Source: Sycobia sp. Sy_11 (lineage: Eukaryota > Arthropoda > Insecta > Hymenoptera > Epichrysomallidae). From it: a DNA stretch of 64,000 nucleotides. A program made the position numbers and the translations under genes. The notes under the pieces were generated by a model, which was not told where the DNA came from, did no database searches, and saw nothing but the letters and a program-made list of their open reading frames with translations. The stretch covers positions 3,645,001 to 3,709,000 of the forward strand of contig JACCIC010000002.1 in the NCBI GenBank assembly GCA_018907035.1. Direction: 5' to 3'. Positions 1-64,000 of the stretch are shown here, one piece after another. Every line of letters begins with the position of its first letter. Within the stretch, counting starts at the first letter, position 1.

Positions 1-1240
1 TATTTGATACTCAATAAATTTCCTATGAAGTCGCAACGCTCATCTTAATCATTTTAATTTGACCTACAGTCAAAATAATCGAGCTTTTGAAAAATTTCAC
101 AAATGATATAATTGATAAAAGTCGACCTTATGAATAATGAAAATATGTACCTATTATATGTAAAAGGGGAGTGGCCTCTTCATTGGTAAATTACACCGCG
201 GTATCTCCCTTCCCCTTCAAACCCCCCCCCCCCAAGAGCGGAATATCGCGCGGGGCCGGCGCGCGTGAAGAGGAAGTCAAAGGCTCGGCGGACTCCGGCC
301 GTATAAGTGCCGCATCCCCCCTCCCCCTCCTCACCCGCCCAACCCTTCCTAGGCCACGGAAGCCCGGTATCTGCATAATAATCGTCCGGTGCAAATTGTC
401 GCTCGATGATCCGCGCATCCTCTCTATTCCGACACGAAAATTCTATTTTATTCCATATATACCGTTCGAGAAGCAGGCACGAGCTATCACGCTTCTGTTG
501 ATTGAAACGAATCGCGATCAAGATTTTTATTGTAGATTAAAAATTTTTTTCAAAGCGATATATTATTATTTTATGTAAAATAGAATTAAATTCTTATATA
601 TATATAGAAATGTACAATTATACTGGTAATAAGCTATTTGAAGATTTATTTGCGGAGTCGCACTCTGATTGCTAGGCTGTAAATTCGCTCGATATTTAGG
701 AATCTGGATCAACGGTTCGATTGCGTATTAATTTGCGTCAATCATAAAGGCGGGGACTGATATACACGAGGTCCGTTCGCTCAAGCCACTTTTATCGCAT
801 TCACAAAAGTCGTTTCAACGCTTCGTTTCAAGTTTGAGAAATATTAATGATCAATGAATAACTTTCACGAAACACGTATCAAAGATTCAGTTTGATTTAT
901 CAGTGCAATTACAAAATATCAATTGGATTATTGTTTGAATTTTAATTTTTCTATCCGGAAAATTATACCAGGTATTATTTGATGTTCCCTGGTCTGTAGT
1001 CCATATTGAACCTGCGATATAGAGCTTACCAAGGGACATATCCATGATTCGAAAAAATCGACTAAATCCAAAGTAAAATTAATTTTAGAAGTTTTCAAAT
1101 CGATCAATTCGATTTCACTTGCACGATACCAACGGTGAAGATGATTCTCGTAATATTCATTGGACATTTAAAGCGGGTACAAAATCCGCTTAAACAGTTT
1201 ATTGTGAATTATTTTCATACAAAAAAGATGTATCACGTAG
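1..1240. other. left-edge non-coding region with a GC-rich island
   Basis: A GC-rich island lies at about 171-480 in otherwise AT-rich DNA, with a C homopolymer near 219-231. Overlapping open frames on both strands there are low-complexity (Pro, Arg, Ser) and look like by-products of base composition. From 480 to 1240 I see no convincing exon. A minus-strand open frame at 928-1167 matches nothing I know. On the minus strand this region lies downstream of copy 1, and a possible AATAAA signal for that gene is at 1198-1203. The island could be regulatory DNA or the edge of another locus. Confidence 0.35.
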
Positions 1241-1512
1241 AAAAATTACTTTTCATGATAAATAAGTGTAATTAACGAATAATACCATATAAGTTTTTGC
1301 TTATAACAAACTTTGAAATATCTAATAAATCGCTTGAAATAATACAAATATTTTCGTGTATTTGCGTAAAGACAATTTTCGTCTGAATTGATAATAAATT
1401 TAAACATTCCATTGAAAAGTAGGACTTGCTCGCAATCTATCTCTGCTTTGTGCATGATAGATTTGCGAGACAATCGAATAGATTATACATGCTCGGTTGC
1501 CTGGATTCTTTC

Positions 1513-3305
1513 TCAATTAGTCATATCTTCCAGCGTAAAACAATACATTCTAAATGTGCCCCATCCAGTTTGGCCTTGTATTGCCTGAAAAATAGACAAG
1601 CAATACTCCGTACTGCTTTTCATAAATACTTTTGCAGTCAGATGATCTGGTCTAATCGAGCATTTTAATCCTCTCAGATTGTAAGAAAATAGCTGTCCTC
1701 CATTCATCCCAATCTTAACAAACCTATAGTTACTATCGGGTTGTTCATCGCATATAACGGCAAAGTGTCCCGCGATCGTTGGATTATACAAGGCTATAAA
1801 TTCGCGAATTCCATTTTCTATATTTAATGGCATAATGTTCAAAAGCAAACCATCGTAATTATATAAATTGCATTTGTTGACAGTACAGAATGAAAGAATA
1901 CCATTGGTAGTAGACCAACCAAGATCCTCTTCTTCAGGTTTGGTTCCTAACGTCTTAATTCCTGAAAGATTATTTAGAAAACAAAATAAATAATTTCTAA
2001 ATTCAAATTTCAGTCAGAATAAATAATCATTAGTAAACCTTAATATGATCTATTTATTATATTTCAGACATAGTATTGATCCTTTTCTTAGACCGATGAA
2101 AGACACGGCGACAAATAAACATTATTTACGAAAATTTTTAAAGAATAAAAGTTAATCAATTATTTTTTGTGCTCTTAATTATTTACTACATTGAAAATAT
2201 TCATAAATTATTAATCAATGGCATCTAATTGTGTGCTTAGTATACGAAAAAATGTCAACAATACATGTATCAACTAATTCACAAGAAATACAGACATATA
2301 TTGTTGAAGATGTTTTGGTATGTTTCGCTAAAAATTATCATATTTCACATATTCGTATTTTGAAAAGCTTATTTAAATATGAAATTATAATTCTGAATTG
2401 AAAATAATAATTTTGTAATTATATGAAGCTTAATAGAGTTTTACTACCTAGACTAATGTATACAAAAGACTTAAGTAGATTTATGCATCTACTGGTAAGT
2501 TAATACAGTTACTAATTTACTAAAGAACTAACTTACCATTGTTACTCAACAGATAATAATTCAGATTCTCATCTTTTTCGAGAGCAATCATAATCTTGTT
2601 AGCATGATTTTCAATTTTTTCGATAGAATAGATTATACCCTCGAAATAGAACCATTTTTCCACTTCACTAGCTCTTCCATTTTCGTCTATAGTAATACTG
2701 CAGACATGAGTACCACACTTATCGCTATCCCTAAAAGAGACGGCATAATTATTTAAGGAAGTCGTGATAAATATTTGTGCTCTTTCGTCACCACGGTCAT
2801 CAACTATTAATTTTTTTACTACTGAGCTACAGTTTAACATGTTGAAGGTTTCTATCGTAATTAATGTACGCTCTGAAATGTCATTATTACTGTAATAATC
2901 ATATTCATAATCATCAAAATCGTCATTGTCATGATCTTCATCTTCACGGCCATTATTTAATTCACGCCATACAAAAATGATTTTGTATTCACCCCAAATT
3001 TGTACATCTATATATTTAATTTTGCCTTTCGTATGCTCAGTTAGTAATTCAACTGAACATGAGTATCGTTGAATATCGTCAAAGACGTTTTTTTCAAGTT
3101 TTAAGTGGCATCTAGCAGTCTGATCATAAGGATCATTATCACAGAGTGCATAAGCTGTTGATATTTTATCAACATTATTGTTTCCGGTTACTACAAGTTG
3201 ATTTTGAAATCTATAACTCTTGGACCAACTTCTTGGACGACAGTTAACTTCCAAGTTAAAGCATAAAACTGCAAAGATTATCATTGCTAGGTTCAAAGAT
3301 GCCAT
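1513..3305 (-). CDS. array copy 1: secreted 12-cysteine protein, unrecognised family
   Basis: Coding exons are 2537-3305 and 1513-1961 on the minus strand. The donor is GTAAGT at 2531-2536 and the acceptor is CTTTCAG ending at 1962. The intron is phase 1 and the joined frame is open for 405 residues. The ATG at 3305 is chosen because it starts a hydrophobic signal peptide with Cys22 at the likely cleavage region, as in the other copies. The mature protein begins RPRSWSKSYRF and has 12 cysteines at the positions shared by all five copies. An acidic loop rich in Asp, Glu and Tyr interrupts the first half, after the WREL motif. The alternating hydrophobic strands and Gly turns resemble a beta-propeller, but that is inference. 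Copies 1 and 5 are the most divergent. I do not recognise the family and assign no function; secretion is the only supported property. Confidence 0.85.
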
Positions 3306-3535
3306 CTCTGACGTTAAAAATAGTATCGCTTTGAACAGAAATTTTATATTATCATTTAAAATTCTATTATTTAAAAAAATAATAATACTTATTGACAATA
3401 AATTCAAAAATACGATAATCTTGAAAAATAAATAAAATTAAATAAGTTCCACTCGATATGGATACACGGTGCTAATTTAATATAAGCATACATGCAATGG
3501 ACTTATTTTATATAAAGTTGAAGAGTTAAAGTTAT

Positions 3536-3611
3536 ACTTACAAAACATTTATTACGTGACCGTTAGGTAATTGATTTGAACTGAGTGTTTGGTTTATCGA
3601 GCTCATAAATA
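3536..3611 (-). promoter_or_regulatory. copy 1 core promoter and non-coding first exon
   Basis: On the minus strand a TATA-like TATTTATG (3604-3611) is followed about 22 bases later by CTCAGTTC (around 3579-3586), which contains the arthropod initiator TCAGT. A short leader then runs to the donor GTAAGTATAAC (GTAAGT at 3536-3541). The same TATA, AGTTCA, leader, GTAAGTATAA layout occurs upstream of copies 2, 3 and 4. The acceptor of this first intron is least clear in this copy: an AG follows TTCTGTTCAA about 30 bases before the ATG. Confidence 0.6.
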
Positions 3612-6240
3612 CAAAAACACACTTATTGACTTATATGATTCATATGCATAAATTAAATATCATTCCAGATAGTTCATATTGAAGAAATTAAGTTTTAACT
3701 AAAAAAACAGACGGACAAAAGTAATTATTATTTAAGTATATTTTTTCAAAGGATTGTATACCATTCAATTCTAACGAACATAATATTGCAAAGAATCAAA
3801 TGATATCATATGTAAACAAGAATATAAATAATTAGATGATAACTAAACTTATTAATCATAACTTCACTGAGCTGGCTTACAAGTAGCTTGAGAAAATAGT
3901 TAATATGGATCGAAAAAATGCATGTCACACATCTAAGGAACAGATGTTGTAGAGAATTTTTTGGAGTCGAGTGCTTATTATTATGTATATCATTGTTAAT
4001 TGAGTCTAAACCGAGTACTTCTGCATACATTGAAATGACTGAAGATGAGTTTTTGAAAATTGAGTATTCGTGCAACAGAATACGCCATATCACAAATGAA
4101 TATATGGATGATTATTTTTAGAGATAGTCAAAAAATTAGAACTAACAGCAATGAAGGTCGACATAAAAATAACATACACGGTGAGAAAAATGTTTGGTCA
4201 TTTTTATTTCAGCCACTCGAATAGATGTACTTGATCAGGTTAGCGGTACATGACATTTTATTTATTTTAACTAAAGTACTACTATAGATCCTACGTTTTT
4301 ATAAATACATCGAAAAGTGTCGGTATAGCAATGAAAGTCTCAATCAGCGTTAACCTAGTACAGTCAAATAATATATGACCAATGGACATAAGCGGCAATA
4401 ACTTAATTTTGGACTGAATATAAAGAAACAGTTCTTTCAGTGCAGATGGCCATGGAATAGAAATCTAATATTAGCCATGGCCTTAATTTCGGATAGAATC
4501 AAGGTTAGAATGAGAGAATGGTAAGTACTCGAGGAGTACATGGCCATGATCATTAGTACATTACTTTGTAACTTACAGATGTATTGAAACAAATTAAATT
4601 ATTTACAGATAAGCATTTAGCAAAATAGAATAGAAGTTTTTAAACACAAGTGAGTTCTATAGAACTTTTTTAGAATATAAACCTACCTCTCATGCTGCAG
4701 AAGCTTGAGAAGCGGTAGTTGATGCAATGACTGGATTGTCTTGAAGTCAGTCAGAAACGACTATGCTAAGAAACCAGAAGACAGATAAATTGGTGAATGA
4801 CAGAAGTGGCTAAACTCAGAAATAATTTTTTAAAGCTGAATAAAAGTTTTTAATTAGCTATAAGTTGATATGACATGGTCTTTGACTCTGTAAAATACAC
4901 CATTGTCAGGCAGTGTTTAATATTCACGAATAATAACAGTAGGCGCAGATATTGGAAAAAGACTAATAAATTAGTTAGACTCATATTTTTAGAGCTATAA
5001 GATTCCGTTGGTAGAAAAAAAAATAGAAACAATGGGAAAAAGTAACCAGGAATATTTTTGACCATTCAGACATAATAGACTTAAGTCTAACATCGATACT
5101 TCTTTTTTACACATAAAGAGTTCCTCAGAGAATCTAATGCGCTGAAATATAAAAAGACTCCATGTCTCAATATTATTGGAATAGTCGAGATATTTTTCTC
5201 GAATTACTCAACAAGAGTTTGATAAAGAGAAGTGTTGAGAAACTATGGAAGAATTCTTAACTAATTATTATTAATCTATGTCTTCCTACGAATTTTTCTA
5301 TACTGTGGATATGGTAATGAAGCTGCTAAAGCATTAGTTTCAAACAAGTAAGGTGAATATATTATTTTCTCAGACCGATAAGATCAATGAAGAATCAAAA
5401 TTGAATAAAAGAGTAGTGTAACAAGACTTTAAATGTATCGTCACGCATCATCTGTCCGTCAGACTAAAGTAATTCACATAAGAAATACATGATTATCGTG
5501 ATGTAAACAAAGATATGTATGTTGAATGTATGGGAACACAAATTTGTGTTCCGCCATGCGTACTCCTGCACTGAACAATTCAGTTTTCTTAAGGTACAAC
5601 TATGGAACATGGAAAAAATATATTCACAGACTCTTGAAATGAGAAAACAAAGGAAAATTGATGTAGATAGACTGATCCACTCTAATTCGCACATAACTTC
5701 AAAAGTATTTTTTAAATTTTTAAAGTAGTTTCTAAAAATGGGAAATTCCATATTCAATATGTTTTGTCTTGAATGTTATTTTATATCGTTAGAAACATTT
5801 TTATTTTGATCAAAGTTTTTATTATTCGTACAAATTACCCATGTATTATCCTCTTGTATTTTTAGAATATTGTGTAATAGTTTACAATTGAACATATGTA
5901 TACTATGATCGTTAAGTAGAGAATGTATGAAGATACAAGTATTGCTAATTATTAATAATTATTATACTCTATTATAAAAATATAATCAGAATACATAAAA
6001 TTTGACCATTTCAAGTAGGGAGTGCATACAAATATCGCAAACACGATGGTGTCGATACACTTATTAATTACAACGAAGTTATTATCAATTCTTATGATAA
6101 ATAAGTAAGAGTGGTTGAACAATTTTTCTATAAACAATCTATAAAAAGTATTCTATATTTAATATAGAATAAATTTCGTATTAGTTTTGATACATTATAG
6201 ATATATTAGAGACGATTAATATTATTTGTTATAAATATAT
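3612..6240. other. spacer between copies 1 and 2
   Basis: This is AT-rich DNA without a convincing gene. The plus-strand frame at 3918-4121 (67 aa) has a hydrophobic stretch followed by STSAYIEMTEDEF and could be a small secreted peptide or a broken exon; I cannot identify it. Frames between 4850 and 5757 are fragmentary. The right part, from about 5780, weakly resembles the DNA downstream of copies 3 and 4, which suggests an old duplicated spacer. Confidence 0.35.
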
Positions 6241-6467
6241 ATAATAATAGATTTTTTGTGTTATTAACGAACTTTAAGTATATCATGAAAATTAGTTTAA
6301 ATTATATATAATTTGTAATAGTCATGTCAAAAAATTTCCTTTTGCAGTTTGAAGAAATATATAACTTATTTTCACAAGTAGATATTAATGTTGCCTAAAT
6401 CGACTTATACATACAAAAATTCTAAGGATAATTCTGTTAGAGAAGTAAATTTTGCTTAGGGTTTCTC

Positions 6468-7233
6468 TCAATTCGACATCTCGTCGAGGGTATAACAAAA
6501 CATTCTAAATGTGCCCGATACACGTTCGCCATTCAATGCATGAAGAATAGATACACAATATTCTGTACTGCTTTTTCGAAAAATGTCCACGGTCAGGTGA
6601 TCTGGTTTAACTGAACATTTTAATCCATCCAGTTCGTTATAATATTGCTCTACTCCATCCTCCCTAATTTTAACAAAACGGTAGTTACTATCTTCTTGTG
6701 CATCGCATATCACTGCTAAATGTCCTGGGGTGGGTGTATTATATAGTGAAATCACCTCATTAGGTGTCTGATAATTCCAAGTCAATGGTACAGTGTTTAA
6801 AGAGATGCCATTATAATCAAATAACTTGCATTCCGTAACAGAACAGAATGAAAGAATACCATTCGTACTAGACCAACCAAGATCCTCATCTTCAGTACTG
6901 CACCCCAATGCCTTCAATTCTGAAATGTTAAATATGAAAACTTACTTCAGAGATGAAATATTGCGAAAAATGAATGAAAATAGTTTATCAAGAAAATCAT
7001 CAGTTCAGAGATATGAATATATAAATTTAAATATATTAGACACAAACGCATAACTTTATACATAAAATATCCTGAGGAATTGAATATTGTAATTACAAAA
7101 TGCAAAATAGTAACACGCACTAAGGCATAAAACTTGAATATTTCGGACCACGGGGATAGTATTAAATGAGTTTACTATATAAAATTTTTAGCGACGAATA
7201 GTAGAACATAATAAAATAGTAGCGTAAAGTAAA

Positions 7234-7278
<45 letters not shown>

Positions 7279-7775
7279 TAATTTATTTATTTATTTACAG
7301 ATAGCCACGTTTTATATAACGATAGTCGAAAAATGACTTAAACATCATGATTTTAAGGTTAGAGTTTTAGAATTTGTGTCATATTTTTAATGTAAAATGA
7401 AAGTTCTATATTTTTATATTCTATTTATTTAATGTAATAACGTAACAGAATTAAGATCCAAAAAAAGTATATGAACTTTATTTATTGCACATTCTTATAG
7501 TTAAATTATAGGACAACAATAAAACGTTAAAACTGAAGCTTCAATTTATTTATTTACATGTTAGACAGTTTATATCCGAAAGAAGCAAATGAATAAAATC
7601 TCGCTCTAGGTAAATAATTAATTTAATATGTACACTACTTTATTATGTGGAATCGGCTGAATAAATGTATATTATCCACATGTTTAAATCGAACTATGTG
7701 CAGGTGCGTATGTGATGCATGAGCGAAACGAAACTAATACACAGGTTATAGATAGTTCACTTTACGTTTTTGATG

Positions 7776-7834
<59 letters not shown>

Positions 7835-8739
7835 TATTCTGTTATATTTGGGGAATTCTATGTAATAAATTGTTATGTTTCTTATCTTCCTATTTGTAAA
7901 ACCTATCATGAATGTGAAATTAATATTATAACTAAAAAATAATCAATTATTAATTATATTGAAATATAAGTAAATAACTTACTATTGTTACGTAACAAAT
8001 AATATGTTAACAACTCATTTTCATCCAAAGCAATCACTATTTTGTTAGGATGGTTTTTAATGCTTTCTATAGAATAGACTGCATCACTGGCATAGAAAGA
8101 ACGTTTTATTTCACTAGCTTGATTATCTTCGTCCACAGTTATTTTACAGTAATTAAAATCACAAGTATTGTCATGCAGGAAGAATACGTCAAAACTATTG
8201 TGGGAAGTAGTAATAAATATTTGATCTTCTTCATCACCAGTATGATCAATTTCTAGTTTTTGTACTGATGATTGACAGTTTTCCATGTTGAATGTTTGTA
8301 TTGTTAACATTGCACTTTTCGGCTGAATGTCATAATCATACTCATCATCATTGTCTGCATCCTCATCATCTTCCGTTTGGGAGAAATCGAATAGTTCCCG
8401 CCATGCGAAAATCACTTTATCGTCGCCCCAGACCTGCGCTTCTGAGTATTTAATTACTCCGTCTGCATGTTCAGTTACTAACTCCACTGGGCAGGAGAGC
8501 GATCGAAAATTAGTGAATACATTTTTTTCCAGCGTAACGATACATGTAGCACTCTTTTCATCGTGCCTAGTTTTACAAACTGTATAAGCTACCGATCCTT
8601 TATTAACATTATTTTTTCCAGTTACTAAATTTCTATTGTGAAATTTATAACTCTTTACCCAATTCCTTGGGTAACAAATGACTTCTGAGGTACAAGATAA
8701 AACAGCAAATATTACCACCACTAGCTTTGACGCTAACAT
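6468..8739 (-). CDS. array copy 2: secreted 12-cysteine protein, unrecognised family
   Basis: Coding exons are 7983-8739 and 6468-6919. The donor is GTAAGT at 7977-7982 and the acceptor is TTTCAG ending at 6920. The intron is phase 1 and the join gives 402 aa. The start is the ATG at 8739; the frame is open further upstream only to a TTG, and an acceptor TTTTCAG sits at 8765-8767, just 25 bases before the ATG, fixing the 5' edge of this exon at 8764. The signal peptide ends near Cys22 and the mature start is YPRNWVKSYKF. All 12 family cysteines are present. The acidic loop is short and mostly Asp and Glu. The 1.06-kb coding intron holds two (TA)n tracts. Its exon 3 and intron 2 are closest to copy 3. 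Function unknown; secretion is inferred from the signal peptide. Confidence 0.87.
7236..7274. repeat. (TA)n tract in intron 2 of copy 2
   Basis: A nearly pure TA dinucleotide run of about 39 bases, followed by a TTTA-rich stretch. It lies inside the coding intron of copy 2. Confidence 0.9.
7777..7828. repeat. (TA)n tract in intron 2 of copy 2
   Basis: A TA run of about 50 bases, about 150 bases from the splice donor of copy 2. It makes a spurious Ile/Tyr-repeat open frame. Confidence 0.9.
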
Positions 8740-9206
8740 GTTTGATGTTCCCAATAGTTGTATGCTGAAAAGAAATTAAGAATTAAGAGCTTTAGAGTAT
8801 CGCATCGCCGAAATTAATTCTATTAGTAAATCAAACATTATTTAAACGTTTACTTTCTTTAGTTAGATTTAGTTGGTTCTGTGAAATATAAAGATACAAA
8901 AGACAATCCAGGGCTGTATTTCACGGGCTAGTAAATTCTTTGCATTATTAGTGTTAAAATAATTTCTTATAAAATAAGTATTTAATAATAATTATAATAT
9001 TTTCTTATAAAATATTCTGAATATTGAAGGGCTAAACGTATATCTATTTAAAGCTATTAAATTATAATCTATCATAATAAAGTATCGTTTATGAAAGATT
9101 TTAAGAATAGATAAATAAAAATTTGTCATTGTTTAAAATAGTTTTCAATGGTTCTACAGTTTTAATATAATAATGATGATCACAGAGCTTGTACAAGAGA
9201 TATTAA

Positions 9207-10426
9207 TATGGGTGTACAAGTAAGTTTCCAGCGTTTCTTTTCGAAAATGTGAGATTTTATCATAAAAACATAGTTACGTAACTTTTATTCCAAGTATTGT
9301 GCATAGGAAGCTATAAATTTTTGCCATCTTTCTGGCAGTTGAAAAATTCCGGCAAACAAATTTCTTGTCTTTCGAGCCCATTTTTTATTCCCTCTCATTA
9401 GCTGAAACGTATTCCCGTCAGAGCTTGCTGCATTGGTCGAAACAAGTGGTAGTGAGATGGTGCCAAATCTGGACTGTAAGGTGGGTGAGGCAGAATTTCA
9501 CATCCACTATTTTCCAAATAGTTTTTGACCAAAGCCGCAACATGTCGCCCAGCGCGATCGTAATGAAACATAACGGACTCATACCTGGTCTCATATTCTG
9601 TCCGTTTCTCCTGTAATTCTTACTTCAAACGAATATGTTGGGTGCACTACAGTGATACTCTGATGGTTTTTCCACTTGAAAGGAGTTCATAGTATATGAT
9701 ACTTTTTTGATCCCACCATAAACAGAGAATGACCTTATTTACCGAAATATTTCGTCTCGCTGACGATCGTGCGTTCTCGCTAGTCTTTTTATACGATTTT
9801 CTACGTTCAGGATTATCATAATACAATTTTTCATTATCAGTGATAATATGATGAAAAATTGATTTATTTTTTTACCTCTGCAGCAAGATTTCGGACATCA
9901 ATATTCGCCGTTCGATGTTCTTGGCTTCAATTCGTACGGCATCCAGTTTTCAACTTTTTGAATGAATCCGAATGATTTTAGGCGCAGACTAACAACTTGT
10001 TGTGTGATACTCAATGATGCAGTAACTTCTTCGTGAATCTGACATGGAGCCTCATCCAGTAAAGCGTCTAATACCTCGTCTTCAAAACTTTCAAGGCTTT
10101 CCAGAGCAATCTTTGTCTTCAACTTAAAAATCACCTCTTTTGAACCATCTGAACCACTTGCGGTACATGAATTCACCAATTTATTAACATATGAAAAAAT
10201 AGAAGCAGCGCTTGACGTAAATGACTTTTATTTGACTGGAAACTTGCCATGGTTTTTCTCGATAAAATAAACGATACCAAAAGAAATGCTCAAACAAAGT
10301 GCTGCAGAGTTGTTGACAGATACACAAACTATAAATAAAACACATGCGTTCTAATATTTCTACCCGCAACCACTCGTGACGCCATCTTTTGAGAAACGTA
10401 ACTTAACTTACTTGTACATCCAATAT
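9207..10426 (-). mobile_element. degenerate mariner element in intron 1 of copy 2
   Basis: Imperfect terminal inverted repeats flank the element: on the left GGGTGTACAAGTAAGTTTCC from 9211, and on the right, read on the minus strand, TTGGATGTACAAGTAAGTT inside 10405-10424. A TA dinucleotide lies at each edge, as expected for mariner targets. The length, about 1.2 kb, fits a mariner. A broken transposase lies inside on the minus strand, the same strand as the host gene. The equivalent place in copy 3 intron 1 (about 23311-23325) lacks the insertion, so the element arrived after those two units separated. Confidence 0.88.
9285..10250 (-). pseudogene. mariner transposase pseudogene
   Basis: From an ATG at 10250 the frame breaks early. 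It resumes at 10179-9898 with a recognisable helix-turn-helix region (FEDEVLDALLDEAPC, then SITQQVVS, then PYELKPR). After further frame changes come LCLWWDQK and IIYYELL, then HYDRAGRHVAALVKNYLE, then LPHPPYSPDLAPSHYHLF, and a C-terminal LPERWQKFIASYAQYLE followed by a stop at 9285-9287. Mariner transposases use a D,D34D triad. Here the first Asp region reads TDNE where TGDE is usual, and the third Asp is His in SHYHLF. With the stops and frame shifts it cannot be active. Confidence 0.9.
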
Positions 10427-11756
10427 TTTACAAAAAGTACAATTTGTAAAGAAGTTTTGAGCGATATTATAGAATTATGTATCAAATTACGATGTCTCGT
10501 GAGTTTTAAATTAATTTTCTTGCATTTTTGTCTTATTTATTATTTCCTTTCTATTGGAAATCTTTCAGTCAAAAGGGTTTATATAATATGGGCTTGTAGA
10601 GTTTATATCGAGCTCTTACCGTGAACACACGTGTTTACTTTCGTTCTGTGTATATAATAACTAACGTATCTGAGACGCCTCGAGCATCTAATATAACTAA
10701 GCGACTAATATAACTATGGGTACAGAATTGTGCAACAATATACCTCTTAACGACATCCCAACATTTGTAGCAAAAGACAGAACAAATTACGGTTCAGTAG
10801 CCCAAAAAATCTTATACCTAAAAAAGATCAAAGACTCATCATGAACTGTGTGGACAACTTAAATTTAACTGACTATGTATGTAGTATTGGCAATATTGTT
10901 GAATCTAAAAATGTTCTTTACGCCTCAAGAATAGTTAACAACCGATTCTGCATAATTTTAATTAATTTTGTAGCTATATAACTCTCAAGAGAGAGTTGAA
11001 ATGCTTAAATAAAAAAAAACCGAATCTATATCTATCTATCAATGAAAGAACTAGTAACTGAAGTTACATATAATACAGTTATAAATAATATAGTTAATAA
11101 ATTCACAGAACTAATCCTATTTGCAGCAACGAATCCATACCAAAAACAAGAAATAGATTTCGAAAGAAATGCACTCCATGGTGGAATGCAGAGTGTGATA
11201 AGGCTATAAAGGAATTTAAAAACGCGCTTTATAAATATAAAAAGAAAACTTAAGTGATACAAATTATACACGCGAATTCTGGATACATCAATACAACCGA
11301 AAATCATTCAGAAACAGCTCACAAAAAAATTTTATACGACGACAACCCACTCAAAGAGTATATTAAACTTACCGAATTAAACAAAGTAATTGACTCTAGC
11401 AAAAATACCAGCCCAGAACCAGATCAGATTCCCAATATCTTTATCAAAAATCTACCAACCAATACTCACGAATTACTTGTATTAATTAACAATATCATAT
11501 GAACAAATCATACATTCCCTAATAAGTGGCAAATAGCAATAATAATACCTATTCCTAAATCAGGGATGAATAAAACAGACAAAAAATTACAGACCTATTT
11601 CCTTGACATGTTGCCTATGTAAAATACTAGAAAAAATTTTGTACAACAGATTCCGGGACAATACAAGGTGGGTTCAGAAAAAATTATTCTACTATAGACT
11701 GTTTAGCAAAATTACAAAAAAACATATGTAACGCCTTTCATCTCAATCATCATATT

Positions 11757-12503
11757 ATGGCGGTCTGCTTAGACCTAGAAAAGGCCTACGATTTAGTATG
11801 GAGAACTAGAATTCTACAGCTACTCAATAAATATCATATATCAGGTAACATGTATTATTTTATAAAAAAATTTCTAAATAATATAACTGCCAAAGTTCAA
11901 ATAGATAATGTCCTTTCTCAACCAATCAAAATTCAAAACGGAGTTCCCCAAGGTTCCGTCATAAGTGTTACGCTATTTCTACTGGCTATTAACGATATTA
12001 TTAAGTGTATCGCCACCTATAAAGTGCACCATTTTTGCAGATGACGTCATCATATTTATCGAAGGCCAAAACCTTAAAACAAGTGAAAAACTAATGCAAC
12101 AGACTCTGTTTAAAATTACTGATTTTGCCAATACTTCTGGGTTCAAGTTCTCAAAAAATAAAATACAAGCCATAGTCTTTACTAAACAAAAAAAAAACAA
12201 AACGACAACCCAACGCTAAAAGTCGCTGATGAGACAGTCATAATGGTACAAGAAGTCAAAATCCTCGGAGTCATTTTCGATGCGCGTCTTTCGTGGAAAC
12301 CCCATATAGAAAATCTTAAAAGACAATGCTTACTCAGATTGAATATTTTTAAAATCTTAGCTGCTCGAAATTGGGGATTGAACCAATATATACTAATGAA
12401 TATCTTTAAATCAATTGTCCAAGCCAAAATTGACTACGGTAGTATAGTTTATGGAACCACCAAAAGTTGCATCATAAGCATATTAAACACAGTATTCAAT
12501 TAA
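11757..12503 (+). pseudogene. LINE reverse transcriptase domain, frameshifted
   Basis: Three overlapping frames give one reverse transcriptase: the first to about 12010 (palm blocks up to LLAINDI), the second from there to about 12190 (FADD active site, then SGFKFSKNKIQAIVF), the third from 12243 (ILGVIFDARLSW). FADD corresponds to the catalytic xxDD of the family and is intact, but at least two frame shifts separate the parts. Confidence 0.85.
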
Positions 12504-12973
12504 TGTCTAAGAATAATCTCAGGAGCTTATCAAACAAGCCCAGCCAATTGGGCTTAATAAATGAAAATAGAGTGTTGCCATTAAATTTAAGAAGTGAGAA
12601 AATAACAATCAATTATATATTAAAAGTACTCTTTTCAAACAAAAATCAAAACTATAGCACAATTATAGAAAATAGGACAAAACTACTGCATAATAATTCA
12701 AATCCTAAAAGTACTATGCCATTCTATTATAAAACTATAATGTTACTAAAAGAAAAAAGAACATATAAATATAGAAACAGAGTCAGCACGTACGACAATC
12801 AAACAGGAACTAAATCAACAAATTATAGATAAAACCAATTCGTCATATTGTGAAATTAAGGAATTATATCTCAATTCTAAAGTGATATATTTAAACGTAA
12901 TTCAAGAATCAAACATAATTAGCGCAATAGCAATACTACCAAATAATAGTAAAATCCTATTAAAATTTCCAAA

Positions 12974-13516
12974 TTGGCTAAATACGCATGGAGTAATGTT
13001 AGTAACAATCCTAAACGTCCACGACATGCCAGAAAAATATATAATTTTCTTTTATCTTCCTTCACTTTTCAAGGTTCCACAATATGCTCAATAGAATATG
13101 CAAAAATAACCATGCAATTAGAATCAATAAAAATTTACAAAGAAGAACTTCGTCAAATTGCCGACAGGATAATTAAAAACTACCACTTGAAAAAAATTCC
13201 ACCCAATATATACGATTTTAATCCGGCGCTAAAATCGACTTTAAATCGAAGAAATCAAATAATTATCACCAGACTGCGGATCGGCCATACAAATCTAACA
13301 CACGAGCATTTGCTCAAAAAGTCTGATCCTTCAAGATATATTCAAAGCAAGCAGCCAATAAATTTTGAACATTTGTTAATAATATGTCCAATATTCGCAA
13401 GCCAAAGAAGAAAATTTCAATTGCAAAACAACCTCAAGGAGATACTCAGCGATACGGAACAATGCAAAAACGTTCTAAAATTTTTGAACGAAACAAAGTA
13501 CATTAATTTAATTTAG
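12974..13516 (+). pseudogene. LINE 3' coding remnant (possible RNase H tail and C-terminal region)
   Basis: A 180-aa open frame ends at 13516. Its last third (ITRLRIGHTNLTHEHLL, then EHLLIICPIFASQRR) matches the region after RNase H in I/jockey-type LINEs, although the usual Cys residues before the CP are partly lost. The first third may be a decayed RNase H end. It is part of the same dead element as the frames upstream. Confidence 0.7.
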
Positions 13517-14371
13517 ACACACTTATCAAATATCCTATTAAATGTTCACTATCTTTAACGAAGTGGTTGTAACATATATGTATGTGTATGCATATGCATA
13601 AGTAACCGTTACATAATATTTGGCCAAACAAACTTTAATTTGCGCAGAGACTTTGTATTTGCTATTGGTATTTGGATTTGTCTCAGTTCATCTATTATTT
13701 CGCAGTTACATAAGCTATTATACGACATGATGTCACAGGATAAGCCAAATTATAATGTTCTGATCTGCATTTCATAAAGGTAACAATATAAACTCTGCTT
13801 AAAGTTTTATCAAAGCATCATGGCTTTGTATTTTTGCCGGACTAAAGTCGAATTTACGAACCTGTCTTTGCTGACCGTAATCTATAATTTTTCAACTGTT
13901 ATAATCATGTCACTTTTGAAAATGTTTTAATTTTTTGAAATAATATGGTGAGATCTGTGTGGGGAATTTGATTGTAATTGAATTCGTTCCAAATATGTAG
14001 AAGTTTTAGCTAAAAAAATATTTATTTTTATACTAACGAAGCAGTAACTACCCAAAAATTAATCAAGTGGCATATAGATGGCATGGAGTTTTCATTATAG
14101 CCAAATTTGAGCAAACACCCTTTCTCTAAGCAATCAATAGAATTTTGATGAAAGTACTATTTCTATTTTTATTGGAATGCATATTTATATCTTGTTGAAT
14201 CCGAAGTATTTTAATTGAATTTTTATTTAATATCCAATAAGATCGGAGCGATTTTAGTTTAAGCATTTAAAAATTGGAATGAAATGACTTTAAATATCAC
14301 TAAATATGAACCTAATAATTTAATTATATATACGTGTTCATGGCCACAATTTTCTTTGAAGTTTGATGCCG

Positions 14372-14633
14372 ATAGTTTTTATGAATATAATTTCAATATC
14401 TATTTTGCTCACAAAAATAAATCTTTTTTCTTGATCCTTTTTTACTTCAGATGTGTGGAAATAAAAAAAGTAATTCAGTTATGTCAGTTATATTCAGTTA
14501 TAATAGTTTTTATGAATATAATTTCAATATCTATTTTGCTCACAAAAATAAATCTTTTTTCTTGATCCTTTTTTACTTCAGATGTGTGGAAATAAAAAAA
14601 GTAATTCAGTTATGTCAGTTATATTCAGTTATA
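14372..14633. repeat. 131-bp perfect tandem duplication
   Basis: Units 14372-14502 and 14503-14633 look identical by eye. Each runs from ATAGTTTTTATGAATATAAT to TCAGTTATATTCAGTTAT. The corresponding place in copy 3 intron 1 (about 24210-24390) has a single, diverged unit, so the duplication is recent and specific to the copy 2 unit. It lies in intron 1 of copy 2. Confidence 0.93.
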
Positions 14634-15682
14634 TCATAACAGATATTATTATTTAAAGCATATGTTACTTTATAAGGGTGTTACTATATTATTATTTCAA
14701 ATACTTGTTGGGCCGTATGACGTGTCATTTTTCCGTGTGGTATTTTTATCATAGGGGATTGTTATTATGTTATTATATTATATTTAGTCAAATAGGTATT
14801 ACTTACATTACACCTCTAACCTATATGTACGTCTGTACAAGATCCTTAACCAGGATAATATATCACTTAAAAATAGTCTAATTGGAATATATATTTTTTC
14901 AAAGTCAGTATGTTGGCTCTATTTTTGCATATTTGGATTGTTTTATATAATTTTTGGTTGATTAATGGAAAAACCATTTCCCTATTATCAATTACAATTA
15001 AACTAAGCGTATATGCATTGGAGGCGTAAAAAATATTAGATACGTTTTTTTATTCGTGATAACTAATCGAATCATTAAAAATCATCCTACAAGATTTTTG
15101 TAAAGAAAATTATTTTTTATTTATTGTCCTTGGTTTTATTTGTGAATTTCAATCAATTTCATTTAGAAAGATGAATATTTAATGATTTCATCGTTAATCA
15201 GAGCCGAAGTAGATTCCCTTTAAATCATTGATTAACATATCTCTATAGTTCACAAAAATTGATATTTTCCTTCAAAAAATCGCAATTCTCCAATTAATTA
15301 AAGTTTTTTATTCGTTTGAAGACACGACTAAGATTTTGCATTCACGGGAAAATCGCAGTATTAGCGTAATTCGATCTTGTATCATATCAAAAGCAACTGG
15401 GAAATGATGAATACTTATTAATGTATTCTTATGACAGAATTAATAGCAAATAGCATATTATTAATGAACGATCATCTTATAACGTAAGAAAAAATAGGAC
15501 AATAAAATAAAGTTGAAATACATTATGGTTACGACTTCCACAAAGAAACATTTTTTGTTGAGTTAGGTAAGAGCCTAAATTATTACATTTTAATAGTAAA
15601 CTAAGGTGTCCAATAATCTGGTACCAAAGGCACCTAATATAGACATATGTAACGGTGTCATTTTAAATGGAGCTTAAGTTAT

Positions 15683-15764
15683 ACTTACAGAAAATGTATT
15701 AAGTTACTTCCCAATAATGAACCTGAACTAAATTTTTCATTGGTAGCGCGTGCATATTTAAATA
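15683..15764 (-). promoter_or_regulatory. copy 2 core promoter and non-coding first exon
   Basis: On the minus strand: a TATA box TATTTAAATA (about 15755-15764), then TAGTTCAGG near 15720-15730 as a likely initiator, a leader of about 40 bases without ATG, then the donor GTAAGTATAACTTAA (GTAAGT at 15683-15688). The leader is nearly identical to that of copy 3 and very similar to copy 4. Spliced to the acceptor at 8765, it gives an intron 1 of about 6.9 kb, swollen by the mariner and LINE. The transcription start is inferred from spacing only. Confidence 0.7.
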
Positions 15765-15969
15765 CACAGTCATCTGCATAGGAAATATAATATACGTCAA
15801 GTCAATGCCATTATAAATGCTCTATTGTAAATAGACACGTGGAAAAATAAATATGGTGCCTGGGTACCGCTTTTTAACCGTTCTACAGATAACAGTTTCG
15901 AAAAAGTATGTATTTCTGCTTCTATATAGGATGTCTCCAAAGTAACTCAAAAAGTGGCAGATCAGTAAC

Positions 15970-16139
15970 AATTAAGGGATAATGCATTTAGGAACATTAT
16001 AAATAGGTTTTATGACCAATGGCAATTCGATTATTTTCGGACATCACGTTCAAAAATTGATTTTGAGATTAGACTGGTGAAGAATATTTTAAGCTAGAAT
16101 AATATGTTAACCTCGCATACGTAACTTTCACTTAATTTG
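15970..16139. promoter_or_regulatory. 170-bp strongly conserved block upstream of copy 2
   Basis: By eye this matches 26048-26217, upstream of copy 3, with only 4 mismatches and no gaps, whereas flanking DNA on both sides shows clearly more changes and small indels. It sits about 240-410 bases upstream of the inferred start of copy 2. Only its left approach (the GGATGTCTCC-AAAGTAA stretch) is recognisable upstream of copy 4. It could be a promoter-proximal enhancer, or a tract of recent gene conversion. Confidence 0.6.
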
Positions 16140-16879
16140 CTGGCTTTCGTTGTATACAATACAATAGAAAACTGATGAAAAAATGAATTATTTACCTCAT
16201 AAGACCAAAAAACGATTCGAGTGTAAATGTCGAGGTAATTCATCAATTTTTATAGCAATAATAAAATATAACAATTAAAATTTTTTATTTATTTCTGAAT
16301 GTGATAAAGTAAAATATCAATCTAGACGTTTGTATTTTCATATAAAATGATCAAAAAATTGATTCATTTTTTGTAGACGATTGCAATCTTTATAAATTTT
16401 AAATTTTATAACAATGAAAATTACTTTTACACAGTATTATAATTATATTTCACATTGTCTAATTTTGATTATTGTTATAAGTATGCCTGCCTATATAAAA
16501 CTACCATTACATAGCGCTCTATGGTGCAAACATACTCTATGAAGCCATTTTAAAGAAACGTTAAGTAATGCTTATAGAAATTAATTATGTTTATGTTCTA
16601 ATGGATTTCAAATCAATTTGATTATTTGGAGCTTTTCAGACGAAAAAATATACTTATTTGTATATTCTAATATATGGAATACATTTAGGCATGTACTTCT
16701 AATCGCTCTCTTATTTGTCAACTGATAACTCAAATAACTAAACAACCACTGACTTAGTAACCTTAACGGGTAGTTGGAAAAATACTATTTACAATTGTCC
16801 AAAATATATATTAACATGTATAAAAAATTTCTTTCCAATAATTATCGATTCGCCACTGTTCCGCATTAATAACAATAAG

Positions 16880-18115
16880 TAAGAGCGGTTTGTGGGCTTA
16901 TTAAATTCTAAGAATAAGACGCGTCTGGAAATTCCATATTCGTAACTCACAAGTATTTTATTGCTACAGCACTACTCAATATTATGGATATACAATATTT
17001 TTTTCTCTTGTATTATTTTTCTAATTGTAGACTGACAGTAATAGACAATTGATCGGATATTAGACCGTCTGATTGCACTTTTATATTCCTTATACGTACA
17101 TTTATTTTCATTATGTAAAAAGAATGGTTTTTTGCATCAAAATTATTTCTTAATTTTAGCCAGTTTGTATTGCGCCTTATTCTCAATTCTATGTCGTGAT
17201 GCGCGTTGACGTCTCTCGTTAAGATTCTATCAATGCTATTTAGGATATTTTCTCATAGTGTGTCTGAAAGTTTCGTATTTAGAGCTCTACACCATGCGGT
17301 TATATCTATGTGTTTTAATATTTTTAAAGGCTATTATGGCAATTTCAATAGACCAGTGTTGGCTATGCAGATATTTGTTTAAAACGTATATGTACTTATA
17401 TTTACTTATAAACTGCTTATACAATTATTTTGAAGCGTGTGCAGGGAATATGATCGCACTTCTTATGTTTATTTCAAAATATTTTTCAAAACTAACCTCT
17501 CCCAGTTTTGCTTTCTCTATGTCCATTTCTCTCTCCAGCTCACTCTTCCTCTCTTTTTTTTATCGACGCTTCTAAATATTTGTAGCTGTTAGATAATTGA
17601 AACCTTGTCCAAATATTATGATCAAATTCACTATAAAAAATAGTTATCATATCGGTCGTATTCAATAACGGTCATATTACGTTTTTGTCGCATCATTTTA
17701 TTGTAATAGTTTCCATGAAAAAAATTCCATTGCTTAATTTTTTTCACATAAAACCGTCTATTAGTTTTATATTTCATTTTTATTTATTAATATAGTCATA
17801 TATTTATGGTTAAAGACGATAAGAAATAAAATTCACTAGAAGCCAATTCTGACAATTTAAAAATTAGAGATATATCGGAATCTGAATCTGTTCTTTTATT
17901 TGATAATTTTTCTTTATTTATTATAAGTCATTTTTATTTCACGCGCAAACCAACTGCAATATCGAAAATTTTCGATCAGTTTCAAAAAATGAAATATTTT
18001 AATTTCTTAAAACCCTTCCAGTCATCAAGCCTTTTCCAACGAATAATGTAAATGCAATTAGATGTAAATATAACTATGTTAATAGCGTATGTAAGTAAGT
18101 ATTTAAGATAAAGTG
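16880..18115. other. about 1.2 kb present between copies 2 and 3 but absent between copies 3 and 4
   Basis: DNA at 16490-16880 aligns with 26660-27010, and DNA from about 18120 aligns with 27040 onward. The stretch between has no counterpart between copies 3 and 4. It contains a plus-strand frame at 17258-17575 that I cannot identify, and no clear terminal repeats. It is either an insertion here or a deletion there. Confidence 0.5.
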
Positions 18116-18644
18116 TTGAACAGGCAAAAAAATTTTAACTCATAATTACAATTCGATTATTGTTTAAGCTTCATTTGTTCTATATTTTCTAAACAACTAA
18201 TTCGCTTAGGCTTTATAATATTATGCGAAGGTTTAGTAATTAAGCAGTGTTTTATTATGATTGTTATTTAGAGTTGCTTTGAAGACACCGGTACTATGTA
18301 TCTCTATATGGTAATCAAAGATACAAATTTAGCTTCGAAATAGAACGTATAAAATTTAAGAAAGTAGTGTATTGAAATATACCGATTGCCCACAAACGAT
18401 TGCATTCTATCACGAAGTTGGACGCATATTGCGCAGAGCTTCCAACGTTATTGAGCGTAAATTCATAAATTAAATTAAAGTATAATCTAACTTTTTAATA
18501 AACAATTAATAAAAAGGAAGGTCTCAATATATGGCCATTTCAGAAATTTTTTATATACGAAAGATGTATTAGACATAAATGACACATAAAATATTTAGTT
18601 CAATGTTATAAATGTACAAATGTATAGTATTATGTTTTTTTTGT

Positions 18645-18650
18645 TTTATT
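18645..18650 (-). terminator. likely poly(A) signal of copy 3
   Basis: AATAAA on the minus strand, about 150 bases after the stop codon, inside a tail conserved with copy 4 (AATAAA at 27422-27427). The surrounding GGCTCGTTAATAAAAC is shared. Confidence 0.5.
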
Positions 18651-18799
18651 AACGAGCCGTTATTATGTCAAGAATATTAGTTTAAAAAACATCTGTGTAA
18701 AAAGACTCCGTCTGCATATTAAAATCGATTTCTGCTTTATGCAAACAAATATTCTACGGTCTCTTCCATCAGTCAAGTAGATTTTACTTGGGTTTTCTC

Positions 18800-21700
18800 T
18801 CAATTTAACATATCGTCAAGGGTATAACAAAACATTCTAAATTTGCCCGATCCACGTTCGCCATTCATTGCATGAAAACTCGATACACAATATTCTGTAT
18901 TGCTTTTCTGAAAAATTTTCACTGTCAGGTGATCTGGTGGAAATGAACACTTTAGATCCGCTAAATTGTCAGAGTATTGCTCTACTCCATCCTCCCCAAT
19001 TTTAACGAAGCGATAGTTACTATCGTCTTGTATATCACATATCACTGCCAAATGTCCTGGGGTGGGTGTATTATATAGTGCAATAATTTCGTTAGCTGGC
19101 TCATGATTCCAGGTCAATGGTACAGTATCTAAAGAGATGCCGTTATAATTGAATCGTCTGCATTGGCTAATAGTACAGAACGAAAGAATACCATTCGAAC
19201 TAGACCAACCAAGATCCTCATCTTCAGTGTTGCACCCCAATGTCTTCAATTCTGAAATGTTAAATATTAAGACTTACTTCAGAGATGAAATATTGAGAAA
19301 AGTTAATGAAAATTGTTTATCAAGAAAATCATCAATCCAGAGACATGAATATTAAATTTAAATATATTAGACACAAACGCATAACTTTATACATAAAATA
19401 TCCTGAGGAATTGAATATTGGAGTCAAAAATCTAAAATAGTAAAACACGCACCTTGGGACAAAATTTAAATGTTTCGAAATACGCGGATATTATTGAAGA
19501 AGTGGATTGCGATTTGAGTAATTTTCTTAGGTGGTGAGTTTACTATATTTAAAAAAATTTTTTAGCCACAAATAGTAGTACTTAATAAAATAGTATTGGA
19601 AATTAAATCTATATATACAAGTAGCTATTTATGTATTTGTTTGTTTTATGGATGTCGTTACTTAATAGAGTTAATTAATGGCATGTTTTCTGTGGAGAAT
19701 ACATTTAAATCATATGAGAACTAGAAATTCAAAGGCACGATCGCAATCATAGTTAGATATATGAACGATCAATTTAATGAGTGAAGTAAGACAGCAGAAA
19801 TAATTTCGTTTTCTGATTTATAAAATTAAGTATTGGAGTCTTTCTATTCTCAGAATAGACGTGCAATGTACAATAAATATTGAAAAAGAAATCAGTATAA
19901 TGTAGATATTAAAGATTTGAAAGATAGTTATCCTCGTCAATGGACTATGGAAGACAGATACTATTAAATTAAAAAAAATACATAATACTGAGGCTAGCTG
20001 ATTCGATAGCAAATAGATTTTTCATGAATTATCAAATTGAGAGGAACGCCAAAAATACTTGCGCTATATTTAAATGCAGAAGACATAGACAGATGTACAG
20101 GATATTCTGTCGAACGAAGTGCAAAAAAGCGCAAAAATTAAGGCCAATGCAGTTCTACACTTCGTGAAAATGCAAAAAGCTAGTGGAATGGCGAACAGAT
20201 TTTGTAGCTGTAGGGTATATTGAAATCTCGACTAAATATAAAAAATCGATTTTTTGGAATTGGAAATGAATTACTTTAGTTTAGTAGAAACGAAATATTG
20301 GTACATTAATAGAAAACGAAAATCAAGATAGAAGCCGAAGGAATGCGGGACATTAAACCATTAATATCAAAAACCAAAAGAATCATAATATCAAATATGT
20401 AACTATGTGTTCCGACATCTCTAAATTATGGAAGAGCTAAAAAAATAAGATATTGTTCATGCATTATGTTTTACGATAATGAGAGAGGGTATACACATCG
20501 TAGCCTTGAATCATATATTAAGCTATTTTAAAGCAAATGTATGTAAATTCTGAAGATGTTACAAAAATGCGCACATCCGACTGACGCATGAAAATATTAA
20601 TTACTGGATATATTTTTCATGAGAAAAATTAACTTGCTTCTGCTGCAAAGACGAAGGACATCTTTTCAAATACTGTAAAAATGCAGACAAAAATAGAATG
20701 TATACAATTTATTATTAATCAAAAATTTAATAACTTAATAGAAAGTAAAATATCTCTTATAAATAAAAACAACAGATCAGCAGAGCAAGAGGACTTTCCT
20801 GTGTTTTCGTCGACTCTGGCACTGAAAAGTAAAAGGCCATGGTCAAGTGCAGCTTTTAATACCACGATTCAAGATTTGGATACTGTAGCGTAAATAAAAG
20901 AGAAGACTATCCCAGTGCAAAAAACAAGAAGGGAAAAAAGAGGAAAATAAATATACAGTCCATTATGTAACGCAATTAGAACCAGCCAAAAATTTCTTAC
21001 AGGATAGTCAAGGTAAAGATCAATTAAAGATAAATTACATACGAGCAGATCCTAGAATTAATAGCAAATACACTAAGTTCATCTAACGTAACAAATACCA
21101 CATTATTACACACACAACATCACGATAATAAACATACTCACTGACGCCTATCTATATCTTACTGGTCAAAATATTAAAAGTCAGATTATGCTTATTAGAA
21201 ACATTTTATAACAAAGCAATGGAACTGTTGCAGGTCTCTCTATAGACATCACGTACAGTACGGATGAAAATAATATATTCAAAGCATACTAAATGGACTC
21301 CACTGCTGCTAAAAGCTTAACTATCAATAATTACACTTTAAAGTTATTTTTCTGGAATATAAGAACATTAAAACAGTAGGAAAACGGAATACAAGTAATT
21401 TTAAAGAAAATTGATATATTTATATACGTCGAATCTTGGCTTCGACCAGAAGAAAATTTTCAAATATGGGGCTTCATTTCTTTTTAGCAAGATAGGGATC
21501 AGGAAACAAGGGGCAATAAAGATGCATATGAATGCTGATTCAAAAAAATATAAAATTCACTCAATTGAGAAATATTTTATCAACGGGAAATTCTGTGGAC
21601 ATATTTGACATTTATATTTCTAGTAAAAGATTTCTAGATCAATTTCTAGATCCAGAAAGACTAAACTACAACAGATATCATATGACGTATACGAATTTTG

Positions 21701-23036
21701 ATTATGGGATATCATATTCGAAAATTCCAATGTATATACAGCTGGGTAGCAAGCTTTTAAATGCGAACGATTCGAACACTATACCGCATACCTTCTTAGG
21801 AGAGGAAAAAACTGTAGCAATCTATACTGATGGCTACAAGGGTTTCGAACTTCCTTTATGTAGGCGCTTCGTGTGCATGCCGAGAGCTAAGTATTTTAAT
21901 TGATCAAACAATTCATTAAAATATGGCAATATATAGAGCGGAAAATATAGTAATATTGAATGCTGCAAACGTAGCACTGTAATATCCACGATATAAATTT
22001 TTAATTTTCTCTGATTCTCTGAGTACCGTAGTCACTTCAAATTCCCACAAGTTAATAATTTTATTGAACATTTATAATTTAAACATGATAAATTATTACA
22101 TTAATGTAAATTGAGGTAATGTATTACATATAATTTATTACATATAATACACAAGCTAAATAAGCTCGAGAAAGTCTTCATGTATAATAAAAAAATATAT
22201 TATGATTTAAAAATCATAATTATTAAGGATATGTAAATATAAATAAATAACTTACTATTGTCACGTAACAAATAATATGTTAATAACTCATTTTCGTCGA
22301 TAGCAATCACTATTTTGTTAGGGTTTTCCTCAATGTTTTCCAAAGAATATACTAATATTATATCATCCACAGGGAACCAAGCTTGTATTGTACTAGCTTG
22401 ATTATCTTCGTCGACAGTCATTCTGCAGTAATGAGCATCACAGATATTGTCATCCCTGAAGAACACATCAAAACTATTTAAGGATGTAGTAATAAGTATT
22501 TGACCTCCTTCATCACCCGTATGATCAACTTCTAGTTTTTGTACTTTTGATTGGCAAGTTGTCATATTGAATATTTGTATTGTTACAAGTGCACGGTTCG
22601 GCTCATTGTCATAATAATCATCGTGATCATCGTCTTCATAATCATCATCATCATTATCATCATCATCTTCCTTTTGGGGAAACTCGAATAGTTCCCGCCA
22701 TACGAAAATCACTTTGTTTTCGCCCCAGAGCAGTGCTTCTCCATATTTAATTATTCCGTCTGCATGTTCAGTTATTAAGTCCACTGGGCAGGAGAACGAT
22801 TGGAAATTCGTGAACACATTTTTATCAAGTGTTACTGTACATTTAGCACTCCGTCCTTCCTGACCAGTTTTACAAACTGCATAAGCTAATGATCCTTTAT
22901 CAACGTTATTCTTACCAGTTACTAAATGCTTATTGTGAAACTTATAACTCTTTACCGAATTCCTTGGGTAACAGATGACTTCTGAGGTACAACATAAAAC
23001 AGCAAATATTACCACCACTAGCTTTGACGTTAACAT
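18800..23036 (-). CDS. array copy 3: secreted 12-cysteine protein, unrecognised family
   Basis: Coding exons are 22256-23036 and 18800-19251. The donor is GTAAGT at 22250-22255 and the acceptor TTTCAG ends at 19252. The phase-1 join gives 410 aa. The ATG at 23036 starts a signal peptide; the frame is open further upstream but an acceptor TTTCCAG at 23062-23064 marks the true exon edge. The mature start is YPRNSVKSYKF and all 12 cysteines are present. The acidic loop is long and largely Asp. NMTTC gives a possible N-glycosylation site. The coding intron is 3.0 kb because it holds a dead LINE on the opposite strand. The first part of the first coding exon resembles copy 4 most, while its end, intron 2 and the last exon resemble copy 2. 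Function unknown. Confidence 0.87.
20040..22080 (+). mobile_element. degenerate LINE in intron 2 of copy 3, RT domain missing
   Basis: The plus strand, antisense to copy 3, carries three LINE parts in order. First, a CCHC zinc knuckle at 20635-20676 (C-x2-C-x4-H-x4-C), typical of the ORF1 (gag-like) protein. Second, an endonuclease start FFWNIRTL near 21350, then IYVESWLRPEENFQIWGF near 21424-21477. Third, an RNase H domain: AIYTDGYK near 21817, then IYRAENIVILNAANVAL near 21929 and FLIFSDSLSTVV near 21998. The reverse transcriptase that should separate endonuclease and RNase H is gone. Many stops and frame shifts show it is dead. Ends are approximate; no target-site duplication was identified. 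Confidence 0.8.
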
Positions 23037-23310
23037 GTCTGATGTTCCCAATAGTTGTATTCTGGAAAGAAATGAAGAATTAAGAGCTTTAGAGTATCGC
23101 ATCGCCGACATTAATTCTATTAGTAAATCAAACATTATTTAAACCTTTACTTTATTTAGCTAGATTTAGTTGGTTCTGTCAAATATAAAGATACAAAAGA
23201 CAATCCATGACTGCATTTAATGGGCTAGTATCTTATTTGCATTATTCAAATGTTAAAAACATTTCTTATAATATAAAGAATAATGGTCACAGAGCTTACA
23301 CAAGAGATAT

Positions 23311-23325
23311 TACTATGATATCATT
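23311..23325. other. empty-site paralogue of the mariner insertion
   Basis: The flank GAGATATTA just left of the mariner in copy 2 continues directly here into the sequence that lies right of the element (ATTTATAAAGAAAGTTTGAG here, TTTGTAAAGAAGTTTTGAG there). Intron 1 of copy 3 is thus an uninterrupted version of the site. Confidence 0.75.
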
Positions 23326-24445
23326 TCAAAAGAACTGAAATTTATAAAGAAAGTTTGAGTGATGTGATAGAATATTGTATCAAGTTAGGATGTCTCATCA
23401 GTTTAAAATTCATATTCCTGCGTTTTTATCTTATTTATTATTTTCTTTTTATTGGAAATCTTTTAGTCGAAAGGCCCATAATTATTAAGTAGTAATTACG
23501 GATATTGCATACATAATACATATGTTATACGAAATAGGGCCAATATGTTTTACATACATAATACATTTATTATATGGAATGGGTAACAACATAAACTTTG
23601 CATAAATTTTTATCAAAGCACCATAGCTTTGTATTTTTGTTGTAATAAAGTCGAATGTATTAACATCTCTTTGCTGTCCATGATCTATAATTTTTGAACT
23701 GCTATTATCGTACCATTGTTCAAAATACTTTTTTCATAACTAAGCTTAAGTGAAACTAAGTTTTCCTAGCTATTAGAATTTTTTTTTTGTAATTAATTTT
23801 ATCAACCAATATCAATTAATTAATTTCAAAACAATTATGATTATCAAAGACATTTCGACACGACTAAATGATTTAAGATCAAACTGTGCGATCCCAAAAA
23901 TGAATCAAGTGTCCAATAGATGAATTTTCACTCTAAGCTAATTTTTACAAATGCTATTCACCTAAGCAAGGAACAGAATTTTGATGAAAGTACTATTTCT
24001 ATTTTTATTAGAATGCATATTTATATCTTGTTGTATCCGAAGTATTTTCGTTAAATTTTTATGTAGTGTTCAATAAGGACCGGGCGATTTGAGTATCAAA
24101 ATTATAAAATTCCAGTGAAGTTACCTGAAATACCCATAAATATGTATTAACCTGATATTTTAATTACAAATATGTGGAGTCGTGCTCAAAATTTTCTTTT
24201 AAGTTTAACTTTCCTAATTTTTATGAATATATATTTAAGGTTGTATTTCCAATACTAGTATACGAATTTTATACAGTTAGATATTACTATATCGAATTTA
24301 AATCGTTGTTTACAAAAATACGTCTTTGTAGTTGATGCTTTTTTAATTCTGATATATGGAAATAAAAAAAGTAATTCAGTTATATGCAACAGGTATTATT
24401 ATTTAGGCTATATTTTGGCTTATAAGCAAATGAAAATAAGAAGGT

Positions 24446-24748
24446 GTTATTACGTTAGAGAGAGAGAGAGAGAGGTCCGAGTTATGGTATTTTTCTGTCT
24501 CGCTCGCATAATTATTATGGTTGATTGAAAGTTTCTGGTTGAATCCGACCACAAAGCGCAAGAAAGTGAAGCAGAAGCAAGAAGTCAACAAAGCGAACTA
24601 AGCACGTTTGCAAACTTTCAACCAATCACACTAATTGTGCGAGAGAGAGAGACAGAAAACCCTATAACATGGACCTCTCTTTCGCACCTTTCCTCAGCCT
24701 CTCCATTTCACCAGCAACCTCCATGTATACATACTCTGAGGTTACTAC
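24446..24748. mobile_element. foldback (MITE-like) insertion in intron 1 of copy 3
   Basis: Two arms of about 72-76 bases (24466-24537 and 24608-24681) are imperfect inverted repeats: the left GAGAGGTCC...TGAAAGTTT and the reverse complement of the right share GAGAGGTCC, TTTTCTGTCTC and TTGAAAGTTT in order, around a loop of about 70 bases. The segment is absent from the matching place in copy 2 (near 14680-14690). The edges show GTTATTAC and GTTACTAC, possibly an 8-bp target duplication with one change. No coding capacity; the family is unknown. Confidence 0.65.
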
Positions 24749-25760
24749 ATCATTTTTCCGCATACCTGTTGGGCCCTATGACACGTCACTTTTCCGTATA
24801 GTTTTTTTTATCATAGATGATTGTCATTATGTCATTATATTATATTTAGTCAATTCGGTATTGCTTATCTTACATCTCCAAACTATGTATACCTCTCTCT
24901 ATACAAAATCCTTCACCAGCATAGTAAATAACAAAAAAATTATTTATTATTATCTGAATTGTATTTTTTCAAAGTCAATTTTGCAGCTTTGGATTATTTT
25001 ATATAATTTTGGTTGATTAATGGAAAAATCACTACCCTATTATTTGCTCATCAGTTACAGTTAAACTAAGCATTAGAGGCGTAAAAAAATATTAGATACG
25101 TTTTTTCATTCGTCATAAGTAATTGAATCAACAAAAAGCATCCTAAGATTTTTAAAAAGAAAATGATTTTTTGTATAATGTTCTTCGTTTTATTTGTAAA
25201 TTTCCAAATATTAATGTAATATGTAGAAAGATGAATACTTAAACAGTTAATTGTGAATCAGAGTCTAAGCAGTTCCTCCCTTTAAATTAGTATATCTCTC
25301 CAGATCATAAAAATGGATATCTAAAAACGACCTTTAAAAAAATCGCAATTCTCCAATTAATTTAAATGTTTTATTCATTCGAAGATGCGACTAAGTTTTT
25401 GCATTCTCGGAAACATCGCAATATTAACATAATTCGACCTTCTATCGTATCAAAAGCGACTGGGTAGTTATGGATACGTACTAATATCTTCTTAGGACAA
25501 AATTAATAGAAAATTGCATATTAATTATCAAGGAGCATGTTGTAGTCTCAAAAAAAAATTGAACCGTTAAATCAATTGAAAATACATTATGTTTTCGACT
25601 TTCACAAAGAAAATTTTTTTATTGTTGAGTTAGGTGATAAATTTTATTACATAAAAATTTAACAGATTTTATAGTAACCTAAAATTTACAATAATCTGGC
25701 AGCACAGCCACCTAATATAGACATATGAATTGAAGTCATTTTAAATGGAACGTAAATTAT

Positions 25761-25840
25761 ACTTACAGAAAATGTATTAAGTTACTTCTCAATAATAGAC
25801 GTGAACTAAATTGTCCAATGGTCGAACGTGTATATTTATA
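25761..25840 (-). promoter_or_regulatory. copy 3 core promoter and non-coding first exon
   Basis: On the minus strand: TATA box TATAAATATA (25831-25840), TAGTTCACG near 25800-25808 as likely initiator, an ATG-free leader, and the donor GTAAGTATAATT (GTAAGT at 25761-25766). Spliced to the acceptor at 23062, it gives an intron of about 2.7 kb. Confidence 0.7.
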
Positions 25841-26047
25841 GGCACAATCATCTGTATATACGATTTACTATACATCAAGACAAAGACATTATAAACTCGT
25901 TTTCGTAAACAGATACGTGGAAAAACCAATATGGCACCTGTGTAAACATTTTCACCGTTCTACCGATAATAATTTCGGAAAAGTATATATTTCTACTTAT
26001 ATATAGGATGTCTCCGAAGTAACTCAAAAAAGTGGCAGATTATTCAT

Positions 26048-26217
26048 AATTAAGGGATAATGCATTTAGGAACATTATAAATAGGTTTTATGAGCAATGG
26101 CAATTCGATTATTTTCGGACATCACGTTCAAAAATTGATTTTGAGATTAGACCGGTGAAGAATATTTTAAGCTAGAATAATATGTTAACCTCCCATACGT
26201 AACTTTCAATTAATTTG
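26048..26217. promoter_or_regulatory. 170-bp strongly conserved block upstream of copy 3
   Basis: Partner of 15970-16139, with 4 mismatches by eye. Same position relative to the TATA box as in copy 2. Confidence 0.6.
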
Positions 26218-27570
26218 TTCGATTTCGTTGTATACAATACAAGACAAAACTGATGTAAAAATTTATTTTTTACCTCGGAAGGCCAAAAAAAGACTCAGGT
26301 GTAAATGTGTGTAGATGAATTCATCAATTTTTACAGCAATCATAAAATATACTATTTTAATACATTTATTTCTTTCTGAATATACTAAATTAAAATATCA
26401 ATTTAGACGTTTATATTTTCATATACAATAATCAGAAAAATTGAATTTTTCGGCTTATCTTTTAAACTTTTATAGACTAAAACTTGAAAATTAGCAAAAA
26501 AAAATTTGAAGCTCATTCGTATCACTATGTTGAGGCAATTTACTGTTTAGTTTAATTAGATTTTTTTGCTAGAGAAATGCGGTGTTTGAAAATTTTATGT
26601 TTTATGACTACAGGAATTAATTATATTTGAAACAGTGTAATTTTTATTATTGTTACAAGGATATCTGCTTAAAACTACTATCACATTGCGCTCTATAGTA
26701 CAAACATATGCTTCGAAGCCATTTTAAAGAAAGCTTAAGTAATGCTCACAGACATTTAGTTATGTTTATGTTCCAGGAGTTGATTTCCAATCATTTTGAA
26801 TGATTCAAATATCTAAATAATTTTAACTCAACGACAGCATCCAGCTCTGTATTTCTAATCGCTTTCTTATGTGTTTGATGATATTTGAAATATATGAATA
26901 ATGTTGACTCAGAAACCTGGACGGGCAGTGGAAAAATAGTATTTATAATTGTCCAAAATGCATGTTGACATTTAGACAAAACTTTCCCCTCAATAATTAT
27001 TGATCCTGATACTGTATTGCATTAATGCTAACAAGAAAAATAAAAAATTTCAAATCACAATTACAATTTTATTATTATGTCAGGACTCCATTTGTTCTAC
27101 AATTTCAAAATATTTAAGTAGCTTAGACTTCATAATATTTTGTAATAGTTTAATAAGCAAGCAGATTTTTATTTTGGTTGTTATTGAGAGCTGGATTGGA
27201 GACACTGGTTGTATATATTGTATTAAAACTTTAAACTAGAAGGCATACAATTGTTAAATTAATTAAGCAATGCATTCAAATATATTGATTACATTCTGTC
27301 AAAAAGTTTTCGATAAATAATTTATTACAACTAATTTTTTTTTATATACAAAAGATGTATTAGGCATACATGACACATAAAATATTAAATTTATTGTTAT
27401 AAATATAATTAGATTTTTTGTTTTATTAACGAGCCGTTATTATGTCAAGAATATTAGTTTAAAAAACATCTGTGTAAAAGGAGTCCTGCTGAAACTTAAA
27501 ATCGATTTTTATGTTACGCAAGCGAAAATTCTACGACTACTTACATCAGTCACGTAGATTTTTCTTGAGT
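26218..27570. other. spacer between copies 3 and 4, with the 3' tail of copy 4
   Basis: AT-rich DNA homologous in two blocks to the spacer between copies 2 and 3. No gene seen. The right end carries the conserved downstream tail of copy 4, with AATAAA on the minus strand at 27422-27427. Confidence 0.5.
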
Positions 27571-27576
27571 TTTCGC

Positions 27577-29166
27577 TCAATTTGACATATCGTCAATGGT
27601 ATAACAAAACATACTAAATGATCCACGTTCGCCATTCATTGCATTAAAAATCGATACACAATATTCTGCATTGCTTTTCTGAAAAATTTTCACTGTCAGG
27701 TGATCTGGTTTAACTGAACATTTTAATCCTTCGAGTTCGTCAGAAAATAGCTCTACTCCATTCTCTCCAATATTAACGAAACGATAGTTACTAGTTTCTC
27801 CTGCATCACATATCACTGCCAACTGTCCTGCACGAGGTAAATTATATAATGCAATAATCACATTAGGCCGATGACTCCATTTTAATTTTACAAATTCTAA
27901 GGAGGACCCGTCGTAATTAAATCGTTTGCATTTAATAATATTACAGAATGAAAGAATTCCATTGGAACTAGACCAACCAAGATCATCTTCTTCAGTGCTG
28001 CTCCCCAAAGTTCGTACTCCTGAAAGGTTCATTATTAAGGTTCGTTTGAGAGATTAAATTTTTGAAAATGAAAATAGTTTATACAGTATAGCAGTTGATT
28101 TTTAAGGGAAGCACTAACTGTAATGTTAATCTAGTGTTATAGAAATTAAATTCAAAGGTACAGCTAATACATAAAATTTTGCGGCGAAGGTAATGATGCA
28201 ATCAAAAAGTTCAAATAGTAGAACGCGTACCAAGGAATAACATTTAAATATTTCAGAACGCGTTTGCTAACATATTGATATCTTGCCAATATATTTGCGC
28301 TTTTACTAATACTTTCGCGTAAAGTTGTTCCATAAAATCTCAGAAATAGAAAGAAAATTTCAACTCAATCTAGTTTCATTTCAACTGATTACGCTACATT
28401 TGTCGATATTAAGCACCCATATCTACTATCACAACCAGTTTTTAGAACAGAATTAAGAAGGAATATGGTTATTATCATTCGATTTTTACCACCAATTTTA
28501 TAAGAAAAGTTTATAGAAAAATGGAATACATAAAAGTCAATACTTATTAGTATATTAAGTAGAAATTTTAGTATACTTTGTTATAAATTGTTTAATTTCA
28601 TATTTTGTATTTTTAGAATCTCTCATTCACATGAAATTAAGATTATAAACGAAAAATAATATCTTTTTAGTGAAAAAACGTTTAAAAATATTGTTTTTCA
28701 AAATAGATTTACTCAAACATAGAAAAGTCAGAAGTAGAGTCAGATTCGAATGTTGAAATTACAATTCAAGTTAATATACTAAATAAATAACTTACCATCA
28801 GCACGTAACAAATGATAGAATATGGAACTAGATAAACTGATAGTAATAAATAATTTGTTAGCATTGTTTTCTATATTTTCAATAGAATGCATCATCATTG
28901 TATCAGTAAAAGAGAACCAAGGCTGTATTGCACTAGCTCGATTATTTCTGTCCACGGTCATTCTGCAGTATTTCAAATCACAGGTACTGTAATCCCTGAA
29001 GAATACCTCAAAACTATTTAAGGAAGTAGTAATAAATATATCACCATCTTCATAACTAGTATGATCAACTTCTAGTTTTTGTACTGTTGATTGACAAGTT
29101 GCCATATTGAATGTTTGTATTGTTACAAGTGCACGTTTCGGATCATTATCATAATACTCATCATTG

Positions 29167-29197
<31 letters not shown>

Positions 29198-29588
29198 TAT
29201 TGTCAACAATATCATCATCTTTCTTTTGGGGGAAATCGAATAGTTCCCGCCAAACGAAAATCACTTTGTTTTCGCCCCAGAGCCGCGCTTCTCCATATTT
29301 AATTATTCCGTCTGCATGTTCAGTTATTAAATCCACTGGGCAGGAGAACGATTTCAAATTAGTGAACACATTTTGATCGAGTCTTACGGTGCATTTAGCA
29401 CTCTGTTCAGCATGACGAGATTTACAAACTGCATAAGCTACTGATCCTTTATCAACGTTATTCTTCCCAGTTACTAAATTTTTATTTTGAAATTTATAAC
29501 TCTTTACCAAATTCCTTGGGCTACAGATGACTTCTGAGGTACAACATAAGACAGTAAATATTACCACCACTAGTTTTGACGTCGACAT
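27577..29588 (-). CDS. array copy 4: secreted 12-cysteine protein, unrecognised family
   Basis: Coding exons are 28796-29588 and 27577-28019. The donor is GTAAGT at 28790-28795 and the acceptor TTTCAG ends at 28020. The phase-1 join gives 411 aa. The ATG at 29588 starts the signal peptide; an acceptor TTGTTCAG at 29614-29616 lies 25 bases upstream. The mature start is SPRNLVKSYKF. All 12 cysteines are present (for example C55, C66, C83). The acidic loop at residues 123-149 includes ten Asp in a row, encoded by a GAT-rich microsatellite seen as (ATC)n on the plus strand near 29161-29200. The end of the first coding exon differs from copies 2 and 3, and the last exon is three residues shorter. 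Function unknown. Confidence 0.87.
29161..29200. repeat. coding (GAT)n microsatellite in copy 4
   Basis: A trinucleotide run, ATC on the plus strand and GAT on the coding strand, with few interruptions, inside the acidic loop. Triplet slippage here changes loop length without breaking frame. Confidence 0.85.
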
Positions 29589-30141
29589 GTCTGGTCTTCT
29601 CAATAGTTATATTCTGAACAAAAATGAAGAATTAAGAGCTTTATGATAGTACATCGCAGACATTAATTCTTCGATTAGTAAATCAACCATTATTTAAACG
29701 TTAAGTTTCTTTATGTATATTTACTTAGCTCCATATAGTATAAAATCGAAAAACATAATCCAGAACTATATTCAAGGGGTTAGATTTCCTAGACTATTTT
29801 AAATGTTAACTGAATTTCTTATAAAATAAAGATAGGCAATTAAAAGCGCTGAAGTTGTTTTCAAAATATACTATTTATTTAACTAAAATGTAATATTTGA
29901 ACTCATGGCTGCTGCATGCATGGGTATCCCGCAATACAAAGAAAAAAATCCAGAGTTAAATTTTTATAGATTTTCTGGTAAATATAACTTTATCAGTCCA
30001 AAAATGAATTATAAGAAAAAGGAACTGGACTCTTTCTGTATGCCGTGTCGTTGAATACGAAAAGAGGTATTTATTTATTTGAAACATTACGTAAATTTGA
30101 TTATTGTAATGTAAAAATAATTAAGGATTATTTGGTCCACA

Positions 30142-30260
30142 GTTTTTGAAGATGAACGGTAGCGGTTTGAAACGTCTAAGGTAAAGTTAAATTTAAGGTG
30201 ATGGGGCAGTCAGGTCCTTTGCTAAGATAGAATATAGTTTATTTTTATTTTTTTTTTTAC
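30142..30260 (+). mobile_element. Penelope-like terminal sequence remnant
   Basis: Contains AACGGTAGCGGTT (a small hairpin) followed by TGAAACGTC, then AAATTTAAGGTGATGGGGCA and a T-rich tail. It is homologous to 34448-34560. The layout, a CTGA-GA-like box, a hairpin, then GAAAC, resembles the hammerhead-bearing ends of Penelope-like elements. The first box is degenerate here (TTGAAGA). Confidence 0.45.
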
Positions 30261-30299
30261 TTTTCAATTTTATTCTAATTTAATTTTTTTATGCGGAGT

Positions 30300-31000
30300 T
30301 AGTGTGCACCAAATCGTTATTTATACGCGTAAACAAAGATTTCGTCCTAAGTAGGAGGTTGGGTGGTATGTTTGCACCTTCTGCACTCTTTGACGTATAG
30401 GGAGCATAGAAATGTATATGGAGATGTATGAGTACGTATCTATGTGGATATACATATATGTAGGTGTATATGAATGTGTATATGCATATATGCATCAGTT
30501 CGCTGCATTTGGGTATCTTTCGGCACGTCCAGGAAATCCCCAAGTATCTACTTATTAGGCGTCGGTAACCGCTTCGGCGCGGGCGAGGCCATTTCACCAT
30601 CTGCTTTCGAAGCAGCCAAACTCGGAGATAAAGGAACAGGAGCGGGGAAATTTGCTCCGTATTTTCCACGATTTCCTAACAGACCTTTTCAAAGGGGCAT
30701 TAGTTTTCATCGCCGTGCTGAGACCCTAACACATTTCTTCCAATTTGTATGTGTGCGTTGAATGCCGTACCTCCGCTCATGATTCGACAATTGCTTGTGC
30801 TGTATAGTTCTAATTTAAGTGTTTCTGTGTGTGTGAAGTTTGATATTTTCATTGGCGATTCTACCAAGAAAGGCCTAGCGATCAATAAGTCTCCGAGGCA
30901 TCGAAACGGTGCACACTTTTCGTTGCAACCATATCTTTCTAAGCCCACATCTTCGTAGGCCCGCGAGGTGGAAAAAAGTAAGAGAGCTCTCGTTTTCTAG
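30300..31000. other. moderately GC-rich unidentified block in intron 1 of copy 4
   Basis: Composition rises from about 30300 to 31000, with frames open on both strands (for example 30474-30761 plus and 30289-30669 minus) but no recognisable domain and no homologue in intron 1 of copy 3. It directly follows the Penelope-like remnant, so it may be transposon-derived. I see no clear gene. Confidence 0.35.
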
Positions 31001-32043
31001 ATGCATGGCCATAATAGCCACCGTTTAATACGTGTGAATTTAGCGTCAATCAGGCAGTTATTCGACTGTAGTTACAATTAATTTAGATACAGTCTATGTT
31101 TAAGATGTTTGCGACCTTTGCGGCCTTTTCCTGCATGTAATCATGTAGTTTTTACGCCCTTAGTTAATAACTTTTAGTTATTTAAATACATTATTAGAAT
31201 TTAATTTCTCCGAGTATGCATGATTGTACACCTGACACATTAAATCCCGTTCATCCTAATTATTTTATTTAATTATTCAATTATATTTATATTTATTATA
31301 TCTATTTTATATCTAATTTAATTATTCTTATATTTATTATGATGTTTATATTATTTAATTTTTCTTCATTTATTGTAACTATTTTATGTTATCAAATTAT
31401 TTTATATATTTTTACATTACACTAGTATTTCAAATTATGAAAACACTATATATACTTTGTATATATTGTTATTCAATATAGAACGTAGTTTTATGTATAA
31501 AACAGCTTTTAAGTCTTATGATTTTAATGGAAAATGATTTTTAGCTCAGAAATTGTATGTACACATTGAAAAAGCGTCGGTAGAACAGAGTTTCATAATT
31601 TTTCAATGATTTGAAATTTCGAGATCCAAACATTTCGAATGAAATAAATATAATAAAATATTTCTCAATTATAGTTTCGGCTGTTAGGGACATTTTAAGA
31701 TAAAAGAATATTTTATATAATCTAAATATGTAATTTTTATATTGCTTTTTATTATTTCTCATTGATTAATGGTAGCTTGAAGTATTTAATCACTTCTTTG
31801 TTATTCAATGAATCATGTATTGAAAACACCAAAATATATTAGATATTTTTATGTTTTATTTATTTTTTATGTCATTTTAAAAAAACTTTATGATAATAAA
31901 GTTGTTATTAAATTTATGATAATAGAAGAAAAATACAGATTACATTTAAACCGATTTGAAATATATAAACAAACATATGTCCAACCTTCTCGATATTTCA
32001 TTTATGCATGTTCAGTTTCGATGAGGACGAATTAATTTATACA

Positions 32044-32046
<3 letters not shown>

Positions 32047-32105
<59 letters not shown>
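32047..32105. repeat. (TA)n tract in intron 1 of copy 4
   Basis: A pure TA run of about 59 bases near the promoter of copy 4. Confidence 0.92.
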
Positions 32106-32108
<3 letters not shown>

Positions 32109-32274
32109 AGACTGAATAAGATTCTACAAAACCAATAATGTAAAAAACTATTATTACAAATTTAATAAAGTATTATTACGATTTTTACTAAACTAAAATT
32201 TGTAATAATCTCGTATAAAAGCCACGTCATATAGGCATACGTAATGGAGTCTTTTGCAATAGAGTTTAAGTTAT

Positions 32275-32353
32275 ACTTACAGAAACTTTATTATGTTACT
32301 TCCCAATATTCGACTTGAACTACATTTCTCATTTGTCGTTCTTCCCTATTTAA
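32275..32353 (-). promoter_or_regulatory. copy 4 core promoter and non-coding first exon
   Basis: On the minus strand: TATA box TTTAAATA (32346-32353), TAGTTCAAG near 32313-32322, a leader with TATTGGGAAGTAAC as in copy 2, and the donor GTAAGTATAACTTAAA (GTAAGT at 32275-32280). With the acceptor at 29614 this gives a 2.7-kb intron 1. Confidence 0.68.
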
Positions 32354-32359
32354 ACACCT

Positions 32360-32907
32360 ACTCATCTGCATAGATAAATGCATCCCAATATCATTCTGAA
32401 CACTTATGGCGCTTATATAAGGATTTACATCGTTTTCTCTGTAACAGCGTCAGATACTTATGTATTTCTATTTATATATAGGGTGTCTTCAAAGTAATAC
32501 CACATATTGACAGATTAATAATAATCAGGCGATAATTCATCGTACAGTCATGTGTATGAAATATTGTCTAATTTTTTTGCTTTTTGATTAAATAATATTT
32601 CATTTTATTATATTACATTGATTAAGAACTGATTGATTCGACATAAACAAGTAAGAATAGTTATAAAATTCGTTGAAGATTCATCTTAAAATTGAAAAAT
32701 GATATATAAAACTTAATTTTTCATGATGAGGATAGTCAACAATAAATCTTGGCAATACTTCTTGTAAACAAGCATATGATTAATTTACTTCTCGTTTTCT
32801 TTATTACGAACATCCAACTTTCAATTTTGAATACATTGAATACAAAAATTAACTTCACTTAAGAATCTACTCACAATTATTATTATTATGCATTGTTTCA
32901 GTTCAGA

Positions 32908-32968
<61 letters not shown>

Positions 32969-35000
32969 TCTTAAAGCTCGTTAAATTAATTTCAGAATTA
33001 AAATCCAACTCTCCAAAGTAGAAAAATTCTATACTTACAAAATGTTTTGTGATAATGAACATCATCACTTGTATATCTGTAATATGGAAAAGCAATTTTG
33101 AACAATGTAAACATTTGTTAATTATAAATAGATATCCTTTTTTTAAATTACGATTGAACAGCTACGTATGAAATGTAATTCTTCATATTCTATGTAGTTG
33201 ATTAGCTGTCGCTTAAATAATATTATATTAGCTAGTCTGTTTTTCTTCTCTGTCTCTCTGTTCATCTCTCTTTTTCTCTCTGAAAGAATAATAATTAGAC
33301 TATTCTTTCTTAAATATGGTGTTGAAATCAAGATTCTCACGATATTTCTTCAGATTTTTACTATCTTGCAGTTTTTATGCTTCTTAGTCTACGTATTGTA
33401 ATTAGAGGATTTTTTAGCAAAATGTTTAGACTTATTGAATACATGTCTAGTTTATTAACAGAAGCTATTTCTTAGAATATAGAGTATTTATTTTGCAAGT
33501 TTTTGGCTTCTTACCACAAACGTCATTAATTGAAGGAATAATTATTATCGAAAATATTTCAAAAGCTTTAAAAAATTATGATTTGAATTTATCTTGGAAA
33601 ATACGAACAAATTTAAGAAATATTTGTAACAAAACATATAGGTCTAATCGAAAGACATTATAATTCTAGAACTTTTTTCGCTGAAAAAATATTTCTGGAG
33701 AAAAAAATCAGCATTTCCTCCTCAGGATCCCTTGAAGCATCAGTGGTCGATGTGGTCCAGAAATCCACAGGGTTCCCATGGCCTTTTTTTATTCGCACGG
33801 ATTCAAAAGATTTTGTAAACGTATTATAACTTCCTATACACGATTTCCAAGGGTATCTTGTTCGAAAGCGGTAGACAAATGGTTATTAATAATTTCATTG
33901 TTTCAAAAGACTGTAAAAACCAAACCATGCTATAGAATGAAATTTTAAAGCACTACGTCTCATAAATTTTTCTCTAGAAATCAGCTAATTTTTATAAAAT
34001 CTAACAATATTGGTTACGTCTCGAGATATTGCACATTTAGTCAATATAAGCAGTAAAATTACGTTCCGCGCTCACTTTTCCTTAGAAGCCTTCTTCAACA
34101 TAGCTGGTCAATTATTCCTATCATTGTATGAATTATATTTACTTATGATATTATTTTTTTGTTACGTTCTTTCGATTTTGAAAATGTAAACATTTTTTAA
34201 CAAGTTATTAAAAATAAATATAAAAGAGAAACTCTTGAAAATATTCATATTTTGAAGAATCCCAATAATGTAAATTTAATGTTAGAGTCAAGTAAATTGG
34301 ACAGCACTTATCACTCCTTATTAATATAAAATTTGTATTTCGCATTTAAGTTAAGAAAGCGGGGTCCTGTAAATGTTATACTAATAAATTTAGAGTGGGG
34401 ATGGGGTATATAAAGTAGCATACTGGGTTTTTCAATTTAGTTTAGTTCCTGAGGAAGAACCGTAGTGGTTCGGAACTTAGGACACCAAGGTGATTCTAAA
34501 TTTAAGGTGGTGGGTGCAGTCAGGTTGTCCTTTACTAACATAGAATAGTGCTTTTATTATTTTTATTTTATTATTAATTTTATTTTATTTTTATTTTTAA
34601 TTTTTAATATAATTTATTGTAGTAATAACTTTTATTTCAGATTCTACGCGGGTGAACATAAACAAGGACAGTCTGACTGTCATTATTTTAGCTAATATAT
34701 TATATTATAAAGACTGTAAGACCGGTAAAAATATTTATTAATTCAATATAATCAGTTTGAATATATAAATATAATGTAAACCTTTTTTTTTAATAATAAC
34801 AAATTTTAGTTATATCAAGGATATTGGTCTACATAAGAATCTTTCCCTGAGTTATGAAATGTTAATAATTTTTTTTTATTTTAAAATATAATTATTTCAA
34901 CTAGAAAGTACCACAGTTTACAAGTAATTTCTGCTTTGTGCTTGGCCAAAAATAAATAGGTCAGTGAGTTTTCAAACAGACAAGTGGATTCTATTTGAGT
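32360..35000. other. spacer between copies 4 and 5
   Basis: AT-rich DNA without a convincing gene. A (TA)n tract lies at 32913-32965. Upstream of the copy 4 promoter, around 32470-32540, there is a partial match to the GGATGTCTCC-AAAGTAA region that precedes the conserved block of copies 2 and 3. A Penelope-like remnant lies at 34448-34560. Confidence 0.4.
34448..34560 (+). mobile_element. Penelope-like terminal sequence remnant
   Basis: CCTGAGGAAGAACCGTAG followed by TGGTTCGGAAC, then AAATTTAAGGTGGTGGGTGC and a TTTTATT-rich tail; homologous to 30142-30260. It has a CUGANGA-like box, an AACC/GGTT hairpin and a GAAC-like box, which resemble a decayed hammerhead core. A TATA-like GGTATATAAAGT lies about 40 bases upstream, near 34405. 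Confidence 0.45.
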
Positions 35001-35028
35001 TTTCTCTCAGATTGGTTTTCATCAAGTC

Positions 35029-37043
35029 TTAACTAATCATATCGTCGTTAGTAAAACAATACATTCTATAACTTGCCCAACCATATTCGCTAAATATACC
35101 TTGGAAAAGCGATACACAATATTCCATTACACTTTTCATAAATATTTTTACGGTCAGGTAATCTGGTTTAATCGAACATTTCATTCCTCGCATATCATAC
35201 GAAAATTGTTGTTCTCCATTTATATTGAGTTTAAGAAAGCGATAATTATTATTTGGTGGTGAACTACAAGCAACTGCCAAATAGCCCCCAAAGGGCAAAT
35301 TGTAAAATGCCATAACCTCACTAAGCTCAGGCTGTGTACGTAATGTTATATTCATTAACGATCCTCCATCATAATTAAATAGTTCGCATTCGTAGATGGA
35401 ACAAACAAGAATAATATCGTTCGAAGTGGACCAACCAAGATCATCGCCCAAGTTATTTTTCTTTAATATTTTTATTTCTGTAAATGGAAATTTTAATATA
35501 TCCTTAAGAAATCAAATTAAATTAATTTTTAACAATATGAAATAAAAGAAATATGAAATATTAGTTAGATATGTACAACAATCAATTCATAATAATCGCT
35601 GAAAATATTGAATTGTAATTATTCGTTATTATTTACTACTAAGCGTCAAAAAGATATATTGTAAATAATTTACTAAAGAAACAAAATCAGTTAATCACCG
35701 AAACCTTAAATTCTTACTATTTAAAAGGTCAATTTAATGTCAATGTTAAATTAATTATTTAATGCCAATTTAATGTCAAAATGGCAATTTAATAACAATG
35801 CTATCAAAAAATTTTTAAATTGCAATGCAAATACCGATGCTAAATTTTGCGCCTTTTACTTTATGGCATAGAAAAAATTTTTAATGTAGAAGATCTTACG
35901 TATAAAAATAAATTAAAAATATTATACTAGGTCAAGGTCGTTAATGCAAGCATTCATTCAATCAGAACATTTCAAATAATTGACGAATTTGTAAAAGTTA
36001 TGATTTATATGCAAGTTATGCTTTTTAAATATCATCATGTTGAAGTATTCTTTGAAGTAATAAAGCTGCAAAATATTCTCTGTGCACCTTATTTTTGAAA
36101 ACATAAATGGGAAATAAATATTTAGAAATTTTAAATGTAATAATTAAAGTACATTTACTAATTTTGACTATATCTTTTATTATCAATTCTCTGCGCAGAA
36201 AACTATATGATAAATTATTGACGAAGCTGTTTTTTTTTTTTTTGAAAGAAAACTTGTTTTATTTTTTCCTTTTCAAATATTTTATATGCGCTTATTAATT
36301 AATTATAAGAAAACTGAACGGAACAACTTACCAAACGGAGTCACCAATGAGAACAACACCTTGTCCGAATTCTCATCTTCCTCTTCGATAGATACGACAA
36401 CCCTGTTATCATGATTGGGAATATGATCGATAGCATATGTCATGCCGACCTTCGTGAACGACCTTTCCACGTCGAAGACTTCGCTATTACTAATTACGGT
36501 CATTTTGCAGAATTCATTGTCGCAGAGATCGTCATTCATAAAGTAAGCGCTAAGGCTGTTCACATCGGTAACGATGAATATTGAATACTGCATGTTGTCG
36601 GCTCGGTCAATCGCCACAGTGTACACCGTTGCATCGCAGCTTGTCATGTTTATTGTTTGCAGGACTGCTATGGGCCGCTGCGTCGAATTCGTGTCAATAT
36701 CCCGCCACGTGAAGATTACTCTGTCTTCGCCCCAGAGCTCCAATCTGAAATGGTCAATTTTTCCAATTGGGTTTGCGGTCGCCAAATCCAGCGTGCACGT
36801 GTCCGTTTCAATGTCATCGAACACGTTCCTTTGCAGTATCACTTTGCATCTCCCGCTCTGCTCGAAGGGATCGATTTCGCAAAGTGCATAGGCTATCGTT
36901 GTCCTGTCAATGTGATTAATTCCGATTACCAACTGTTGATTTCGAAATGTATAGCTCTTTACCCAACTTTTTGGGCGACAGCTGACTTGCGAGCTGCAGC
37001 ACAATATTCCAAGCATCAACATCGCCGACTTTAAACGTGACAT
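35029..37043 (-). CDS. array copy 5: divergent secreted 12-cysteine protein without acidic loop
   Basis: Coding exons are 36332-37043 and 35029-35477. The donor is GTAAGT at 36326-36331 and the acceptor TTTACAG ends at 35478. The phase-1 join gives 386 aa. The ATG at 37043 starts a signal peptide (hydrophobic core LMLGILCC, Cys22); an acceptor ATTTCAG at 37074-37076 lies about 30 bases upstream. The mature start is RPKSWVKSYTF and all 12 cysteines are conserved. The acidic loop of the other copies is replaced by a short DTNSTQRP turn carrying a possible N-glycosylation site; a second lies at INMTSC. Its first coding exon is visibly richer in G and C than those of the other copies. It may be the most ancestral or most constrained member. 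Function unknown. Confidence 0.87.
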
Positions 37044-37073
37044 GATCTGCGTTCAAATTAGCGCGGTTTCCGA

Positions 37074-38434
37074 CTGAAATATATGTACACAATAAATATA
37101 TATATCATTAATAACTTTCAATAAAAATTTCATTGTTATCATTTTCTCAAAGATTAGGTAGTTTTTAAACCTTTAATAAGTATTAAAAATTCTTATAGAG
37201 CATTTGATTTAGATTATCTATTACTGATATTTTTATTTGTGTATTATTTCTTAACGACGGTCGGTACTTGTAAGTATCGGAAAATCGGAATACCATAAGG
37301 GTGTTTCTATATATACCGATTTTACGGACCAATGTATAGTGTACCACATTAGACGATGTGGAATCGGCATTTTCTACGTATTGGGTTCAAGCTTCTTTTG
37401 TATCTCTGTTGTAATAAACGATACCGGAGCTTCTGCTGCTCGCAGGTATATTCTGGTGTGATCGGGGTTAAGAGATTGTGAAATTTCTCATACAGATTTG
37501 ATTGATCTTGAGTATCGCCCAGTATTATCGATCGATACTTATTTAAATAATAATTGCATGTTTACATTCTCTGAAGTTCGATTGGTTTTTTTGATAAAAT
37601 TAGCGTCGAATCGAAATGGCTGCATTTCTTTCGCTTCGCTCAAATGAAACAGTGATATCAACGGGTGAATGAAATATAAGGAGGTAGTTATAATCGTACA
37701 TGAAAGAGGAGTTTAATTAAATATATAGGAAAGTAAAAAGATAATTAGAAATGGCCAAATCTTCTGGAGCGTAATTAAAAATCAAATTAAAGAGCATCAA
37801 CTCTGACCGTTTATTGGGTTTCGTTGAAAGAAATTCAAAGAAAATCGCGGTCGTTCGAAAGGGGGCAAATAGTGCTTCAGTTGTATATCACCTAAAGTCA
37901 CTTTAGAGTATAGAAAATCTAGAATTCGCGATATACCAAGATCCTTTGGAAGATGGATTCTTCTTAATTTTGTTATGAAAACTCGGTCGATTATCGTTCA
38001 TCTGTGCTCGAGTTCTAAATTTCAAATAATTTTTAGGATAGTACAGCCGCAAGTTTTACTCGGCGTCAAACTTCCGATGAATAATTTTTGCTTCGAAAAT
38101 ACTCACTTAAGATGTCACGTCAACGTATAATGCAGTTCTTTCATTGTGGCGGGAGCCCACGTCGAATGAATTTAGCCAAGCGCGTGTATCGCAATGGGAC
38201 GAACGAGGGACAGGCGGGTAAGGATTCTTATTTTTGAATTTACAAGAGAATGAAATGAGGTTATGTAAATTCCGTGGAATGGGATTTACGGGGATTTACG
38301 TTGACAAGCTGATGAGTCACCGTATACAGGTACGTCGCATTTCTTTTCCAAAATCCTTCTCATAATAGTCACGACGCCAACACCTCGTTTCGCGTTAAAC
38401 ATGACACTAGCTTTATCAAGGTATTATGTTTTCT

Positions 38435-38502
<68 letters not shown>

Positions 38503-39900
38503 TGTTTTGTTAGAAGTCGTCGATTAAGAACGTAATAAACTATTGTTTTCGAAGAGAAACACATTGCAAGTACGCATTAACATTTAATAATTATTCAATT
38601 AATCGTGCTTGTCATGACCTTATTGTGTTATCTATGTAGTTAATATATAGACCGTATGTAATATATTATAATATCGGGAAATATTTTATAGACAGTTTAC
38701 TCGATCAACTACTGAATGAAATATTGATAATGATATAAAATTTTCGTTTAATTTATGTTCCAGCCATTATTTTTCTACAGTGGAAAAAGTAGCGTCTAGA
38801 ACAATTTTACTGTAAAGATCAGTAATTTATAAAAAGTGAAGATTGTTCTCTTTAATTTGCTCGCTTATAGACACATAATAACTGAAAATATATTATAATA
38901 AGAAAATATTTCGTGATCGAAGATTCAGTGTACATTTCATGAAACGTAATTTCATCATTCACAAATTATTAAAAGACAAATTATTATATGCTATTGTTCA
39001 TTATCGATCTTGAAAATGTAATATCAGTCGAAGCAGGATTGGGATAAATAAATTAATTTCCTTTATTTTTAATCATTTACCAAATTCCCGGTGATCTAAA
39101 TTTAATTAATAAAACAATATTGAAATAATACTATGTAATTTCCTAACAATTGTATAAAATACGTTCCTGGTTAATTTTTTATCAAATGATATTTAAATTG
39201 TTTACTATTTATATATTTTAACGAAAGTTTTATTGAATACTCACAAAAAAGTGACTCCTTAAGAGATAATTTAAGACTAAGTTCTACATTTGTTCGGTTT
39301 TTGCCTTTAAAGAGAGAAAATGTAAATTAGAAAGAAAAAAACATGAATAAACAGCTACTACTTGAAACTGTAGGTATATATTTAATTAAATTGCATATTA
39401 TTTTAATTATATCTATCATAATATTAAACATCCTTGAAATAAATTATGTATCTAAATTTATGATTTTTCTTATTTCGTTTTTCTCTAGTAAAATTCCAAC
39501 AAAATTGTCTACATCAATTTTATCATAGATTATAACCAAGATTATTAAACTAGCAAATAAATGTTGTTGTTTTTTATTATTATGTTATTACTGATAGACA
39601 GCATTACATATGATAACAGCATATGATAAAGCATAGTTATTTTTTTATATTACTTTTTTATATTATTTTGGTGTTCAATGTGACTTGTTTCTCAAAATTA
39701 TCCAAATATTTAGGAATTTTTTTTCTCGATTATCATTTTTATCGTTCACTTTATGTAATGCTAGAAATAAATTCTGTTTAAACTGAGCTTTTTTAAAAAA
39801 ATTTTGGATGTTATTTAACGTTAGATTAAACATTAGATGTATTCTTAAGTCAAAGTTATTTTATATTTGATAACAAATATTACTTACACTATGCAATTGT
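37074..39900. other. 5' flank of copy 5 and AT-rich DNA
   Basis: A splice acceptor on the minus strand at 37074-37076 shows that copy 5 also has an upstream exon, but I could not place it. Candidates are the TATTTAAATA near 37540 and the donor-like GTGAGTAT near 38101-38108; neither has the leader shared by copies 1-4. CCAAGCGCGTGTAT at 38176-38189 recurs in a later island. A (TA)n tract lies at 38440-38498. No gene is seen. Confidence 0.35.
38440..38498. repeat. (TA)n tract
   Basis: A pure TA run of about 59 bases in non-coding DNA. Confidence 0.92.
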
Positions 39901-39959
39901 TTACCAATGGGATGTTGCGTCTAATTTTGAAGATAATATTTTTTTAATTGTCAACATTA

Positions 39960-40340
39960 TTAACTAATAATGTTTTATTCTAAGCTAAACTGTGTGAAAG
40001 TTATTCTTTGCTTTTCGATAGGTACAGAAGAGCAAATAAATTATTTTTTGTCTTTATTAAACTCCTTTCACACATTTTTTAAGTTCACAATCGAAATTGA
40101 ACATTCCAACTATTTTAATTTCTTAGACTTATGTATCATTAAAGATAATAAAACATTTATAATAGCTATGAGAAAATCCTCATTCAGCGACACTTGATTA
40201 CCTGCTAATTTTAATAAATCATATATAGTATTACGTTATTATTATTTATATTTACATACACAGACCTTTATAAATTTCCTAAAGTTTATCACACTTTAAT
40301 AGAGAAATAAATATTTGAAAAATATTGGCTATAAATAAAA
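39960..40340 (+). mobile_element. Penelope-like element RT fragment
   Basis: A plus-strand frame contains EEQINYFLSLLNSF, then FKFTIEIEHSNYFNFLDLCI, then RKSSFSDT and a stop. The order FTIEIE, NFLDL, then an (Y)RK-P/S-FSDT block is characteristic of the reverse transcriptase of Penelope-like retroelements. Only this part is left; the rest of RT and the GIY-YIG endonuclease are not recognisable. Confidence 0.7.
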
Positions 40341-40743
40341 GTTTCTATATTACTTTCCCTGATCAATTAGTAGTCAAAAAACGTGTTAAACTATTTTTCA
40401 AAACTTTTTACATGAATTCAAACACAAAGATTAAAATTTATTTTCTCGTCAATTTTGTCCCCCTTTAAGTAATACTGTTAGTTACTACTTAAAATAATTA
40501 GAAATTAATACCATCAATGTTACTAAAATAAATCTGAAATCATTATTATTTAATAATAAATACAAAAATCATACCTTAAACAAAAGCGGTGTTTATGAAA
40601 TTGTGTGTTCTGATTCTAATGGTATATATATATATATATAGAACCAAATAGGTATATCGTTACAAGCATGCATAAATAAATGTTTAAAATTAAATCAATA
40701 GAAAAAAGCTGTACTGGCTTATCAGAGCACTGAATTAATTTTA

Positions 40744-40780
40744 ACACACACACACGCGCACGCAGGCACGCACGCACACA
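40744..40780. repeat. CA-rich microsatellite
   Basis: Imperfect CACACA/CACGCA run just before the Penelope-like terminal motif. Confidence 0.75.
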
Positions 40781-40796
40781 CTTCATTTTATTGTAC

Positions 40797-40870
40797 ACCC
40801 TGATGATGGCTTAACTGCCGAGACAGCTGTTCGGATCGAAATTAACCAAGTGTTTTTATTTATCTTTACT
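40797..40870 (+). mobile_element. Penelope-like terminal motif with hammerhead-like box
   Basis: CCTGATGATGGCTTAACTGC followed by CGAGACAGCTG and TTCGGATCGAAAT. CTGATGA is the first box of a hammerhead ribozyme; GGC/GCC can form a short stem after it; CCGA...TCGG encloses the palindrome ACAGCTGT. The second hammerhead box (GAAAC) reads GAGAC. It is on the same strand as the RT fragment about 450 bases upstream, so the two may be one truncated element. Confidence 0.5.
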
Positions 40871-41599
40871 TTAATAATAAGTTCAGTAAGTTTAGGAAGC
40901 TTGGTTTTGGCAAAGCTTGGCGATGATTGACAAAGCATGCAAAGTTTACGACACATGAGAAAATTTGCAAAAACATGGTCTATACTCTAGAAATGACTAG
41001 AAATAACTTAACTAAATGATTTTCAAAATTATTCAGCCTTCTCCAACCTTGATTAACGTTGCGATTAACATTGACTATAAACATGTATCTTCATTTGATA
41101 CGTTTAGTAATGCTTGGAAAAGTTCAACAAAGTCTGGAATAGGGATTTTTTTTTCCTATTAGTGCGCATACTAACTATTTTTATTCGTCAAACATAGTAT
41201 TTTATAAAAATAAACAAATCTTGATGTATACTTGTTGATCGTATAAACAGAAATATAAAGAGCAAATAATTTCTTATTGGACAAGGTTTGAATTATAATT
41301 TAAAGACTAAATACTAAATCAATGCCATTTTCACTGTATATTCAGAACGAAGTCATAAAGTGGGTTTGCATCAAATGGATAGAAAATCCAATTACAAACC
41401 GGATTCTATCTCATGCAGTTTTCATTTTATATCAAGAGTAACGTAATATACCGCCCGATGTACAGATATATAAAGGAAGAGTTTTAACCTAAAAAATAAC
41501 AACTCCTCCAGGACGGATATAGTCATCATATATTCTATATCACATGTACTCTCCTTCTTCTCTTTTATTCCTCGACCCCACTGAAAGCTCTTTAACAAT

Positions 41600-42030
41600 G
41601 AAGCGATTAGTCTTTTTTCTTTCGAGGTTTTGAGCCCGGGCGTGGCATCCCTTTTAAGTTCGAACAGAATAGCTTGCCGCGGAAGGCGCCACCTGTCACG
41701 CTTTTTCGGCCAATCTTAATATCCTTTTATAAAGGCGCTTTTAACCAGGAGTTTGCCCTCGCTCTTTATGTTTGTTTTCCGGCTAAGTTTATTTGACCAT
41801 TAGTTAAGAATTATTGCCAAAGTTCGGAAGTTCCATTTGCAGTTCACGTTAGTATGTGCGCGTATCTATGAGCATGGAAAATTTTCACAGGGGAAAATGA
41901 TAATCAATTAAGAGGACTGCCGCCATCCTCGTGTAAAAAGTTAGCGTAGTTGTATATTCGTTATTTACGATTGAGGGCGGGGAAACTTTCTGCGATTTCT
42001 GGGGCTATTAGAATTTTGCGCAGTCGAAGA
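41600..42030. other. GC-rich island
   Basis: A GC-richer block with CACCTG and a TCCTTTTATAAAGGC near-palindrome (about 41721-41735). No open frame of interest. Candidate regulatory DNA. Confidence 0.35.
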
Positions 42031-43194
42031 AAAAGAAAGGCTCCATAAATCGTCTAGTTTATGAGATGATCGATGCTTATTGTCTTCCTATAATTTTGGA
42101 GATAATAATTTGTATTCAATATTTTCATAATCGATAATTGAAAAGGGACACATTCTGAATGAAAAAGACTTATGTAAAACGTGCTCGTTACTCATTTCTT
42201 TTATTTTAATGTATATAAAAAAAAATACAAATCCACGAAGAAATAGTGCGAAATAATATTAGAATTTATAAATAATAACCATAATTATACTCGTAAAAGT
42301 GTATGTAGAGTGTCACATGTCATATACTGAAAGTGAGATGAAGTAATAAAAGTATGAAGAGTAAGTACGAAGATTATATCAATTTATTTATATTTCAATT
42401 ATTACTAACCCATACACTTACAGCAACAGTTATATTTTTAAACGATACATATTCTTCAGTATATGTATCTCTCGAGGTACTTTCGTCCTCTAAGTTTTAC
42501 TTTTCTTCAGTGTAACGAGAAGAGCGAAAGATAAAGAAATGAGCAACGTTTTCGACATTTGTTAGGATATCTATGGATCAAAGGGCTTATTATTCCAAAG
42601 TCCCTGAGTCCACTTTAATCTATATCCCTTGGGGTTCTTATGACATAAAGCAAGGAGCGATTTGAGCATTGCAAAAACTTCTCCTCCTCAACGTACTTGT
42701 AAGATTTCATCCGGGTCCTGATTATCCATGACTATCGCTTTATAACTGTCACGAACTCTACGACTAATATCGCCGCTCCTCTCCTTGGCTTGTATTACTT
42801 ATCTTACTTTACTTTTTATTTTCTGTGAGGTCAGCTGTCAATGGTAATTTTTCAAAATTACTTGGCTATGATACCGTAAGGTATACGTACGTATAAATCA
42901 GATCTTGCGTGCTTGTTTGATAATTTTAAGAAACGCCATCGTAAATTCTATTTATAGAAAATCAATAATTCCGTTTAAACAATTGTCTGTTGTTTAAACA
43001 AAAATCTATTATCGTCCGTAATTGTTTTGTATTTCTATTATCAATATAATAAGAAGATTAGATTAATGGATCATACTTTACCTATTAAAATCAAACAAAT
43101 ACCTTTTAAAGTAATTTTATCTTTAGTCGGTGATGCAATATAATTAACTTCGATTCGCAAGGAGCTTTTCATTTATTATAAAAATCTGGCGAAG

Positions 43195-43440
43195 TCGATC
43201 TGGACATTGTCCAAGCGCGCGTATTTTTTCCCGCTCAGAAACCGCTGTGGCAACGGGTATAAATGGAAATCCGATACCGCGCAATATCGAGCGAGAATGG
43301 CAGGTGAGGCAATAACATGCAAATCTAATTCGTGAATCCCCCCCCCCCCGTCTGGGTTTTCGTCTTGCGCAACACAGCCACTTGCATGAACGCGTTAATG
43401 AGATGTAATCGATCTAAGTTTTCCCGGTATATGCGACTGC
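43195..43440. other. GC-rich island with CCAAGCGC and octamer-like motifs
   Basis: Contains TGTCCAAGCGCGCGTAT (CCAAGCGCGCGTAT at 43211-43224), a TATA-like GGTATAAATGG, the octamer ATGCAAAT (43317-43324) followed by CTAATT, and a C homopolymer. No frame of interest. Candidate cis-regulatory module. Confidence 0.4.
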
Positions 43441-43459
43441 ACTTGTTATTTCTTTAGGT

Positions 43460-43463
<4 letters not shown>

Positions 43464-43515
<52 letters not shown>
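43464..43515. repeat. (TA)n tract
   Basis: A TA run of about 50 bases next to the GC-rich island. Confidence 0.92.
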
Positions 43516-43518
<3 letters not shown>

Positions 43519-44329
43519 ACAACAAACACTTCAACGTGACTTGGCTGTATTCCTTAGATGATTTTTCACTTTTTGTATAGCGATCAAAATATACTAGGAG
43601 TTATCCTACCACTGTAAGTATAAATTACATGGGTGATAAGTACTCTTCTACTTACCAAATCAGTCAGTTCCAAAGGCTCTTGGATTATCGGCGAACGTTA
43701 ATTTCAGAATGTTTAACAGTTTCTCGATGACTTGGCATGGCATGAAGATTTTGATATTACTAATTTAAATAAGTCTACTCGGTATTCACGATCATCAAAT
43801 TTGTTTGGATATGTTTTGATTATCAATTTCTGCATTAATATTCTTCTGACAACGAACAATTTCATGATTTAATTTGTATTAGAGTGAACAAGTAGCTCTA
43901 TTTTTACGGTAAAGAACACAATGAAGTATCGGCAATGAAAAAATGAATATCGATATTAGCATAAAGGAATTTAGCTTTTAGGTCGTGCTAATATCTCGTT
44001 ATATTGATTAGCGAAATCATTAAAAAGTTGGACCGATTTAAATACCTCAAGTGAATTTAGTAGTTAATTTTTATCAATAGTTAATTTATTATTGTACTTA
44101 AACTTACTTATAATATTAAACTTTACTTATATTATTAAAACTAAATTCAATTTAATTTCATATGATATCGTCGTCCTCGAAAATGCTTGTTAGATTCATC
44201 TTCATTATGAAATTCTGATTGTAATTTTCATGATGAAAATCTGATCGTTTCTGCATTGAATTTTCAATTAGATAAGATCGGTACCTTGATGGTGATGAAG
44301 GCGCGATGTTACCAACCTAAAAAGTATTC

Positions 44330-44470
44330 TACCTTGCGTAGAATATTAGGATTATTTAGGATACTTAGAGTACTTAGGAATAATAGAATATTTTATATAG
44401 AATCACGAGGATAATAGAATACTAACAATACCTTTAGAATACTTAGAAAATCCAATAGAACTAGAATAAG
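44330..44470. repeat. degenerate TAGAATACTTAGAA-type repeats
   Basis: Several imperfect copies of a TAGAATA / ACTTAGAA word occur in about 140 bases. No function seen. Confidence 0.45.
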
Positions 44471-44579
44471 AACTTGATCTATGGTTAAAATAGGAATTAA
44501 AAACATTCGTTGTTCTCCATACGCTATTCGAGGACGCACATTTATTTTTTATATTGAAATCCACCGTACTTTACCGAAA

Positions 44580-44830
44580 AAACATCATCGCCCTCGCAGG
44601 CTTTTCGCGGCGCAACGAAGCTGACGCGGTTCGTTTGCAATGCGGGAACTATACGCGTTTCTTTGAATAGTTAGCAATACATCGGGCTACGGTGTATATA
44701 CTTTTTACCCCTTTCCCCCACCTATTCATCAGTTCCCAATGGGCTGTCTGATATCACGCGGGGTTATACGGCTTCTTTACACACGGGCTAATCCGACCGA
44801 GTGTCGAGGGCTATTCAAAGCTGTCGATGT
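44580..44830. other. GC-rich island
   Basis: GC-richer block with several CG dinucleotides in AT-rich DNA and no plausible frame. Confidence 0.35.
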
Positions 44831-44849
44831 GACGCTGATCATTTTTCTT

Positions 44850-47550
44850 TTACTGATGCGCAAAGAAAGGATTTTATAAATGGAAAATTGAAAGATTTTT
44901 TTTTTTTATTTAACATTGCTCGAATTTATCCAACGATATTACGTGCTCCATTGTTTTACTTTAAATAAATATGTCGCACTAGATGGTATTATAGAAAGCT
45001 ACAATTGGATCTTATAAGTTTCTTAATGCATAAACATATTGTAATTTTTTTAAATAATATGCATTAATCCGTAAGAATTTTCCAAAGCAGGTTCGAAGTG
45101 TAGTCGTTCAATGTATATCTTATAGCAATTCATGAATTAATGTTGGAATAAGCTGTTGAGAATTTATGTGCTTCTATTTATTTAACTTTTATCTTTTTTT
45201 ATCTGGAGCATACATTCGTAAATGTACTTAATCAGTCACACTTTCAAATAACATTTCAGACAGAGTAGTTTACGAATGCAAATTTCAAGCGAGGCAGTAA
45301 AAAGTAGGTTAGTTGGGGCACGATTTATTATAGCGGCGCAGAAAGATTAAATCTTCAGTTCTTAATAATATTCCTGCAAACTTCTTCCATAGTTAACGTT
45401 TGATTCATTATATTTGTTTGCCGTTCCCCGGCTCAGCGCCGAAGCCAAGTTACATTATCGAGAAGTGCCTTTTATTTATATGTGAATAAGTAATAATTGA
45501 CCTAAAAAGTTTATTGAAAATCCGACAATTTACAAAGAATATACTGTTCCTAGGCATGCTTGCATTTGAGTCATTATGAAATTATTTATTACTTAGGGTA
45601 TAATGTATAATTTATGAAAAAAAACAAAAAATATACCATTTGTAAATTTACATTTTTTTAATTAACTTTTATCTTTAATTCTAAATAAAAAACTATTCAG
45701 AACTGGCTCCTTAATATCTCGGGTTGAATCTACTTTTACATGTAATAAACCACTTTTACTTTTCTACAGAATGAGTCAGAAGTGATGATTCGAATCATGA
45801 GTATGATATCCCTGAATGTACGAAATTATTTTCTTCAGAATTGTTGGCAGCATTATTCGATGCTGATATGAGTGTTCTTTATAACATATTATATTATACT
45901 GGATGGTTTTACGAAATTAAAATGGTCGAAAAATTAGCTAATTAATGAAGAGTTATTCATTACTCAGCGGATCAATGGATGTTAATCTGGAATTCGAGCT
46001 TGAACATGATTTTGAAGATTAGATTTCTATTATTATTATGGATTTATAGTAGAAACTTCTTTTTTGACTCAGGACTTCGAACACACTATACAGAGAAGCC
46101 ATGGAACAAAGTAAACTTCAACTATCCGAACTTTAATTGATAATAACTGAAAGAAACTATATTTCAAAAACTATATTTCAGAACATATATGTACATTTCA
46201 CTCGAGGTAAAAAGTAAAGGTACCTATTTTACAAAATGAAAGTTGGCCTTCAAAGGCCTATGAAAATCAATTTAAGCGCCAAGTTTTAGGATAACATATC
46301 AGTTTTCTATATTTGAATGATATAACTATAATTATTAATTATTTCTTATTATCATTACCTTTACAATACTACCTAAAGCTACATACTCAATCATCCGATA
46401 TTAAAATGCACCATACTGTACTTTGTACCGAGTATATTCCATCATCTACCTGATAAGTCAACTATGCCAATCTTATGTAAAATAAAATATTTAAAAATAT
46501 GGAAAATAATACAATTGATGCTTTTCCGGAGAGATTAATAAAATCACACAAAATTAAACATATTTAGACTATAATATGCCAAACTACATATGCAATAGTC
46601 GTAAATAATTAATTTTAATTACATTTGAATCGTAGACGCAGAGTGTCTCAAGTGCGGATCAGAGATTTTAATAAGAAAAGTTTACCTCGATACTAAGGAT
46701 GTAAATAGATGATAACACAGTGGTGGTAGCACTTTGAAAATTTTTTGAGATATATAAAAATATTTGTTTTTATAATCCGTGTTCTAATATCTTCGAATGT
46801 TTTCTTCATACATAACACCGATGCAGATACATATTTTGAAAGGTTTGTAATGCTCGTTGTAATTCGTTACAAACTCTATGAAATGCAATACCAGCTGTTC
46901 ATAGTGTTTATAATATTCATACATAGACCTGTCTTATATGCAAGGTCGCTGTTGAAAAAATCATTGTTCCGACAGTTCAGTTCAATGTGTCCACTCATCA
47001 GAGTGAGTGGTCGTGTTTTCTATTCAATGTTACGTTTAAACCTGTTTATTCAGTTAATTCAGTCGTATTTATTTAAGAAAATACTCTATATGTATATTTA
47101 TCAATAATAAATCTGTAAACAAGTACGATATTAACCTGTAAAGTATAAAATTAATATATACTTTATAACGAAATTGGAAAATTCATGTTAACACTATTTG
47201 TAATGTCAAACACAAGTAGTTTAGACTAGACAGAGGTAATTAACATTAATTTTTCAATTTTTTCTTAAAGTAGATATAAAATATATATTAAATATATACG
47301 TATTTACAGTTCATCGTATTGGTTAAATGTATTTCCATTGGTGGAACGAGAGAAGCGATCATTTGAAGATATTAGAATACGAATTAATGCAGATACGCGT
47401 GCTTAAACTAATATTCAGACCACAAATATAAAATTGTAACTAATTATAGCTCAGTTGGTTTTTGTCGCTCAGTATGATGTAATAATTCAATAATATTTTT
47501 GTTAGATGTGTATATAGGATAGTAAATAAAACATAACAGCTGCAATTTAA
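44850..47550. other. AT-rich non-coding stretch
   Basis: No recognisable gene or domain. The plus-strand frame at 46745-47107 (120 aa) is hydrophobic and unlike anything I know; I treat it as chance. A short GC-richer patch lies near 45430-45470. Confidence 0.35.
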
Positions 47551-47554
47551 TTAC

Positions 47555-47588
47555 GACGTTTCGATAGGTAATTTTTTATCTTCATCAG
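47555..47588 (-). ncRNA. hammerhead-ribozyme-like motif of Penelope type
   Basis: Read on the minus strand: CTGATGA, then A, then GATA-loop-TATC as a 4-bp stem II, then GAAAC and GTC. This keeps the CUGAUGA, GAAA and cleavage-site UC elements of a hammerhead, with a stem III of only A-C/G-U. Penelope-like elements are known to carry hammerheads with very short stem III. Stem I looks weak here, so activity is doubtful. No RT frame is nearby. Confidence 0.45.
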
Positions 47589-47908
47589 GATTTACTCACA
47601 CTCTAAAAGAAATTCATCATAGACTTACTTTTTATTATAATATTATTTACTAAATCTGATAGTAGTCCAAAAAAATATTGCTCTGTATATTAAATTTTAT
47701 AATATTGATCGATGAGATGATGAATTTTGAGCTATTCTACATAACATACAGTCAAACCATAAGTATGCAGGTAAACTATTTCATATTACAATCTGTGTGT
47801 CGCGCAGTTGGGGCAAAAACAATATCCCATATATATATATACATAAATGAGATGAACAAATCAACCGACGAGGTGTAGTATAAATGGTAACTTACGATCC
47901 CATTTCAG

Positions 47909-48086
47909 AATTGGGAACTGGAATGGAGAGGCACAGGGCTGCATCGGCGGAGCACCAGGAGGCACGGGACGCGGCGAGCGGCGTCAGCGTCAGCATCGCG
48001 ATCACGGAGCCGAGCGCCGGGGCGAGGAGCGGCTGCGCCAAGGAGGAGGGGCTCGGCGTCGCGGCGAACGAGCGCGTCGAGGCCCG
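47909..48086 (+). CDS. possible internal coding exon, unidentified
   Basis: The plus strand has an acceptor CCCATTTCAG ending at 47908 and a donor GTGAGC from 48087, enclosing 178 GC-rich bases. In one frame (phase in 1, out 2) it is open and reads LGTGMERHRAASAEHQEAR, then GVSVSIAITEP, then EEGLGVAANERVEAR. This mixed composition is less biased than the Arg-rich readings of the other frames. No partner exon was found in the window, so it would belong to a gene with very long introns. It may equally be a non-coding GC island; I cannot name a product. Confidence 0.3.
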
Positions 48087-48189
48087 GTGAGCAGCGCGAC
48101 GGGTCGAGCAGGCCCGTTGCCTCGGCCAGGAGCGGCTGGCGAGCCTCGCCCCCGTCTGCGCCGCCGACGAAGAGCAGAACAGGTGGATA

Positions 48190-51100
48190 TGTCTCTGTTG
48201 TAATTTTTATTGTAATTTTTCTTCGTTGCTGCTATTCTCACTTTCTTTTCTCATCTGAAAATCGAGCAAAACAAGAAAACTGACAGCAATAGAGATAACA
48301 AGACAAAATAGTTTTAGTTGGGATATTTTCAGATCGGTTCAGGCTTGAAGTGTTCAAATGATCAACTACTTTTATGTTTTGTAGGACACAGCGTTTTTTC
48401 CACTTGTTATTCTCGACCTCATCAGTCCCTTCCAATGTGTCGATTGAATTATTTTCATTTATTTTTCTCTGGCCCGTTTATATCCTTTTCTACACGAAGA
48501 ATGCTCTTCCCATAGTTTTATTATGCCTCGAGGGTGTTTTTTTTGTCCGGCCTAGTGTAATTAGCTAACTGTACAGACAACGTATATTATACATTCCTTC
48601 AATTGATACCTGCGTGTAATGTTGCACTGCGTTGCAGCGATCCTTTCTTAGTCTGTCGAGAACCTTTGACAGAGCAACGGCGTTACTCAAGCTACACTCG
48701 TAATATAATGAAATAAATTAATTTTTTTAATGTGCAAACAGTAACAGCACTAATATTATATACGGAAACAACGTGCCCGCTTTGAAATTAAGGGAACTAT
48801 AGAAATTAATATAAAGTATATCTGTGTCAGTTCCCGGGAACAGCGGTGAAGCGATGTATATTGGAGAAGCAAAATGCACGTTAAAAGGCAGTACAGAAGT
48901 GTATGCAATAAATAAAAATTGTGAAGCAGTTATTAATCTTCGCAATATTCACAAGCGACATAAATAAAAAGTAGATAGGCTAGCTCAGCAAAATATACAC
49001 GGATATTATTGACATCTTACAAATTTATTAGATATTTATATCAATTGGTATTTATTTTTGTTTTGTTTACAGTCGATACAATGGACTTAGTAAACTTGCA
49101 CACAGGTTTATTTTATAACATTTAGTCTTCACTTTGACTAAGACTGCGATAAAATTTGCTTAATTTTTAAAGTGCCTAAGTGCTCTTTGTATTTTGCATT
49201 AGTGCTATTACTGTTTTCACGCAAAAATTTGAATTCGTCATTTTTAATTTGTACCCATTCATTTATTTCATTGAAGAACCGGAAAAGCTCGAAAATACAA
49301 CTCGATGAAATATTGTTTCGTACAAAGCACAAATGAATTCATAATGAAAGATAAGATGAAATATAAGGTGGGGCCGAGAAATTCTCCCTCACTATTCAGT
49401 ACGATCAATAAATGAGAGACTATAGTGTGTTAAGCTACTCTTATTAACTTATCTTTTGGTAAGAAATTGCATAATGAAAGACACTCCGGATTAAAATCGG
49501 TCACTGATACTGTCGACTCGCTTTTCACCGGTCGAGCAAAAATTAATGATTCTAAAATTAAAACACTATTGTAAATTCTAAATATTAAATTATTGGGAAT
49601 TTCAGCCAATAATGTCTGTACTTTTTTATTTTTAATCGCTACACAATTTTAAACAATTTCGTCAAACTGTGCAGAAGAAGAACGTTTCGAAAATGTCATC
49701 ATCCAAAACAACAAATAAAATTTCGTAAATTTCTTATTTCGACAATGTTAGATGCAATAAAAAATTTATTTGAAAAATGAAAAAAATGTAGCTAAGGTAC
49801 AATCAATGACCATGATAAATATTTTTATACGATAAATTATATTAGTTATATGTAATATCATCTAAACCAGAGTATTTAATACTCGAGCTGTAAAAACTTA
49901 ATTCGACAGCCCCTTAATTGCGACAAATTATATTTTATACTATGTAGTTATACATAGTATTAATAGAGAAATTTCAACATATAAATTACTTTCCAATATT
50001 TACAGGAAATATAAGCCCTTTTGAGATATTTTTTTTATTTTAAAATTTAAAATTGTACCTATGTCTTTCCATTATTTTATTTTATGAAAGAGTAAGTAAT
50101 GTGTAATTTACCAGAAATATTAAGACAAAATGTAGATAATAATGTTTGGATAGGACATGGAAAAATCGTTTCTTATTCGCTGGACTTTAGATCTCTGTGT
50201 TTCAAAACCCTGTTGAGATTAATCATCCTTCTGTAACTTTGCTTGAAATAATTTGAATAAATATAAGAATTTGTTAAATACCATATTTTTAAATTCAAAA
50301 ATAGGCGGGTTCGTAAGTTTATGAGCTAAGTATAATTACTTTCCTAAAAACAACCCGCAAGATTACGAAAATCGCACATTATTCCCATACATAATTTCAC
50401 GTTATTTGCGTACAACAAAAAATCAATATGCATTATTATCCTTCAAATATTTAAAATGGTGAAAAATTAAATGCAAATATTTAAGTTAAATTTAAATATT
50501 TAATGAGAACAATCGAAAGCGTATCAATAATTGTACACAATACATGTAAAAATATAAAATATTATTTATGTCGGAATACATTAATAAAAATTTATAAAAG
50601 TGCAGCTTAAAATCAATTATTCGTTATAATGCGAAAAAACTATTGTATAGAAGCATATATAGAGCTCTAGTCACCGATCTCACCGCATCAGAGGAAATTA
50701 AAATCCAAATAAACAGCGTTAGGCTGCAGAATGTCTTCTGATTATTAATCGAGCGAAACTAGGAGTGAATAATTGCGTAATTGCATATACCAGTGATTAA
50801 AGTAGTTTGGCGCTACCGTCCAGATAAGAAATCCGGATAAAAAATTGAAGAGACGAACTAGTGATAAAAATTGTCTTTCTAAAAAAAACATCCAATGAAA
50901 TTTGACTAATTGGCAGACTATATACAATCTATATAAGAGAATAGCGTAAAAGAATAATGATATATGTGTATATATATATATATAAAGAAAAAGAAAGAAA
51001 AATTTATTATAAATGTGCAAAGGTGGTGATTTTCACACGAGCGCACGCTGTTTGTCGCTGGAAGTTCATGAAAGAAAAAATTCGAATAATTAATCTGGGC

Positions 51101-51500
51101 CTGTTTCTGCTATTATATAAACATTTTTTCGACCTGAGTAACTTACATATTTCCAATATTGAATTACTTATTTATCTACAATAAATATTTAAATAAATTA
51201 AAGTTTGAATTTGTTAAAATAGATTAAACGTTTAGTGAGTTTAAATTTATGAAATATTTTTGACAAAAATTCGACCAGAAACTAAGGTATATCTTTCTTC
51301 AGATTCTATAGCTTGGTTTTTATAAAAAATTTACGATTGGTTTCGTGCATTTTTCCGGTAATTTGATTTATATTCGAACCACCTTAACTTAATTTTTTTT
51401 ATTACAAAATCCGGCCATTAGAAAACAAACCGAACGTTAACAATCTACGGGTAGTTCATATATAAAAGGGATAAAATAGAAGCAAAGAAATACGGGCACT
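48190..51500. other. AT-rich non-coding stretch
   Basis: No convincing gene. Frames at 48238-48568 and 50745-51184 are short and without domains. Possible intron or intergenic DNA. Confidence 0.35.
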
Positions 51501-51519
51501 CCAAACATAAAAAAAAACA

Positions 51520-51644
51520 TCGAAGCCCCGTCTGCGCGCATTAAATTTCTCGTATACACATATACACATTACAATACACATTCACAATACACATATACTT
51601 CTCCGCGCTGCGCGCGCATTCACAGGGGCAAAAAGGGAGCGAGT

Positions 51645-51676
<32 letters not shown>

Positions 51677-51862
51677 TAGGGACGGAGAGCGTGGAAGGGA
51701 GCGAGTTGGAGAGAAAGAAGAGGGAAGGAGGTATAGAGAACGAATCCAAGTTAGCACAGGAGCAGCGAGACTCCGGCGCTGGAAAATTGAAAAGCGGCCA
51801 AGAGGGTTTCCGCCGTTTCGTTCCGCCGATTTGTCGGACGTGACTTTTGTGCGGGTGGAGAG

Positions 51863-51905
<43 letters not shown>

Positions 51906-52260
51906 TCTGCCCATAGCGTCAATTTCTTGGCTGCGCGCGTGCGCACGATTTTCCTCGGGAATTTTACCCTTTTGAGCCGCACGTAGTTCGCCTGCACGAA
52001 AATTTTCTCTCCCGTGACACACTTCTTACGACTAAGAAGTATGGGGTGGAAGTGGGGGCAGGGGTAAAAACTCCATTCTTTCCCGCGGAAAAAAAGATTC
52101 TTTTTAATATCCTCTGAGCTCGTGTCCGCGAATTACGGATGCTTTACGCCACATATGAGCATTTCGTGAAAGTGGAGAAATGCGCGTGCAACTTTTCACG
52201 ATGCTCGACGTAATCATACTGTCCAAGCGCATGCAAATTGCCTAATCCGAGGAAGTAAGA
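51520..52260. other. GC-rich island with (GA)n and shared motifs
   Basis: Contains a poly(A) run near 51648-51671, a (GA)n tract (about 51867-51898) and, at its right edge, CTGTCCAAGCGC followed by ATGCAAATTGCCTAATCC (octamer at 52231-52238, then a TAATCC homeodomain-type site). The minus-strand frame at 51582-52022 is low-complexity and probably spurious. Candidate cis-regulatory module. Confidence 0.4.
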
Positions 52261-52269
52261 TTCTACGGC

Positions 52270-55180
52270 GAGGTTTCAGAAATTAAAGAATAATATATAA
52301 TTGTAATTACGTTTTTTTTTTTTTTTTTTTAAACAGTAAGGATTAATATTGCGCATGTAAATTTAAAATTAGAAAGTACTAAAAAGTAATACTAATCATG
52401 TATGAATTACCGAAAGTGGAGAAACTCAATAAACATCCTGAATTCTACAGATTGCCAACTGATCTACTATACCGATTGAGTACAAAATTCTATATTTATA
52501 TTAATATTATGTTCAAACATTAAATTATTTCCAATTACAGCTAAATAAGTGCTTTATTTATATCTGTTTTACATTACTATAAGTTTTCAAGTAGGTTTGT
52601 CAATCTTTATGAAATCGACAATTTCTTTACACTTTTCTTCTGTAAACACAATTTGAAAATTGTATTATTTCTATAGCATGAATTTGCTTGACACTTTCCA
52701 GCAACGTAGAGTAACGATAAATAACGAGAGTATTTATATTAAAATTTAGGATAATTTAATATCATCACATAATATTATTTAAAATTTAATGCATTTAATC
52801 CTGATCGCTAACAGTGAACTTCTATATCCTCTTAATGGTTTAAAATAATTTAAAAAATTGTTCAAAAACCAAATTTTTCCAAACGTGTTAGAAATAACCG
52901 CTTATCTATCTATTAAATCGATATTTGGAAAAGTCTTTGATTTGTAATTGATCCAAATAACGTTTAAGATGGATTTCAGTTCTTAAAATTATCGAAATTT
53001 GATGAGGGAAATACGTATAATATTTTTTGAAGTTAAATATATTTTTTAATGTTTCATATTACAGAATAAATTTAATCTAATTCGAATAGTAGTTATTGAC
53101 TATATAGTTGTTATTGACTATATAGTTATTGACTATACAGCAGTATAAGGCAAACGGATTTTAAACATGACTTTTACACCCGTTCAACAGTTTTTATGTC
53201 GATAAAAAATTCCTATACTGTATTTTTTGTTGTTGTTATATAGAATACGTTATAAGTTTCTTTTTAATTATCGATTAGAATTTATACATTGTTAGTTAAG
53301 CATAAGCAGGTAATTTCCATGTATTATCTCGTTCATTCATAACTAAATATAACCATGATAATGAAGAAGGAATCTAAACTTCCTGTTTATTCTAGATTCT
53401 TTGAAAATAATGCCAAAGAAGCCTGCAAGGATATGGTTAACAAAAATTTTGGAAAAAGTAGTATATATATAGGTATTATGTAAAGTACAATATTATTTGC
53501 TCTATTCGTAAATATTTATTTTAGAATTCTCTTGTATGATCTTCTGCGTAAGAAATGAATATTATTATATATTGTTATATAAAATACAATAAATTAAATA
53601 CAACATTATATCATTTGGCCGTGTAATTTGAAAATGCCAGAGAAAGATAGAGCCTCGGAATAAATCATATCCTGTTAATATTAAAAAATACGGATATCCT
53701 GAGAACGGCAAATGGATTCGAGAAGAGCAACTGGAAAAATAACACCGTTATTCAATTATCTGATATTCTATAGACTTTTCAATTAGAGGTAACAAAATTG
53801 AATTAGCGCAATTCTGCAAAAAGCTCAATGTTTAATTGATTTTTTTTTTAAAAAGAATAAGTATTGTTAATAATAAGCTTAAATTAACTAACTAAATATG
53901 ACGTATGAAAATAGACAAGTCTCTGCAAGACGTCAAGGAATTTGTATAAAATATTCATTTTATCGTGGAATCCATAGTAAAAGTTAATATGATTCATTAT
54001 AAAAGAGCTTTGTCAAAAAATATCTTCTTTTAAAATACTTTATTTAAAAATTTTCTTTTAAAATTTTTAAACATATTTTGTTTAAACAACGGTAACATTT
54101 CAGCTAAATTTCGAAGATGAATATACTCTCTATATTATTTATAGTATTTCAAGTAACCACTGAACACATTAATTCATAGATTTTTACAAAATTCGGTGTT
54201 AGTCTACGAATTCAAATTTTAATTCTGACAATAAAAATTAAATGTTTAATGAAATAACTCAGAAATTCCTTTTAGAAATTGATCGGTTTTCACACGTTTT
54301 CTTGTAGAACATCAACTTAAGTTACAGATAACTTCTTCCTAAAACTATAGCTTGTTTTAAAGATAATAGAAAATCATCGCATTGCTAATCTACTGCTGCT
54401 ACTACCACGTTTTTTATTCGGTATAATTTGTTCAAATTAATCAATAGCAGTTTAATACTGTCCCGCCTAACCTGTCGGTAATGCAGAAACAAAATAAACC
54501 CTTTCGCCGACGATTCAGGACCAATTCCGGTAACTATGTGTGTCGACACTGTGGTCGATCGTCTACATGCAGAGGATGCAAACATGCAAGTTTACCTAAA
54601 CGGGATCACGTGTTTAAACTATCAATCACACTGGCAACGTGAATTTATTAGCCCTGTATCCATCATGCGTTCAGCGCCATTTTTGAAATTTTACTTCGAA
54701 TTTTTAATAAATTTTGCTCGTCAATGAGTAATCACAAATGATTAATAAATAAAAACGCAATTAATTATCATTTGGAGGTGTTATATTTTATATGCGTTTA
54801 TATGTGTTTTAATTATGTTATTTCAGGTCAGATAATCGTATTTTACATTAAAAAGCTTAAATTTATAGAAGTGTAACGGTCAAGATTAAAAGTAAGATAA
54901 ATTTGTTATTTTTATTTTAATGAATTTTTGGTTCTTAGAAATATTTGTCATTTCAAAAAAGAATTCTATTTGTCCGTATTGATATAACTGCCCCCTATTT
55001 CTGCCGAATCATTTTTTAATCCTCACCTACGAATAAAAGATAATTGCAAGAAAACTTTGAAGGACATTATTCGAACAAGATATAGTAAAGTAAAAGTATG
55101 TACATTTATTATCAAATGAATCTTCCGTCGTTTTATAGCTTTAATTGGCCGAAAAGAGCAGGTATATTAAAAAAATCCCA
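52270..55180. other. AT-rich non-coding stretch
   Basis: No gene seen. A small tandem repeat of AGTTATTGACTATAT-type units (three, about 53091-53138) is the only clear structure. A minus-strand frame at 54385-54585 is unidentified. Confidence 0.4.
53091..53138. repeat. short tandem repeat, three units
   Basis: Units of 15, 18 and 15 bases built on AGTTATTGACTATAT. Confidence 0.7.
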
Positions 55181-55190
55181 ACTAAGTACG

Positions 55191-55191
<1 letters not shown>

Positions 55192-55239
<48 letters not shown>
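55192..55239. repeat. (TA)n tract
   Basis: A TA run of about 48 bases, followed directly by a GC-rich island. Confidence 0.92.
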
Positions 55240-55241
<2 letters not shown>

Positions 55242-55500
55242 AGTCTTGCATTTGTCGTCCTTGTCCCTCGATTTATCCACATCGTTGCTCGACCTCCTCG
55301 CCATCTGCAGCGACCGACCCCCGGCGCTCCTGATTTGCGATCGATCCCGTCGCGCCCTCGTTCCGCTACTTTCCATATCTCCGTGTTTATCCGCTTTCAA
55401 CTTTTAGCCCGTACCTTCCCCACCATCTCCACCGAGTACGTACAGTATCCTCCTCGTAAATACGGTCAATTTTCCGAGTCTTCGATTATCGAGCACGTTG
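55240..55500. other. GC-rich island
   Basis: C-rich on the plus strand, with many short TCG and CCT words. The 203-aa plus-strand frame crossing it (55098-55709) runs through the TA repeat and homopolymers and is unlikely to be real. Confidence 0.35.
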
Positions 55501-55959
55501 ACCCTTTTCCTTTCTTTTTTTTTTTTGTTGCTTTTTTGAAAAATTTTAAATTTTATCTTTTTTTTTCTGACTTCGTAACGACCCTGGTAAAAAGTGAACT
55601 TTTTACGAGTAAAAACAGCATTTGTGAAAACCATATATATCACTTATCTCTCTTTCATACTTTGCAACTGGCCCAGGTATTATACAAAAGTGGTATAAAT
55701 TTCAAATAGAACAACTATGTCGTGGAGTTGAAGTTACAGTAATTTCCTAACGAAATTTTAAACAAATATTATATAAGAATTTTTTATAATATTATTTATT
55801 TTTTTCATCTTCAAATTTTCATGGACTAACAATAGTATGTCAGTAATTATCATTTGTGGCAAAAAATGTAATTATATCGAACGTAAAATGTTCTGTAGAT
55901 AGGTAATACCTCTGGCGAATTACTAAAAGTAATGTTGGATGCTAGAATACACTGAGAAA

Positions 55960-56068
55960 ACAATCGTCCGATCCGTCGTCAGATCAGCAAATTCTATTTT
56001 AATTTCGTCTCGGCGGCAAATCGCATTTGCGTGCTCTCGCATGGAAGGGCTGCCCTTGCCCTCTTCTC

Positions 56069-56104
<36 letters not shown>

Positions 56105-56560
56105 CCCTTCATCTCCTTTACGCCGGCCCCTACCGCGAATCAGATGGGAGGGATCAGGATTATATTCCGAGGATTTCAGACTGCAGCCGCTCGGCTTCCT
56201 TCTATGCGGGATTTCTCGCAAATTGCATCAAGCTCGAGCGGATGCGCTTTTACAGGCTACTGCCTCAACCCATCGTCCCTCTATCCGCCTCCTAGATCCA
56301 GCCTAGATTTTTCGCCCTTGCCAGAGCCACTGCAGCTTCGAGATTGGCGATGCCATTTTTATTTGCTTATTTTCGCGTGTACCGCACGAAAAAAACAGCA
56401 ATAGAGGTCGTTCATCATTCTTTGTTCTTCAGGTATTATAGAGCTATCGTCCATCTGCGAAGATAAGAGGTCGATTGCAAGGAGCTGATTGTCGATTATA
56501 ACATAGTAGGGATTGCGTTTTCGGTAGAGGACACGTGTTTGACCGGGAAAGAAGACAAAA
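55960..56560. other. GC-rich island with (CT)n
   Basis: Contains a (CT)n run at about 56073-56100 and overlapping frames on both strands with no recognisable domain. Candidate regulatory DNA. Confidence 0.35.
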
Positions 56561-57440
56561 GTTATAGAATTAATTTCTTGATTGAATGACAGTACTATTA
56601 ATATGTCAATTATTACAGTTCTTTAATCGATCGGCAATTTGTATAATTCAGCATCTAATATATAATTTCTGTTGAATTTTAATTTTATTAATAATGAAAT
56701 AAACGGACTTTTCAAACAGATTAATCATGCGGATAACATAGAACACAAACATACGGTTCATTCGTATAATTACTGATTATAAGTATCAAACTATAATCGG
56801 ATATTAATATCAATATTTTAATATTAATTCATATATATGTTATTAAAGTGAAACTTATACGCTTATAATAAACTCTATAAATATTACTTTCTATTCTTTA
56901 CCTCAGAATTTAGGATTTATTGCAATTATTTTGATGTACAGAAATAAGTTTTTTCCCCATAATTTTATTATTTTAATCAAAATTTGATTTATTAGCTATA
57001 TGTAGTATTCAAAATATGCATAAAAGTTTTTGAACTGTAAAGATGGCAATTTTAATTCACTATAACAGAAAGAGAAATATCTATGAAAATTAAACAGAGC
57101 ATTGTACCTTTCAAAATAGCAAGCAATTATTTCAATCTGTGATTTACCTAATATGAATTACATCTTATAACACTTAAAGTTTAGACATTCGAGATAAATA
57201 TTTTATTTTATCTAAAAGAAAGAGGAATCATCGAATGGGTCAATGATCAAAATGCATCCTGGAAATCAATAATCAGCTCAAGTAATCTAGTAATTTCTTA
57301 AACTTAAATTTTCAAATCGAAGCAAACAGCTTGTAATTCTCAATAGTGAGCTGACTTAGCCGTACTTTCTATCTATTCTAATAGCCGTACTTTTTCCAAT
57401 ACAATAACGTGCTTTATAAATTTTTTTTTTGAATTCTAAA
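56560..57440. other. AT-rich non-coding stretch
   Basis: Nothing recognisable on either strand. Confidence 0.4.
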
Positions 57441-57960
57441 TGCAGCGTTCCAAGTCGTGGCCGAGCAAACTCTTATTGGCGCTTTTTTCTAATGAAGCTG
57501 GACTCGTTAAAAGAAAAAAAAAAAGAAACACAAAAAAAACACTCGTGTCGTAGGAACCACATTCATCCAATTATCGTCCTTCCTGATTACACATAATAGG
57601 AACGAGATTAGCTTCCTCGACTCTCTCTCCCGCTGCCAGCGGGAATTTTTGAATAATTCAATAATGAGAGAAGGAAGCCGGGAGCTCCTTTTGTTTGCAC
57701 GCAAATAAATGTGGGATTGCGAGCGCGGAGACCGGCGGTCGCGCGCGAAAAAAGAAAACGTCTCGGGTATCCCGTCGGTAATTTGAGGATCGAACGAAAA
57801 CTTATGAAATGGTACGGAGCGAGCGTATAAATTCTTCGTATTAAATTTTCTTCTGTTTTCAGACTCGAGGAACCTGGTCATGCGTTTTAGTATTTGCATG
57901 CCATTCAACGAAATTACGCGCATTTTCCAAGTATCCGATTCGTACCATGGCTAGTGTGTT
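57440..57960. other. GC-rich island with octamer motif
   Basis: Contains ATTTGCATGC (57892-57901), the reverse complement of the GCATGCAAAT word at 52229-52238, and a GC-rich core near 57715-57775. The minus-strand frame at 57507-57923 has no domain I recognise. Confidence 0.4.
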
Positions 57961-58379
57961 AGGAATTACAATAATTAACATAGAGAGTATTTACAATGTC
58001 GAAAAACTTGGTTTTCTTGACAATTATGAATTACAAAAATATACATTCCTCTACCTGATCTAATATTTTTTCTCGTTTTATCCTTTTAAATTATCGATCT
58101 AAGTGATATATAGTATAGAATGATATATGTGCTAGAGCATAATATTCTATTAGAATATCAGAAAGTGAATTTCAGAGGCTTCTGACATTTATGGAAAAAT
58201 TTTTCAGTATCAGTTGTTTGGTGCAGGTTCCTGTCTTTGGATTGATCACCGAAGTGTTCAGGTAAAGAACTATTATGAGAAAAAGAAAAAAGTGAAATAG
58301 TCACATAATTATACAAATTTCCTTATAGTTTTTAATGGAATCTTTATATGAATTCAACGAATATGGTCAGATAATTCGG

Positions 58380-59540
58380 ATGAATAGAAGAGATTCCTAA
58401 TACCTTATGCCTCATTTCCATAAACGCAGGAAAATTGTACAATACTTGGTAGGTCACGTTTACTTCAAAGCCGTAGCACCATATATGAAACAACTTCAAA
58501 CAACACAATCCTATGAAGGTAATAATCCATTTTACAATGATCTTTCGACCATTCTACTACCAATCTTAGTCTACTTCTATCTAGGTATGCTAGCAATTCA
58601 GTTCTCGGAAGGCTTCTGATCCTTAAAATATTTTGTTGATCTTAAATCTGGGACTCACTCTATTTTTTATGTACGGTAATGTATCTTTAAGACATTTGTT
58701 TATCGTATCGCTCATTGCCAAGGTGGAATTGTCATCTTGAAAAATCGGCACTTATTTATCGAGAGATCTGTTCCCTATACTATCCAAACGAACGATGATA
58801 ATTCTCTATTGAGTTTCTTTTCTGCTCATTTATGCTATGTATTCTGTGATGGTCTAGATCAAGGTCTATCGTATTACTGAATTGGTATCCAGAGGGCGCA
58901 ATAATTATTGTGTATTTTCCATCTGCTATGCTTCGACGCTCATATTTTTTTTAGTTTCAATTCCTTAATTAATTAAATAACTCTCTACCATATTTTTATT
59001 TTTTATCTTGCCATCCGGTTGCGTTTCGGAAATATTTCATTGGTTCAAATCCCTATGTTAGTTCCTGATCATTACCGCACACCCAATCCAGAAAGGGCTT
59101 AGGTGTTAACATCTAGGAGTGGTCACCATATTAATTGCTTGGATTTTCGAAGTGTCTCTAGTGTAATATCTTGGTGTTCGTCTAGCTAGACTTATACCTA
59201 CGAAACTATCCTATGAAGCTTACCGAGTGTTTGACCATGTATCTTCAATCTACATTTAGATTCAAAAACAATTGTTTCAGAGACCAATCTTGGCTAAGTA
59301 ATAGAGACATATTTCTAACTGAGCTTATCGAATTCTAATTGCCAGAGGTCATGAAAATTTACCTTTTTCAGGTCTAGAAGATGTTGATTCCTTTTTCATA
59401 TGATTATTTAATAGATTGTCTCCAGTTTAGCCTTGATTATCATCTGTTGATATGTCATTAGTTTAGTGTGCAGAGGCATTGACCTGCAGATTATATTTTA
59501 TAACTGGTTGTATATAAAATGACCTTCATCTTATATAGGT
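58380..59540. other. unidentified stretch of less AT-rich DNA
   Basis: Composition differs mildly from its neighbours and short frames occur on both strands (for example 58407-58619 plus), all broken. It may be a decayed transposon, but I recognise no motif. Confidence 0.3.
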
Positions 59541-59765
59541 TAACAGATTCACAAAAATTTTCAAATATGTTTGATAAAATTAGGTAATGTTTGAGAAAAA
59601 ATTCTCTTTTACAACTTTTATAGTTTGAAATTATTTATAATTTGTTGTTATGATATGTACCTGGTCGAAAAATTCTTAATCTCGAATTTGAATAGATATA
59701 TTCGAGAAAAAAAGATTTCCGTGCATATTACAGTTTGTAAGAGAATCATTGATGAACGTATATAA

Positions 59766-59768
<3 letters not shown>

Positions 59769-59815
<47 letters not shown>
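59769..59815. repeat. (TA)n tract
   Basis: A TA run of about 47 bases beside a GC-richer block (59820-60000). Confidence 0.92.
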
Positions 59816-59817
<2 letters not shown>

Positions 59818-60140
59818 CGTTCATTGTTCAAATGACGAAAAGAAAACGATTTCGCGAAAAGCAGTACACGCGGCCGTCCACACAATACGTCTATTAAGTC
59901 TACTGGGCTGCGGCAGCCGAGGGGTGCAGAGAAAAAAAGCGAAGCGAACAGCAGCAGCAGTGGCCAATTTTAAATTCGCGGATTCAACGCTTACTCAGCG
60001 GGTTATGGATCGTTGAAAGAAGGAATGAGAAAAAGAGGGTAATTGAAGAGTACTAGACAATATAGAGCGATAAAGAAAACTGGCAATTTATATCTTATCC
60101 GAGAGCGTGAGAGTCTCTTTTGAAAAATATTAATAAATAT

Positions 60141-60141
60141 A

Positions 60142-60192
<51 letters not shown>
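60141..60192. repeat. (TA)n tract
   Basis: A TA run of about 50 bases with one C interruption. Confidence 0.9.
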
Positions 60193-60193
<1 letters not shown>

Positions 60194-60600
60194 GCGAGGG
60201 AAAAATTGCAATAAAGGGCTGTAAATGTGCGCCTCTACTCCCCCTCCCCCCGTTCTCTTTCTCTCAGTCTTTAAAAGCACGATATTTCATTGGCTTTCTA
60301 TAGCGATCGGGTGAATAGAGTTCTCGCTGGCCTACTTCTCGCGTGCCTCGACCTAATTCGATCTACGGCGCTTTACTTCGGCACCGTGCGAGTTTCGTCT
60401 TCTTACCCACCTCTCTCTCTCTCTCTCTCTCCATCTCTTTATTGCTCCTCCATATCCGTCACGCACGTCTGCTTCTCAGTTCACTGTTCCCGCTCGTTCC
60501 CGCTTCCTCTTCTTCAACGCTCAGACGGACTTTTGATCTTGCTTTAAAATCCGTCGCCGAGAAGTTTCGAAGACGCGAATATGTGACTGATGCTTAAATC
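60193..60600. other. GC-rich island with (CT)n
   Basis: Pyrimidine-rich on the plus strand, with a (CT)n run near 60411-60431. Frames there are Ser/Leu repeats and probably spurious. Confidence 0.35.
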
Positions 60601-61039
60601 TATGCATTTGACTGCCGAGACTTTCTAAATTGAATTGGAGTTGAAGCAATATAGTTTTCATTATCAAGAGTGTCTGTGAGTATGAAAAAAAAAAAAATAG
60701 AAAATAATCATTTGAGTCGAAAACGAGTTGCAAGCAACATTGAGACGAAATTTTACAATACGTCTACATTAGACGGACTTTTTATTTTTCCCGGCATCTG
60801 ATACGCGACAGTAGGAATATGGAGCAGAGAGAATTGATAAATCCAGTTTGGAGGATGGGTAAAAAATTGATTAGACGGTCTCCCCTGGGTCCCTTGTCGA
60901 GAGAGCGGAATTTAAAAAATGTAACAGACTGGAATAGTTTTAAGATGTTAGAAAAACATTTACAGTTTATTTGTTTTTTATTTATTCGCGATATTCCACG
61001 CGAGCTCATACTTACGAATCATGTTTACCCCTGCTAATA

Positions 61040-61700
61040 ATGAGAAGAACCACTTACCGATCTTCCTCCCACCACCCTCGTACAAACCCCATAAAAGTGA
61101 CTTGAATATGACGGAAATAATGCTGCGTGTAAGTCAACTCGTAGAAGTAGGGGGACGTATTAAAAACTCGCTGTATCCTCGATGAAAAATGACTTGGCCC
61201 GCGCTCGCGTACATAAACAAAGTCTGAAAGTGCGCGAAATATCTTTTCGCGTAAAGACCAGCGAAGAAGCCTTTTATCATTATGACAGCCGGGGCTCTTT
61301 CTCTTTTCCCTCTCTCTCTCTCTCTCTCTCTCTGTCCCTCTCACTGTTTGCTCTGTCGCTTGCTCCGCATCCTTTTCCATTTACAAGCCTTCTGGGACTG
61401 ACGCGTCCCTATATTATATTTTTCGTGAATAAGCAAAGACGAGCGCTGGGAAAGGTTGCGGGCAAAATTTTTTCCGAAGGAATCCATTGGATTCGACATC
61501 CTACCATTCGCCCCGCCTCGCGTCTAATTCTGTTTAATTCGCAAGCAGATGAGGCGGACATGCTTCGGTTTCTTGACGTAAAGCCGTATAAGATTATTTA
61601 CGTTTCTGTCTCTCGTCGATTTGACCGAAGTGTTTGCGATCGAACGCGAAGACACTCGATTGACGATGAATCTGAAGCATCATCAATGCGTTGTGCGAAG
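61040..61700. other. GC-rich island with (CT)n
   Basis: Contains a (CT)n run near 61308-61333. A 173-aa plus-strand frame (61182-61703) spans the island; it has a Ser-Leu repeat core and no recognisable domain, so I do not call it a gene. Confidence 0.35.
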
Positions 61701-61709
61701 TAGAAGATT

Positions 61710-62930
61710 GATTTTAATTGCTTTTTCGAACATAAACCAAATTTAAGTAAACCATGTTATATTTCCAATTTATGATTTTTCGTAATTTTTTAAATAAAAA
61801 CAAAATAAATAAATAAAATGTCGATTCTTAAGACAATCTATTTAAAAGTTATCAAGCTCAGTTATTAACAGAAATATACTGATGAGATATCTTGTTATAG
61901 TGCATTTCGACCCTCTTCGTGGACTCAAATCTGTATAAATGATCATAGCATGTGAACTCAAAATATATTTTTCATATAATAAAGAATAACTAAAATAAAA
62001 TTTAAAAAATAAAATTGTTATTTTTCACTATAAATACTTGAATGTTATCTTTAACAATAATCCTACAATTAATAAAATTTATATAATTTCAAAAGCACGA
62101 TATTTTCTTATCATTTTTTTATCTGAATCAAGTTCTTGAATTAAAATGAACTGAATATTTTTTTCAAAAATTAATTCTATTATATAATCTATAATCTATT
62201 ATACATTTATTTTAAATTGATTCACTACTTTATACTTCATTTGTTTCTTATAATATAAATTATTTTTATAAAACAATGCATTCAGATTTAAAAAAAAGAA
62301 CATTATTCTGTTTCAAAATTGATAAAGAAAATCTTAAAAATTTATTAACGGAATTGTTTGATCTACACTATATGTTCAGATATGTAATTCAGACATGTAA
62401 TTTATATTAATCGGACTGTATGATGAATAATATTTAGATATATTAAAATATTACGATTAAATATTATTGTTTCATTATTCTCAATCATTATATTTATTTA
62501 AATATTCATTATTCTAATAAGGTTTCTAAAGTATAATAATAGTATGATTTAATGAGTAGAATATTTCATCTCTCCTATCTTGCATGTATAAAGCAATGAA
62601 GACATGTATGTGCAACAGATTAATTGTAACGGTCGAAATAGTTTCAAAGTGAAGATTTACTTTTAGAAAGCTTCAATATATTGCTATAGACATTTAATTA
62701 AATATTGACAATTTTTTATATAAATTCTAGCATTATAGATAAATTTTTGTATAGTATTGATTAAGCGTTAACTTTATTATATAAAAATTCAGATATTTCC
62801 AACTCTTAAGTCTTCTTCTTGTTTCAATAGATTTCGTTATAAACTAGAATTAAACCACCAATTTAATATTTAGAATGTTTAAGGAGGCTAATCCGTGATT
62901 AAATTAAATCCCGGATTACTAAAGTATTTT
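61710..62930. other. AT-rich non-coding stretch
   Basis: Nothing recognisable on either strand. Confidence 0.45.
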
Positions 62931-62931
62931 T

Positions 62932-62933
<2 letters not shown>

Positions 62934-62976
<43 letters not shown>

Positions 62977-63330
62977 CTCCCGCACCCTAATATTTTCAAA
63001 CCACGAGCATGGCGTACAAATCTAGTTGGTTAAACTTTGGATCTTCACGAAAATCGCTGCATAAAGGGGCATATAAATCATAATCTTACCGGCAAGCTCA
63101 CCCAACCCTCCCCCCTCCCACCAGCCTAGCAAACCCCGCGCCACCGCCCGTCCCTCTACAGCGTGGCGAAAAGTTAGGTTATTATAATTTCGTTATAACG
63201 CGGCAACGAGCGCGGCAGATCGAGCACATCGATAATTTCCCTCCCTCCGTGCATCATAAATTGTAAATAATCTGGAAGGGAGATCTGGCCGCCGGCGAGA
63301 AAATATCTATACTTCTTAGCAATAATATTT
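62934..63330. other. (CT)n tract and GC-rich island
   Basis: Begins with a pure (CT)n run (62934-62972) and continues into a C-rich block with CCCTCCCCCCTCCC near 63106-63120. No gene. A (TA)n tract follows at 63438-63478. Confidence 0.4.
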
Positions 63331-63435
63331 CCGACTGAATTAGCATACGAGTGATATACCGATGTAATGAGCGCAACCGCGAAAACAAATTGTTCACTGT
63401 AATTAATGATGCGACATATTTGCTGAAGCTCGCGT

Positions 63436-63437
<2 letters not shown>

Positions 63438-63478
<41 letters not shown>
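63438..63478. repeat. (TA)n tract
   Basis: A TA run of about 40 bases. Confidence 0.92.
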
Positions 63479-63485
<7 letters not shown>

Positions 63486-64000
63486 TTTTATATATGACAA
63501 AAAGTCCATTTCATTTTGCTTCATAAATTGTGATTATTATGCTAAATGTAGATTGCATTTATAGTGCATATTGTCAACTTTTCAGTCCTACATCTAAAAA
63601 CTTTCTATTAGAGCACATGGATATATTAGTATATATTCTTGAACAAATTGACACAATATGTCAAATATTATTTGCTTTTAGAATCTAAAAATGAAACTTT
63701 CATTAAGTTCTATAAATACGTGTTCAGTAGAAATGCCTGGTTTTAGTCAGACGCAATTTTGCCATTGTTTATATCCCAATTTTCTACGATGAAATTGATG
63801 TTCAATTCCATCGACCATGACTCTGAACAACTTTTATTTAAAAATGATAGAATATTAGTTTAGCTATAATTAGTAGAAACAATATTTATTATTTATTTTA
63901 TTATTCATTATATAATTCAAACAAATAAACTTCCTAAATACTAGTAAAACAAGTGTCAGTAGAAATGATCGATTCTAGTCAGCCATAATGTGAATACCTT

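Follow-up and report, generated by a model that had tools for sequence, protein, structure and literature searches.

The five paralogous genes found in the 64,000-nucleotide stretch of DNA analysed here (the window) belong, as a single cluster, to a family of about 100 genes for secreted proteins that is spread over the genome. That the family exists and that its products fold as beta-propellers is held with considerable confidence, and the best explanation of the data as a whole, in which a secreted propeller family of about 100 genes arose from a founder of the type of locus L039, described below, and serves variable binding in an exocrine secretion, is judged moderately probable.

The coding array occupies positions 1513-37043 of the window on the minus strand and comprises five intact genes of two coding exons each (g1-g5), arranged head to tail (Table 1). 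In the original prediction, made from the letters of the window, five such paralogues were described with a common two-exon plan, a phase-1 intron and open joins, and all five were found where they had been placed. The introns (575, 1063, 3004, 776 and 854 nt in g1 to g5) are bounded by GT-AG in phase 1, and the frame is kept across each of the five joins and runs to a stop codon, with GTAAG donors and CAG acceptors. The start of the span proposed there (1513..37076) stands, while its end does not, as the coding array stops at the start codon chosen for g5. The products, of 405, 402, 410, 411 and 386 aa, begin with a hydrophobic segment (judged by eye) and show pairwise identities of 37-73%. 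In their alignment, 13 cysteines are invariant. The first of them (residue 22) lies at the likely end of the signal peptide, which leaves in the mature protein the 12 that had been predicted. An insertion rich in Asp and Glu, at about residues 120-148, is confined to g1-g4 among 23 modelled copies of the family and is missing in the other 19. The array is not a product of chance, because another 18 modelled copies from other parts of the genome have its order of exons and its spacing of cysteines. No match came from scanning the whole window with Rfam and for tRNAs.

Table 1. Coding exons of the five-gene array, in positions of the window.
Feature	Position	Strand	Evidence
g1 coding exon 2 with stop	1513..1961	-	acceptor TTTCAG; profile match
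g1 coding exon 1: first protein part with signal-like start and acidic insertion	2537..3305	-	ATG 3305, donor GTAAGT
g2 coding exon 2	6468..6919	-	splice join; profile match
g2 coding exon 1	7983..8739	-	start codon 8739
g3 coding exon 2	18800..19251	-	splice join; profile match
g3 coding exon 1	22256..23036	-	start codon 23036
g4 coding exon 2	27577..28019	-	splice join; profile match
g4 coding exon 1, Asp run = GAT trinucleotide repeat	28796..29588	-	start codon 29588
g5 coding exon 2; of the five copies, the most divergent	35029..35477	-	splice join; profile match
g5 coding exon 1, without acidic insertion	36332..37043	-	start codon 37043

The size of the family was established by searching the assembly (621 Mb in 472 contigs) with single exons. 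Exon 1 of g4 matched at least 195 times at E <= 0.001, frequently with two hits to the same gene, and the family is counted here by exon 2 alone, for which the g5 query gave 109 matches at 108 loci and the corresponding exon of a distant copy in L010 gave 110 matches at 107 loci. Since these two queries have 106 loci in common out of a union of 109, distributed over 26 contigs, the family is near saturation at this sensitivity. The window array thus makes up about one twentieth of the family (5 of the 109 exon-2 loci), and the family of five genes originally proposed understated it about 20-fold. Among the 109 rows of the g5 query, 94 have an open frame across 110 or more aligned residues, seven are partial and eight contain an in-frame stop; because seven of these eight are free of stops against the nearer L010 query, about 100 exon-2 loci are taken to be open. 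A 100 kb rule sorts the rows into 34 groups of at most 12 rows each, decayed and single copies counted in. Of 75 pairs of neighbours, 70 lie on the same strand, one pair being two pieces of a single broken copy. Apart from the family, the genome is probably hymenopteran, as suggested by a CpG observed/expected ratio of 1.22, by Yellow/MRJP genes and by a nuclear copy of COX1 read by eye, the last of which points to no particular family within the order. Gall-wasp (Cynipidae) genomes are reported to hold plant cell wall degrading enzymes, including pectin/pectate lyase (PMC6855507); PF00544 has no match anywhere in the present genome, and its absence speaks mildly against a gall wasp.

Copies outside the window were modelled from 20 loci on six contigs, a non-random sample drawn from the match list of g4 exon 1. 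These loci hold 21 further copies, 19 with both exons open and two broken (L022 and L028), of which 18 were modelled; besides the broken copies, L024 was left out, where a search for an in-phase acceptor found none. Together with the window genes this gave 23 models, all with GT-AG sites where the exon profiles end and all with a phase-1 intron, the latter partly by construction as only phase-1 sites were sought. The donor begins with GTAAG in 19 of the 23, with weaker donors in L014, L017, L023 and L025. Ten of the 12 mature cysteine columns are kept in every model and two in 22 of 23, the first cysteine being lost in L014 and the tenth in L015. Pairwise identity has a median of 32% and a minimum of 24%, and the products carry no membrane-like tail (by eye). 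In the tree, g1-g4 form a clade (support 100/97), joined next by L014, on contig C358, and by g5. The word TTTCAGT, among the best of many words counted, is found in 9 of the 23 upstream 300-base stretches against 0.79 expected and sits shortly upstream of the ATG (by eye); because of this enrichment and position, an untranslated first exon upstream of the ATG is likely.

Evidence for selection comes from dN/dS values obtained by Nei-Gojobori counting with 500 codon bootstraps. Within the window, these were 0.45 (0.33-0.63) for g2-g3, 0.55 (0.39-0.78) for g3-g4, 0.63 (0.47-0.86) for g2-g4 and 0.34 (0.24-0.46) for g1-g3. For all four pairs tested the value is below 1 together with its bootstrap range, so that their frames are under purifying selection overall, in line with the earlier proposal that selection keeps them open. 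Outside the window, the ratio was 0.39 (0.28-0.56) for L010-L012 and 0.65 (0.47-0.93) for L011-L013, and the highest pair value, 0.79 (0.50-1.30), was that of the two L021 copies.

The family had been called an unrecognised one, and searches of curated collections agree, in that Pfam, NCBIfam and PDB sequence families gave no match beyond chance level. The Pfam scans covered four exon pieces and the five spliced proteins (E up to 5) as well as the 23 exon-1 and 23 exon-2 products (E up to 1); rows below E 1 were scattered and are taken as chance, the best being DUF512 (0.011, in 2 of the 23 exon-1 members). The same scans returned no match to PF03022 (MRJP/Yellow) or to the WD40, NHL, kelch and sialidase propeller profiles, and sequence searches of the PDB yielded either nothing or rows at chance level. 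When g4 and a five-sequence profile were searched against 5.8 billion proteins, in a database that may hold few from insects, nothing was found at E up to 10, and viral contigs held no relative of g4 exon 2. In the open-licence literature searched, as judged by title and the start of the abstract, the 12-cysteine family is undescribed.

A propeller fold, guessed at in the original prediction, is favoured by AlphaFold models of the two exon products, both of which are all-beta and match mostly propellers, with the modest scores of half-proteins. The mature protein is predicted to fold as a single beta-propeller with about six or seven blades, of which coding exon 1 would supply roughly four and coding exon 2 the remainder. 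The Foldseek matches ranked highest for the exon-1 model include the PL24 lyase LOR107 (PDB 6byt; E 8.4e-5, 13% identity, rmsd 13.0 A) and C. elegans C45G9.5 (9l35; E 2.6e-4, 7% identity, rmsd 11.8 A), both with a TM-score below 0.4, and these would have at most the fold class in common with it. No MRJP chain was among the fold matches listed. It is improbable that the propeller call is an artefact of modelling half-proteins, the true fold being some other all-beta arrangement held by disulphides, for which the following can be said: pLDDT is 69 and 78 for the two models, query TM-scores are about 0.2-0.5, Foldseek gave six rows at E <= 0.001 with the exon-1 model but no such row with the exon-2 model, and no internal sequence repeat was seen when the profiles of the exon halves were compared with one another. 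For the propeller, six disulphides have been proposed by hand from the positions of the strands, namely C55-C66, C83-C136 and C174-C179 in the exon-1 numbering of g5, and C25-C30, C70-C100 and C120-C140 in the exon-2 numbering of alignment A3/A5. The proposed pairing is favoured because the four cysteines missing in the distant relative P0001 would make up two whole pairs, while the unpaired losses in L014, L015 and L039 count against it.

P0001 is a database protein of 437 aa (source 'lgn') and was the sole match, at E 3.6, when a 23-sequence exon-1 profile was searched against the 5.8 billion proteins. In profile comparison, it matches the exon-1 part of the family with a probability of 85% (E 6.7e-6) and the exon-2 part in colinear order, the latter weakly when taken alone (E 0.026). 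With the full-family profile it scores 46.5, as opposed to 12.75 when reversed and at most 22.4 in any of the 60 shuffles scored, and it is accepted as kin because of the profile comparison and of a score so far above the shuffles; in a one-sequence search the family profile matches it at E 7e-19. It holds cysteines at 8 of the 12 family columns and has at its end a stretch rich in Ser and Gly and a hydrophobic tail resembling a GPI-anchor signal (by eye), and no relative of it was found in viral contigs.

When P0001 was used as a query in the genome of the window, it matched C57:771233-772306 (L039) at E 2.7e-8, the only other row being at E 0.83. L039 is a single open frame of 409 aa with a G+C content of 66%, which the family profile matches over residues 15-369 (E 1.4e-19, one-sequence search). 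Ten of the 12 cysteine columns are occupied; the ninth is missing, and one cysteine stands two columns off the tenth. Unlike the 12-cysteine family, L039 is without the family intron, its frame being open through the intron position, and neither a signal peptide nor an upstream exon was identified. Pfam scans of L039 and P0001 found no match in either. The tree places the 23 copies opposite L039 and P0001 with support of 97/97, to be read with a long-branch warning as these are two long branches. L039 is the best candidate for a founder-type gene. A weak match at C214:3533577, also considered as founder, was rejected as a decayed copy.

The members of the family look secreted, keep a conserved cysteine framework, diverge rapidly and stand in tandem clusters, which fits binding proteins that form a repertoire in an exocrine fluid. 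The family would go back to a founder-type gene of the L039 kind with a single exon, through gain of the mid-protein intron and multiplication by tandem duplication. Its products, of about 355-390 mature residues, would be secreted and released into an exocrine secretion, where they would serve as variable binding modules with a constant disulphide-locked framework and a diverging surface, and the glycan or protein of host, microbe or mate that is recognised or shielded could differ from copy to copy. That this secretion acts externally is a possibility falling somewhat short of even. Quite tentative is the fuller proposal that a hymenopteran lineage split one propeller gene of the L039 kind with an intron and expanded it into about 100 soluble secreted propellers, as a repertoire for recognition or decoy outside the body, the L039 kind being kin to a possibly membrane-anchored protein, all of it absent from Pfam and from the papers searched.

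Fast divergence with frames kept, a signal-like start and tandem copies would also be expected of recognition proteins of seminal fluid, egg coat or haemolymph diversified by mating conflict or pathogens; such a reproductive or immune role is rather unlikely, and the present evidence does not separate it from a glandular one. MRJPs provide a precedent in Hymenoptera for nutritive secretion, where copy number would serve dosage of a bulk protein food or colloid, as in royal jelly proteins. The presence and expansion of Yellow/MRJP genes in this same genome and the calculated pI of 4.5-7.0 for the 23 mature products speak for a nutritive or storage secretion; dosage, however, predicts similar copies, as opposed to the low median identity of the 23 models, and an MRJP domain match is absent, which makes this role a distinctly poor prospect.

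Secreted families of about 100 genes are often a sign of central insect biology, such as venom, saliva, mating or social feeding. With no profile in the libraries searched, members of this one would be labelled 'uncharacterised proteins', and the family can be tested directly in insect RNA-seq and proteomes that already exist, by means of its 12-cysteine profile, its conserved intron and an outgroup of the L039 type. A fast-changing propeller scaffold, if true, would be a useful model for the evolution of binding repertoires.

One known system with which the family can be compared is MRJP/Yellow, a secreted insect family with a six-bladed propeller fold. It resembles what is predicted here in secretion and in being a propeller, as opposed to its exon structure and cysteine pattern, which are unlike those of the 12-cysteine family, and its domain (PF03022) has no Pfam match in the present proteins. 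Other large, lineage-specific secreted families are the SSGP proteins of the Hessian fly and the bicycle proteins of aphids, the genes of the latter having many tiny exons. In the venom of Meteorus, expansions of metalloproteases and of DUF4803 proteins are reported (PMC8310156). The SSGP, bicycle and Meteorus venom families show no Pfam match to the present proteins and share with them the possession of many secreted paralogues in one lineage, and the 12-cysteine family would, if the proposed reading is true, be a disulphide-locked propeller counterpart of such large effector families.

L039, a single-exon relative of the 12-cysteine family in the same genome and its likely founder-type gene, has a G+C content of 66% over L039:1381-2607 (+), as opposed to a mean of 31% in the window. 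Within the window itself, there are overlapping G+C-rich open stretches outside the five-gene array, and these may represent the first exon of a gene unrelated to it. Judged by eye, fragments between the array genes g2 and g3 resemble the transposase of a mariner element and a reverse transcriptase of the Jockey type.

Additional features of the window
Feature	Position	Strand
Putative transposable-element fragment, between g2 and g3	9898-10227	-
Putative transposable-element fragment, between g2 and g3	11631-13516	+
G+C-rich open stretches, A+T-rich surroundings	47884-48283	+

Elsewhere in this assembly, COX1 gave 31 matches (contigs C221, C5, C458, C101, C29 and others), among which a clean mitochondrial COX1 was not recognised; these appear to be nuclear copies, since all four of the best matches carry TAA or TAG stops in addition to TGA. 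The MRJP/Yellow family (PF03022) gave 74 matches, counted as exons rather than genes, some with in-frame stops; 46 are on C324 (region C324:1708167-2016526), with others on C336, C425 and further contigs, in what looks like a tandem expansion of this family.
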